Source of the DNA: a virus
Reading direction: 5' to 3' (one strand)
IMG/VR virus record: IMGVR_UViG_3300031616_000013
Location: 1 to 43,894 of that record
Length of the DNA: 43,894 nt
Under the pieces are notes generated by a model. The model ran no database searches and was not told where the DNA came from. It was given only the letters and a program-made list of their open reading frames with translations. Positions 1 to 43,894 of this stretch are shown here, piece by piece. A program made the translations under genes and the position numbers. How positions within the stretch are numbered: position 1 is the first letter of the stretch; each line of letters begins with the position of its first letter.

Positions 1-1
1 T

Positions 2-127
2 GGACGAGCATGAGATGTATCTTGAATGGCATGACGCCGAGGTCAAGAACTTCGGCGGTAATGAGTGGGCAGCGTGGTCGAGGCCGAAGGCCGCCCGCAA
101 GAAACTGATTTCCGGCATCCTCAAGAT
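2..127. repeat. Terminal direct repeat, left copy
   Basis: These 126 bases are identical to 43769-43894; base 1 (t) already differs from 43768 (c). The repeat lies inside one reading frame that runs across the junction, so it is the overlap of a circular assembly rather than a functional long terminal repeat. It implies a circular or circularly permuted genome of 43,768 unique bases. Confidence 0.95.
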
Positions 128-707
128 CAAGGTGCCGCTGATTTTCACGTTCCGGGCGCGCGAGAAGACCAAGCAGAACCCGGAAGCCAAGAACAAGCAG
201 GACAAGATCATCAACATCGGCTGGCAGCCCATCGCGCCGCTTGAGATCGTCCACACCTTGGATCTGGCGTGCCTGCTGCCACCGCGCGCCGATGGCGTGC
301 CGATGTGGAAGTCCGACAAGATCGGCGAGGATTTTGTGCTCAAACTTCCGAACTACCTCGCGCCGTATATCAAGGATGGCGCCGCGCTCAACCCGCAGAC
401 GGGCGCGGCGTTCGCGCGGTGGGCGCGAGGAGATTCCTTTTCGTCGCAGGCTGGAACCCGAGCGACGGAATCTGACGCGGGCCCGGCCTCAACCCACAGC
501 CCCACGGCCGGGCCCGCTGATGATGCTCCGACGCTCGCAGAATGCGACATCGCTCTCGATCTAGCTGCGAGAGCAGGCAGCGCCACGCTGGCCGAATGCT
601 GGAAGACAATTCCGAAGGAACATAAGCCGACGCTCAAGGCCGCGCTAGATCGCAGGCATAAGCCGACAGCGGCGCAGGCCGATCAACAATCGCTAATTGG
701 GAATTAA
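3..707 (+). CDS. Sak4-like recombination ATPase, C-terminal part (continues from 43473)
   Basis: This is the C-terminal 234 residues of a 333-residue protein whose start is at 43473; the codon at base 3 is Asp100 and Met104 is at 15. The Walker A and B motifs are in the other fragment. This part carries the rest of the RecA-like ATPase core (strand PLIFTFRAREK, then a patch recalling phage AAA_24/Sak4 proteins) and a low-complexity Ala/Pro/Ser tail from about residue 245. Phage Sak4-type ATPases act in single-strand annealing recombination in the cytoplasm. The gene lies one base downstream of a PD-(D/E)XK exonuclease gene, the usual partner. An alternative is another phage RecA-fold ATPase. 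Confidence 0.8.
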   Translation, partial: DEHEMYLEWHDAEVKNFGGNEWAAWSRPKAARKKLISGILKIKVPLIFTFRAREKTKQNPEAKNKQDKIINIGWQPIAPLEIVHTLDLACLLPPRADGVPMWKSDKIGEDFVLKLPNYLAPYIKDGAALNPQTGAAFARWARGDSFSSQAGTRATESDAGPASTHSPTAGPADDAPTLAECDIALDLAARAGSATLAECWKTIPKEHKPTLKAALDRRHKPTAAQADQQSLIGN

Positions 708-712
708 AGCAT

Positions 713-958
713 ATGGCCGACTCAAAAGCTTCTAGAGGAGCTGTTTTACAGTTTGAATTTGATGTTGCCCGCATGAAGTCTATGACGCGGGAAACGTCGT
801 CCGGAACAAATACTACAAAAAGGCCATACAGCCTCTCTCTCGATGTCGTGCGCGGGGCCTTGCAAGACGTAATCGAAAACGGTGGGACGTTAGTTGTCGT
901 GGCTGGGGACAAGACCATCACTGTAGTTCAGCGACCGGATGCAGACAATCTTGATTAG
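713..958 (+). CDS. Hypothetical protein, 81 aa
   Basis: Not recognised. It starts 5 bases after the Sak4-like gene. The protein is soluble, with a Ser/Thr/Lys-rich N-terminal half and a C-terminal half that looks like a small alpha/beta fold (helix DVVRGALQDVIENGG, then strands TLVVVAGDKTITVVQ). Its position right behind the recombination ATPase suggests co-expression, but no function can be assigned. Confidence 0.7.
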   Translation: MADSKASRGAVLQFEFDVARMKSMTRETSSGTNTTKRPYSLSLDVVRGALQDVIENGGTLVVVAGDKTITVVQRPDADNLD

Positions 959-988
959 CTTTAATGCCCCGATAGAGAGAGACAAGCC

Positions 989-1744
989 ATGAGCCGGGAA
1001 GAGATCGCGCGGATTATCGACGAACATGCGTTCGATACCGTCAAGATGCACGGTAGGCATAATGCGTCGGAACAAGCCGTTCGTAGCCTCGATTATGCGC
1101 TTATGCGAGCTGACAAGATCCTCGCCCTCTCCGCTCAGGGAGATCCGGTCGCATGGCTGTACGAAACTTGGTGCGGTGAAAATGCTTGGTCACAGCGTTA
1201 TACAGACGCTGAACCATCGAAGAATAGCTGGACGCGGAACATCCGCCCGCTCTACCTTGCCGCCCTCCCGAGTTCACCCGCGCCGATCGAGCAAGAGTTG
1301 GTCGACAGCCAAATTGCTCGGGCTCATGCGCAAGACGCCGAAATTTCAAAGGCAGAGGTCGAGTTTTTCGATCATCTCCGAAGTTCACCCGCGCCATCAC
1401 TAGCGCCTCACAACTCCGGTGAGCGTATGCCCCAGAGTGATCCGGCATTAGGCACGGGTGATCCGATCGGATTTTGTCAAGAGCATGTTTTGAATTTCGG
1501 CAAATTGGGATGCCCAAAATGCCGCGACGCAATGAATCTTGATCGAATTATCAAGGCCCATCTTCCGGCTCAACCGGGTGAAGCTATCTTCGCGGAATGC
1601 GCCGAGATCGCGCTGGAGCATGTGGGGGAATACACTTATTATTGGAGGAGTTACGACCGAGCCTGCCGCGATATCGCCGAGGCCATCAAGCTGCGAGCAT
1701 CGAACCGCAAGACGATGGATGCGATCGCAGATGCAGCTTTATGA
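989..1744 (+). CDS. Ea22-like accessory protein with Cys/His motif, 251 aa
   Basis: The start follows a GAGAGAGA purine run. The middle carries PVAWLYETW (about residues 52-60) and later NIRPLYLAALP, the PVAW...PLY pattern of Ea22-type phage early proteins. A C-x2-H...C-x2-C group (CQEH...CPKC, about 163-179) could bind zinc. The DNA word AGTTCACCCGCGCC occurs at 1270 and 1382, so the Pro/Ser-rich middle looks partly duplicated. Ea22-type proteins are variable accessory proteins without a defined reaction. The family link rests on the short motif. Confidence 0.65.
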   Translation: MSREEIARIIDEHAFDTVKMHGRHNASEQAVRSLDYALMRADKILALSAQGDPVAWLYETWCGENAWSQRYTDAEPSKNSWTRNIRPLYLAALPSSPAPIEQELVDSQIARAHAQDAEISKAEVEFFDHLRSSPAPSLAPHNSGERMPQSDPALGTGDPIGFCQEHVLNFGKLGCPKCRDAMNLDRIIKAHLPAQPGEAIFAECAEIALEHVGEYTYYWRSYDRACRDIAEAIKLRASNRKTMDAIADAAL

Positions 1745-1762
1745 AGCCTTAAGGAGAACGAC

Positions 1763-2215
1763 GTGAGCGACCTGACTGAGCGACTGCGGATCTGGCCTGC
1801 CGGTTATGGCGAAGACACGATGTCATCGACTGTCGTCGGCAAACTTATGAGAGAGGCCGCCGACGAGATCGCGCGCCTCCGCGCGGCGAAGACAGCCGCG
1901 CTGAAACTCGCCGACGAACGCGCGATCGAGGCCGTGGAGCTACGGGCGCAATTGCATGCGGCCGAGAAGCGCACATCTGAGTTTTTCGACGAGGCCGCTG
2001 CACAGGTCGGTAAAGCTATGCGCGCGGAGGGCCAACTGGCGAGCGCCAGGAAGGCACTGGAGGTGGCGTTGCGCTGGTTTGACTCCGGAGATTTCGTGCC
2101 TTTCGTGAATGGCGAGAAATATAGCCGTGATGAAGTAAGAATCGGCCCGGTTACGCAAAGGGTCTTCGACGATATCCGGACGGCGTTAACTGACGAAGAA
2201 AGAAACTCGAAATGA
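1763..2215 (+). CDS. Coiled-coil phage protein, 150 aa
   Basis: GTG start with AAGGAG at 1751-1756. The opening MSDLTERLR and the phrase LMREAADEIARLRA are typical of a widespread group of small phage proteins. Residues 30-95 are long Ala/Glu/Arg-rich helix, probably coiled coil. The gene overlaps the next start by four bases (ATGA), indicating translational coupling. Role unknown. Confidence 0.75.
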   Translation: MSDLTERLRIWPAGYGEDTMSSTVVGKLMREAADEIARLRAAKTAALKLADERAIEAVELRAQLHAAEKRTSEFFDEAAAQVGKAMRAEGQLASARKALEVALRWFDSGDFVPFVNGEKYSRDEVRIGPVTQRVFDDIRTALTDEERNSK

Positions 2216-2409
2216 CCATTCAACTGCATTTGGTCGATCGGCTCCGCGGCATCCACTCAGCGCTAGACGACGCGCTCGGCGACTCAGATATAACGCACAT
2301 CGAGGACGACGAAGACATGCGCGACGATTACCCGGTCCAGTGGGCGGCTCAAAAGCTCGCGGAGGTAATTTCAGAGTTAACTTCTGCTTACCGAAAGGAT
2401 TTCGAATGA
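2212..2409 (+). CDS. Hypothetical acidic protein, 65 aa
   Basis: Overlaps both neighbours by four bases (ATGA at 2212 and again at 2406), so it is part of a coupled chain. The protein is helical and acidic, with the cluster HIEDDEDMRDD near residue 30. No domain recognised. Confidence 0.7.
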   Translation: MTIQLHLVDRLRGIHSALDDALGDSDITHIEDDEDMRDDYPVQWAAQKLAEVISELTSAYRKDFE

Positions 2410-2777
2410 GCGATTATGTGCGCTGCAAGAGTTGCGGTGAATGGGGATGGACGGGAGAGCTTGCCGGTAGGTATGGCGCCCATTCGTGCCCTCCGATTTG
2501 GGAGGCCAGAATACTCGAAACAAAATGGGAAAATGACTGGACAGAGGTCCACGCCAGAGATGCCGAGGACGCGGCAAGCAGATTCTGCGAACGCTACGAC
2601 AGCGACGGTGAATATTCCATCATCCAAGATGGGGGAGCCGAGGTCGAGGTCCGCAAGCTTGGCGAAGACGAAATAACGCAGGTTGAGATTTCGGCCGAGT
2701 CGGTGCCGACATACTACGCGCATGCTCGCCGACCTGAGCCGGTAAATCCAGAGTTAAAGACCGCAGAAGGCAAGTGA
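2406..2777 (+). CDS. Zinc-ribbon-like hypothetical protein, 123 aa
   Basis: The chosen ATG at 2406 overlaps the upstream stop; a longer frame from 2340 would run through the upstream gene. The N-terminus has CKSCGEWGW followed by H-S-C, a possible Cys3His zinc site. The rest is acidic and mixed alpha/beta. A metal-binding regulatory or structural role is possible, but nothing more can be said. Confidence 0.7.
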   Translation: MSDYVRCKSCGEWGWTGELAGRYGAHSCPPIWEARILETKWENDWTEVHARDAEDAASRFCERYDSDGEYSIIQDGGAEVEVRKLGEDEITQVEISAESVPTYYAHARRPEPVNPELKTAEGK

Positions 2778-3220
2778 TGGCTACTCTCTGGAATCGCGCC
2801 ACCCCATCGCAGTATAGGATGCTCCGTGCCATCGCCGGAGCCGTCCTTAATACTTGCGATCATCACAAAATTCCTCGCGATAGATATTTTGCCCGTGGCG
2901 TTGCAAAGCGGGCTGTAGGGACGCTGACGGCTCAATGGCCTGATGTGTTGGCGGCGGAGGCCATCCGTCGTCAAAATGGTTTGCGTGACAGACTGATCTC
3001 GCGCAATCCACGGGGCTCTCACGCTACGCAAGGGCTCCCGAAAGGGGACAGTCTCAGGTTACTAAGGCTGTCCCCAATTCGGTTTGCATGGAAGCGGTAC
3101 GCGGCGGGGATGTGGAAGATCAAGCACGAAGGAACGCCAGAGCAATTCGCTGCACATATCCGCGTGCTTCAATTGCTCGACCAAGCACAGCGCGAACTAG
3201 ATTCGTTGTACACCACTTAA
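2777..3220 (+). CDS. Conserved phage hypothetical protein, 147 aa
   Basis: ATG at 2777 is preferred over GTG at 2774 because the AGAAGG at 2764-2769 is then well spaced; it overlaps the upstream stop by one base. The N-terminal block (LWNRATPSQYRMLRAIAGAV) resembles short phage proteins from alphaproteobacterial phages that I cannot name. An unusual strong inverted repeat (3044-3075) sits inside the frame and encodes KGDSLRLLRLSP. Function unknown. Confidence 0.7.
   Translation: MATLWNRATPSQYRMLRAIAGAVLNTCDHHKIPRDRYFARGVAKRAVGTLTAQWPDVLAAEAIRRQNGLRDRLISRNPRGSHATQGLPKGDSLRLLRLSPIRFAWKRYAAGMWKIKHEGTPEQFAAHIRVLQLLDQAQRELDSLYTT
3044..3075 (+). repeat. Inverted repeat GGGGACAG/CTGTCCCC inside a gene
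   Basis: GGGGACAG at 3044-3051 pairs perfectly with CTGTCCCC at 3068-3075 across a 16-base loop that has one further CT/AG pairing. It looks like REP-type palindromes that accompany REP-associated transposases in bacterial genomes, but no transposase is present and there is no U-run for termination. Confidence 0.6.
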
Positions 3221-3228
3221 GGAAAGCT

Positions 3229-3282
3229 TGTAACATTTCGTGATTACGCGGCAGTTGCGTATACGCGGAAACAGCGTATGGT
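3229..3282 (+). promoter_or_regulatory. Rightward promoter with upstream element TGTAACATTTCGTGAT
   Basis: The 16-base element lies at 3229-3244. A -35-like TTGCGT is at 3255-3260 and a -10-like TATGGT at 3277-3282, with a 16-base spacer. The same element, the same 26-base offset to the -35 and the same 16-base spacer recur at 37231-37284. Transcription would start near 3289, ahead of the ATG at 3310. The element sits where an activator or UP-type contact would be. Confidence 0.6.
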
Positions 3283-3309
3283 GTGCCTACCGAAGCGGAG
3301 CCAAGCAAA

Positions 3310-3552
3310 ATGACCATCATCGCAAGCAACCAGCAAGTTTCCCCCGGCGTCTACGCCCGCACAGTGCAGGATGACGCAGGCTTGCCGATTGAGTTCATGA
3401 AGGCCAATGCCGCTCGCATCGATCGCGCTTATGCCGCTGGTGAGCCGATCTGGATGATCGTTGCCGAACTCAAGATGGTTCGCGAGATCCAACCCACTTG
3501 GCGGCCCACCAAGACACCCCGCGCTCTGGCCTCTCGCGTGGTGCTTCGATGA
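3310..3552 (+). CDS. Hypothetical protein, 80 aa
   Basis: ATG at 3310 is chosen over GTG at 3283 because the predicted promoter starts transcription between them. The protein has a short N-terminal strand region and a helix with the phrase AYAAGEPIWMIVAELKMVREI, which could be part of a helix-turn-helix. It overlaps the next gene by ATGA. First gene of the distal accessory unit; function unknown. Confidence 0.65.
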   Translation: MTIIASNQQVSPGVYARTVQDDAGLPIEFMKANAARIDRAYAAGEPIWMIVAELKMVREIQPTWRPTKTPRALASRVVLR

Positions 3553-3938
3553 GCAACCGCACCAACGAGGAACTATTGGCACTTCATTGGGCTGGCAAAG
3601 CTTGCCCAAAGTCTGATGATGCTCGGTTGCGTAATTTGATCCGCGCTCATTACGCTAATGAGATGGTCGCAAAAATTGAGACGGAAAGGCTTCGGGATGC
3701 TCTAAAGCCATTTGCCGATTATGCTGAGTACATCGCAACGGAAAGACCTGGTTGGGACCACGACGAATTTTATTTCTCTGGGCAACCAAGCCAAATGCCA
3801 AAGTTGGGAGCGTTTCGACGCGCTCATGAAGTTATTCGGAAACAGGATGGCATGTGCCCTCAATGCAAGGGTGTGGGCTGGATAGATTGCCTTCCTGCTG
3901 AGACGTGCACTCTGTGTAAGGGAAAAAAATTCATATGA
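3549..3938 (+). CDS. DnaJ-type zinc-finger protein, 129 aa
   Basis: The N-terminal two thirds is helical and unrecognised. The C-terminus carries two CxxCxG modules (CPQCKGVGW and CTLCKGKKF), as in one zinc site of the DnaJ/RNHCP cysteine-rich domain. There is no J-domain HPD motif, so it is not a co-chaperone. Small phage proteins with a lone CxxCxG pair are common. It overlaps the next start. Confidence 0.7.
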   Translation: MSNRTNEELLALHWAGKACPKSDDARLRNLIRAHYANEMVAKIETERLRDALKPFADYAEYIATERPGWDHDEFYFSGQPSQMPKLGAFRRAHEVIRKQDGMCPQCKGVGWIDCLPAETCTLCKGKKFI

Positions 3939-4126
3939 CGCCCACCCAATACAAAGCCGCCCTAAAGGCGCTGGAGTTATCCCAGGAGCGCGCGGGGGAT
4001 TGGCTGGGCATCGGCCGCAGAACGTCCCAGGGATACGCGCTGGGCGAATATCCAGTGCCTGAACCAGTAGCTAAGCTACTACGACTTTGCATCAAGCTGG
4101 CGTTGAACCCGGATGACGTGAAATGA
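3935..4126 (+). CDS. Small helix-turn-helix DNA-binding protein, 63 aa
   Basis: MTPTQYKAALKALELSQERA followed by DWLGIGRRTSQGYALGEYPVP is a compact XRE-like HTH (helix 2 about 13-22, recognition helix about 27-36) with the phrase PVPEPVAKLLRLC after it. Proteins of this size in phage early regions are probable transcriptional regulators or Cro-like proteins. Coupled to the upstream gene by ATGA. Confidence 0.75.
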   Translation: MTPTQYKAALKALELSQERAGDWLGIGRRTSQGYALGEYPVPEPVAKLLRLCIKLALNPDDVK

Positions 4127-4163
4127 TCGACTGTCCTGAGACCGAACGAAAGGGAAAACGACG

Positions 4164-4271
4164 ATGCTGAACATGGTTGCCGGGTTGATGTTCAATTTTG
4201 GGATACTCGGCGCGCTACTTTGCGTGTGTATCTCACTGATCGGCTTTGCCCTAGGCGGGAGGGTTGCGTGA
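4164..4271 (+). CDS. Single-span membrane peptide, 35 aa
   Basis: ATG at 4164 behind GAAAGGGAAA. The product is nearly all one hydrophobic helix (residues 3-30: VAGLMFNFGILGALLCVCIS...) ending GGRVA. The stop overlaps the next ATG (TGATG). A likely inner-membrane micropeptide; early phage membrane peptides often alter host functions, but no role is shown. Confidence 0.6.
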   Translation: MLNMVAGLMFNFGILGALLCVCISLIGFALGGRVA

Positions 4272-4522
4272 TGACAAATGCAATCAACGATCTGGTGGAA
4301 CATGAATGGCGCGAAGGCGTCAGCGCGGGCGCTGCGGCTAGGCAGATCTGCCGCAGCCTTGATCCTTCGTCCCCTCTCAAGCTGCTGCTTGAGGCAATGC
4401 TTTCCGACGCCAACGAAGCGGCCAATGACAGGGCCACCATCCTGAACGAAATTCAGGAGTTTGATCAGAACTTCGGCAAACAGCTGCGGCTGGCAAGCTT
4501 CAACCGGATCAATCATCGCTAA
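4271..4522 (+). CDS. Hypothetical helical protein, 83 aa
   Basis: The ATG at 4271 overlaps the preceding stop; the longer frame from 4220 would overlay the membrane-peptide gene. The sequence is all helix, with EHEWREGVSAGAAARQICRS recalling an HTH-like or helical-bundle motif. No family recognised. Confidence 0.65.
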   Translation: MTNAINDLVEHEWREGVSAGAAARQICRSLDPSSPLKLLLEAMLSDANEAANDRATILNEIQEFDQNFGKQLRLASFNRINHR

Positions 4523-4538
4523 CCATCGGGTAATGCAT

Positions 4539-4721
4539 ATGGGCTGGATCATCGTCACCAGGAATCCACGCAGTCAAAAGCTCGTCGTCATCCACAACGA
4601 CAACTATGATGACGTTTTGGAGTTTGGAACTGAAAGCGAAGCCAACGCTGTCGCCATGACTATCCCAGTCTGTGAAGCTTGGGGATTCGAGGCGATCGAA
4701 ATACCTCTAACCTCGGGTTAA
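4539..4721 (+). CDS. Hypothetical protein, 60 aa
   Basis: ATG at 4539 has GGG at 4528-4530 at a usable distance; ATG at 4533 in frame is the alternative. A small alpha/beta protein: strands WIIVTRN and KLVVIHN, then an acidic stretch and EAWGFEAIEIPL. Resembles many small phage proteins of unknown role. It stops 15 bases before the DpdA-like gene. Confidence 0.6.
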   Translation: MGWIIVTRNPRSQKLVVIHNDNYDDVLEFGTESEANAVAMTIPVCEAWGFEAIEIPLTSG

Positions 4722-4736
4722 GGAAAGCATCGAGTG

Positions 4737-5465
4737 ATGTTCTACGTCGGCCTCCATCAGCCCAGCGATGCGAAGCATTTTGACCATGCTTTCGTGAGCG
4801 TGAACCGCATCCGCGGTCGCAAAAAGGCTATCGGCGCCGGCGCATGGATCATGGACAGTGGCGCGTTTACCGAGATCGCCACGCATGGCCATTACCGCTC
4901 ATCGATAGCTGAGTACGCCGCGGAGATCAACCGATGGGCCGATGACCCAACTCTCATTGCTGCGGTTGCCCAGGATTACATGTGCGAGCCGTTCATTCTC
5001 GCCAAGACTGGATTGACGGTCGAAGAACACCAACGTCTCACGATCGAGCGCTATGATGCGCTGGTCGCTCTCGTAGATCCGCGTGTCTATGTGATGCCGG
5101 TTCTTCAGGGTTACACCGTCTCGGATTACCTGCGCCATATCGAGATGTACGGCCATCGGCTGAAGTTCGGCGCCTATGTTGGCGTGGGATCTATCTGCAA
5201 GCGAAATACCGACATCGGGCAGATTGAGCAGATTTTGACAGCCATCAAACGCGCTCGTCCTGATTTGCTGCTGCACGGCTTTGGGCTCAAGACTACGGCC
5301 CTGAGTTCCTATGTCGTTCAAGACTGCCTGCACTCAGCGGATTCGATGGCGTGGTCTTTTGCAGCTCGGCGGCAAGGTCGTAACGCGAATGATTGGAGAG
5401 AGGCCAAGGCATTCATCGAACGGATCAGGGTCAAGCCTACTCAATTGACGATGGAGTTCGCATGA
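4737..5465 (+). CDS. dpdA: DpdA-like (TGT-superfamily) deazapurine DNA base-exchange protein, 242 aa
   Basis: The TGT superfamily swaps guanine for a 7-deazaguanine in tRNA; phage DpdA members do this in DNA, which protects it from restriction. Seen here: WIMDSGAFTE with Asp40 matching the DSGG base-recognition motif, AQDYMCEP, GVGSICKR (149-156), HGFG (180-183) and SADSMAW, whose Asp202 fits the nucleophile position. The opening FYVGLHQPSDA is typical of short phage DpdA-like proteins. ATG at 4737 (AAGGAAAG at 4720-4727) is preferred; GTG at 4734 is possible. No preQ0 synthesis gene (FolE, QueD, QueE or QueC type) is present, so the deazapurine would come from the host. ATGA overlap with the AP2-like gene follows. 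Confidence 0.82.
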   Translation: MFYVGLHQPSDAKHFDHAFVSVNRIRGRKKAIGAGAWIMDSGAFTEIATHGHYRSSIAEYAAEINRWADDPTLIAAVAQDYMCEPFILAKTGLTVEEHQRLTIERYDALVALVDPRVYVMPVLQGYTVSDYLRHIEMYGHRLKFGAYVGVGSICKRNTDIGQIEQILTAIKRARPDLLLHGFGLKTTALSSYVVQDCLHSADSMAWSFAARRQGRNANDWREAKAFIERIRVKPTQLTMEFA

Positions 5466-5650
5466 ACAAGCACGGATTCACCGGGATCAGAAAGCGTTGC
5501 AGTCCGCAACACTGGCGCAAGCCCTACTATGCTCGCATTAGCCTCGGCGCCGATCGATTCAAATACAGTCGAAATGTTTCGACAGCAGAAGAAGCGGCAG
5601 CAGAGTATGAGAGACTGAAGACCGAGCGTCAGCAGCAAAAACAGTCTTAA
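5462..5650 (+). CDS. AP2-like DNA-binding protein, 62 aa
   Basis: The start at 5462 overlaps the stop of the DpdA-like gene. The sequence GFTGIRKR...YYARISLG...STAEEAAAEYERLK follows the AP2 domain order: three strands with G-[FY]-x-G-[VI]-R, then ARI, then the TAEEAA-Y helix. In phages AP2 domains usually accompany HNH endonucleases; this one stands alone. Tight coupling to dpdA suggests joint expression and perhaps DNA targeting, which is inference. Confidence 0.75.
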   Translation: MNKHGFTGIRKRCSPQHWRKPYYARISLGADRFKYSRNVSTAEEAAAEYERLKTERQQQKQS

Positions 5651-5671
5651 CGCGTCGTCAGGGAGAATAGC

Positions 5672-5893
5672 ATGAGCAATCGAACGATGCTTGAGATCAA
5701 CCATGACCACTACCCGAATTCAAAAGCGCAGGAACAGGCGTGGCTTGTCAACATGCTGGCTTACCTCCGATCCGGCAACCCGCGAAATCTGCCGCACGGC
5801 GTCACGTTCTTCAACGTGCGACATCACTCGGACAAATGCCCTCTTGGAGAGCCGCCATTCGGCTGGAACAACGAAAAGCCAAATCCGCTTTAA
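5672..5893 (+). CDS. Conserved phage hypothetical protein, 73 aa
   Basis: Good GGGAG ribosome site just before ATG 5672. MSNRTMLEINHD followed by helix EQAWLVNMLAYLRSG and a His/Cys-containing tail (RHHSDKCPLGEPPFGW). A small phage protein type I recognise only as uncharacterised. A metal site (H-H...C) is possible. Confidence 0.7.
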   Translation: MSNRTMLEINHDHYPNSKAQEQAWLVNMLAYLRSGNPRNLPHGVTFFNVRHHSDKCPLGEPPFGWNNEKPNPL

Positions 5894-5906
5894 TAGGTAG
5901 TTAACG

Positions 5907-6083
5907 ATGGATTGGCTAAAGAACAGGTTTTGTCCGAAGTGCGGAGGCGAGGGCTGGCTATGGGGCCATGAGCTATACGAATATCATGGTGATGGGTCGC
6001 CACGCATGGATGATACGAGATATCCGTGCGACCACGCATGCCACTTCGATGACAGCATTATTCAGCAGATAAAGCAGGATTGA
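5907..6083 (+). CDS. Zinc-ribbon micro-protein, 58 aa
   Basis: Short frame starting at ATG 5907. It has CPKCGGEGW near residue 9 and CDHAC near residue 41, a plausible four-Cys (plus His) zinc ribbon, with an acidic middle. It stops one base before the next ATG, so it belongs to the same run. No function known. Confidence 0.6.
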   Translation: MDWLKNRFCPKCGGEGWLWGHELYEYHGDGSPRMDDTRYPCDHACHFDDSIIQQIKQD

Positions 6084-6084
6084 A

Positions 6085-6264
6085 ATGCAGCAGTCCCATG
6101 AACAGCTAAAGCAGAACTCCGAAATTGCAGCGCTGGTAATTGTCTCGATAGAGCGAACAAATTGGTCAGACGACCCTCTCACTTGGCAAGAAAAGCGCGT
6201 CATCGACATGGCCGTGTCAGCCGTTCTGCACGACATCCGAGACGGAAAGATTATTGTTCTTTAA
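6085..6264 (+). CDS. Hypothetical helical protein, 59 aa
   Basis: ATG at 6085, one base after the previous stop. Predicted helical (QLKQNSEIAALVIVSIERT and EKRVIDMAVSAVLHDIRDG). No cysteine motif, no membrane segment, no family recognised. Spacing and codon use agree with a real gene. Confidence 0.55.
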   Translation: MQQSHEQLKQNSEIAALVIVSIERTNWSDDPLTWQEKRVIDMAVSAVLHDIRDGKIIVL

Positions 6265-6285
6265 CATCACACACAGGTAACCGAC

Positions 6286-6504
6286 ATGGACGACGATCAG
6301 CTTGCTGCCTATCTCGGAATACCGAGCGACCACCCGATGAAGGTGACCGTCATCAAATCCCTGTCACCTGAGAAGCGGGCTTGTTATGATCGCATGGCGA
6401 GCCTGGAGACCGAATTGCGGTTATGGCAGGATGGGCTAGGACCGAAGCCGAACGTCATGATTGACACCGAGCGCAGCACGCGGCGGCGGAAGGGTTGGCG
6501 GTAA
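6286..6504 (+). CDS. Hypothetical protein, 72 aa
   Basis: CAGGTAACC precedes ATG 6286. Acidic N-terminus (MDDDQLAAYLGIP), a long helix (ACYDRMASLETELRLWQDG) and a basic C-terminal tail (TERSTRRRKGW). The tail could touch nucleic acid. Not recognised. Confidence 0.65.
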   Translation: MDDDQLAAYLGIPSDHPMKVTVIKSLSPEKRACYDRMASLETELRLWQDGLGPKPNVMIDTERSTRRRKGWR

Positions 6505-6506
6505 CG

Positions 6507-6680
6507 ATGACCAAAAGCAAAGAAAACCAACGCCATTGCCCGAGCTGCAATGCCGTCGATCTCGTAGTCGATCAGGGCGTTATTTCCTGCAAGGATTGCG
6601 GACGAATTCTTGAAGCCGGTCGACACGATGGTACTGCGGTCGTAGATCCTTTGTGGGCGGCATCGGCAGAGCAGCATTAA
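6507..6680 (+). CDS. Zinc-ribbon protein, 57 aa
   Basis: ATG at 6507 is chosen; the frame opens slightly earlier but overlaps the previous gene. CPSCNA (residue 9) and CKDCGR (residue 26) make a classical rubredoxin/TFIIS-like four-Cys zinc ribbon. Such small ribbons in phages often bind nucleic acid or RNA polymerase, which is not shown here. Confidence 0.65.
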   Translation: MTKSKENQRHCPSCNAVDLVVDQGVISCKDCGRILEAGRHDGTAVVDPLWAASAEQH

Positions 6681-6697
6681 CGGTGAGATAGCGAAAG

Positions 6698-6955
6698 ATG
6701 CGTGAAAACTTCGACTACGTTACAATGGATACCTACTCTGCCGACATGGCTGAGAGCACGCAACGCGCTCTCAGCGTCATAGAATCATTGAAACGTCGGA
6801 CTGAGGCTGCGGAGAACTTGGTTGCCATGCTGGTCCTCGCAGCCGGCGGCAAGATCGAAATTCACGACTATGATCTTTATGACCAGAAGCCAATTCATCT
6901 GGAGACATGGCGCAATGCCGCCGACATGTCTTTCATCTGGGAGGCTTCGCGCTAA
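6698..6955 (+). CDS. Hypothetical protein, 85 aa; last rightward gene
   Basis: The last gene of the rightward early run; it ends four bases before the convergent stop of the late operon at 6960, with no terminator hairpin visible between. Central helix (TQRALSVIESLKRRTEAAENLVAML) and a C-terminal block with Asp/Tyr/Trp. Not recognised. Confidence 0.65.
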   Translation: MRENFDYVTMDTYSADMAESTQRALSVIESLKRRTEAAENLVAMLVLAAGGKIEIHDYDLYDQKPIHLETWRNAADMSFIWEASR

Positions 6956-6959
6956 TAAG

Positions 6960-7337
6960 CTATAACCGCCGTCGGAAGCGCGCGGATAACCACCGAATTG
7001 GAACCATAGACTGCGCGACGTGGCTCCAATAACCATTGCCGTTTCCGTTCAATGGTGTCTGGTGGTAGAGCGATACGATGTTCACGCCAAGGATGAGGAC
7101 TCCGGCCCAGATGAGGCCGACGACATCCCACGATGGATGCCAGAACGAGAGCAACGCTCGCACCGCGGTGAGGAATAGATATAGTTGCCCAATTGCAAAG
7201 ACCCCCCTGCGTGTCCATGATACCCAGTCACGATCACGTCGTACGATCGAGAAATCAACCTGTCGTATGACGACCTCAAGCACTACCATCTCGATACCGG
7301 CCGAGATCGCGTACACGTATAGGACCATATCATTCAT
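6960..7337 (-). CDS. Membrane protein, 125 aa; last late gene
   Basis: Hydrophobic spans around residues 4-24, 45-65 and 70-92, with Arg-rich loops between (IVRRDRDWVSWTRRG) and a basic tail. It overlaps the upstream membrane gene by eight bases and is the distal gene of the lysis/export cluster. A holin or antiholin partner is possible from position and size, but no family motif was seen. Confidence 0.65.
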   Translation of the reverse strand: MNDMVLYVYAISAGIEMVVLEVVIRQVDFSIVRRDRDWVSWTRRGVFAIGQLYLFLTAVRALLSFWHPSWDVVGLIWAGVLILGVNIVSLYHQTPLNGNGNGYWSHVAQSMVPIRWLSARFRRRL

Positions 7338-7677
7338 TTTTGGTTCTTTCGAACTGCTTCAGTTTCTTCTGAAAAAACCAATTGATAAAGCGGCAATATT
7401 CTATCCCTCCCATGCCGGCGACGAGGGCAATAACTTCAGGTGGAAATTGGTTCACCACGTCCAATAATTGCGGACCAATCTTGGTCAGGGCAAGAGCTGA
7501 ATAGCTCACAATGATGAATATCGGCTTAACGAAAAAGTTCCCTGCGATTGCGCCGACCACGATGTAGCCTACCGACTGGCGCGGCTTGATCTTGCGATCG
7601 AAGAAAATACGAGCAATCCCACCGAGAAGCCCGCAGAGCAAAAATATCAGGCTGAATACGGGAACGTCATGCAGCAT
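7330..7677 (-). CDS. Putative holin, 115 aa
   Basis: The start MLHDVPVFS at 7677 overlaps the upstream gene. Three hydrophobic spans (about 7-25, 35-62 and 80-98) and a charged tail (FQKKLKQFERTKNE) give the layout of a class I holin; the phrases GLLGGIARIFF and ALVAGMGGIEY recall LydA-like phage membrane proteins. Holins form the inner-membrane lesion that releases endolysin. The endolysin gene is in the same operon, about 1.6 kb upstream. Confidence 0.5.
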   Translation of the reverse strand: MLHDVPVFSLIFLLCGLLGGIARIFFDRKIKPRQSVGYIVVGAIAGNFFVKPIFIIVSYSALALTKIGPQLLDVVNQFPPEVIALVAGMGGIEYCRFINWFFQKKLKQFERTKNE

Positions 7678-8212
7678 TCTGCCCCTGCGCAATGTGAGCG
7701 AGGAATGCCGGGTCGTCCCGCGTGACGATGCGCGTGCGCTGGTCGGCCAGCAACTCCTGATGCAGGATCAGCGGCGTCACGTAGTGCCCAGGAATCGGCA
7801 TCGGGCGCGGCCACCATCTGGGTGCATCTTTGTCGCATCCAATTCCACGCAAATCCAGATGAATCAAGTCCGAGCAAAAGACGTGGTGCCCGGCGTGCAT
7901 GTCGATCCCGAAATGCACGAAGTTAGCAATGCCGGGATAGTCATAGGGTTCATGCATTACTTTAGGGGAACGGAGATAGTGCTCAAATGCCGCGCTCATC
8001 TCGTCATCGGCCGGCAGCTCAAATATGATTTCCGTGACAAACTTTCCGCCATCGTAGTTCAGCGGGCGCTCCTGAACACCGCCCTCCGCGAACGCGCCGA
8101 TCACCGTGCCACCCTTCATCACTCCCTCGGCGTGTGCGACTACACCGCCGGTGTTCTTGAGAATTGCCCATGAAAGCGGGTCGTCATGACAGACGAGGCG
8201 GATGTAGATCAT
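7667..8212 (-). CDS. Permuted NlpC/P60-like (papain-fold) cysteine hydrolase, 181 aa
   Basis: In the circularly permuted NlpC/P60 group the catalytic His comes first and the Cys late. Here VVAHAEGVM (His27) precedes HVFCSDLIHLDL (Cys113-Ser114), matching the FCS-x-[LI] signature, with a Gly-rich strand GGTVIGAFAEGGV after the His. Members cut peptidoglycan peptides or act on lipids. Placed among lysis genes it could be a second muralytic or a virion-release enzyme. No signal peptide is seen, so it would need a holin. Assignment rests on motifs only. Confidence 0.6.
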   Translation of the reverse strand: MIYIRLVCHDDPLSWAILKNTGGVVAHAEGVMKGGTVIGAFAEGGVQERPLNYDGGKFVTEIIFELPADDEMSAAFEHYLRSPKVMHEPYDYPGIANFVHFGIDMHAGHHVFCSDLIHLDLRGIGCDKDAPRWWPRPMPIPGHYVTPLILHQELLADQRTRIVTRDDPAFLAHIAQGQNAA

Positions 8213-8334
8213 CGCTCAGGCTTCCTTGTGTTCTTCTCGATCTGGCATATCCGGTAGACGTGGATACAGGCGGCAGGGATACCGAACACCACTCCGATCA
8301 CCGCGCAGATGGCTGTGATCCATTGCGAAGTCAT
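8209..8334 (-). CDS. Small membrane protein, 41 aa
   Basis: ATG at 8334 overlaps the stop of the upstream gene (ATGA). One hydrophobic span (residues 5-26, WITAICAVIGVVFGIPAACI) and a charged tail (EKNTRKPER). Size and position suggest a holin partner or spanin-like subunit; there is no lipobox. Confidence 0.55.
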   Translation of the reverse strand: MTSQWITAICAVIGVVFGIPAACIHVYRICQIEKNTRKPER

Positions 8335-8837
8335 AGACCCGGTACCAGGGTGGCGAGGCCTGCACCGCCAGAGATCACGATGCCGATGAATCCGACGATG
8401 TCCTTTTTGACCATGCTGGCGACCGGCGAGCACGCGATCATGAAGGGAGAATCCGGCTGCAGGGCATTGCGCAGCTCGACGATGCGCTCGAACTTGGTGA
8501 TGACTGCGGGATCAGGAACGGGTAGCGGCTGGCCATCAGGGCCGTTGACGGCCTTCTGACGGACATTGATCAGGTCGATCCACGCCCCGTAGCATGGGGC
8601 GGTGACCTTTGATCCCGAGGCATCAGCCATCAACTTGGCATATTTCAGGTCGTCCAGCAGTTTCGCGTCAAGCGCGCCGATGATGCTTTCTAGCGGATCC
8701 TGAGACGTTGCTACTGGCCTTGCATTCAGGCCAAGCGGATCGATCGGAAGCTTCAGCCGCGTCTGCGCTCCCGCAGGAGCGACCGGAAAGAAGGACACCA
8801 CAAAGGCGACGAACAGGAGACGGATGATCCATTTCAT
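8331..8837 (-). CDS. Exported protein with signal peptide and C-terminal membrane span, 168 aa
   Basis: Residues 1-24 (MKWIIRLLFVAFVVSFFPVA ending AGA-Q) form a clear Sec signal with an A-x-A cleavage site. The mature part has two cysteines (APCYGAW and MIACSPV) that could form a disulfide in the periplasm, and ends in a hydrophobic glycine-rich span (VGFIGIVISGGAGLATL). Located two genes after the endolysin. A periplasmic, membrane-anchored lysis protein such as a spanin substitute is possible, but no family is recognised. Confidence 0.65.
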   Translation of the reverse strand: MKWIIRLLFVAFVVSFFPVAPAGAQTRLKLPIDPLGLNARPVATSQDPLESIIGALDAKLLDDLKYAKLMADASGSKVTAPCYGAWIDLINVRQKAVNGPDGQPLPVPDPAVITKFERIVELRNALQPDSPFMIACSPVASMVKKDIVGFIGIVISGGAGLATLVPGL

Positions 8838-8838
8838 G

Positions 8839-9195
8839 TCAGGCGCTCTTCGCTACGGTCTGGAGCGTCACGCGAACCTCAGGAGATTCCGCCCCGACAT
8901 TCGGTTGCGCCGGGTCAATAGCGGCCTTCGCAAGCGCTGGTGTTGCGTCAGCGCTGGCCCTGATCTTGGCGCCCATGGCCACAACGTTGCTGATCTGCGT
9001 GCCTGATCCGCCAAACATCATGACGAGACCGCCTAGGAAGCCATTGCCCAGTGTGGCGCACGCCAGGATTGCCTTGACCGCGACGACGCTCAGGGAAAGA
9101 TCGCCCAACTGAGATGCGCCGCCGAGCAGCGTCGTGTTGAACAGGATGATAACGCCGACCCACTGCAGCAAGGTGACTTCTTTCAGAGAGTTCAT
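8839..9195 (-). CDS. Putative two-span holin, 118 aa
   Basis: ATG 9195 with a TGGAGAT ribosome site (inside the end of the upstream micro-gene). Two spans: LLQWVGVIILFNTTLLGG and VKAILACATLGNGFLGGLVMMFGG, then a soluble Ala/Pro-rich tail. This matches a class II-like holin form that I recall from rhizobial phages, where it follows the endolysin. Either this or the 7330-7677 product could be the holin; the other may be an antiholin. Confidence 0.6.
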   Translation of the reverse strand: MNSLKEVTLLQWVGVIILFNTTLLGGASQLGDLSLSVVAVKAILACATLGNGFLGGLVMMFGGSGTQISNVVAMGAKIRASADATPALAKAAIDPAQPNVGAESPEVRVTLQTVAKSA

Positions 9196-9197
9196 TT

Positions 9198-9305
9198 CTA
9201 TCTCCAGAGTGATGCGAGGGAGTTGAGATGCGAGGCGACGTAAAGGCCCCAAACGCAGATGATGAGGATCGCGGTACAAAGGGCGGCGGCGAACCAGAAT
9301 CTCAT
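9198..9305 (-). CDS. Membrane micro-protein, 35 aa
   Basis: The start at 9305 overlaps the endolysin stop (ATGA) and the stop lies just before the next ATG. One hydrophobic helix (FWFAAALCTAILIICVWGLYV) then HLNSLASLWR. Probably part of the lysis set; too short for a firm family. Confidence 0.55.
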   Translation of the reverse strand: MRFWFAAALCTAILIICVWGLYVASHLNSLASLWR

Positions 9306-9916
9306 GTGCTCATTCCCTTCTGGAACAGGGCCGCTTCGTGGTCGCGACGATCGCGCAGGCCTCTGACATTGGGCCACAGCCGCTTCATGGCTCGGAAGTC
9401 GTCGGGGATCTCGGCAAACTCGTGGCGCGCCATGTGGTCGCGGATATCGCGCATTTCCCGGTAGCGATCCCCGACATTCGAGAACGATGCGCCGCGGTTG
9501 TAGGCGAGGCTGACCAGCGCACCGAAGCTGTCAGGGGTAAGGAGATCGGTATTCGGGAGCGCCTTCTCGATGATTGCCTCCCACTTCGGCATGTCCCGCT
9601 GCATGAACACAGCCATCGCGGCGTCCCATGGTACCGTAACGGTGCTATGCAGTTCGTTGGCGTGCGAATGGGCCGCAGATCCATTGATTCCGGCAACGCT
9701 CTCCAACGCGGCCACCATGGCCATTGGTAGCTTGTCGCCCCAATCGGCCTGGATGACGGTGGGGGTCGAGTAGCCGCAATCGTAGCCAATGCCGATCGTG
9801 ACGCCGGACGCCCCACCAGGCCAATCCGGATGCTGATACTTCGCCTGATAGTAGGCCTTGGACGAGACCTCTTCGGCTACGATCAGATCAATGGCGGCCT
9901 GAGAGCTGCGAAGCAT
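9302..9916 (-). CDS. Endolysin, GH24-type muramidase, 204 aa
   Basis: Phage muramidases cut the glycan MurNAc-GlcNAc bond. Seen: AEEVSSKAYYQAKY with Glu15/16 as catalytic acid, then SGVTIGIGYDCGY, matching the E...T-x-G-x-G-x-D arrangement of GH24 lysozymes, and later FGALVSLAYNRGASF, the usual AL-S-x-x-[FY]-N-x-G block. No signal peptide, so export depends on a holin. Its leader holds one copy of CGGTGTGTTG (9967-9976). First gene of the lysis run after the spike gene. Confidence 0.85.
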   Translation of the reverse strand: MLRSSQAAIDLIVAEEVSSKAYYQAKYQHPDWPGGASGVTIGIGYDCGYSTPTVIQADWGDKLPMAMVAALESVAGINGSAAHSHANELHSTVTVPWDAAMAVFMQRDMPKWEAIIEKALPNTDLLTPDSFGALVSLAYNRGASFSNVGDRYREMRDIRDHMARHEFAEIPDDFRAMKRLWPNVRGLRDRRDHEAALFQKGMST

Positions 9917-9966
9917 GGCGAAATCCCCGGTTTCCCGGAGACAATTGCCAGCGCACCGAGTCCCGG

Positions 9967-9976
9967 CAACACACCG
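9967..9976 (-). promoter_or_regulatory. Late-junction element CGGTGTGTTG, copy 1
   Basis: CAACACACCG on the plus strand, so the word points left into the endolysin gene. Its TTG starts 53 bases before the ATG at 9916, and a GGGG sits about 11 bases before that ATG, so the transcript would have a short leader. The wider match TGACGGTGTGTTGCCGG is shared with copy 2. It lies in a 210-base gap that also contains the perfect palindrome ATGATG-TAT-CATCAT at 10011-10025. Confidence 0.65.
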
Positions 9977-10126
9977 TCATGGCTTTACGACGTCAGGTTG
10001 TTAGAGTAAGATGATGTATCATCATGAGCTAGGCGGCGGCATATGATAAAGGTCTTGTGGTACGTGCTGAAACATCGTCTTCGCCGCAGAATCCTAATAA
10101 TTTGGTGTTTTGGCTTACGACGGTGA

Positions 10127-11164
10127 TTAAAGTCTCCGGTATCCCGGAAAGTTTGAAGTCATGCTCCCGATAAGCAGGTTGGCACCCGCCCCGGGGTAGA
10201 TCAGAGGATTAACCAAGCAAAGGTCATGTACTGAATCGCTGCCGGCGCATTCAAAGATGCAATATGCTTGTGCGCCGCTGTCAGAATAGAATTGCGTTCC
10301 GGTGATGGTGATGTTCGAATTCTGACCCTGGAAAAGGAAGTGTCCGCGTGCTGGACCGGTTGCTATTCCTGATGCAGCGCAGTTGCCGGCATTGAACACT
10401 ACACTTGTGGCGTTGCGCATATATATGGTCCAGCAATTGGGTGCCGGTTCCAGAAACGCACCATGAAATTCGCATCCATCGAATAGATTTTCACCGATGT
10501 TGCCGCCCCCAGATGTGACTGGCTTGAAAATTGAAGTCACCCACCAATCCGGATTGGTGCTCAATGTCAGTGCAGGAGATATTGGGTCCCAATTCTGGAA
10601 GCGTGAACTTCTGAACTCGTTGTCGGAACCACCTATGATTGACAACGCTCCTGATTTGAACCATCCGGCTGAACCGCATCCTTCGAAGTAGTTTGCATTG
10701 CAGTCGTTGTTGCTTGGACCTGCTGCGAGAAGGATTGCGCATAGTGGGTTTATTGCGGGGCGAGCAGCCGCCTGAAATTGTTGGCCGATCGGAGTTATAC
10801 CGCTGATCTTGTTTCCGTTGCATGACGTCATGTCGAAAACTGGCGCAGCCACCGTTTGATTGCATCCGTAAAGCCATGCATTGTTACCGATGAACGTGCT
10901 GCGATTGATCCCAGTGAAATCGATCGCTCCGACCCGGTAATTTCCTCCATTAAGCTCGACCACACCAGCAGATGGGGAATATGTACGCATCGCGTCGATG
11001 GCGCCCTGAATTGCTGGCGTATCGTCAGAACCGCCAAGCGGCCCGAAATCAACCGGATTGTAATGAGCCGGAGGAGTCATCGTGGCGAAAGCCGGATTAA
11101 GAATGTATGGGCTTGCCAAAGTCGCTGCAGCGCCTACGATAAGCTTGCGACGAGATAGGATCAT
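10127..11164 (-). CDS. Beta-helix spike-like protein with Tat-type leader, 345 aa
   Basis: Residues 29-100 (PVDFGPLGGSDDTPAIQGAID...) follow the opening of pectate-lyase/GH28-like right-handed beta-helix proteins, with Gly/Asn-rich repeats after it, as in phage tailspikes that bind or cut surface polysaccharide. Oddly, it starts MILSRRKLIVGAAATLASPY, a twin-arginine signal pattern (SRRKLI plus hydrophobic stretch, then AFA). Virion spikes are normally assembled in the cytoplasm, so either the leader is not processed or the protein is exported. Between the fibre and the endolysin gene. No catalytic residues can be fixed by eye. Confidence 0.65.
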   Translation of the reverse strand: MILSRRKLIVGAAATLASPYILNPAFATMTPPAHYNPVDFGPLGGSDDTPAIQGAIDAMRTYSPSAGVVELNGGNYRVGAIDFTGINRSTFIGNNAWLYGCNQTVAAPVFDMTSCNGNKISGITPIGQQFQAAARPAINPLCAILLAAGPSNNDCNANYFEGCGSAGWFKSGALSIIGGSDNEFRSSRFQNWDPISPALTLSTNPDWWVTSIFKPVTSGGGNIGENLFDGCEFHGAFLEPAPNCWTIYMRNATSVVFNAGNCAASGIATGPARGHFLFQGQNSNITITGTQFYSDSGAQAYCIFECAGSDSVHDLCLVNPLIYPGAGANLLIGSMTSNFPGYRRL

Positions 11165-11177
11165 TTATTGTTCCAAG

Positions 11178-13616
11178 TCATAATTCTGAATTGATGAACA
11201 TTCTCGCACTAGTTGTCGCGGCATTTGGGGTAGCGATCGTCGCGCTACCGGCCGCGCCAAGGCCGGCCGTCGTTGTTGTTACATCAAGCACACCTCCCCA
11301 TTCTGTCGTTGTCGTTGTGAATGTTGACCAGACCACATAGCCGCTGATGGCTGTATTGTAATAAGACCAGTCGGAAGTTGCGCTCAATGTGACGGTTGGA
11401 GCGATACGCTTCATCGTCTTCCAGTTGATCGCCAAAACAGCTCGGCTCGTCGATGCAGCCTGAGCAATACCAACGCCAATCCCTCCGGCACTGGCCGCTG
11501 AAATGACTTCAAAATATCTTTGGCATTCTGCAGTCGATGCTGCGATTGACTTCAGCTCTATAGGGGGCGGACTTGAATTTATTCCAGTGGCAACTCCTGA
11601 TGTTACCCTAATATCTGCAGCAGTCATCAGGCACGACTGACCCGCCGTGAGAGCCGTATTGCAGTCGATTGTAACTTGATATCCCTGCGAAGCGCTGGCT
11701 GAAGCTGCGAATGTATATGCTTCCTGACACCAGACAGTAGTCGCGCACGAAGTGAGAGTCGTTGCCGCTAGATCTGCTGTGCATGTGGTAAAATTATCTG
11801 TAGCGCTGGCAAAGCAGGTAGACACCTTTGGTGCAACGGATGATCCGGTGTTTTGATTGTAGTAGAATTGGATAGTTATCGTGGCACCGGCCAGAGGAGC
11901 GGCCACAGAGCTTTCAATCCGTTGGGAGAATAGAGTGTCTGTATTACTGGTACCACCTACGCACCCAATATAATGAGCAGCCCCGTTATTGACCTGTGTT
12001 CCTTGGGAGCATGTAAACTGAGCGCCTGTTTGTACGACGCACCATCCATCTGCCGTCGAAACACATGGTTTCGCTAGAACTGAAGCTGTCGCAAGTCCTG
12101 ATGTTCCGCGTTGGAATATATCCATCGATGCATTGCGGAATTTATTGACGTTGCCGCCGGTCGGAACCGTAATTGCTCCGGTCTGACCATTCAAGGACGT
12201 GACCCCGGTATTTGCGACCGAGATATTTCCACCTGACGTGCTGACGGAAATTGCGGTGCCGGATACGATGCTTGGATTTCCGGTCTGTCCGTTGATGCTG
12301 GCGACACCGGATGTGGCTTGCGCACCAAGCGCCTGTGCACTCCAGTTCGAGATGCCATCTGAGACAAACAGGAAGCCACCGTTCGCGTTGTTTATGACCT
12401 GCGAACCAGTGCCGCCATTGATTGTATCGCTGCCATTACGGACGATGGTCAGCGTATTGGTGTTGGAAACAAAGCCCTTGAAATCCTGTATCAGGATGCG
12501 CGTGCCGGGATTTACAGCTGATGCTGCAACCATCGTCCATGTCCGCGGAGCTGTGAACGCAGCACTTGTTCCAACCGTACGATCAGTTGAGACCAGAGCA
12601 TAGTTGCTGTCTCCGTGAGAGGTAAGATTTTCGATGCCAAGACCACTTGGCCCACGCGCCAGAGCGGCTGTACCCTGCCCTGTTCCGCCGCTCGCTACTG
12701 CAACAGGCGTCGTCGCTGTCAGCGTGGAGAATGCGCCGGCAGCAGGTGTAGTTCCGCCGATGGCGGGAGGAGTAGCGGAGTTCTGGGTTGCGAAGGTGCC
12801 GAACGCGGTGCCGTTGATCTGGCCGGTCCCGGTGATGTTCATCGTGCCAGAGAACGTCTTGGTACCGCTGACGGTCTGAGTGGCTTCCAACGTTTCGACG
12901 GTTCCGGTCGTCGATGGGAATGTGAATTTGGTGCTGTCGGTGCCGGCGAGTTCCAGCGTATTGTCAATGGTCAGCGTCTTGCCTGAGACCACCGTGATGC
13001 CGGAGACCGCAAAGCAGTTGACGGCGGCCTCATAGAGCACAACGCCGGACGATGTCGCGCAGAGCGATCCAGCGATCGTGCCGACGGTCGAGAGCGATGC
13101 GGCGGTTAGGGTGCCCTGCAGCACTACGTTCTGCGTCCCGGTGGGCACGCCGAGCGCGACAGCGGCGCTCTTGTTGATCAGCGCGACGTCATAGGTCGAA
13201 CCCTGGCCGCCATAGACGCCGCCGTTGAGGGCGGTCGCACCGGACACTGCCTGCCCATTTCCGGTCGTCGCGATGGGTGCATTGAAGATCTCGAGACCGG
13301 TCGCGGGGGCCGTGCCACCGAGCCCGATTCCGGTAAACTGCGGGGTGTCGGTCGTGGCGCCGAACGAGAAGGTACCGCCGCCCGACATCGCGCCTGGCGC
13401 CGTCTGTCCATTGCCTGAGTTCAGCGTGATGACCGCTGACGTGAGCTTGGAGGATAGAGTCGCGAACGGGATGGCCTGACAAGGGCCGGGAGCGATGCCA
13501 AGCCGGCCGATGACCGTGTTGGCAGGGATGTCTGTCGGGAAAACGCAGGCGCCAAATGCAGCTCCCGGAAGCAGCAAAAACGCGGCGAAAAGGAGGGTTT
13601 TAAGGATCTGGCGCAT
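11178..13616 (-). CDS. Tail fibre-like protein with Sec signal, 812 aa
   Basis: Long Gly/Thr/Ser/Ala-rich protein with repeated fibre phrases (ASINGQTGNPSIVSGTAIS, TSLNGQTGAITVP) and a C-terminal block beginning FRNASMDIFQRGTSG, common in phage receptor-binding fibres; after it comes a jelly-roll-like carbohydrate-binding region. It would recognise the host surface. The N-terminus (MRQILKTLLFAAFLLLPGAA ending FGA-C) is a textbook signal peptide or lipoprotein-like leader, unusual for a virion protein. ATG at 13616 has no Shine-Dalgarno and sits 35 bases after the TTG of a CGGTGTGTTG element, which fits a leaderless message. Confidence 0.75.
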   Translation of the reverse strand: MRQILKTLLFAAFLLLPGAAFGACVFPTDIPANTVIGRLGIAPGPCQAIPFATLSSKLTSAVITLNSGNGQTAPGAMSGGGTFSFGATTDTPQFTGIGLGGTAPATGLEIFNAPIATTGNGQAVSGATALNGGVYGGQGSTYDVALINKSAAVALGVPTGTQNVVLQGTLTAASLSTVGTIAGSLCATSSGVVLYEAAVNCFAVSGITVVSGKTLTIDNTLELAGTDSTKFTFPSTTGTVETLEATQTVSGTKTFSGTMNITGTGQINGTAFGTFATQNSATPPAIGGTTPAAGAFSTLTATTPVAVASGGTGQGTAALARGPSGLGIENLTSHGDSNYALVSTDRTVGTSAAFTAPRTWTMVAASAVNPGTRILIQDFKGFVSNTNTLTIVRNGSDTINGGTGSQVINNANGGFLFVSDGISNWSAQALGAQATSGVASINGQTGNPSIVSGTAISVSTSGGNISVANTGVTSLNGQTGAITVPTGGNVNKFRNASMDIFQRGTSGLATASVLAKPCVSTADGWCVVQTGAQFTCSQGTQVNNGAAHYIGCVGGTSNTDTLFSQRIESSVAAPLAGATITIQFYYNQNTGSSVAPKVSTCFASATDNFTTCTADLAATTLTSCATTVWCQEAYTFAASASASQGYQVTIDCNTALTAGQSCLMTAADIRVTSGVATGINSSPPPIELKSIAASTAECQRYFEVISAASAGGIGVGIAQAASTSRAVLAINWKTMKRIAPTVTLSATSDWSYYNTAISGYVVWSTFTTTTTEWGGVLDVTTTTAGLGAAGSATIATPNAATTSARMFINSEL

Positions 13617-13648
13617 GCCCGGATTTGGGCTGGGCAGACCTTTACCGG

Positions 13649-13658
13649 CAACACACCG
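13649..13658 (-). promoter_or_regulatory. Late-junction element CGGTGTGTTG, copy 2
   Basis: Directly after the stop codon (TGA) of the Cys-rich gene and pointing left into the fibre gene. The TTG begins exactly 35 bases before the ATG at 13616. The -12 to -7 region reads CCAAAT, only a poor sigma70 -10. Confidence 0.7.
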
Positions 13659-14045
13659 TCAGGCTGGGTTAGTCACCAGCGGATGCCATCCGCCATTCTG
13701 TCGCTGGAATATCGTGATGGTATCGTAATAAATCGTTCTTGCGCCAGTGAGGAAGAAAAACACCCCCTGCGAGCGCACGTCAATGAAGGTATACTGAACC
13801 CAGAAATCCCCGTCGACTCCACCACTTGGCGCTGCCTGTCCCCAATGAACGGACGGCGGTGCTGGTGCTGGAGCTGGCGATGTGCCAGTCTGCGGCCACA
13901 CGTTCCAGAACCTGCACCAGTCATCCGGCGGCGGACTTGCCCAGATCGGCGCGCTCCCGGCCTGACTGGGCACTATGGCCTTGCAGTTGTTGCCAATATA
14001 GAACGAGCAGTTATTGCAGCTCTGGCCGGCTGGATTGGTTGCCAT
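13659..14045 (-). CDS. Cys-motif virion-region protein, 128 aa
   Basis: The N-terminus has QSCNNCSFYIGNNCKAI and, 22 residues later, DDWCRFW. This C-x2-C...C...WC spacing recalls high-potential iron-sulfur proteins and a small Cys motif seen in rhizobial phage proteins. A Pro/Ala linker follows, then an aromatic beta-rich domain (GDFWVQYTFIDVRSQGVFFF). Lies between the internal proteins and the fibre, so possibly a virion accessory. Metal or Fe-S binding is inference. Confidence 0.6.
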   Translation of the reverse strand: MATNPAGQSCNNCSFYIGNNCKAIVPSQAGSAPIWASPPPDDWCRFWNVWPQTGTSPAPAPAPPSVHWGQAAPSGGVDGDFWVQYTFIDVRSQGVFFFLTGARTIYYDTITIFQRQNGGWHPLVTNPA

Positions 14046-14054
14046 GGCGGTGTC

Positions 14055-17000
14055 CTATTGACCTGCCGCGATCTCCGGCGGCCGCTTGGGTCTTGGGGTG
14101 TTGGTCTTGCCCGAGAGATAGTCGAGCCGCTGCTGCAGGCCCTGCTGAATCAGTTTGGGGTCGCTGATCTGGATTGCCGTGGCGGCCTGCTGCCGCATTG
14201 CCGATATCGTGGCCCGCAACGTGTCCGCGCGGTTCGCCAGCGGGATGCTCTGCCAGCCCTGATGGTTGACCAGCGAGGTCAGAGCGCGCTGCACTAGCGG
14301 CCCGGCCGTGGCCTGGTAGCGGTCATATTGCTCCGGGGTCAGTTTCACCCCGCCGATGACATCGCGAGGCGCGGTAGGATGCAGGTTGACCCGCTCGAGC
14401 TCGAGCTTGACCGGATCATTGTTAATCGGTAGCGACCGGAGGATATTGTGATAGCCGGGATTCTCCAGCGGCTCGCCATAGAGAGGATCTCGCTTCGGCA
14501 GCAACGTCTCACGCAGAGACGGAATCCGGTTTTCCAGCCCGGCCACCATGCTCTTGGCGATCCGCATGTGCGGGTCTACGAAGCTCGCGGTCTGGCTCAG
14601 CAGCGAGGAGAATGGCAGCATCGAGGTGGCCTGATAGGAGGCAAAGCTGCCGCCCTTCTTCTCGTCCTCGATCGCATCCATGAAGTTTCGGAGCGACTGG
14701 AACCCCACCTCGTTACCGATGGTGTTAGCCGCGGCATTGGTTGTGGCCCAGATCGCATGGCTGATCGCCTCATCGAGGCCCTTGTCAGGAGCGGCCCAGT
14801 CGATGGCGAAGCGGTGTGCGATCGAGCCGATGGCAGCGCCGATCTGGGCGAGGTCGCCGGCGGGCCCAAACCGCTCGAACGACACCCAGCGGTCGCCAAT
14901 CTGGATCGAGTTGGCAGGCTTGCCCTGCAGCGCCCAGTCCTTGCGCTCGTTCTGGTCGGTAGGATAGTTCGAGGTCACCTTGCCCTGCATGTAGGCGTTG
15001 GTGAAATATGCCATGACGGACGATCCCACCGTCATGCGCGCGATGGCGAGATCCTGCTGCCGGCCGCCGTTCTCGCCCAGGATGTTCGCCCGCATGTCCT
15101 TGTCGAGCGCGGCGAATGGCGTGTATTCGTAGGTCGCCTTCATCAGGTTGATCGGAATGTGGGTGAACGGGATCACCCATTTGAGGCCTGGCACCTTCTT
15201 CACCAGCTGTTGAAAATTCTTGGCGTGCTCGCCAAGCTCCTGCATGAAGGTATCTTTATAGGCCTGATAGACGCTGTCCTTCAGCACCTTCTCCGTTGGA
15301 TTGAGCGCGTGATAGGCTCGGCGCTGCCAGAAATCCGAACCGGTCGGGTTCAGCCCCTCGGCCGCCGCCTTGTTATAGGCGGCCATTTCGAGGTTAGCGC
15401 GCTCGCCTAGCACCTTGAATGCAACGTGGATCGACGAGGCGATGTCGCCGGGTGATCCGAGGATGCGGCCCCAGATGCCGGGGATCGGCCGGGGTGGTTG
15501 CAGGTTCGGTTCGACCGCGCGCGATAGGGCTGTGGACGGCTTCTCGCCGGCAGCGACCGCCATATCGTGCAATTGCTTCTCGCTCTCCAGGGGCACGCGC
15601 ATGCCGGTCTTGATAGTTTGATATGCCGCCTTGATCGCGTCTGGGATAGCGGCGATCGTCCCATAATGGGCCGCCGCGGTCTCGCCAAAGAAGACCTTGT
15701 CGGTGCTGCCGACACCGGCCAGATCCTTCGCTTTGCCTATGATCGAGGCCAAGGGGGTCACGACGCCACGCTCCATTCCGGCATAGGTCGCATTTGCCAG
15801 CACGTATTTTGCATGCGTGAACGGGCCAGAGATCAGCCCCTGCGTCCACATCCAGTAGAACCAATGCGGCGCCTGCCCGCGCATCCCGGTCAGCACCTTG
15901 GCGGCCTGCTCGCGGTCGAGGCCATTCAGCCCGCGGGCAAGATCCTGAAGATCCTCCGGTGTCCGACCCTTGCTGTTAAGCAGGTCTGTAAGTGCAGCTT
16001 GACTGTCCTGCGCCCGCAATATCTCCTGCAGCGCATTACCGGCGCGGCCCCATTCGGCCCGAAGCGCCACGGTATGCGACAGGGTTGCCTCCAGCGCATA
16101 GTCCCGCTTCATAATTGCTGCCTGCAGCGCGGCAAGATTCTTTTGAGCCTGCACAACTTTAGGGTCTATCGGACCCGTCTCTGGCACCTCGCCTAAATGC
16201 GCCTGCGCATCAGCTATCGTCTTTATTGTTTTGTTGATGCCAAAGCTAACATCGCCTTCACCGGATGGCTTGAATACACCACCTGTTGAATACCTGAGAC
16301 GTTCACCCGTTTCAGGATCAACCCTGATGAGATTCCCGGAAGGAGTGGCCTTGACGTTTGGATCGTCGATCAGCTTGGCGACGCTATCAGGTAACTCTCT
16401 CAGATTTGCAGTCTTCCAATCTTCTGTAGCCGGTGCTCCTTTTTGTCCCGCCTTCAAATCGATATTGCCATCGGCGCGCACCGCCTCGGCAGCACTCTGC
16501 ACGTCATCGCCGAGCTTCTTCAAGAGCGTGGTGACGGTCCTGATCTCATCGTCGGTGCGGAACGTCGTGCGCAGTTTGCCACCGTCGATCGCGGCCGAAT
16601 CCAGCCCGGCCGCCTCCGCGACCTTGGCGATCTGCTCGGGCGGAACATTGCCGGCGCGTGCCTCTGGGAAATTGTTGTTCTGCGACGCCATGTCCTTGAC
16701 CAGCGTCTTGAAATCGTCCGGCGTCTCGGTCTTGTCGACATAGCGGTTGAAGCGCTCGGCCCATGCATCGATGGGCTCGCCGGCCGGCGTCATCGTGATC
16801 TTGTCGCCTTGGTTGGATGCGGCCGGGATCGCGCGCTGTGCCGCTGCGGCGGGGGTTTCAGCGGGCGGCGGCGGAACATCAGGTCCGATGATGCCGGACT
16901 GCTTGGCCTCGATGATATTCTGGATCGCGGGCGGGACTGCGGGTGGCGCCTCGCCTTCTGGAATCGGTGCGGCTTCATGCTCGGCGATCGCTTGCGCGGT

Positions 17001-17417
17001 CGTAGCTTCTGCCGCCGGATGCGCCACGCCGGCCTCGAACTCCTGCATATGCGGCGTGAGGGCCTCGATCGCGGCGCGCGGCATCTTGAACTTGGCGGCA
17101 GTGCCGATGGTCCCGAGCGCGGCGTTAAGCCCGAACTCGATCTGTTCGTCCGACGTCAATCCCTGCTCATAGGCATTGCCCGGCGTCTTGACAAAATCGA
17201 TCATGCCCTGCGCAAAGTCGGCCGGGAATTTCTTGACTCCCTCCCATAGCTTGGAGCGCCCCTGCTCTGAGCCCAGCATCTCGATGCCAAGCGGGATTGT
17301 CTGCATCAGGCCGCCTTGCGGGCCAGACGGTGCAGTAGCCTCTGCCGGCGTGTCCCACGGGTCTACGGCGGGAGCGATCGGTGCGGCTACGGCTGGTTCA
17401 TCCCAAGGGTCGGCCAT
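14055..17417 (-). CDS. Large internal/ejection-type virion protein, 1120 aa
   Basis: Begins with MADPWDEP and a Pro/Ala-rich region (DPWDTPAEA), then long helical stretches and a hydrophobic region around 690-900 (WVIPFTHIPINLMKATYEYTP, MAYFTNAYMQGK). Large helical proteins of 1000 or more residues at this place in podoviruses are ejected with the DNA (T7 gp15/gp16 analogues). The C-terminal region (NFMDAIEDEKKGGSFASYQA...) is of a type seen in alphaproteobacterial phages, related to large polyvalent-protein-associated domains. No transglycosylase motif seen. Overlaps the next upstream gene by one base. Confidence 0.7.
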   Translation of the reverse strand: MADPWDEPAVAAPIAPAVDPWDTPAEATAPSGPQGGLMQTIPLGIEMLGSEQGRSKLWEGVKKFPADFAQGMIDFVKTPGNAYEQGLTSDEQIEFGLNAALGTIGTAAKFKMPRAAIEALTPHMQEFEAGVAHPAAEATTAQAIAEHEAAPIPEGEAPPAVPPAIQNIIEAKQSGIIGPDVPPPPAETPAAAAQRAIPAASNQGDKITMTPAGEPIDAWAERFNRYVDKTETPDDFKTLVKDMASQNNNFPEARAGNVPPEQIAKVAEAAGLDSAAIDGGKLRTTFRTDDEIRTVTTLLKKLGDDVQSAAEAVRADGNIDLKAGQKGAPATEDWKTANLRELPDSVAKLIDDPNVKATPSGNLIRVDPETGERLRYSTGGVFKPSGEGDVSFGINKTIKTIADAQAHLGEVPETGPIDPKVVQAQKNLAALQAAIMKRDYALEATLSHTVALRAEWGRAGNALQEILRAQDSQAALTDLLNSKGRTPEDLQDLARGLNGLDREQAAKVLTGMRGQAPHWFYWMWTQGLISGPFTHAKYVLANATYAGMERGVVTPLASIIGKAKDLAGVGSTDKVFFGETAAAHYGTIAAIPDAIKAAYQTIKTGMRVPLESEKQLHDMAVAAGEKPSTALSRAVEPNLQPPRPIPGIWGRILGSPGDIASSIHVAFKVLGERANLEMAAYNKAAAEGLNPTGSDFWQRRAYHALNPTEKVLKDSVYQAYKDTFMQELGEHAKNFQQLVKKVPGLKWVIPFTHIPINLMKATYEYTPFAALDKDMRANILGENGGRQQDLAIARMTVGSSVMAYFTNAYMQGKVTSNYPTDQNERKDWALQGKPANSIQIGDRWVSFERFGPAGDLAQIGAAIGSIAHRFAIDWAAPDKGLDEAISHAIWATTNAAANTIGNEVGFQSLRNFMDAIEDEKKGGSFASYQATSMLPFSSLLSQTASFVDPHMRIAKSMVAGLENRIPSLRETLLPKRDPLYGEPLENPGYHNILRSLPINNDPVKLELERVNLHPTAPRDVIGGVKLTPEQYDRYQATAGPLVQRALTSLVNHQGWQSIPLANRADTLRATISAMRQQAATAIQISDPKLIQQGLQQRLDYLSGKTNTPRPKRPPEIAAGQ

Positions 17418-19159
17418 CAGCTAACCGGCTCCCAGTTTTTCTTGTCGCGGAAGTTGCCGCCCTTGAACCGGCGCGGCCCCTCGCTCGTATTGACGACATC
17501 GCCGGCGTTGTATTTCGTCGTAGTTGCGGGCGGCTGGACGCCAGATGATTGCTCGCCTGTGAAGCGTTCACTGAACGGCGTCGCACTGATGCCTCCATTA
17601 CCACTAATCGCCTGTGCCATAGGGCTCTTGTATGCCTCCATGGATTTGTTCAGCAGTGAGTTTGGATCGCGCAGAGATAGAGCATTCGGTGGTAATGTTC
17701 CCTCCGCCTTCAGCCTTTGGTAATCACCAAGGAATTGCTGCATGAATGCGGCATACTTCCCGGATTGCAGTTGCTTCTCTCCTGCCGTGCGCCCTTCTAT
17801 CAACTGCTTTGCACCATCCATCGCCAGCTTGAACTGCGGATCGGATGGCATCTTGTCGCGCTGATCGATGATCTTGGCTCTGATCTCGCCATCGCTACGT
17901 GTCAGCTTGCCGGTGGCTTCCGCCCTTAGAATATCCATCTTGGTGATCGGATTATCTGTCGAGAACATGCGCGCGTCGATATCTGCAACTGTCGCTGCAT
18001 CAGTCGCAACCTTGCGTTCCTTGTTCTGTTGTGACTCGCCCCAGTCCAGCATAGTACGTGCAGTGGCAGCGGCGCTCGGCGCATCAGGGTTCTTGCGCGC
18101 GATATCCAAGGCATCCTTGAAGAACTTAGGATTTATGATCGGCTCGTTGGTCTGCGGGTTGATCGTCACATTGTCGGATAGCGTCTTGGTGGCTGCGGCA
18201 TGCACCTGAAGGTCATCCGTCTGCCGCTGCAAAAGTTTTGCCTGCTTGTCGGCAAGCATGTCGGACTTGGCCTGCACCTTTGCGGCCTTCTCCAACATCT
18301 GCAGCTCAGGGCCGTTGACGTATGATGCGTACTTCGGATCTGTCGCCCATGCCGGCATCTTGCCGGTCTTCTCAATATAGCCGATCGCGGCTGACTTCAC
18401 GATCGCCTCGGCGCCCTTCTGCTGAAGCTCCATGCGGACCTTGCCGGCCTCGGTTCCGGTCATATTCGGGCTGGTCGCAATCACGCCTTCGCTCGAGCTT
18501 TTCAGCGCGGCGAGCGCGAAGTCGATCGAGGCGGGATCGCCGTGAACGGTCGCGGACAACTGGTTGATGGTCTTCTGATGGTTGACTATCACCGCCTCGC
18601 CGGCGAGAGACGCCATATCGCCTTGCGTCTTTTCCGCCATATGCTGGCGCAGCGCGTCAACATGCGCCTCGGCCCATTTCTGGCCGTTCTCGGTGACGAA
18701 GCCGCCGTTAGTCTTGAAGTCCTCTAAGTCCTGGTTGAGGCTGGCCAGAAATTTAGGACCAACCGTGGTATCGTTCGGGTCAGCATTCTTGACGGTGTCG
18801 TTCCACTGCTGAGTCTTGTCCATCATCAGCTTTGTGAAGTCAGCCGATCCCTTGCTGATCTGCTCATGGTCGAGATACTTGACCGCGGCATCTCCGGCGG
18901 CCTCAACACCACTGCCGATGGCACGGCCGATCGAGGCCATGGCGGCACCCTTCTCGGCACCGAGCTGCGAGGTCTCACGGCCCAATTGCTGGGTCTGGCC
19001 GGCCATCCGCTCGGTCTCGCGCGCCAGGGTCTCCTCGGCACCCGCCTTCTGATTGAAGAACATCCCGATGCGGCGCGCGGTGCCGGACCTGGCCTCGACG
19101 CCGGTCTCGCTCGGCCGGAGCGCCAGAGAGCCTGCATCAAATTCGGGGATGTTGGGCAC
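17417..19159 (-). CDS. Internal virion protein, coiled-coil, 580 aa
   Basis: Almost entirely helical: Ala/Glu/Gln-rich heptads near 40-75 (ETLARETERMAGQTQQLGRE) and a long helical body. Placed between the gp14-like and the 1120-residue protein, the second of three internal proteins as in T7 (gp14-gp15-gp16). C-terminus has YNAGDVVNTSEGPRRFKGGNF, a short strand motif. No catalytic motif. Role in a DNA ejection channel is inferred from order and structure. Confidence 0.7.
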   Translation of the reverse strand: MPNIPEFDAGSLALRPSETGVEARSGTARRIGMFFNQKAGAEETLARETERMAGQTQQLGRETSQLGAEKGAAMASIGRAIGSGVEAAGDAAVKYLDHEQISKGSADFTKLMMDKTQQWNDTVKNADPNDTTVGPKFLASLNQDLEDFKTNGGFVTENGQKWAEAHVDALRQHMAEKTQGDMASLAGEAVIVNHQKTINQLSATVHGDPASIDFALAALKSSSEGVIATSPNMTGTEAGKVRMELQQKGAEAIVKSAAIGYIEKTGKMPAWATDPKYASYVNGPELQMLEKAAKVQAKSDMLADKQAKLLQRQTDDLQVHAAATKTLSDNVTINPQTNEPIINPKFFKDALDIARKNPDAPSAAATARTMLDWGESQQNKERKVATDAATVADIDARMFSTDNPITKMDILRAEATGKLTRSDGEIRAKIIDQRDKMPSDPQFKLAMDGAKQLIEGRTAGEKQLQSGKYAAFMQQFLGDYQRLKAEGTLPPNALSLRDPNSLLNKSMEAYKSPMAQAISGNGGISATPFSERFTGEQSSGVQPPATTTKYNAGDVVNTSEGPRRFKGGNFRDKKNWEPVS

Positions 19160-19167
19160 ATATCCTC

Positions 19168-19848
19168 CTAAAACAGCGTCGCGACGGCGGCCACACCTTT
19201 GAGTGCCGCGCCCCAGAAATCGCCCTGAGCTTTCTCATCCGCGGCCTGCTGCGTCGCGATGCCGAGCGCGCGTTGCTGATTGGCGATGTCACGCTGCTGG
19301 CCGGAAATCGTGTCGGTCTGACTGGCGATGTCCTGCTCGCTCGCCGCAGTAGCGCGGCCGGTCTCGGCCATAGTGGTAAAGGACTGAGCCTGCTCGTTAA
19401 ATCCAGCCTCTGTGATCGCACCCTGAAGACCAATCACGCCCTGCGCCATCGCGCCCTGATTGGCCGAATCCCGCATCAGATAGAAGGCGCTGCCGCCCTC
19501 AGCAAAGCCGGCCCCGCCGACCGCAGCCCTCTGCGCGCCTATGGTCTGGGTCTCCTTGCGCGCCTCCTGGAACTGCTGGATGCGGGTGCTCTGCTGGGTG
19601 TAGGCCGAGTTTTCTTTGGCGAGGTTGGCGGCAAGGTCATAATTCTGAGCCTCCGCGATATCACCCTGCGCCTTGGTCCGCAGGCTCTGCGCCGTGATCT
19701 GGGTCGATTCGGCAGATATGTCGGTGCCGGCAGCGGTGATGTCGAGCCCCTGGCGCTGCAAAGCGCCTTGCGCCTGCGCGCCAAAACCGGCGAAGATGTC
19801 AGATACCGCGCCGCCGATATCAGAGAATGTGGTGCTGCTGAGGGCCAT
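19168..19848 (-). CDS. gp14-like internal virion protein, 226 aa
   Basis: Starts at ATG 19848, overlapping the stop of the nozzle-like gene (TGATG). Ala/Gln-rich helical protein with QTIGAQRAAVGGAGFAEGGS near the middle, a block found in podovirus internal core proteins, and a hydrophobic end (FWGAALKGVAAVATLF) that may insert in membrane. Would form the outer-membrane part of the ejection tunnel by analogy with T7 gp14. Confidence 0.65.
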   Translation of the reverse strand: MALSSTTFSDIGGAVSDIFAGFGAQAQGALQRQGLDITAAGTDISAESTQITAQSLRTKAQGDIAEAQNYDLAANLAKENSAYTQQSTRIQQFQEARKETQTIGAQRAAVGGAGFAEGGSAFYLMRDSANQGAMAQGVIGLQGAITEAGFNEQAQSFTTMAETGRATAASEQDIASQTDTISGQQRDIANQQRALGIATQQAADEKAQGDFWGAALKGVAAVATLF

Positions 19849-22800
19849 CAAACATCAGCCTTCGCGTTGAATCCACCGACCGCCATGATGAAAGCCGGCA
19901 ATGGGCGACTGACCCTGAACGAAATCATGCCATCAAAGTCGATGATCGATTCCACCTGGTCGCGCCAGATCCCGCTCCAGAGCTGGTTGACCGGATACGG
20001 AACATCGTTCTCGAACCACAACTTGGCCGGATCCAGCGTGATGAAATCGGTGCCAAACGAGATCGAGCCGTTGACACAGCCGTAGAGCAGCGCGGCCGCA
20101 TAGTGCTGGCGCCCAAGTTTGGCGAAGCCGGGGCCGGATTGAGTTCCGGTCTGTTGCGGTGTGACCGGACGCACCAACTGGCCATCTGAATTGTAGGTGA
20201 AGCCAACGATAGCCGGCAGCGTATGGAATGAGTTGACCAGATCTGACGTGAATAGACCACTGCCTGTTCCGCCAGATACGCCATCGCCGAACGGGACCGT
20301 GATCGAGCCGTTCGTGACCGTATAATCGCCGCAGTCGAGGCCGGCGATGAAGGCCGTCACTATCTTGCCATTGTGGTCCCAGAGACCGTTTACCAGCAGC
20401 GATCCGTAGGGACCTCCGGTGGCCTGCACCACGGTCGAACTCGGCACAATCGCGTCGTCCAGATACCAGCAATTCGGCAGCGAGAAGCCCTCATCCAGAA
20501 GGTCTGTCATAAGCTCCAGATGCCGGATCCCGCTGTTGGGATCGTTGGTGATCATCGACAGGTTCTCGAGATTGCCACCAACAGATGGACCGACCGATAT
20601 GCTCTCGACCGCGCGACCTGATCCGAGAACCGCGCGATACCATCCGATCATGGTTGGTCCCTGCGAGGTCATCAGCGTATCGCGGCGATAGGTCGCGGCA
20701 ACCAGATTGCCATCATTGCGACGCGACCATAGCGTCGGCGCCAGCTCCTGCTGATAAGCGATCTCCGCGATGCCGCTGACCGTCATATGCTTGGCGCGCT
20801 CTGCGAGATCAGGCGCGGTATATTTGCCAGAAAAAACGTCGGCGAAGAACTCTACCAGCTTGCGCGCGAACTTCTGGATGACGACCAGCGTGTGCTCGGT
20901 ACGTCGCGGCTCTGCATTGGCGCAACCGATACGAGTGACGCGAACGGCGTGGATGTTGGTCGGAGACATCGCGCCAGACGATGGCGCTGAGATCAGCCAT
21001 TCGCCAGCCTGCGTTCCGGCAATGATGCCCTGCTGCTCCGACTTCATCCACAGGAATTGATTGGAGTCCTCGCCGGTGCAAGTATAGGAAATCGCGTTGT
21101 TATCAGAGACTGTGCCATTGGGAGCGGTCGGCGCAAAGTCGAGCCGCACATCTGACAATCCGTTCGACTTACAGGCATCGAAACGATTGGATACGACGCC
21201 GCCAAGCCAGATCCTGCTTTCGTGATAGACGCCGCATGTCGGCCAGCCCGTCGTATCGCTATAGAGGCCAAGCTGCCACGTCCTGATCGTCTGATTGTAG
21301 AGCAACGCCGGTCCTCTGATTTGCACAGTACAGACGGAACCGTTGTTGACATTGGCAGAGAAGAACTGCACCTGACTGACACCGAGATTTGCAGTGAAAA
21401 TATGCGATCCATTGTCAGGCAAAGGTTGCTGGTAGAAGTTTCCGAGTTCGATCCAGACATAATTCCATGTCGACGTTGTATCATTTGATGGTATTGCGAA
21501 TCCAGCTCCTTGATTTGGGATAGATCCAGTTGACCCTAGTAATGTTCCGTTCGATGATGAAGTCGGCGCAGAATTGCTGGCTCTCAGGTTTACCGACATT
21601 GTCGCGCCACCGGCCGGCTGATTGGCAAGACCAACGTCTGTGGTTGGATAAACGGTAACTGATTGTATCGTGACCGGCGCGGCGTAATGCTGCCCGATAT
21701 AGAAAACCTCGTTCGGCTGAGGCATCGCGCCAAGGCTCGTCCAGAACGCCTGACCGGGTGGTGGTGCGGTGCTGATGATCCCGATAATATTCCATGCGGT
21801 TGGGTTGCCGGCCGGAACAACCGGCTGGTTGCTTGGCAGAATACCCGGTCCGTTCGGGATCAGTGAAATATAGATAGTGCCGTTATATTGTACGGTGACA
21901 CCGACCCCGTACTGGATGTTGGATGCCCAGACCGGATTGGTGCTGCTCGTAAAGACGGCTATCAGCGTATTGTAACCAACCCCCTGATACTGGCAACGCG
22001 CACCTATTCCCCAGTTCACAGGACCCCACTGTGGATAGGTTGTGATCGGCACAGATGCAGTTGCCGAGCTGCCAAAGGCCTTGGTCGTATTACCGTCGAA
22101 CGCCGATGCCAGACCACCATGTGATGTCAGCGTTCCGATCGGTGAAGGAGCTGGAAGCAACGCCGAGCCGGTTACGCTCTGGATCTGACCCCATGTCCAG
22201 ATAGCTCCTGTTGCATTGATAGCCCACGCTGTGGATGTTCCTGGCTGCACATTGGCCGCCACAGCTCCTGTCGCCGTCCAATAGCTGAAACCGCCATTGC
22301 CATCAGCATAGGCGACGATATTACCAGTCGCGTAGGTCTGGGAAGCGTTCCATAATGATGGCTCGGACAGTAATCTCACCAGACGACCGATATCTGATGA
22401 TACGAAACCGAGACCGCCATTGATTGCGGCTCCCGCGTTGACATTGACCCAAGCCGATCCAGGATTGTTGGATGGCGTGTTTCCGACTGACGCGTTTATG
22501 GCTTTCCACGATAGGCCGGAAAAACTGACAAAGTCCCCAGTATTATAGGCCTTTGTGACATCGAACACCTGGAACGTCAGTGTCAGCGTGATGACGCCAT
22601 TGAGCCCTGAGGGTGTGGCCTGAGATCTCGGAACAGGATCAAGATAGGGCCCATCAAGAAAGTCTGCAGCGCCAAGCGTGAAAGTAGCAAACTGTGTTGC
22701 GTTCGGCTGGCGTACTACCTGCAGGACCTGTGAATGGGTCCCGTTGAGAAGCATGGTGCGATTTTCAGCCTGCACGGATCGCACGCTCGACCACGTTCCT

Positions 22801-23378
22801 CCAGCGTAGGTCGTTGCGATTTCAAGAATGCGGGTCACGTTTCCGGAGACGAACGCACCGATGGATGATCCGTTGATAGTCGCGCCAGTCAGCGCGTCAG
22901 AAATCGAGACATGCGTCGGATCGACAACAGCGATGGTGAACTGCCTATTCTGCAGCAGAGGATTATTTATCCCAAGGGAATTCAACATTACGGAATTGCC
23001 GCTCGACCAGCCATGAGTGGTCGCTGTCTGTATCACAGCTGGATTGGCGGAAGAGATGGCCAGGATAGCCTGCTGATCATTTGTCATCACCAGCGATGGA
23101 CCAGTCGTGAAGCGCATGAATCCGTCGGTGAACTCCATCTGATAGGGGAAGCTCTCCTCGAACGTGAATGCGATGATCTTGCCGGTCTTGCCGCCGCGGG
23201 CCGGGGCGATGTGGCGCGAGCCGGGACGGCGCTGCAGCGATCCGGTTTCCATCGGAACCCAGTTGATGCAGGCATTCATAGAGATCTTGTAAGAAGGATC
23301 TTCCATGGCACCTTGTGCCGACTGGGAGATCTCGCCGCCATTGAATTTTGTCTGGACGAAGGAGACGGGCCCCGCCAT
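19848..23378 (-). CDS. Tail nozzle/stabilisation-like protein, 1176 aa
   Basis: The opening SFVQTKFNGGEISQSAQGAM, then YKISMNACINWVPMETGSLQRRPG, is the hallmark start of T7 gp12-type nozzle or stabilisation proteins of podoviruses (FNGGE...N..P...G...RRPG). Long beta-rich body. The middle carries several W/Y-rich repeats (KAYNTGDFVSFSGLSW about 285, SLWNASQTYATGNIVAY about 355, PVWASNIQYGVGVTVQYNG about 485) like CBM5/12-type modules that also occur in the adaptor gene next door. It closes the short tail and may contact surface sugars. The C-terminal third returns to the nozzle type (YAAALLYG...). Confidence 0.75.
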   Translation of the reverse strand: MAGPVSFVQTKFNGGEISQSAQGAMEDPSYKISMNACINWVPMETGSLQRRPGSRHIAPARGGKTGKIIAFTFEESFPYQMEFTDGFMRFTTGPSLVMTNDQQAILAISSANPAVIQTATTHGWSSGNSVMLNSLGINNPLLQNRQFTIAVVDPTHVSISDALTGATINGSSIGAFVSGNVTRILEIATTYAGGTWSSVRSVQAENRTMLLNGTHSQVLQVVRQPNATQFATFTLGAADFLDGPYLDPVPRSQATPSGLNGVITLTLTFQVFDVTKAYNTGDFVSFSGLSWKAINASVGNTPSNNPGSAWVNVNAGAAINGGLGFVSSDIGRLVRLLSEPSLWNASQTYATGNIVAYADGNGGFSYWTATGAVAANVQPGTSTAWAINATGAIWTWGQIQSVTGSALLPAPSPIGTLTSHGGLASAFDGNTTKAFGSSATASVPITTYPQWGPVNWGIGARCQYQGVGYNTLIAVFTSSTNPVWASNIQYGVGVTVQYNGTIYISLIPNGPGILPSNQPVVPAGNPTAWNIIGIISTAPPPGQAFWTSLGAMPQPNEVFYIGQHYAAPVTIQSVTVYPTTDVGLANQPAGGATMSVNLRASNSAPTSSSNGTLLGSTGSIPNQGAGFAIPSNDTTSTWNYVWIELGNFYQQPLPDNGSHIFTANLGVSQVQFFSANVNNGSVCTVQIRGPALLYNQTIRTWQLGLYSDTTGWPTCGVYHESRIWLGGVVSNRFDACKSNGLSDVRLDFAPTAPNGTVSDNNAISYTCTGEDSNQFLWMKSEQQGIIAGTQAGEWLISAPSSGAMSPTNIHAVRVTRIGCANAEPRRTEHTLVVIQKFARKLVEFFADVFSGKYTAPDLAERAKHMTVSGIAEIAYQQELAPTLWSRRNDGNLVAATYRRDTLMTSQGPTMIGWYRAVLGSGRAVESISVGPSVGGNLENLSMITNDPNSGIRHLELMTDLLDEGFSLPNCWYLDDAIVPSSTVVQATGGPYGSLLVNGLWDHNGKIVTAFIAGLDCGDYTVTNGSITVPFGDGVSGGTGSGLFTSDLVNSFHTLPAIVGFTYNSDGQLVRPVTPQQTGTQSGPGFAKLGRQHYAAALLYGCVNGSISFGTDFITLDPAKLWFENDVPYPVNQLWSGIWRDQVESIIDFDGMISFRVSRPLPAFIMAVGGFNAKADV

Positions 23379-23380
23379 GA

Positions 23381-24706
23381 TCAGGCCCGAACTGTTAAGA
23401 AGTCATCATCTGGCGGTTCATCGATGCCTTGCTCGATGGCGTTCTCGAGTTTGGCCGTGTACATGGTATCCTTGCGCGACTGCTTGATCGTGGCAAGCTT
23501 GGCGGTCGATTGGGTCAGCGGCTCGACTGCCTCCTCCGCGATCGAGATTGCCAGCCCTTCACAGAACAGCGGATCCATCGCCGTGACATCCTGAAAATCA
23601 GCGACGAATCTGAACAGGATCGGGCCGGTCTCCGCAGTCAGCAGATATTTTCCGGTGAACGCCCAATCGCGATAAGTCAGACCACTTGGTCCGCCGCCCC
23701 ATGACATCACGCCACTACCTGGATTCTGCGGGGCGATGCGAAGGAAGCCAGCCGGAAGCCGGAAGGCGTTGCGGGTGAAACCCTGAGACAGCGGGCCGGT
23801 GCCGACCGGCCAGAAGATATTGAGCTTGGTCAGGCCGACTCCGGATGCAAATTCGGCACCGCCGATCTCCAGCCAGTTCAGCGAACCTGTGCCCCCGGCG
23901 ATGACCGTGGTCCACGGACACAATACATTGGTGTTGGTCCAGTTGGTGCCGGAATCGCTCGATGGATCATGTCCGATATTGCCGTTGCCGACTGAGGTGT
24001 AGATCAGGCCGGTGGTCGTGCTATAGACGCTGTTGCCGGTCGCATAGGTGGTTGCCGCACTCCATGCCGCCGGCGCCGAACTCGGGATCTGATTGATGTT
24101 GAGATCGATCAGGCTCTTATAGGCGACCGACAAATAGGTGACGACCTGGCTGGTGTTGTAGGTGGCGGTGGCTGACCACGCCGTGGCGGTTGCCGGATTG
24201 TCCTGGTTGCCATCCAGCAGGTTCATGTAGACGCGATAGGTGCCGTCGCCGGGTGCCGTGTAGACGATCTCGCCAGAGAAGTAGCTCGTTCCGGAAGCCC
24301 ATAGCGAGGCGGTCATCGGCCCGAAATAGGGCTCCCATGCCGCATGTCCGGCCGTCAAAGTCAGGCTCGGTGGCTGGATATTGAGGTTGTTCTGGATCTT
24401 TGACACCCACAGCGTGCCGCTGCCATCGTCGACCACGGAGCCGGCAAAATAGCTGACGCTGCCGACCCACAGCGACGGCGCCAGGGACATGGTACCGGTG
24501 TCGATCGCGCGCAGCGCGGTGCGGCGCGTTGCGAAGGTCCAGACGTTCTGGCGCAGTTCGGATTGCCGCTTCTTGCCGTAGATAAACCCTATCTGGCGCG
24601 CGGTCTTGGAGATCTCGCCATAGCCGAGTGATTGGTCCATCATCTTCGCGCCGCAGTGCTGCGCGGCGCGGTTGCCTATGTCGACTGGATTCTGGAATTC
24701 CGGCAT
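23381..24706 (-). CDS. Tail tubular adaptor (T7 gp11-like) with inserted sugar-binding-like repeats, 441 aa
   Basis: Residues 8-65 (VDIGNRAAQHCGA...NVWTFATRRTAL) and 325-430 (FRLPAGFLRIAP...FVADFQDV...FCEGLAISIAEE) are the two halves of the adaptor fold that joins portal to nozzle. Between them, at Trp80, Trp136, Trp177 and Trp215, lie four W-x5-Y-x-x-G/S-x-x-V units such as AAWSAATTYATGNSVYS, resembling CBM5/12 chitin-binding folds. ATG 24706 lacks a Shine-Dalgarno and is 37 bases after the TTG of element copy 3. Confidence 0.75.
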   Translation of the reverse strand: MPEFQNPVDIGNRAAQHCGAKMMDQSLGYGEISKTARQIGFIYGKKRQSELRQNVWTFATRRTALRAIDTGTMSLAPSLWVGSVSYFAGSVVDDGSGTLWVSKIQNNLNIQPPSLTLTAGHAAWEPYFGPMTASLWASGTSYFSGEIVYTAPGDGTYRVYMNLLDGNQDNPATATAWSATATYNTSQVVTYLSVAYKSLIDLNINQIPSSAPAAWSAATTYATGNSVYSTTTGLIYTSVGNGNIGHDPSSDSGTNWTNTNVLCPWTTVIAGGTGSLNWLEIGGAEFASGVGLTKLNIFWPVGTGPLSQGFTRNAFRLPAGFLRIAPQNPGSGVMSWGGGPSGLTYRDWAFTGKYLLTAETGPILFRFVADFQDVTAMDPLFCEGLAISIAEEAVEPLTQSTAKLATIKQSRKDTMYTAKLENAIEQGIDEPPDDDFLTVRA

Positions 24707-24740
24707 GGCGGCAAAGGTGCGGTGGGAACCCTATCCCCGG

Positions 24741-24750
24741 CAACACACCG
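24741..24750 (-). promoter_or_regulatory. Late-junction element CGGTGTGTTG, copy 3
   Basis: Starts one base after the TAG stop of the glycosyltransferase-like gene and points into the adaptor gene. TTG lies 37 bases before the ATG. Flank GCGGTGTGTTGCCGGGG matches copies 1 and 2 downstream of the core. Confidence 0.7.
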
Positions 24751-24751
24751 C

Positions 24752-25858
24752 CTAAGCCGTCTTCAGAACCTGCTTGTCCTGAACGGCATGCCATGCCTGT
24801 TTCAGGTTCTCGTAGGTGTCGGGCTGCCAGACAACCTGTTGATCATGTCGGCACCACGGGAACTGACCGCTGCCCATCTCGACGCCGATCTGCTCGCGCC
24901 AGAATTTCGGGGTATTGGGCGGATACTCGTAGTCGTCATCTTCCGGCTTCAGGAACATCAGCCACGGGCAATCGCTGAACAGCCCCAGAGAGGCCGGCCC
25001 ATTGGCGACAAAGATATTCATCTTGGCGGTCTCATAGAGCGCCATGCGCCAGTGCAGGTCCAGCGATGCCTCCGGACAGATCTGGAAATCGTCGACCCCT
25101 TCCATGGCCTTGGCGGTATCGCGCACGAACACGACAGTCTCGCCCTTGGCCTTGAGGTAATGGCCGAACTTCAGCCACGCCTCATGGTTGCTGTTGCGGA
25201 ACGGGAAGGTCTGGGATTCGCGCAGCGTCAGCGTCACTGGCGCGCGCGGAAAGCGCGCCTTCATCGCCTTGAGCTTGTCAGGCGGCGCATTGAACTTTGG
25301 AACTTCGTGTCCCTCATTGAATCTGGCGATGATATCGCGCGATGAGAAAAACATCTTGCAGTGACCGTCCACCGCGGTCTCATCCTCAACCGCGCCGATC
25401 AGACCCAGTAGCGGCTTCACCACATGCTCGAACATCTTCGCGCGGTATGGATCCTGCTCAAGGCCGGTTGTTTTGCCATCACGGCCAGCCCAGAAAGCCA
25501 CCTTGAGAGGAGAGGGCGCTCCGGCGATCCGGCGCGTCATTTCGGCGTCGATCAGCCAGTTGGTGAAATCAAAACTCATCGGCGAGACAGGCATATTGTA
25601 GAACACGCGATCGTAGGGAACGTTCTCGTCGCGCGGCGGCGGCGATTTGTTGGCGGCGATACCGTCCAGCATGGTCGAGAGATCGCGCAGCTGGAATGCC
25701 GCCATCGCCTCCAGCGGGATCGATCCGCCCCAGAATCCGTAGGGCTGCTGGTCCAGGCCTACCATCAGGCCGACGAGATAGCCGTGCTTCCCCTGCTTTG
25801 CCGTCGCCAGCAGCTTTTCCAAAGCCCTGATGACGTTCTCGCTGCCGTGCGCTCCCAT
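24752..25858 (-). CDS. Glycosyltransferase-like protein in the structural operon, 368 aa
   Basis: Residues 1-75 (ENVIRALEKLLATAKQGKHG, then an alpha/beta turn) look like a small domain that occurs alone in many phages. Residues 110-340 read as two Rossmann-like halves: KVAFWAGRDG..., VTLTLRES..., ETVVFVRDT..., then LHWRMALYETAKMNIFVANGPASLGLF, where an ANGP-x2-LG loop sits where GT-B enzymes such as family 9 bind the nucleotide sugar. It could glycosylate a virion or host-surface target. No head or tail function fits. The enzyme call is tentative. Confidence 0.5.
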   Translation of the reverse strand: MGAHGSENVIRALEKLLATAKQGKHGYLVGLMVGLDQQPYGFWGGSIPLEAMAAFQLRDLSTMLDGIAANKSPPPRDENVPYDRVFYNMPVSPMSFDFTNWLIDAEMTRRIAGAPSPLKVAFWAGRDGKTTGLEQDPYRAKMFEHVVKPLLGLIGAVEDETAVDGHCKMFFSSRDIIARFNEGHEVPKFNAPPDKLKAMKARFPRAPVTLTLRESQTFPFRNSNHEAWLKFGHYLKAKGETVVFVRDTAKAMEGVDDFQICPEASLDLHWRMALYETAKMNIFVANGPASLGLFSDCPWLMFLKPEDDDYEYPPNTPKFWREQIGVEMGSGQFPWCRHDQQVVWQPDTYENLKQAWHAVQDKQVLKTA

Positions 25859-27130
25859 TTACTGTACGTCTCCGCTGATGAAGGCTGCCGCACCAGCCGT
25901 GAAGGAGGCGCAGCTCGTCGTGATGACCGCAGTCATCCCGACATTGTAGTGCTTGGTCAAACCACCGCGATTGTTGATCAAGGCCTGGCCGCTGGCTGGC
26001 AATGGAATGCAATCGACCGGCGCAAGGGCGGCTCCCGCGGTCGGGATGGCGGTCAGGTTCAGGATCGCCAGAAATCCGGCCGTAGCTGTCAGGTTGGTCG
26101 CATAGGTGCTGAGGAGCGCGCCCGGGTATGACTTCAATACCAGTCCTGTTCCGCCAGTCGCCCCGGTAGTGACCGGGGTCACAGCCGGCATCTTTCCGCT
26201 GGTGCGCGCGACCGTGACCTGGTTGATCTGCAGCAGCCCGGCCGTGGCCACACCTGCGCCTGCTACAACCAGGAACGACACCGGGACCGCATTGACATCG
26301 AGGCCGATAGAACCTGCTATTGTCTCGGCGACCGGGACCTGAAAGCCGAAAAGGTCCTCTTCGACGGTATAAACGATATTGTCGCCACGCATGTAGATAC
26401 CGACCTTGTGCGATCCGGTATCTCCGACGAAGGTCGCCTGCGGCGTACAATTGCAGCCGAAAGCATAGGACAGTGGCTGGCCGGCGCTCGACGAATTGGT
26501 GATGACCGGCTGATTGCCGCGCCGGATCGAGAGATCCGACACCACAACACGACCACTGGAAGCGTAGGTCACGGCAAGGAGACTGCCAGTGGCGGTGGTC
26601 TCGAAACCAGCCGCATTGACGCCCATGCTGCCACAGGAGGGATTGGCAGGCACCGTGCCGAACCCGAAGAACATGCAGCTTCCGGTCGCGGCGCCGCCAA
26701 GCGTCGGAGTGATATTGACGTTGGTCTGGAAGAACTGATAGCCGGGATTGTCCTCGGTGAACACCTTGATCGACTGCAGCAGGCTCCAGCCGCCGGCGGT
26801 CGTGCCGCCGCTCAGGATCGTGTCCGCCGCGGTATTGCCGGCCGTGACTGCGTTGCCGGTGGTGCCGACAGTCGGAACGCGCCATGTGTTGGTGGTGTTC
26901 AACGTGGTGGTATCGAAGCCCTCGATCAGCTCTGCCGATGAGGCGTTGAACTGGCCAACGGCCTCGCCGCCATTGGTGAAAGGCAGCACCAGGGTCTGGC
27001 CACCGCCCTGCGACAGTGGACTTCTGGGAATGACGGGCTGCGGGAATTGGGCCGATTGCGCCATAACCTGCTCGATCAGCATGGCGCTGAAAGCCGCAGA
27101 GGCCAGCATTTTCGAGAGAAATAGCTTCAT
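25859..27130 (-). CDS. Virion-region protein with Sec signal, 423 aa
   Basis: N-terminus MKLFLSKMLASAAFSAMLIE ending VMA-Q is a signal peptide. The rest is Gly/Thr/Ala-rich and beta-predicted (SGRVVVSDLSIRRGNQPVI, FLVVAGAGVATAGLLQINQV), with six cysteines (CMFFGFG, NPSCGS, CNCTP) that would suit disulfides. It sits in the head-gene run right after two small structural-like genes. A decoration or surface protein is conceivable, but the leader predicts export. Stop abuts the start of the next gene at 25858. Confidence 0.6.
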   Translation of the reverse strand: MKLFLSKMLASAAFSAMLIEQVMAQSAQFPQPVIPRSPLSQGGGQTLVLPFTNGGEAVGQFNASSAELIEGFDTTTLNTTNTWRVPTVGTTGNAVTAGNTAADTILSGGTTAGGWSLLQSIKVFTEDNPGYQFFQTNVNITPTLGGAATGSCMFFGFGTVPANPSCGSMGVNAAGFETTATGSLLAVTYASSGRVVVSDLSIRRGNQPVITNSSSAGQPLSYAFGCNCTPQATFVGDTGSHKVGIYMRGDNIVYTVEEDLFGFQVPVAETIAGSIGLDVNAVPVSFLVVAGAGVATAGLLQINQVTVARTSGKMPAVTPVTTGATGGTGLVLKSYPGALLSTYATNLTATAGFLAILNLTAIPTAGAALAPVDCIPLPASGQALINNRGGLTKHYNVGMTAVITTSCASFTAGAAAFISGDVQ

Positions 27131-27152
27131 GAGGGTACCCCGTTAAAGCCGG

Positions 27153-27371
27153 CTACCCCTTCACGTCGAATCCGGAGCCGGTGACCTGTTGAGGGTTTTC
27201 GAAAAATCGCTCGAACGCCTCCAGCGCCTTCAGACACTCGACCCGCGTCGGGGTCACGCCGTCGAGCACGCGAAATTCGAACTGGTCGGTGGTGGCGGCG
27301 GTTCCGGTCGTATAGTCGGAATACTTCGATCCCTCGATGCCGCGCCTCAGACTGACGAAATGGCTTGCCAT
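27153..27371 (-). CDS. Small head-region protein, 72 aa
   Basis: Short protein with helix LKALEAFERFFEN and strand QFEFRVLDG. Lies 11 bases after the previous late gene. Size and place are like head-completion or decoration accessory proteins, but no family was recognised. Confidence 0.6.
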   Translation of the reverse strand: MASHFVSLRRGIEGSKYSDYTTGTAATTDQFEFRVLDGVTPTRVECLKALEAFERFFENPQQVTGSGFDVKG

Positions 27372-27382
27372 TCAAAGCGCTC

Positions 27383-27595
27383 CTACTTCAGTCCGCCGCT
27401 CATGCAGCGCATTCGCGCCTGTGAGACCATGGTGTCGAAGATGGCGATATTCGTGACCACCGCGCTATCGAACGAGATGGTCATGTCGGCGGCCGCCGCA
27501 GCGCCGCCGACCACCGTATGCACATGCGAGGTCGGATTCGGCCGCCGCACTGCCGCTACGTCAGCCGTGACGTTGATCCAGGTATTCTGCGCCAT
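27383..27595 (-). CDS. Small beta-rich head-region protein, 70 aa
   Basis: MAQNTWINVTADVAAVRRPN followed by HVHTVVGGAAAAADMTISFD is a compact beta-strand pattern. It lies 12 bases after the 185-aa gene. Possibly a capsid decoration protein; unrecognised. Confidence 0.6.
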   Translation of the reverse strand: MAQNTWINVTADVAAVRRPNPTSHVHTVVGGAAAAADMTISFDSAVVTNIAIFDTMVSQARMRCMSGGLK

Positions 27596-27607
27596 GCGAT
27601 GCTTTCC

Positions 27608-28165
27608 TCAGCAGACGTATTCGACTTCGACGGCAAGATCGCCGGCGCTCGCGTTTGCTGTGGTGGTCTTGAGCAGGATGTCGAAGAATCCGCCGGGATC
27701 GGCCGAGAACGCCGTGGTGCCGAGACCGACGAGCACATTCCACAATTCGAGGTTCTGATGCGCCGTGGTGAAGGTGCCGGAGAACGTGATGTCGGAATTC
27801 TTCAGCGCGGTGGTCGATGAGAGCGCGGCGCCGAACAGCTTGTTGTCGGAGCTCGGAATACCAACGACGTTGCCCTGCAGCGCGACCGGGGTACCGTCCG
27901 TCGTGCTGTCGGAATGGGCGATATCGATGTCATACGCTCCGGTCGTCCCGGTTGATGCGGCGGTCAGCAGCACCTGCTTGATCTTGGCATTGGTCGGGAT
28001 GCGGCACATCCGGTAGGTCGAGCCGGCGGTAGCACCCGCGGTCGAGGCGACGTGATCGTTGACGCAGAGCCTGTAGCCCTGCGCGCCCATGCCGGCGTAC
28101 GGCAGGACGACTGCCGAGGCGTCAAAGTTGGTGATCGACGGGGTTTTGAGGGTGTCGGTAGCCAT
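27608..28165 (-). CDS. Putative head decoration/structural protein, 185 aa
   Basis: Directly after the capsid gene (12-base gap). Beta-rich, Thr/Ala/Gly-rich, with strands such as YRMCRIPTNAKIKQVLLTAA and FFDILLKTTTANASAGDLAV. Genes right after the major capsid in podoviruses usually encode decoration or head proteins. No enzymatic motif. Family name unknown to me. Confidence 0.65.
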   Translation of the reverse strand: MATDTLKTPSITNFDASAVVLPYAGMGAQGYRLCVNDHVASTAGATAGSTYRMCRIPTNAKIKQVLLTAASTGTTGAYDIDIAHSDSTTDGTPVALQGNVVGIPSSDNKLFGAALSSTTALKNSDITFSGTFTTAHQNLELWNVLVGLGTTAFSADPGGFFDILLKTTTANASAGDLAVEVEYVC

Positions 28166-28177
28166 GTCTGTCGCTCC

Positions 28178-29098
28178 TTACGGGGTCACGTCGCCGGCGG
28201 CCGAGGTGTCGGCGCAGAGAACCTGCAACAGGCGGCCGGGTTCGAGCCGGGTCGAGCCGGAGGTCATGAGGCTGGCGAGCTGCCAGGGCAGACCAGACAG
28301 ATCGCGGCGCCGTTCGAGATCGTTCTCGACATCCTTCCAGACACCGAGGTAGGCGCCTGATTTGACCAGTGCGATGTTCTGGCGAACGCTCGAGGTCGAG
28401 ATCATGCGCTCCGAGTAGATGATGTTCCAGCCCATGAAGCGGGTGACCTTGCCCTCCTGCAATACTGGCTTGTCTGAGAACTCGGTCGAGACCACCTGCA
28501 CCTGGTTGAGCAGATCGGACTCGCCCTGACTGTTGGTGATCCAGGTCATTTCCTCGTCGTCGACGTCAACCTGAGCCTTGCGCATGATGCGCTTGGCCTC
28601 GATCATCTTCGCCACCGTCAGCCCGGAGGCCGCGGTCGAGGCAAAGGTCGAGGCGATCGACCAGTTCGTGGTCGAGAAGGATTCGGTGGTGGTGCCGACG
28701 CCGGTGGAGTCGCCGATGGTGGCGGTCGCGAAGGCCGCGGCGATGATGCGGTCATCCCATTCGCGGGCGACGGCGGCCATGGCGACATCGGAGTAGCGGC
28801 TGGTGGGATCCGTCAGCAGGCGCAGCTTGTCGAAGGTATCGATGAGCTGATAGGCCTCCTTGTCGACCGGGAGAACCCAGCGACGGGTGAAGTCGGTGTT
28901 CTGCGGCTGGTTCGGCGTATAGCGGCCCGCCGGGGCACGCATCTGGATCGAGCCGATATAATCGATCGGGCTCGCCTGCTTGCCGACATGGTAGCCTTCC
29001 ATGACGCGGCCGCGAAGCTTCGACTGCTTCTGCTGCAGCTTCAGCATCAGGATGGTCGAGAAGGTCTCAACGGCAAGTTTCGGCAGGTTCTCTGACAT
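28178..29098 (-). CDS. Major capsid protein, 306 aa
   Basis: Order scaffold - two small genes - this gene, and size, fit the HK97-fold major capsid protein. Conserved features: VAMAAVAREWDDRIIAAAFA in the P/A-domain region, a Thr/Ser-rich loop (GVGTTTESFSTTNWS), and MTWITNSQGESDLLNQVQVV near 180-205. It starts after a 190-base leader with GC-rich repeats and element copy 4, the longest late leader in the window, suggesting separate high expression. Confidence 0.82.
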   Translation of the reverse strand: MSENLPKLAVETFSTILMLKLQQKQSKLRGRVMEGYHVGKQASPIDYIGSIQMRAPAGRYTPNQPQNTDFTRRWVLPVDKEAYQLIDTFDKLRLLTDPTSRYSDVAMAAVAREWDDRIIAAAFATATIGDSTGVGTTTESFSTTNWSIASTFASTAASGLTVAKMIEAKRIMRKAQVDVDDEEMTWITNSQGESDLLNQVQVVSTEFSDKPVLQEGKVTRFMGWNIIYSERMISTSSVRQNIALVKSGAYLGVWKDVENDLERRRDLSGLPWQLASLMTSGSTRLEPGRLLQVLCADTSAAGDVTP

Positions 29099-29140
29099 GG
29101 CTATCCGCCCGTGGTTTCAAGGTCCGAATGCTGTTCGCAT

Positions 29141-29240
29141 CGGCCTTGTCCGTCGCGGGGGCCGTCAAAGTCCTCTGTTTGGAAACCTTGTCCCTCTCGG
29201 GGGGTCCACACCCGATCCGGCCTTATCCTTGCGGGGGCGG
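29141..29240 (-). promoter_or_regulatory. Capsid 5' leader with three related CCTTGTCC...GGGGG units
   Basis: Plus-strand units at 29144-29163, 29186-29207 and 29221-29240 share CCTT[GA]TCC, 3-5 bases, then CGGGGG; the transcript (leftward) reads CCCCCG...GGACAAGG three times. They fill the non-coding 29099-29288 between the DUF6496-like and capsid genes. They could form alternative C-tract/G-tract pairs in the mRNA. Function unknown. Confidence 0.5.
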
Positions 29241-29288
29241 AACTCTCAGGTCGCGGGCGGGAAGATGCGCCGGGAGATCTGTTTCTTT

Positions 29289-29298
29289 CAACACACCG
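29289..29298 (-). promoter_or_regulatory. Late-junction element CGGTGTGTTG, copy 4
   Basis: Follows the TGA stop of the DUF6496-like gene directly and points into the capsid leader. TTG lies 193 bases before the capsid ATG. Flank TGACGGTGTGTTGAAAG; the CCGG downstream extension is missing. Confidence 0.65.
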
Positions 29299-29472
29299 TC
29301 ATTTCTTCTTCATCGCCTTGGCGCCTTCCTTGTAGCGCCCGCCATGCTTCTGCTCGTTGCGCTTCTCGCTCAGCATGATGGCGACCGCCTGCTTCTGGCT
29401 GGTCACCTTGTCGCCGCTGGAAGACTTCAGCTTGCCGGTCTTCCACTTGTTCATCACCTGACTGGACGGCAT
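29299..29472 (-). CDS. DUF6496-like small basic protein, 57 aa
   Basis: Short frame from ATG 29472. MPSSQVMNKWKTGKLKSSSG then VTSQKQAVAIMLSEKRNEQK is the DUF6496 pattern (short proteins with a QA[VI]AI-x-LSE helix and Lys-rich tail). They are common in phages and bacteria and have no established function. Lies one base after the Cys-rich gene and upstream of the capsid. Confidence 0.7.
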   Translation of the reverse strand: MPSSQVMNKWKTGKLKSSSGDKVTSQKQAVAIMLSEKRNEQKHGGRYKEGAKAMKKK

Positions 29473-29473
29473 G

Positions 29474-29794
29474 TCAGCCTCCCGTGAGATCGACCATCTG
29501 ATGCTTGATCAGCTTGCGGGCTTTCAGGCGGTTCTTCATGGTGATGGGGCCGCAGCCGGAATCCGCCGTCTTGTAGGGGTGCTTGCAGATCTCGACCGTC
29601 GAGATCACGCAGCACTCCGGCGTGCAGCCGCTGCAGCACGACGTCGCAGAGATGCCGGCGAACTCGCCGTCCTTGACCGGAGCATCCTTGGACTGCGGCT
29701 CGGCCTTGGCGCGCACCACGCGCTTTTTCTTGTTCGGCCCGCGGCGCTTCGGCGCCGGCGCAATGATGGTGTTCTCGGTGAGAGATTCGTTCAT
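29474..29794 (-). CDS. Cys-rich basic protein, 106 aa
   Basis: N-terminal 40 residues are Lys/Arg/Pro-rich (APKRRGPNKKKRVVRAKAEP). Then TSCCSGCTPECCVISTVEIC and SGCGP give eight cysteines in about 35 residues, likely a multi-zinc or disulfide cluster. Overlaps the scaffold gene by four bases. Family not recognised. Confidence 0.6.
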   Translation of the reverse strand: MNESLTENTIIAPAPKRRGPNKKKRVVRAKAEPQSKDAPVKDGEFAGISATSCCSGCTPECCVISTVEICKHPYKTADSGCGPITMKNRLKARKLIKHQMVDLTGG

Positions 29795-30633
29795 GCGGCG
29801 CTCCCGTAAAGCAATTGCATCAGATTATCCATCTCGGCCTTCTCCTTCGGCATGCCCTTCAGATACCGCGCGGTCCATTCCGGGTCCGCCTGCAGCTCGG
29901 TGATACGCGCCTTGGCGCCGTTCATCGTCACCGGGTTGCCGCCATGACCTGACTCGACGAATGTATCCTCGGTGGTGCCAGAGCCGATCTTGCGCCAGAA
30001 TTCCATGGTGGCCTTGTAGCCGATGGCGTCCTCCATCGAGGCAATGACCTTGGCCGCCTCGTCGTCGCTGCCGACGGCGCGGCGCGCGCCCTGCATCGCG
30101 GTCAGGCGATTGAATTCAGCGTTGTTGCCCCACTCGCGCGCCAGATCAGTGCGCTGGCTCTGCCGGGTCGCCGCCCTGGCATCGGCCTCGGCCTTGTCAG
30201 CCGCATCCATGAAGCCAACGACCTCCTTGACGACGCCGGGCGCGGCATCCTTGGGCGTGCCGGCCTTGAGGAGCGCGTTGCGCATGCGGTCGGTGAAGGC
30301 CTGATCGAGCTCCGAGCCGTCGGCGAACTTGACGCCGGTGAAATCGTATTCCTTGGCTTCCTTCGGTGCGCCGAGGCGCTGGCGGACGGTAGCCCATCCG
30401 GCCTCGTCGGTCGCGTCCTTCGGCAGCCGCAACAGTTGATCGGCCGGGACGCCCAGGAACTGCTGTGCGCTGCGATGGGCCTTGGCGGCCTCGATCGCGC
30501 CGATGACCGGGTCCTTGTCCCAGCCCTTGTTCTGCAGCCAGCCGATGGTGTCGGCGTCGGCCTTACCCTCATACCAGGGTGCGGCCGGTGGCGTGACAAC
30601 CGGCGGGACGGTGGTAACGGTCGTGTCAGACAT
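29791..30633 (-). CDS. Scaffolding protein, 280 aa
   Basis: Highly charged and helical, Pro-rich at the start (TTVPPVVTPPAAPWYEG), with GWLQNKGWDKDPVIGAIEAA near 30 and a Lys-rich C-terminal helix. Phage scaffolds with a W[YL]..K....D..........KG[WF] opening lie directly before the capsid gene, as here. It would guide procapsid assembly and leave or be cut. Confidence comes from composition, motif and order. Confidence 0.75.
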   Translation of the reverse strand: MSDTTVTTVPPVVTPPAAPWYEGKADADTIGWLQNKGWDKDPVIGAIEAAKAHRSAQQFLGVPADQLLRLPKDATDEAGWATVRQRLGAPKEAKEYDFTGVKFADGSELDQAFTDRMRNALLKAGTPKDAAPGVVKEVVGFMDAADKAEADARAATRQSQRTDLAREWGNNAEFNRLTAMQGARRAVGSDDEAAKVIASMEDAIGYKATMEFWRKIGSGTTEDTFVESGHGGNPVTMNGAKARITELQADPEWTARYLKGMPKEKAEMDNLMQLLYGSAA

Positions 30634-30874
30634 TCAATTCTCCTGCGATATTGCGACCGATATAGAGCGCGTAGAGCTGGTCATCGGTCAGGTTGCTCAT
30701 GTTCACGATGCGGAGGAAGGCGCGGCGCTTGCCTTCGTCGAGTTCGCCGTCGGCGTCCTTCCGGAAGCAGCAGAACTTCATCATATCGTTCATCACGATC
30801 TGGCCGGACTCGGACGAAAACACGATCCGGTAGGCGCGCTGTAGCTCATCGAGCTTGTCTGTCGCATCACTCAT
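30626..30874 (-). CDS. Bbp19-like protein, 82 aa
   Basis: A helical protein with YRIVFSSESGQIVMNDMMKF, then EGKRRAFLRIVNM-type helix (here DEGKRRAFLRIVNM), the pattern of Bbp19 family proteins found between portal and scaffold genes. Function of the family is unknown. Overlaps the scaffold start by eight bases. Confidence 0.7.
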   Translation of the reverse strand: MSDATDKLDELQRAYRIVFSSESGQIVMNDMMKFCCFRKDADGELDEGKRRAFLRIVNMSNLTDDQLYALYIGRNIAGELNV

Positions 30875-31055
30875 GTCTAGGGACCGATTGGTCTATTGAT
30901 GCCAAAGTGCAGTCGCGGCAGGCAAAAATACCATGGATAACAAGCGCCGAGTCTGCTCCTTGGATACCAGAATACCCCGATGTGCCACCGGAATATTCGT
31001 GGTGCGAATCTTCCATCATGGCAATCGATTGGACCCCAACCAATCCAAAATCCAT
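30867..31055 (-). CDS. Possible small protein between portal and Bbp19 genes, 62 aa
   Basis: Frame from ATG 31055 to a stop that overlaps the Bbp19 start by eight bases (ATGAGTGA). The product has EYSGGTSGYSGIQG and a CRDC pair. Codon third positions are less GC-rich than in neighbours and the stretch 30875-31132 is full of short inverted repeats such as TGGAATTCCA. It may be a recent insertion or non-coding. Weakly supported. Confidence 0.35.
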   Translation of the reverse strand: MDFGLVGVQSIAMMEDSHHEYSGGTSGYSGIQGADSALVIHGIFACRDCTLASIDQSVPRHE

Positions 31056-31132
31056 TTGGAATTCCAGAGATGTCTGGCCTGCGCGGTCCCTGAAAAACCA
31101 GCATCATACGGCTCCGCGCTCTTTCGACAAAC

Positions 31133-32869
31133 TCATGCCGCTGGCCTCTGCATGGGACCGCCGATGCCCTGGGTGCCAAGGCCGGGCTGATTCTTGTTCA
31201 CCACGCTCTGCGCCTTCATCATCGCGGCCTGGGCCGGCATGGCCTGGATCTGGGCCTGCTGCTGGGCGGCCCTGGCGCGGTTCTGGCGCTTGACCGCGAT
31301 CTTGCGGTCGTCAGCCATCCAGTGCTCGGGCACATTCTGGATCGCGGCGATCTCCGGCAGCGCGACGTCGAAATCGAATGGATCGAGATAGCTCTGGTCC
31401 TGCGTGATGTTGGCTATTTCCTTGGCCGTCTCCACGGTGCGGATGAAGCCGGCGGCCTCCTGGGCGCGCTGGCTGAGCGCGAGCGGCGAGGTGTAGACCA
31501 CCTGATATTCGCCCTCGGCCTCCCTGAGCAGCGCCGGCATCGGCGGCAACACCCCGATCGCGTTGAGCACGTCGAGCTCGCGCTCGATGATCGGGCCCAG
31601 ATATTCGGTCTCCTGCCGGCCCAGGGTCGGCGCCACCAGGATGCCCTTCTCGTTGACCAGCTCGATGACCTGGGTCGCGGTCATGTTCGGATGCTCGGAC
31701 AACACCTTGAACAGCGTCACCAGGAACATGTCGTCGATGATGCCGCGCTCCTCGGCCATCATCTCCTTGGCCACCTGGATCTGACCGGTGGGCAGAATCT
31801 TGACCAGCTCGCGACCTTGCGAATCCACGCCGCCCTTGTTCAGCGCGCCGGGCCGCAGGTTGAAATCGATGATGCCATCATCCGGGGTCAGCAGCACCGG
31901 ATCGGCGGCGCGGTGGCCCTGCTTCAAAAACATGGTTTTCTGCGCGTTCAGGGTCTTCAGCGCCGGCAGCACCATCTGCGCCGGACCGCGGCCGTACCAC
32001 TCGCGCGGGGCCTGGTCGTAGCGCGAGGGTGCATAGGGGAAGGTGCGATAGCCCTTCTCATCCTGCATCAGGCATTGCCCCTCGATGCAGACATAATGCG
32101 AGGAGAACGGCAGTCCCCTGGCGTCGAGCCGCGAACGGTCGTAATCCCTGCGCGGCTTGACGCAGTGCAGGAAGTTGAACGGCATCTGGCTGTTCTTGTC
32201 GAGCGCCGCCAGCACCTGCACCGGGAGCCGGTCGCGACCCCATTTCTGCATGGCCTGGTGGGCGTTCAGCCGGAACCAGCGGATCATGCGATCGACGATT
32301 CCCTGGTGATTCTCGCCGAAGAAGGTCTCACCCAGCGGCACGCTCTTGTAGCGCACGCCCTTGAAGCCGTGATAATCGCGGCCGTCGAAGGCGTCGATGA
32401 ACATGGTGGCGTTGCCGAAGGCGCCGAGCGAGCGGAAATTGGCGTTGTTCTGGCCGCGGAAGTTCGCCAGCGGATTGCGGCGGTACTTGAACAGGAGCCG
32501 CGTGATAGTGTCGAAGTAGAGCCGGACGTCCCGGTTCTTCATGACATATTCGTTCGAGGCCTCCAGCGCGTGCCACTTCGAATTGGCCGGCGTCAGCAGC
32601 GAATCGGCAATCGCCGCGAAGCGGTGCAGCGCCAGCATCCCGGTCGCATCGACCTGCTGGTAGGTCTTCTTCTGGCCCGGCCAGTTGTAGGATCCATAGA
32701 AAAAGGTATTGCGATGCTCGGGCCAGACCAGCTGCGAGGTCTCCTCCCACTGGCCCGCGTGCACGTTGCGCCAGATCGTGTACTCGGTGAACTCGCGCAT
32801 GATCTCGCCGACGGTGTCCTGCTCCTCGGAGGAGATGATGCGGAATTTTAAGTTCACGGGCGCGTTCAT
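31133..32869 (-). CDS. Portal, T7-type head-tail connector, 578 aa
   Basis: ATG at 32869 overlaps the previous stop; the 13-residue longer frame is rejected. Typical head-tail connector phrases: YGSYNWPGQKK, LLTPANSKWHALEA near 75, then YGRGPAQMVLPALKTLNAQK and GHRAADPVLLTPDDG in the 300-340 region, and a Gln/Ala-rich C-terminus (RARAAQQQAQIQAMPAQAAM). The dodecameric portal is the DNA gate of the head and marks a podovirus. The long antisense frames over it are shadows. Confidence 0.88.
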   Translation of the reverse strand: MNAPVNLKFRIISSEEQDTVGEIMREFTEYTIWRNVHAGQWEETSQLVWPEHRNTFFYGSYNWPGQKKTYQQVDATGMLALHRFAAIADSLLTPANSKWHALEASNEYVMKNRDVRLYFDTITRLLFKYRRNPLANFRGQNNANFRSLGAFGNATMFIDAFDGRDYHGFKGVRYKSVPLGETFFGENHQGIVDRMIRWFRLNAHQAMQKWGRDRLPVQVLAALDKNSQMPFNFLHCVKPRRDYDRSRLDARGLPFSSHYVCIEGQCLMQDEKGYRTFPYAPSRYDQAPREWYGRGPAQMVLPALKTLNAQKTMFLKQGHRAADPVLLTPDDGIIDFNLRPGALNKGGVDSQGRELVKILPTGQIQVAKEMMAEERGIIDDMFLVTLFKVLSEHPNMTATQVIELVNEKGILVAPTLGRQETEYLGPIIERELDVLNAIGVLPPMPALLREAEGEYQVVYTSPLALSQRAQEAAGFIRTVETAKEIANITQDQSYLDPFDFDVALPEIAAIQNVPEHWMADDRKIAVKRQNRARAAQQQAQIQAMPAQAAMMKAQSVVNKNQPGLGTQGIGGPMQRPAA

Positions 32870-33336
32870 CAGTGCAGCGTCAGCCTCCGTGCGTCGGGGT
32901 CCCGGCAATCCATGGTCGGATCAAGGCGCTGGTCGGCCTTGACCCAGCGATGCACGCAGGCGAAAAGCTCGAGGCGGTCGGCATCTGATAGTTTCAGCCG
33001 ATCGGCCAGCTTGCGGAAGATGTCCTGCATCTGCGTGCTGCTCGAGAATATCACGGCGTTCTTCAGCCGTGCGCCGTCCGGCATGATCAGGTCGGCGACG
33101 ACGTGGCCGCGCTTGTTGATCTTCGGGTTCGAGCAATAGAACGGCGGCTCGATATGCCAGTCGCCTAAGATGGCGGCGAGCAGGAACGGCAGCGCGTCCT
33201 CATAGGAATCAGCCAGCAGCGAGAGCAGCGCGCATTTAAGCTGGATCGAGACCAGGTTGGCCAGCGCCAGAGCGCGGCCCTGCCAGCTCTCCCGCAATTC
33301 CTCGCCTGACATCTTGACGTTGATCTGGCTATCCAC
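32869..33336 (-). CDS. Hypothetical head-region protein, 155 aa
   Basis: Placed directly before the portal with a one-base overlap (TGATG). Helical N-terminus (ALALANLVSIQLKCALLSLLAD), then PPFYCSNPKINKRGHVVADL and QDIFRKLADRLKLSDADRLEL. Such small proteins between terminase and portal in alphaproteobacterial podophages are uncharacterised. Confidence 0.65.
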   Translation of the reverse strand: MDSQINVKMSGEELRESWQGRALALANLVSIQLKCALLSLLADSYEDALPFLLAAILGDWHIEPPFYCSNPKINKRGHVVADLIMPDGARLKNAVIFSSSTQMQDIFRKLADRLKLSDADRLELFACVHRWVKADQRLDPTMDCRDPDARRLTLH

Positions 33337-33523
33337 TGAAGCCCCCGCCGAGCAGCATCTGCGCCGCCGGCGACTGCATCGCGCTCATGCCGAGCCGCTT
33401 CTTGCGCTTTTCTTCCTCGGTCTGGTCGGCGACCTGCTGCGGCAGCTGGTTGCCGAGCCCGAGATCCATCGCGGCCATGCCGGTCAGGTTCTTGCCGCCG
33501 AAATAGCTATTCGGTGCCGCCAT
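33329..33523 (-). CDS. Hypothetical head-region protein, 64 aa
   Basis: Starts at 33523, overlapping the upstream gene by 17 bases and the downstream gene by eight. Charged helix QTEEEKRKKRLG flanked by Gly/Met/Ala-rich ends, a small-adaptor-like composition. Not recognised. Confidence 0.6.
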   Translation of the reverse strand: MAAPNSYFGGKNLTGMAAMDLGLGNQLPQQVADQTEEEKRKKRLGMSAMQSPAAQMLLGGGFSG

Positions 33524-33806
33524 GATTTTCCGGTCCTGGTTTGCCGAGAGCGGCGAATGCGTCCTCCAGCCTGGTAATACGGTCAGAGAGCGCCTTGTGC
33601 TCGGCGGCGTTGGTATCTTCCGCGTCGGCGGCCGCTGCCGCCATCTCGGCCGAGGTCGGCAGGCCGAGCTCGACGCGCATCGCGTCGGCCGCCTCCTCGC
33701 CCCTGGTCTGCGCGATGTAGTGTAGGTGGTTCACGACCTGCTGCTGCTCCGGAAGCGCGCCGTGGCCGTCCTCGATCTCCATTCCGGTCACGGGATGCTT
33801 GTCCAT
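33507..33806 (-). CDS. Coiled-coil head-region protein, 99 aa
   Basis: ATG 33806 with GGAGCCCG before it; the longer frame from 33902 lacks a site. C-terminal heptads (EHKALSDRITRLEDAFAALG) predict a coiled coil. Probably an assembly accessory between terminase and portal genes. An 88-base leader separates it from element copy 5. Confidence 0.65.
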   Translation of the reverse strand: MDKHPVTGMEIEDGHGALPEQQQVVNHLHYIAQTRGEEAADAMRVELGLPTSAEMAAAAADAEDTNAAEHKALSDRITRLEDAFAALGKPGPENHGGTE

Positions 33807-33894
33807 ATCGGGCTCCAAAAATGGGGCATTGGCGCCCCTTCGAGTCTGTCTGGGAGGATGTTGCCGCAAGATGGGGAGGAACCGCATGAAGCGG

Positions 33895-33904
33895 CAACAC
33901 ACCG
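33895..33904 (-). promoter_or_regulatory. Late-junction element CGGTGTGTTG, copy 5
   Basis: Ten bases beyond the terminase stop, pointing into the 99-aa gene; TTG is 91 bases before that ATG. Flank GAACGGTGTGTTGCCGC retains the CCG extension. Confidence 0.65.
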
Positions 33905-33914
33905 TTCTTCGCCG

Positions 33915-35357
33915 TCAGGCCAGCACGTCGAAGTCGATGCCCTGGGCCATCGGCGGGCCGTCCGCGGCGCTGCGGCGCTTGCTGCCAAGCGTCACCGCGC
34001 GCCCAAAGCGCTTCATCATGATTCCGATGCGGCAGGCCGACATCAGGTCGTCCTTGATCTTCACGATCTGGCCGTCCTTGCGGTGATAGAACCGCCGCTC
34101 CTCGAGATAGTCCGACAGGTGCGCCGCGATCTTCAGCCGGCCGCTCTTCTCGCGCTCGTCCATCTCCATGATCCCGGCCTCGGTCGAGACCCCGCCGTCC
34201 GGCCAGGTCGCATGCTCCGGCAGCATCACCAGGTCCTGCTTCTTGTACATCGCCGCCAGCGGCTCACCCGAGCCCTTCTCGCGGTCGCCGCCATCCTTCG
34301 GATAGGCTACCGGAACCTCGGCGCCGATCTGCTTCATGGCGTGCGCGTGCTGGATCGGCAGCGCGTCCGCCACCCGGTAGGTGTGGTGGACATGGATCAC
34401 GTCATTGTCCCGGTCCCACAGCAGCAGCACCGCCGCGAAGGGATGGCCGATGCCGAAATCGATGCCCCACAGCTTGACCCAATGCGGCGGGATCCGCTCG
34501 ATCGCGTCCTCCACGATCGATGACTCCGAGGCCATGAAGATCCGCCCCGAGCCCAGCATCGGCACGCCGCGGGCCCGCGCCTCACGCTCATGCACCAGAT
34601 AGCCGTCGATGATCTTGGCGCGCTCGCCGACCGGGATATGCAGCGCATCCTCGATCGTCATCGCAACATAGCCGCGGTCCGGCGAGGGCTCGTCGAGGAA
34701 GCGGATCACCACGCTGGAGCGGCCCTTCAGCGGCGTGAAGGTCATGAAACACATCCCGCCCGTCGCTACCGTACGGGTCAGGAACTCGGCATAGACGTCC
34801 TCCGGCGGCTCCTCGTCGCACCAGCCCCAGTCAATGCTCTCGCCCTGAAACTTGGTTCGCCCCTGCTCATACGACTTGAAGCGGGCCACACTCACCCCGC
34901 CCGAGACATGCCGGACCTGGATCGTGTCATAGGCGTCCGTCACCCCGCGCGCCAGACTCGGCTTGTCGACAAACAGGTCCTTCGGGATCATCCCAGTCCC
35001 GAACAGCTCGTCCACCCCCGGCTCGCCGCACAGCTTCTTCTGCTGCACATCCCGCACCACCAGCGAGGTCTCACCCGCGATCCAGCCCTTGTTCGGCCGG
35101 TCAAAGCGCCGCCCCTTCCAGTTGTCAGGATAGTTCCCGGTCATATGGCAGGCCGCCTCATAGGCCCCCACATGCGTCTTGCCGTTCTGATTGCCAGCGA
35201 TCAGCAGCCGCTCACGCTTCCGCGCCCCCATGTCCAGGAACTGCTTCTGCTTCGGATACGGCTGAAAATCATAAAACTGCTGATAGGTCCGCCGGTAGTC
35301 CAGCGCCTGCAGCCCGGAGAGGATCTGCTTGAGCTCGCCAAGCGGAAGATCGGTCAC
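33915..35357 (-). CDS. terL: Terminase large subunit, 480 aa
   Basis: The packaging motor. Walker A GNQNGKT at 55-61, Walker B with IDWGWCDEE (Asp181-Glu182), coupling motif FMTFTPL near 205-210, and an RNase H-like nuclease opening at LWGIDFGIGHPFAAV (Asp300). The GNQ-x-GKT form is typical of P22/T7-relative terminases of podoviruses. The start overlaps the small-subunit gene by four bases. It docks on the portal during DNA packaging. Confidence 0.92.
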   Translation of the reverse strand: MTDLPLGELKQILSGLQALDYRRTYQQFYDFQPYPKQKQFLDMGARKRERLLIAGNQNGKTHVGAYEAACHMTGNYPDNWKGRRFDRPNKGWIAGETSLVVRDVQQKKLCGEPGVDELFGTGMIPKDLFVDKPSLARGVTDAYDTIQVRHVSGGVSVARFKSYEQGRTKFQGESIDWGWCDEEPPEDVYAEFLTRTVATGGMCFMTFTPLKGRSSVVIRFLDEPSPDRGYVAMTIEDALHIPVGERAKIIDGYLVHEREARARGVPMLGSGRIFMASESSIVEDAIERIPPHWVKLWGIDFGIGHPFAAVLLLWDRDNDVIHVHHTYRVADALPIQHAHAMKQIGAEVPVAYPKDGGDREKGSGEPLAAMYKKQDLVMLPEHATWPDGGVSTEAGIMEMDEREKSGRLKIAAHLSDYLEERRFYHRKDGQIVKIKDDLMSACRIGIMMKRFGRAVTLGSKRRSAADGPPMAQGIDFDVLA

Positions 35358-35905
35358 TCGTTGCTCATGTCAACGAATTCGCCATCAATGATCGGCGTCG
35401 CCGCGGCATGACCCAGAAGTTTCTGCAACGGAACTCCCGTTTTGTCAGCCAACCTCTTGATCTCCGCCAGAATTTCCTTGCCACTCTGATCTGTGATCGT
35501 CTGGTTGATATTCACATTCTGGTCGACCGTGAATCGGTTCAGCCCCGCCAACAACGCCGCAGCCTTGAACTGGTCCCGATGCAAGTCATTCCTAACAATC
35601 TTCTTGATCGTCGCAATCCCAAGCATCGCACCAGAGCGCACCTCCTTGTCCGCACACTCCCGAATCGCCGCCAAAACCCCATCATGGTGAAAGTTCCGGT
35701 GTGCCGATACCCGCAGCGAACCATGATTGTTGCCGCCATACCCCGCCGCCTTCGCAATCTGCCAGTCCTTCGCCAGCGGAAACATCACCGCCGCCAGCGC
35801 AAACCTCCGCTGCGGAGCCGACAATGCCTTCATCGCCGGGCCAAGCCCATCCTCATCCGGGTCTGGAACTACAGCCGTGCCTTGGGTAATATTATTTCGT
35901 GCCAT
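35354..35905 (-). CDS. terS: Terminase small subunit, 183 aa
   Basis: ATG at 35905 (MARNNITQG) is chosen over an upstream frame that crosses element copy 6. An HTH-like DNA-binding region spans about 45-75 (WQIAKAAGYGGNNHGSLRVS, as in phage TerS), followed by helices and SGKEILAEIKRLADKTG. TerS selects the packaging site; the packaging sequence could lie in the adjoining 392-base gap or in terS itself. The ATG lacks a clear Shine-Dalgarno and is 36 bases after a CGGTGTGTTG TTG. Confidence 0.8.
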   Translation of the reverse strand: MARNNITQGTAVVPDPDEDGLGPAMKALSAPQRRFALAAVMFPLAKDWQIAKAAGYGGNNHGSLRVSAHRNFHHDGVLAAIRECADKEVRSGAMLGIATIKKIVRNDLHRDQFKAAALLAGLNRFTVDQNVNINQTITDQSGKEILAEIKRLADKTGVPLQKLLGHAAATPIIDGEFVDMSNE

Positions 35906-35938
35906 GCAATAACAGGTTATCCAACAACCCAACCCAAA

Positions 35939-35948
35939 CAACACACCG
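35939..35948 (-). promoter_or_regulatory. Late-junction element CGGTGTGTTG, copy 6
   Basis: Points left into terS. TTG starts 36 bases before the ATG at 35905. Flank TTAGCGGTGTGTTGTTTGGG. This is the head of the late operon, so a promoter reading is natural here. Confidence 0.7.
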
Positions 35949-36112
35949 CTAACAGATGGAACCAAAAGCAGATGCCTGCCAAAATCTCAGGGAGGCGCCG
36001 CGAAAAAGAGGAGGGAGGTCGAAAATCGCCCGAGCGCCAAAGTTCCGGGGTACCCCCACCCCCACCCCGGTCTTTTTGCTAAGCCATTGATATTGTTCAC
36101 AACGATTGTAGC

Positions 36113-36151
36113 GCCTGCGTTTCGCCTGCGTTTCGCCTGCGTTTCGCCTGG
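36113..36151 (+). repeat. Tandem 11-bp repeats GCCTGCGTTTC, three copies plus part
   Basis: Perfect copies at 36113-36123, 36124-36134 and 36135-36145, then GCCTGG to 36151. Short direct repeats next to an AT-rich tract beside the terminase gene recall iterons or a TerS-binding packaging site. Confidence 0.8.
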
Positions 36152-36297
36152 CATCAGCCATCCGAGAGCGTTGACTGACGTAATTGGCAATGTATCAACA
36201 ATATCAACTGGTTAGATCAGTCGTGACGTTAATGGGTGATTAAGGTGATCCAGATTATGGAACATTTACAGTTAACTCATGCGGCTGAGGGACGAGT

Positions 36298-36480
36298 TCA
36301 CTCCCTCGCCTTCTTCAAAGCCTGTTCAGCGAGGTGTGATGTGCTGACGAGACCGATGAACAGCAGTTCCCATCGTTCGGCCTCGGATAGTTCCATGAAC
36401 TCGATCATGGCGATCTCCTGATCCGTAGAGCGATTGATGCGGAAGTGTTCGAGGAGTTGGCGAGCGGTGATTTGCGGCAT
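36298..36480 (-). CDS. Hypothetical protein, 60 aa
   Basis: ATG 36480 has a strong GAGGAGG eight bases ahead, so the longer frame from 36603 is not used. Acidic helical protein (TDQEIAMIEFMELSEAERWE). Lone leftward gene upstream of the terminase operon; a TTGACA at 36603-36598 (minus strand) may be its -35. Function unknown. Confidence 0.7.
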   Translation of the reverse strand: MPQITARQLLEHFRINRSTDQEIAMIEFMELSEAERWELLFIGLVSTSHLAEQALKKARE

Positions 36481-36668
36481 GTGCCTCCTCGCGCTTGCGC
36501 TCGTCAGCGGTCCTCGCTCGCAAGTCTCGCTGTGGAAGGATTTGGGGTGCGCGCGCGATGCGGGACGCGCGATGAATTTGCGGGGGATTTTGGCTGCTGT
36601 CAAATGGGTTGATATTATCCAATGATTACAATGGCGATTGTTTGTGTACTAATGATTTGTGTTGCGCG

Positions 36669-36704
36669 CGGTGTGTTGGTTGGGCAAATCAGCGACTTTA
36701 TGAT
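36669..36704 (+). promoter_or_regulatory. Element copy 7 overlapping a sigma70-like promoter
   Basis: CGGTGTGTTG at 36669-36678, here on the plus strand. Its final TTG begins a -35-like TTGGTT (36676-36681), a 17-base spacer follows, then TATGAT at 36699-36704. The start codon GTG at 36711 would be about +1, so the message would be leaderless. The only copy with a good -10. Confidence 0.65.
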
Positions 36705-36710
36705 CTTAAA

Positions 36711-37070
36711 GTGGATCAGGACAATGAATCACGGACAATCGGGTTGCGGCTGCTTGCTCGAGGCATGATGACGCCCAGCCAAGTCGCACAGCTGGCAGGG
36801 GTCTCACCGCAGCTGGTGGCGTATTGGATCAAGGCTTGGGGGATCGATTGGCGTCGGGCATGGTTGAGACGGCAGACGAGCATCTGGCGTCATGAAGCAG
36901 CGGCCATCCAAGGCAAAGTAATCCGGCCTCCGACCAAGCGGCAACTGCGCAAGATCGCCGATCGCGCGCTGAAGCAATGGAACAAGCGTCATGGGAAGGC
37001 CTCTGCAGCCTCGACGGGACAACCTGGAGCAGCGGGAAAAGGCCGCTCAAGCTCGCAGCCGGCTGCATGA
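36711..37070 (+). CDS. HTH regulator, 119 aa
   Basis: GTG at 36711 is chosen because the 18 residues up to the HTH then match the length of the paralogue at 38111 (LRLLARGMMTPSQVAQLAGV versus LKLLERGLVTKSEAAKLAGV), and because the promoter predicts a start there. HTH about residues 18-42 with VSPQLVAYWIKA as recognition helix; basic tail with Lys/Arg and Ser/Gln. Likely a DNA-binding regulator of the early/late divide. Later ATG (36765) would remove helix 1. Confidence 0.7.
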   Translation: MDQDNESRTIGLRLLARGMMTPSQVAQLAGVSPQLVAYWIKAWGIDWRRAWLRRQTSIWRHEAAAIQGKVIRPPTKRQLRKIADRALKQWNKRHGKASAASTGQPGAAGKGRSSSQPAA

Positions 37071-37221
37071 TCCGCGAGACTGGATCATCGCCTGTCCAGC
37101 CTGCGAGCATGTCGGCAGCGTACACATGACGCTCGTGCAGCTGCGACGCTCCAAGTTCATATGCCGGGAGTGTGGATCTGGGCGCCAGCATCAGGACAAG
37201 TCGATCTGGTTTCGATCCTGA
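36991..37221 (+). CDS. Zinc-ribbon protein, 76 aa
   Basis: Overlaps the HTH gene by 80 bases in another frame. CPACEHVG and FICRECGSG give a four-Cys zinc ribbon, flanked by basic residues (NLEQREKAAQARSRL). Possible later start near 37126. Small zinc-ribbon proteins of this type accompany phage regulators; role unknown. Confidence 0.6.
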   Translation: MGRPLQPRRDNLEQREKAAQARSRLHDPRDWIIACPACEHVGSVHMTLVQLRRSKFICRECGSGRQHQDKSIWFRS

Positions 37222-37230
37222 TTTTACATC

Positions 37231-37284
37231 TGTAACATTTCGTGATCTCATTCAATTTGACATTTGTAAAATACGTGCTATTCT
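37231..37284 (+). promoter_or_regulatory. Strong rightward promoter with TGTAACATTTCGTGAT
   Basis: TTGACA at 37257-37262, 16-base spacer, TATTCT at 37279-37284: near-consensus sigma70. The 16-base element at 37231-37246 starts 26 bases before the -35, exactly as at 3229. Drives the operon from 37335; transcription start near 37291, directly before hairpin 37293-37312. Confidence 0.75.
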
Positions 37285-37292
37285 CCAGTGCA

Positions 37293-37326
37293 TCGAAGGT
37301 TGGCGCCTTCGAACAACCCTAGAGGA
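37293..37326 (+). promoter_or_regulatory. Leader hairpin A (GTTGGCGC top) and CTAGAGGA
   Basis: TCGAAGG (37293-37299), loop TTGGCG, CCTTCGA (37306-37312), then CTAGAGGA at 37319-37326, eight bases before ATG 37335. It would be the first structure in the transcript from the promoter at 37257-37284. Confidence 0.7.
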
Positions 37327-37334
37327 TCAATCAT

Positions 37335-37538
37335 ATGGCCAAATCAGCCACCATCAAAGAACGCAACGCCCTTTTCGCCATCCTGCAGAACCAGATTAAG
37401 CGCGGTCAGTCCGTCGCGATTCGCTCCGGTCATACCTTCGAACGTGCAGCTCGCGAGTTTGAGACTGAGGGCTTGGTCGAGATCAACGAAGCTGGCCGGA
37501 TTGATGGCAGCTTCTTCCATATCGTTCGCACGTTCTAA
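37335..37538 (+). CDS. Small early protein, 67 aa
   Basis: First gene behind the strong promoter and hairpin leader. Basic helical N-terminus (KSATIKERNALFAILQNQIK), then RSGHTFERAAREFETEGLVE and strands ending FFHIVRTF, a possible winged-helix-like fold. Expected to be highly expressed early. No family recognised. Confidence 0.7.
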   Translation: MAKSATIKERNALFAILQNQIKRGQSVAIRSGHTFERAAREFETEGLVEINEAGRIDGSFFHIVRTF

Positions 37539-37546
37539 CCCACCCC

Positions 37547-37576
37547 AGCCCGTTGGCGCGGGCTCAACCTAGAGGA
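37547..37576 (+). promoter_or_regulatory. Leader hairpin B (GTTGGCGC top) and CTAGAGGA
   Basis: AGCCCG (37547-37552), loop TTGGCG, CGGGCT (37559-37564), then CTAGAGGA at 37569-37576, six bases before ATG 37583. The stem differs fully from hairpin A while loop and closing G-C pair are the same. Confidence 0.7.
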
Positions 37577-37582
37577 CAAACC

Positions 37583-37852
37583 ATGTTCGATTCAAACGCG
37601 ATGCTCGAGCTCGCCCATTTCTCCCGCGACCGCTACCAGCGCGCGGGCGGCGGCGGTGCCACCAAGGTTTACAATACGGCAAAGGCCTATGACGACGCGC
37701 GTGGCTACCGGGAAATGTCCCCGTTTCGCCGCGCGGCATATGAAGCCACGATCCGTTGGCGCCAGGTTGTGCGCAACGCGAAAGAGGATTTCCGCTGCGA
37801 ATGTTGGATCGATGTTGACGGGAGGTACATGAGCGATGGTATCCCGTTCTGA
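37583..37852 (+). CDS. Hypothetical protein, 89 aa
   Basis: ATG 37583 follows CTAGAGGA. A Gly-rich turn (YQRAGGGGATKVYNTAKAY) and basic helix (FRRAAYEATIRWRQVVRNAK), ending with CECWIDVDGRYMSDG. Not recognised. Ends inside the next gene by 17 bases. Confidence 0.65.
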   Translation: MFDSNAMLELAHFSRDRYQRAGGGGATKVYNTAKAYDDARGYREMSPFRRAAYEATIRWRQVVRNAKEDFRCECWIDVDGRYMSDGIPF

Positions 37853-38027
37853 CCGGCAAACCTCACTGTCCGGCACATCCCCCAATATCGGGGGACTGCT
37901 ACGGCTCAAGGCCGCGGCCCCGATCAAGCCGCGCAAGCTGCAAAAACCCTGCGACGTCGGACTATTCAGCGACGAGGCGGACCAACTCGACTTAGTCGAG
38001 ATGTTTCATGATCCTGCAGAGGATTGA
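37836..38027 (+). CDS. Hypothetical protein, 63 aa
   Basis: Overlaps the previous gene by 17 bases; GGGAGG at about 37820 is a usable ribosome site. Ser/Pro/Lys-rich N-terminus (TSPNIGGLLRLKAAAPIKPR), acidic end. No family recognised; possible but only moderately supported. Confidence 0.55.
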   Translation: MVSRSDRQTSLSGTSPNIGGLLRLKAAAPIKPRKLQKPCDVGLFSDEADQLDLVEMFHDPAED

Positions 38028-38035
38028 AACGAAGT

Positions 38036-38094
38036 GGCCGGGAGAGTTGGCGCCCTCCCGGCCTATCACCTATCCGCGCCGTGGCCCTAGAGGA
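38036..38094 (+). promoter_or_regulatory. Leader hairpin C (GTTGGCGC top) and CTAGAGGA
   Basis: GGCCGGGAG (38036-38044) pairs with CTCCCGGCC (38055-38063); inside, an A-C mismatch and a G-C pair close the same TTGGCG loop (38047-38052). CTAGAGGA follows at 38087-38094, 16 bases before ATG 38111. No U-run, so not a simple terminator. Confidence 0.7.
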
Positions 38095-38110
38095 ACCAGG
38101 ACGCAATCAG

Positions 38111-38305
38111 ATGACGTCAGACGATACCACGAAGCACGCAGCCTTGAAGCTCCTGGAACGGGGTCTGGTGACCAAATCAGAGGCCGCCAAGCTCGCCGGC
38201 GTCTCCCGCATGCTGATGCAGCACTGGGCCCGCGAAATCGACGTGGAGGCCGCGCGTGGGGCTGTGCTGCTCAAGCTGTGGGGCCGGTCGACGCGCCGCG
38301 GCTGA
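38111..38305 (+). CDS. HTH regulator paralogue, 64 aa
   Basis: MTSDDTTKHAALKLLERGLV then TKSEAAKLAGVSRMLMQHWA aligns with the 119-aa regulator at 36711 without gaps over about 40 residues. A minimal HTH, no other domain. Its 3' 129 bases lie opposite the end of a leftward gene. Could compete with the larger paralogue for sites, as a Cro-like partner. Confidence 0.7.
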   Translation: MTSDDTTKHAALKLLERGLVTKSEAAKLAGVSRMLMQHWAREIDVEAARGAVLLKLWGRSTRRG

Positions 38306-38797
38306 TTTGCGCCGCCTTGCGGCGACCATTCCTTTTTGGGCTTTCCGCTGATGTTTTTTCTGCTGCTTCTGAGTGAGACTGTTCCACCACTTTTGCCTTA
38401 ATTTGCTGGCTTTCTTTGGGGTGAAAAGCCATTTTGGCTTGCTTTGCCCAGCATCCTTGGCATTGCGCTGCATCTTGCGCTGCTCGAGCTGCTCCCTGAT
38501 CGGCGCGAATCGCTCGTCATCGACCACCAAAACCAGCGCCAGCCCGGTGCCCTTGAGCGTCTTGCCGAGGCTCTCCCATCCGAACTTGCGCTTGTTGGAG
38601 GCGTGGCGGTGATCGCGGTGGCGCTGGATCGCCTTGCCGGGATTCCTGACCAGACATTTCTGCAGCTGGTTCTTGCCCATCTCGCCGGCCATCTCGATCT
38701 GCTCGATGGTGGTATTGAGATCCTCGATGCGGTCCCTGATACCGTCCTCGAGGCCCTCCAGATCGGTGAAGACGCGATAGAGCTCGTATCCATTCAC
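38177..38797 (-). CDS. Basic coiled-coil protein, 206 aa
   Basis: GTG 38797 overlaps the upstream stop (GTGA) and has GGGGAGGG at the right distance. N-terminal coiled coil (FTDLEGLEDGIRDRIEDLNT), middle alpha/beta segment (LKGTGLALVLVVDDERFAPI), then a very Lys/Arg/Gln-rich part (QKQQKKHQRKAQKG). The last 42 codons run antisense to the HTH gene 38111-38305. Not recognised; nucleic-acid binding is likely from charge. Confidence 0.55.
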   Translation of the reverse strand: MNGYELYRVFTDLEGLEDGIRDRIEDLNTTIEQIEMAGEMGKNQLQKCLVRNPGKAIQRHRDHRHASNKRKFGWESLGKTLKGTGLALVLVVDDERFAPIREQLEQRKMQRNAKDAGQSKPKWLFTPKKASKLRQKWWNSLTQKQQKKHQRKAQKGMVAARRRKSAAARRPAPQLEQHSPTRGLHVDFAGPVLHQHAGDAGELGGL

Positions 38798-38925
38798 GAG
38801 AATGCCCTCCCCAGCGCCCATGCGGCGGCCCAGCATGCGATGATCAGGGCCGCGGCGCAGAATGGCGCCAGCCTCGCTGAGAGCGCATGGGCGGCCTTCC
38901 CACGCGGTTTGCGCCAGTGGCTCAT
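38794..38925 (-). CDS. Membrane micro-protein, 43 aa
   Basis: ATG 38925 overlaps the upstream stop. Basic N-terminus (MSHWRKPRGKAAHAL) and one hydrophobic span (FCAAALIIACWAAAWAL). Sits in the regulator/replication operon. Function unknown. Confidence 0.6.
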   Translation of the reverse strand: MSHWRKPRGKAAHALSARLAPFCAAALIIACWAAAWALGRAFS

Positions 38926-39050
38926 TCCGGTTTCCTCCAGCCCTGTCCGCGCACCCAGATCTCCGCCTCGAGCTTCTTGATGCGACTCTCGAGATGGAGA
39001 CCGCCCAGGCCGAGCAGGATGACGCACACTGCCAGCGCGATCGTGGTCAT
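38922..39050 (-). CDS. Membrane-anchored micro-protein, 42 aa
   Basis: Overlaps both neighbours by four bases. Hydrophobic N-terminal anchor (TTIALAVCVILLGLGGL), then a short charged helix (ESRIKKLEAEIW) facing the cytoplasm or periplasm. Too short for a family. Confidence 0.6.
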   Translation of the reverse strand: MTTIALAVCVILLGLGGLHLESRIKKLEAEIWVRGQGWRKPE

Positions 39051-39247
39051 CGAGTCGCTCCCTTGACGTGTGAGGCGCACAGCCGCAGACCGAGCTTGCG
39101 CTGGTACATGCAGATCGTGCGCGCTGTGAACCCGAGCTCAGCTGCCAGAATTGCCGGATCTACCGTTGGATTGGCGCGGAGGAATGCGTCACGGGCAGGC
39201 GTGTACATTCGCGGCCGCTTGCGGGGATACAACACCGTCTCGCTCAT
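39047..39247 (-). CDS. Small HTH protein, 66 aa
   Basis: RMYTPARDAFLRANPTVDP, then AILAAELGFTARTICMYQRK is a clear helix-turn-helix of the type common in rhizobial phages. The flanks are basic. A DNA-binding regulator within the leftward early operon, coupled by ATGA on both sides. Confidence 0.7.
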   Translation of the reverse strand: MSETVLYPRKRPRMYTPARDAFLRANPTVDPAILAAELGFTARTICMYQRKLGLRLCASHVKGATR

Positions 39248-39867
39248 TCGGCGGCGGCCTTGGTAGCGTGGAAGTAGTGATCTTCTTCGACTTCAGCCGC
39301 CAGCAGATTGACTGCGGATCGATAGCTGTCCGTGTAAAGTCGGGCCGCCTCGCGTACAGCATCGACAATCTCGGCATCGGTCGGCGGCCATTTGCGGTCA
39401 TAGGCTCCATCCCGCCACACGCCATTGGCGTGGATTGACTGGCAGGCCTTCTCGATCGCCCAGCACGGGAACGCAGCCACAGTCCTCCGTACCGCCTCCA
39501 CGCGGCCTGCTACAGATTGATCTCCGCGCGATCCCATCGACGGATAGCCGCCGTACATATCGGTGAGCGTCAAGGCGACACGATCAGCCTCGCGCGGGTC
39601 GTATGGTGCGACCGTTGGTGCGAGCTCGTCGCGGCGGTCCTCCAGCGCCCGAACTTCGCATACTGTCAGCGGCCGGCGGAGCTGTCTCGCCTTGCCGCTT
39701 TCCTTCCACGAACTCCACGCCGCGCGCGGGATCTCAATGTCGGTCGTACGGTTCGCCACGGGCGGCATCTTGGTCAGCAGCGGCCTCGTCTTCAGCGATC
39801 TTTCGCCGGAGCTTCGCTGCAAGTCCCGAGAACCCGCCAAGGGAGTGATCGGGGGAAGTTTTTCCAT
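39244..39867 (-). CDS. Hypothetical replication-region protein, 207 aa
   Basis: ATG 39867 with AAGGAA just ahead is chosen, although it overlaps the replication-like gene by 134 bases; ATG 39768 would cut this to 35. Conserved-looking parts: EVRALEDRRDELAPTVAPYD and LTLTDMYGGYPSMGSRGDQS and FPCWAIEKACQSIHANGVW, which resemble phage proteins next to DNA-replication genes. Possibly a replication accessory. Function not known. Confidence 0.6.
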   Translation of the reverse strand: MEKLPPITPLAGSRDLQRSSGERSLKTRPLLTKMPPVANRTTDIEIPRAAWSSWKESGKARQLRRPLTVCEVRALEDRRDELAPTVAPYDPREADRVALTLTDMYGGYPSMGSRGDQSVAGRVEAVRRTVAAFPCWAIEKACQSIHANGVWRDGAYDRKWPPTDAEIVDAVREAARLYTDSYRSAVNLLAAEVEEDHYFHATKAAAE

Positions 39868-40429
39868 TTCCTTGTCCTTTCGATACGGTTTGCCTGATGC
39901 GATTGCGCCACGTGGCGAGCCAATCCAACTTGGTCCCACGTGACCCTGGCAGTGCTGCCCAATAGTCCACGAACTCATCCCAGAGCGATGCGACGCGGCC
40001 GGCTGGCACGCCGAGCTTGATCGCCTCGTCGATAAACGGTTGCGTCAGCCACTCACCGGTCTTGAGCCGCGTGCCCCTCGCGCGCGCAACCACCTCTCTC
40101 TTGCTTTCTTTCTTCAAGGGGTCTTCAGAAAGTAAGAAAGAAGAAGTAAGTAAGTCGCGCGTAGAAGCCTCGTTACGTAACGGTTGCGTAACGGTTACGG
40201 TCTCGGTTGCCACATCGTTTGCTTTGGCAACCTGTTGAAGTTTCAAGCGATTTCTGTAGTTTCTCATTCTGACGCGAGACTGTTCACGCGTAACATTACG
40301 TAACGGTTGCGTAACGGTTACGTCACTGTTACGCGTAACGGTCTCCAGTGCGCGAGCAGCCATCAGGATCGCGTCGAGAGGGTAATTCTCCAGCAACATT
40401 TTCTCGACAAGATCGGAGACCGGCGTCAT
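39734..40429 (-). CDS. Putative replication-initiation protein, 231 aa
   Basis: N-terminus SDLVEKMLLENYPLDAILMA is a small helical domain; then two copies of VTVTQPLRN (encoded by the 27-bp repeat pair), a basic RVRMRNYRNRLK, and a C-terminal helical domain (FIDEAIKLGVPAGRVASLWD...DYWAALPG...DWLATWRNRIRQ) of the kind found at the end of phage replication proteins. A replication protein carrying its own origin inside the gene would parallel lambda O. No helicase or primase is encoded, so host machinery must be loaded. Confidence 0.6.
   Translation of the reverse strand: MTPVSDLVEKMLLENYPLDAILMAARALETVTRNSDVTVTQPLRNVTREQSRVRMRNYRNRLKLQQVAKANDVATETVTVTQPLRNEASTRDLLTSSFLLSEDPLKKESKREVVARARGTRLKTGEWLTQPFIDEAIKLGVPAGRVASLWDEFVDYWAALPGSRGTKLDWLATWRNRIRQTVSKGQGNGKTSPDHSLGGFSGLAAKLRRKIAEDEAAADQDAARGEPYDRH
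40172..40339. repeat. Iteron-like cluster of CGTAAC/GTTACG, putative origin
   Basis: Ten hexamers CGTAAC or its complement occur in 168 bases, at 40172, 40176, 40187, 40194, 40289, 40299, 40310, 40317, 40328 and 40334. A perfect 27-bp direct repeat (40173-40199 and 40296-40322) is 123 bases, exactly 41 codons, apart. CGTAACGGTTACG and GTTACGCGTAAC are perfect palindromes. All lie inside the replication-like gene. Confidence 0.75.
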
Positions 40430-40445
40430 TCCTGATGGGCTCCTT

Positions 40446-40820
40446 TCACGCTGGCCAATTCGTTCGCAGCGTCACACGCACGCCCTTGACCATGGCCCAG
40501 CGCATGGAGAAATCACGCACGATCGGCCGGTGGTCGCCCTGGATCACGCCATGGGTGACGAGCAGATCCATTGTCGCTTTCTCGCGGTTGCAGAGGTCCC
40601 AGGTGTCGGAGCTCTCCTGCAGGCTCACCTCGATCAGCACGGAGACTGGCCCCTTGATGCGCGGCGGGCGCTGGCGCAGCAGATCCCAGCCGGCGCGGGT
40701 CTCCCACGCCCTGTAGGGCTCGCTCTTGACGCGGCGGCGGCCAACGCCAACGAACAGATTGTTGGCCGTCGGCGGCATCGGCAGGTCGATCGTGATCGTG
40801 GTGTCGACGAGCGCGTCCAT
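40446..40820 (-). CDS. rusA: RusA-family Holliday junction resolvase, 124 aa
   Basis: Resolves branched DNA before packaging. The start at 40820 overlaps the gcrA stop (TGATG). LPMPPTANNLFVGVGRRRV then SEPYRAWE is the RusA N-terminal motif; the acidic site is seen in DTWDLCNREKATMDLLVTHG (Asp72/Asp75, Asn78, Lys81, Asp85) and VIQGDHRPI (Asp96). Usual length for RusA (about 120). It fits with the phage's own exonuclease/Sak4-like recombination pair. Confidence 0.88.
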   Translation of the reverse strand: MDALVDTTITIDLPMPPTANNLFVGVGRRRVKSEPYRAWETRAGWDLLRQRPPRIKGPVSVLIEVSLQESSDTWDLCNREKATMDLLVTHGVIQGDHRPIVRDFSMRWAMVKGVRVTLRTNWPA

Positions 40821-41317
40821 CAGTTGCGATGCCTCCGCGGTTCCAGCGCGCGGTAGGCGAGCGCACAGTGGTCCGGGCAATAGACCTGACCCGGTTCCTG
40901 CGGCTCATTGCAGAACAGGAATGGCCCGTCCCCACTCGGCCACTTGCAGCCATCCGGCACCAGATCGAGCAGCGGGACGTGCCCAGGCCGTGGATCGGGC
41001 CGGAGCACGAATGATGCGGGTGCCGCCTTGCACGCACTGGCGGCCTTCCTGACCGCGATGTCGGGGCGCTGGTCCGGGGTGGTCCGCGGCTTGCGCGGCA
41101 ATTTGGGCCTCCGGACCGCTGCGATCTTGGGCGGCGCCAGCGGCATCTTCTCCCGACGCGCTTTACCGATTACCGAGCACCGGGTGAATGTCGTGCGAAA
41201 CTCGCTGTTCACCTCAGCTGCGGCCATCGCAGCTGACAATCCGGCCGCGAGATGACCACGGAGCGATTCGACCCACTCCTGCTTCCAGAACACCGTACCT
41301 TCGCGTGATCCGCTCAT
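40820..41317 (-). CDS. gcrA: GcrA-like cell-cycle regulator, 165 aa
   Basis: GcrA binds sigma70 and, in Caulobacter, methylated GANTC promoters. Seen: WKQEWVESLRGHLAAGLSAA and TRCSVIGKARR (49-55), the DNA-binding part; then a Lys/Pro/Arg linker; then CKWPSGDGPFLFCNEPQEPG and VYCPDHCALAYR with Cys124, Cys136, Cys147 and His150, the C-terminal sigma-binding/zinc-like motif. Alphaproteobacterial signature; phage copies could redirect host promoters. Confidence 0.88.
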   Translation of the reverse strand: MSGSREGTVFWKQEWVESLRGHLAAGLSAAMAAAEVNSEFRTTFTRCSVIGKARREKMPLAPPKIAAVRRPKLPRKPRTTPDQRPDIAVRKAASACKAAPASFVLRPDPRPGHVPLLDLVPDGCKWPSGDGPFLFCNEPQEPGQVYCPDHCALAYRALEPRRHRN

Positions 41318-41562
41318 GCCGCCCCCCGCAATGCCTGCCGCTCTCTCGCCGCTGCCTGCTTCAGCCGCTTCACGACGCGGCCGAGCAACTCACGCTCGAC
41401 CATGACGTATCCGGGCTTGAGCGCGGCCATGAAGCGCGCCTCGTCGAGTTGAAAGCCGACCACCGGAGCCAGGGAGTATGGTTCGGCGGCCGGCCCATCC
41501 GCCGCGCCTGATGCCGCGACGAATTCGTGATTGAATGTTGGAGGTGGTGGTAACGGGGTCAT
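41314..41562 (-). CDS. Hypothetical protein, 82 aa
   Basis: ATG 41562 with AAGGAGG before it; overlaps the repressor stop and the gcrA start by four bases each. Pro-rich N-terminus (MTPLPPPPTFNHEF), then ALKPGYVMVERELLGRVVKR and a basic helix. No family recognised. Coupled between repressor and gcrA. Confidence 0.65.
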   Translation of the reverse strand: MTPLPPPPTFNHEFVAASGAADGPAAEPYSLAPVVGFQLDEARFMAALKPGYVMVERELLGRVVKRLKQAAARERQALRGAA

Positions 41563-41768
41563 TCGGACGCCTCCTTGAAATTGAAAAGGGACGGCAAAAC
41601 GTCCTTGTCTATTGCCGCGAGAGCTTTTCGGAGCAGAAGATAATTCGCCGGCGGGATCTTGCCGGCAGCTCGCCATTGGCTCACGGCGCCGTCCACAACG
41701 CCCACGATACGAGCAACTGCGCCGGTGCCGCCGAGAGCTTCAACCAGGTCGTCGACTGTTTTGATCAT
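41559..41768 (-). CDS. Small HTH repressor, carph-isopro type, 69 aa
   Basis: ATG 41768 is used; the longer frame to 41846 crosses the promoter region. DDLVEALGGTGAVARIVGVV then DGAVSQWRAAGKIPPANYLL is a carph-isopro/Cro-like HTH (helix 2 about 15-22, recognition helix 26-34). It diverges from the rightward recombination operon with a palindrome between them, the layout of an immunity switch. A -10 at 41774-41779 puts transcription start at the ATG, hence a leaderless message as for lambda cI. Confidence 0.78.
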   Translation of the reverse strand: MIKTVDDLVEALGGTGAVARIVGVVDGAVSQWRAAGKIPPANYLLLRKALAAIDKDVLPSLFNFKEASE

Positions 41769-41773
41769 GGTGC

Positions 41774-41803
41774 TATCTAATTGGCGCGGTATAAGGGCGT
41801 CAA
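41774..41803 (-). promoter_or_regulatory. Leftward promoter of repressor operon
   Basis: On the minus strand TTGACG (41803-41798), 18-base spacer, TAGATA (41779-41774). The predicted start is near 41767, at the repressor ATG itself. Confidence 0.55.
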
Positions 41804-41816
41804 GAAAAACTTTATC

Positions 41817-41831
41817 ATTTCTAAAAGAAAT
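41817..41831. promoter_or_regulatory. Operator-like palindrome ATTTCT-AAA-AGAAAT
   Basis: Perfect 6-bp inverted repeat with 3-bp centre, two bases from the rightward -35 and between the two divergent promoters. Best candidate site for the adjacent HTH protein. Confidence 0.6.
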
Positions 41832-41833
41832 CG

Positions 41834-41863
41834 TTGACAGGTTCATACGAGCTAAAATAGGAT
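41834..41863 (+). promoter_or_regulatory. Rightward early promoter
   Basis: TTGACA 41834-41839, 18-base spacer, TAGGAT 41858-41863. Drives the recombination operon from 41891. Upstream TATCATTTC (41813-41821) resembles TAACATTTC in the other two rightward promoters and stands 45 bases before the -10, against 46 there. Confidence 0.65.
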
Positions 41864-41890
41864 ACTCCCATCAAACACGGGGAGCTGGAC

Positions 41891-41998
41891 ATGTCACTCA
41901 CTCTTGCCGACAAAATCATCTGCATCCTGTCCGCCATGCTCGCGGCGCCGGTCATCGCCGTGCTCGCTGGCCTCGTGTTCGGCGGGGTTGGCGTCTGA
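41891..41998 (+). CDS. Membrane micro-protein, 35 aa
   Basis: ATG 41891 after GGGGAGC. Almost entirely one hydrophobic segment (ICILSAMLAAPVIAVLAGLV). Its size and type match the 35-aa membrane peptide at 4164. First gene of the early operon; could act on the host envelope. Stop overlaps the next ATG. Confidence 0.6.
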   Translation: MSLTLADKIICILSAMLAAPVIAVLAGLVFGGVGV

Positions 41999-42240
41999 TG
42001 GCCGCTCCCCGAGGCTGGAATTCATGGACGAGCCGCGAGATTGCGCAGCTCAGACGGATCTATGCGGGATCGACGCCGGCCCAACTGAAGGCCGCGTTTC
42101 CGGATCATTCAATCAAATCGATCCGCTCGACCGCAAGTGATTATGCAATCAGCAAGGACTTCGGCGCCCGCAAATGGCGCAGGATCGCCGCTGCGCATGT
42201 CCCGAGTTGTGATTTCGCCGTTGCTCTGAGGAGGATCTGA
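41998..42240 (+). CDS. SANT/Myb-like HTH protein, 80 aa
   Basis: WNSWTSREIAQLRRIYAGST and FPDHSIKSIRSTASDYAISK give a Trp-containing three-helix fold of the Myb/SANT or GcrA-N type. Basic C-terminal part. Early-expressed DNA-binding regulator. ATG overlaps the preceding stop. Confidence 0.65.
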   Translation: MAAPRGWNSWTSREIAQLRRIYAGSTPAQLKAAFPDHSIKSIRSTASDYAISKDFGARKWRRIAAAHVPSCDFAVALRRI

Positions 42241-42557
42241 TGAGCGCGCATTGTTCAATCATCCCGAGCGTCAATTATTACGTGGTCATGGAGGACTTTG
42301 GCCGCAAAGGTCGGCAGGCTCAGCCCGATCCTGAACTGACGCGCGCGAACATCGTCGAGAACATCCGCACCAAGCAGTACGGCCAGATCGCGTTCATCCA
42401 CCATATCCACTCTGACGGCTGGGACGATGTGACTAATGAACTTTTGCGCGAGGCTGGGTTCTACAGCGAGCCGACCGAGCACGATCGCATCATGTCGAAG
42501 TTTGACGCGCTGGTCGCGAGCCTGGATCACAAGCGGGACCATGCCAAGAACCTCTGA
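42240..42557 (+). CDS. Hypothetical protein, 105 aa
   Basis: One-base overlap with the previous gene. Alpha/beta with YYVVMEDFGRKGRQAQPDPE, IRTKQYGQIAFIHHIHSDGW and DVTNELLREAGF. The middle part recalls small phage proteins found beside recombination exonucleases. Unrecognised. Confidence 0.65.
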   Translation: MSAHCSIIPSVNYYVVMEDFGRKGRQAQPDPELTRANIVENIRTKQYGQIAFIHHIHSDGWDDVTNELLREAGFYSEPTEHDRIMSKFDALVASLDHKRDHAKNL

Positions 42558-42565
42558 GGACCACA

Positions 42566-43471
42566 ATGAAGATCACCGAACCCGGAATTTATCGCGACGT
42601 CTCGGAGGAGGATTACCGCTCCGACCCATGTCCGATCCCGTCGCTCACGCAGTCGCTCGCCAAGATCATCATTGAGCGATCTCCTGAACATGCGTGGACC
42701 GAGTGCAAGAGCCTCAACGCGGATCACGAATCCGATGACGATCCGAAGTTCGACTTGGGCAACGCCGCGCACAGGATCATTCTCGGCCGTGGCAAGGAGT
42801 TCGAAATTCTGGACTTCGATAGCTGGCGTACCAAGGCGGCCAAGGAAGCCCGCAACGAGGCTGCGGAACAAGGCAAGATCGGAATTCTGCTGTCACAGTT
42901 CGACCGCGCCGTCGAGATGGCAGAGCGCATGCGGGCGCAGCTCGACCGGCACGAGGACCGCGACGCCTTCACCAGCGGCCGCGCAGAGGTGATGATCGCG
43001 TGGGAGGAGGACGGCATCTGGTTCCGGTCGCTGATCGACTGGCTACATGACGATTTGCGGACGGTGGATGATTTCAAATCGACCGGCATGTCCGTCGCCG
43101 AGCACATTCTCGGAATCCGCGCTGAGGCCGGCGGCTGGCACATCCAAGCGGCGTTTATCGAGCGCGGCCTCGACATCCTCGACCCTGCCAACGCCGGTCG
43201 CCGTTGCTTCCGCTTCATTGCCCAGGAGACTGACGATCCGTTTGCGCTCAACGTCATGCACATGACGGAGCACTGGATGGAGATGGGAAGGCGCAAAGTC
43301 AATACTGCGGTCAGCATCTGGCGCCAGTGCATCGAAAGCGACAAGTGGCCGGGATATCCGCGGCACAGCGTCACGCCGGAATATCCGAAGTACAAGGAAA
43401 CGCAGTGGCTTGAGAGGGAACTAGCCGGCGAGTTCGAGAACAACGACCCAACTCTGATCATGGCGGGCTGA
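42566..43471 (+). CDS. PD-(D/E)XK exonuclease, RecE/Cas4-like, 301 aa
   Basis: Processes DNA ends for recombination. Seen: PIPSLTQSLAKIII near 24-37, the conserved GNAAHRIILG (65-74), Glu141 in the RAEVMIAWEE strand, then WFRSLIDWL (Asp158) and TVDDFKST (Asp169-x-Lys171), the PD-(D/E)XK core, and WHIQAAFIERG (Gln194) as the QxxxY-like motif. This is the phage DUF3799/PDDEXK group (RecE-type). Followed one base later by the Sak4-like ATPase gene, making a two-part recombination set. Confidence 0.82.
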   Translation: MKITEPGIYRDVSEEDYRSDPCPIPSLTQSLAKIIIERSPEHAWTECKSLNADHESDDDPKFDLGNAAHRIILGRGKEFEILDFDSWRTKAAKEARNEAAEQGKIGILLSQFDRAVEMAERMRAQLDRHEDRDAFTSGRAEVMIAWEEDGIWFRSLIDWLHDDLRTVDDFKSTGMSVAEHILGIRAEAGGWHIQAAFIERGLDILDPANAGRRCFRFIAQETDDPFALNVMHMTEHWMEMGRRKVNTAVSIWRQCIESDKWPGYPRHSVTPEYPKYKETQWLERELAGEFENNDPTLIMAG

Positions 43472-43472
43472 C

Positions 43473-43894
43473 ATGAACTACCAGGCACAACCGGCGACGC
43501 GCGGCGAAGAGCCATTGTTGCTCGGCATGATCGGCCCGCCAGGTGGTGGCAAGACCCTGAGCGCATTGCTGCTCGCCCAGGGCATCCAGTCCGTGCGCGG
43601 CGGCGACATCCATGTGATCGACACCGAGGGCGGCCGATCACGCAAGTACAATGATCAGGTTTCGTTCAAGATCGTGGAACTGATGAATGCAAAGTCCGAT
43701 GCTTTGCTTGAGGCTATCCGCGCCCAGATCGAGGCAAATCCCGCAGCTATCATCGTCGATAGCATGTCGGACGAGCATGAGATGTATCTTGAATGGCATG
43801 ACGCCGAGGTCAAGAACTTCGGCGGTAATGAGTGGGCAGCGTGGTCGAGGCCGAAGGCCGCCCGCAAGAAACTGATTTCCGGCATCCTCAAGAT
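43473..43894 (+). CDS. Sak4-like recombination ATPase, N-terminal part (continues at 3)
   Basis: N-terminal 140 residues of the protein completed by 3-707. Walker A GPPGGGKT at 21-28 and Walker B AAIIVDS with Asp96 mark a RecA-fold ATPase of the AAA_24/Sak4 group; between them HVIDTEGGRSRKY is the conserved strand with sensor-like Asp/Glu. Start is one base after the exonuclease stop. The frame crosses the 126-bp overlap unbroken, proving circularity or permutation. Confidence 0.82.
   Translation, partial: MNYQAQPATRGEEPLLLGMIGPPGGGKTLSALLLAQGIQSVRGGDIHVIDTEGGRSRKYNDQVSFKIVELMNAKSDALLEAIRAQIEANPAAIIVDSMSDEHEMYLEWHDAEVKNFGGNEWAAWSRPKAARKKLISGILK
43769..43894. repeat. Terminal direct repeat, right copy
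   Basis: Identical to 2-127. See left copy. Confidence 0.95.

Follow-up and report, generated by a model that had tools for sequence, protein, structure and literature searches.

A probable two-part promoter family for structural and lysis genes in a clade of uncultured podoviruses

Why should a single ten-base word, CGGTGTGTTG, recur in seven exact copies between the genes of one phage? The window studied here, a whole stretch of 43,894 bases, comes from a podovirus with T7-like tail parts, as identified by a PHROGs scan that recovered a portal/adaptor (phrog_332), a major head protein (phrog_3437), tail proteins (phrog_394 and phrog_376), and an internal virion protein (phrog_6651). We consider it likely that the repeats are the upstream half of a two-part promoter family that, in a clade of uncultured podoviruses, serves structural and lysis genes and is read most plausibly by an XRE-like HTH protein of the phage. 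To the repeats described by a first-pass annotation of this DNA, our analysis adds a -10 box, conservation across the clade, a genome-specific spelling, and a candidate reader.

Other features of the genome are recorded here in their own right. The window ends (1-126 and 43769-43894) are identical over 126 bases, and the contig is probably a closed circle (a k-1 assembly overlap) rather than a virion with terminal repeats of that kind. Three near-identical copies of TTACGTAACGGTTGCGTAACGGTTACG at 40173-40333 are iteron-like and possibly mark a replication origin or a repressor site. A Queuine tRNA-ribosyltransferase-like gene (4734-5465, plus strand; phrog_1279, E 9.5e-70) recalls those of phages that modify DNA or tRNA with deazaguanines.

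Results

Repeats in the window

The seven copies (six minus-strand, one plus-strand) are all intergenic and each is oriented into the following gene, as the first-pass annotation had reported for the same positions and strands. It had put the chance expectation below one 10-mer match; a third-order Markov model gives 0.07 copies. With one mismatch allowed, 10 occurrences were found compared with 2.7 in shuffled sequences (0 of 100 shuffles reached 10), and a chance origin of the repeats is excluded. The conserved element extends up to three bases beyond the annotated word, and these bases are CCG in four of the seven copies. The copies, with the extended repeat given as box 1 and offsets counted in its register, are as follows:

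Copy 1, minus strand: box 1 GTGTGTTGCCG, 9964..9974; -10-like AATTGT, 9941-9946, 17 bp from the TTG hexamer; phage lysozyme gene 9302-9916 (PF00959), predicted leader about 18 nt.
Copy 2, minus strand: box 1 GTGTGTTGCCG, 13646..13656; poor -10 CCAAAT, 13623-13628; 812-aa gene, ATG 13616 at offset 40.
Copy 3, minus strand: box 1 GTGTGTTGCCG, 24738..24748; -10 CACCTT, 24714-24719, 18 bp from the TTG hexamer; tail gene (phrog_394), ATG 24706 at offset 42; relatives have a copy at the same junction.
Copy 4, minus strand: box 1 GTGTGTTGAAA, 29286..29296; -10 CATCTT, 29262-29267, 18 bp from the TTG hexamer; major capsid gene 28178-29098, predicted leader about 158 nt; relatives have a copy at the same junction.
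Copy 5, minus strand: box 1 GTGTGTTGCCG, 33892..33902; -10 CATCTT, 33868-33873, 18 bp from the TTG hexamer; directly after terL and ahead of a 99-aa gene (33507-33806), predicted leader about 56 nt; relatives also have this terL-portal junction copy.
Copy 6, minus strand: box 1 GTGTGTTGTTT, 35936..35946; -10 TAACCT, 35914-35919, 16 bp from the TTG hexamer; presumed terS gene, ATG 35905 at offset 41; terS copies occur in relatives too.
Copy 7, plus strand, divergent from copy 6: box 1 GTGTGTTGGTT, 36671..36681; -10 TATGAT, 36699..36704, 17 bp from TTGGTT; HTH gene, GTG 36711 at offset 40.

Several details of the earlier description were reproduced in full: the 35, 37, 36, and 35 bases between TTG and start codon, the leaders of about 18, 158, and 56 nt predicted for copies 1, 4, and 5, and the TTGGTT-17-TATGAT arrangement of copy 7. 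No Rfam family matches the motif that would mark it as an RNA element. A mini leader ORF (GTG TGT TGC, read as M C C) was considered and rejected: relatives change the codon (GTG CGT) and the frames of several copies stop at once, the conserved properties being instead the distance to the -10 and to the real start.

A second box downstream

Does conservation end with box 1? In an alignment of 130 distinct late-strand sites registered on box 1, taken from related genomes and so not fully independent, conservation reaches no further than one or two bases upstream, while downstream there is one conserved region, with C at 28, A at 29 (63%), T at 32-33 (63% at 33), and C at 34-35. The pattern.A...T begins at offset 27, 28, or 29 in 16, 42, and 18% of the sites, respectively, and at other offsets in about 4%; thus, 76% of the sites have it 16-18 bp from the TTG hexamer, against about 12% expected. 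The resulting -10 consensus is gCAnnTTCC, in which -11 and -7 are fixed by the alignment. Taking the hexamer as -12 to -7 places TTG at -35 to -33, box 1 at -40 to -30, and the predicted start near offset 40. The layout is that of the Sigma70 class (boxes 16-18 bp apart, A at -11, T at -7), but the Sigma70 consensus TTGACA/TATAAT is absent, TTG alone being kept of the -35. Two observations count against a promoter, namely C rather than T at -12 (in 65% of the sites) and the poor -10 of copy 2. The first-pass annotation overlooked the second box because it does not resemble TATAAT; its statement that copies other than the seventh lack a good -10 holds for copy 2 but not for copies 1, 3, 4, 5, and 6, which fit the family -10.

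Predicted leaderless starts

Where would transcription begin relative to the genes? ATG codons at the head of open frames of 50 aa or more occur at offsets 39 to 43 in 7, 17, 16, 5, and 3 sites, compared with about one per offset elsewhere, so that 48 sites place the ATG of a long ORF at the predicted transcription start. A Shine-Dalgarno-like sequence precedes only 1 of 51 predicted leaderless starts, compared with 41 of 70 internal late genes when these are scored leniently, that is, for a Shine-Dalgarno at any start within the first 25 codons; under the same leniency, the leaderless set rises to 4 of 51. The two marks of a leaderless promoter—a start codon at the transcription start and no Shine-Dalgarno—are therefore present at the level of sequence, and the leaderless reading is well supported. 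For the remaining sites, most of them ahead of the capsid gene or at the terL-portal junction, the predicted leaders range from tens of bases to some 200 nt. Three features, namely a constant distance to a -10-like box, a narrow ATG peak, and the missing Shine-Dalgarno, fit the first-pass proposal of an extended -35 recognized with the help of an activator or an unusual sigma, with transcription starting at the start codon, and the sequences lend that proposal support.

Conservation and spelling among relatives

How far does the family extend? A portal search returned 80 uncultured contigs, the nearest 79% identical. Where the window has GTGTGTTG, dozens of these relatives carry GTGCGTTG, with 129 copies along late transcription and 10 opposed, at the same junctions: terS, terL-portal, capsid, tail, fibre, and lysis. 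Enrichment at junctions in relatives, on which the first-pass proposal had staked itself, was thereby found. Whole genomes typically have 5-10 copies each, mostly on one strand, and a word count made without any prior assumption ranks GTGCGTTG with two further bases among the ten-base words most over-represented in ten genomes. A variant, GTACGTTG, in one genome (G003) keeps the downstream spacing to the -10 and the ATG. In another (G005), two head-to-head copies make up a perfect palindrome, CAACGCACTAGTGCGTTG (L220, about 17104-17121), with an ATG at offset 40 on both sides, each from its own box, an arrangement that fits a directional element. We apply the label "late" by inference from the kinds of gene that follow the sites (terS, the portal junction, capsid, tail, fibre, and lysozyme).

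Asymmetric, directional, intergenic repeats in a phage with HTH regulators could also be operator-like sites that silence late genes in a lysogen, as mycobacteriophage stoperators do. However, the fixed register with a -10-like box and start codons is unexpected for roadblock sites, no integrase was recognized among the scanned proteins, and the first portal scan of bacterial genomes gave no prophage; we regard operator-like sites as very improbable.

The motif is not general among phages. Scanning the collection with the 14-mer CGGTGTGTTGCCGG gave 118 mostly unrelated loci. The best XRE match among them (E 0.047) was too weak for a confident homologue, and neither a -10 nor a start-codon register was seen in the loci that were read. 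The cultivated relatives MW202898, BUCT708, and BcepC6B have neither motif clusters nor an XRE protein, and open-access PMC literature, searched by sequence and by phage leaderless late promoters, contained nothing on this family. Some relatives have repeats of other kinds. In the distant cultivated or named phages L266 (Stenotrophomonas phage BUCT708) and L265 (MW202898), TGGTCTTTCCT is repeated 4 times and TCCGTCTCCGT and CCCGGACCCGT 5 times each; each of these words may mark a separate promoter family. In G021 (L261-L263), a relative that lacks the late motif, CCGAGTCCGC occurs 13 times, compared with 0.13 expected.

Is box 1 spelled alike in all genomes? Positions 8 and 9, after GTGYGTTG, are not: identity of pairs within a genome is 0.73, compared with 0.36 after shuffling among genomes (p<0.0005 each). 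The spelling there is TTG in G018 (8 of 9 sites), CTG in G011, CGG in G019, AGC or AGT in G004, and CCG in the window; position 3 is also genome-specific, largely since the window alone is all T. This pattern suggests that the box has changed in concert with a reader encoded by the phage, and different hosts could produce it as well. The same promoters might be read by a host sigma factor alone, either housekeeping or alternative (e.g., RpoH, whose -10 is also CAT-rich), the spelling reflecting different hosts. Such a reader would account for a TTG exactly at -35 and 16-18 bp from the -10, and a motif-free relative (G013) has TTGACG-17-TAAATC before terS, so a plain sigma promoter serves there. 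The hosts themselves leave room for it: a first portal search found none, and a second returned two metagenome-bin contigs with no motif and no credible host. Against it, positions 8-9, which for sigma are part of TTGACA/TTGAAA, are the ones that vary by genome, whereas the upstream GTGYG is fixed, and motif-free relatives lack such an extended box. We judge a host sigma acting alone fairly unlikely, and return to a phage-encoded reader.

Candidate readers of box 1

Which phage protein might read the box? No RNA polymerase gene and no sigma factor was found among the window proteins scanned. Three small proteins came into question:

38177-38836, minus strand: XRE-like HTH protein, candidate reader of box 1.
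36711..37070, plus strand: small HTH protein of 119 aa, its gene predicted to be driven by copy 7.
29477-29794, minus strand: Cys-rich small protein, encoded just upstream of the capsid promoter.

The first belongs to an XRE-like HTH family with a basic C-terminus, obtained by clustering the ORFs of 19 genomes with iterative search; a profile built from the other genomes only matched the window member at E 1.1e-5. The usual place of the gene is on the late strand, 1-2.6 kb upstream from the terS promoter, and the protein is found in 13 of 14 motif genomes—including G003 with its variant box—and in 0 of 5 relatives without the motif. In loci that extend about 5 kb or more upstream of the portal, bipartite sites accompany the protein wherever it occurs (all 19 loci) and are missing from 11 of the 14 loci that lack it. 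The three exceptions are L140 and L160, which end near the expected place of the gene, and L138, which is G005, with sites and no detected XRE. L280, nested in the clade by the portal tree, has neither motif nor XRE in its 28.5-kb, possibly incomplete contig, and uses ordinary starts. Because motif and protein mark essentially one clade in that tree, their link rests on few independent events, and in a Mantel test of XRE-motif covariation one control protein scored as high as the XRE-like protein. The predicted model has an HTH fold, with XRE chains at Z about 3; the best PDB sequence match is an HTH protein (E 0.012), no Pfam family matches, and Foldseek gave no match to PDB below E 0.001. 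The model thus points to an HTH protein, and its assignment to XRE is weak. The family is fast-evolving and, by its distribution, the best candidate for the reader of box 1.

Another phage protein in that role seems distinctly improbable to us. The small HTH protein has copy 7 before its own gene, and its close homologues in L150 and L152 likewise have a motif copy 40-41 bases before the start, yet it was detected in only 5 of 21 relatives (E<=0.01). All 14 motif genomes and none of the 5 others encode the Cys-rich protein; its N-terminus is basic, it has a conserved Cys4-like motif (C..C...CvIS...CgHP.K), it matches no Pfam family, and it is possibly zinc-binding. Its gene, however, is a neighbour of the capsid gene within the late operon and persists in L280, and because of this retention in a motif-free genome it is a poorer candidate than the XRE-like protein.

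Discussion

How might these parts work together? We propose that the upstream half (GTGYGTTG with its genome-specific extension, at -40 to -30) and the degenerate downstream half 16-18 bp away would direct host RNA polymerase to start about 7 nt after the -10, late in infection. In roughly 40% of sites this start would be the start codon itself, giving leaderless mRNAs, and from the capsid and portal-junction copies the longer leaders predicted above. With less confidence, we suggest that a phage protein binds box 1, replacing or joining sigma region 4. The most likely binder is the XRE-like HTH protein, whose gene lies a short way upstream of the late genes; once bound, it would make the weak -10 usable and switch on all the served genes together. 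That the family is a new substitute or partner for sigma region 4, binding -40 to -30, enabling a degenerate -10, and firing leaderless structural mRNAs, with a protein-box pair particular to each phage, is a bolder proposal, possible in our view but on balance doubtful.

If leaderless starts do operate at most tail and terS promoters, they would amount to systematic leaderless translation by a phage, and if each phage has its own protein-box pair, related phages would have partly insulated late promoters. An uncultured phage clade thereby gains a testable transcription programme and a candidate regulator. Genome-specific boxes beside a fast-changing DNA-binding protein offer material for studies of promoter-specificity drift and a potential source of independent promoter parts.

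How does the family compare with known systems? In T4 middle promoters, a MotA box works with AsiA in sigma appropriation, the activator assuming the role of sigma region 4 (PMC2988021, PMC7403470); that box has its centre at -30 and an excellent -10 at a distance of 12 +/- 1 bp (PMC2988021). As there, a phage box with many copies in the genome would take the place of the -35 and be paired with a -10 for host RNA polymerase, and by co-occurrence the XRE-like protein is a candidate for a T4-like activator contacting sigma region 4. Here, however, the box spans -40 to -30 with TTG at -35, lies 16-18 bp from a degenerate rather than near-perfect -10, has no sequence resemblance to the MotA box, and leads to start codons at the predicted transcription start. 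We do not file the family under T4 middle promoters, because box, position, spacing, and -10 all differ. With T7-like phages it shares related virion proteins and a repeated phage-specific promoter, here a predicted one, before structural genes. T7-type promoters are one block reaching past +1, whereas here there are two boxes and an unconserved spacer, and a PHROGs scan of all window proteins above 300 aa revealed no phage-encoded single-subunit polymerase. The stoperators of mycobacteriophage L5 are likewise short and asymmetric, fall in intergenic gaps, and follow the direction of transcription; unlike them, the repeats described here keep a fixed register with a -10 and a start codon and by sequence resemble start sites, not roadblocks. 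Finally, leaderless transcripts have been noted as frequent in phages (PMC5312081), and the predicted 5' ends at start codons are of that kind; what sets them apart here is that they are bound to one conserved promoter family across a clade.
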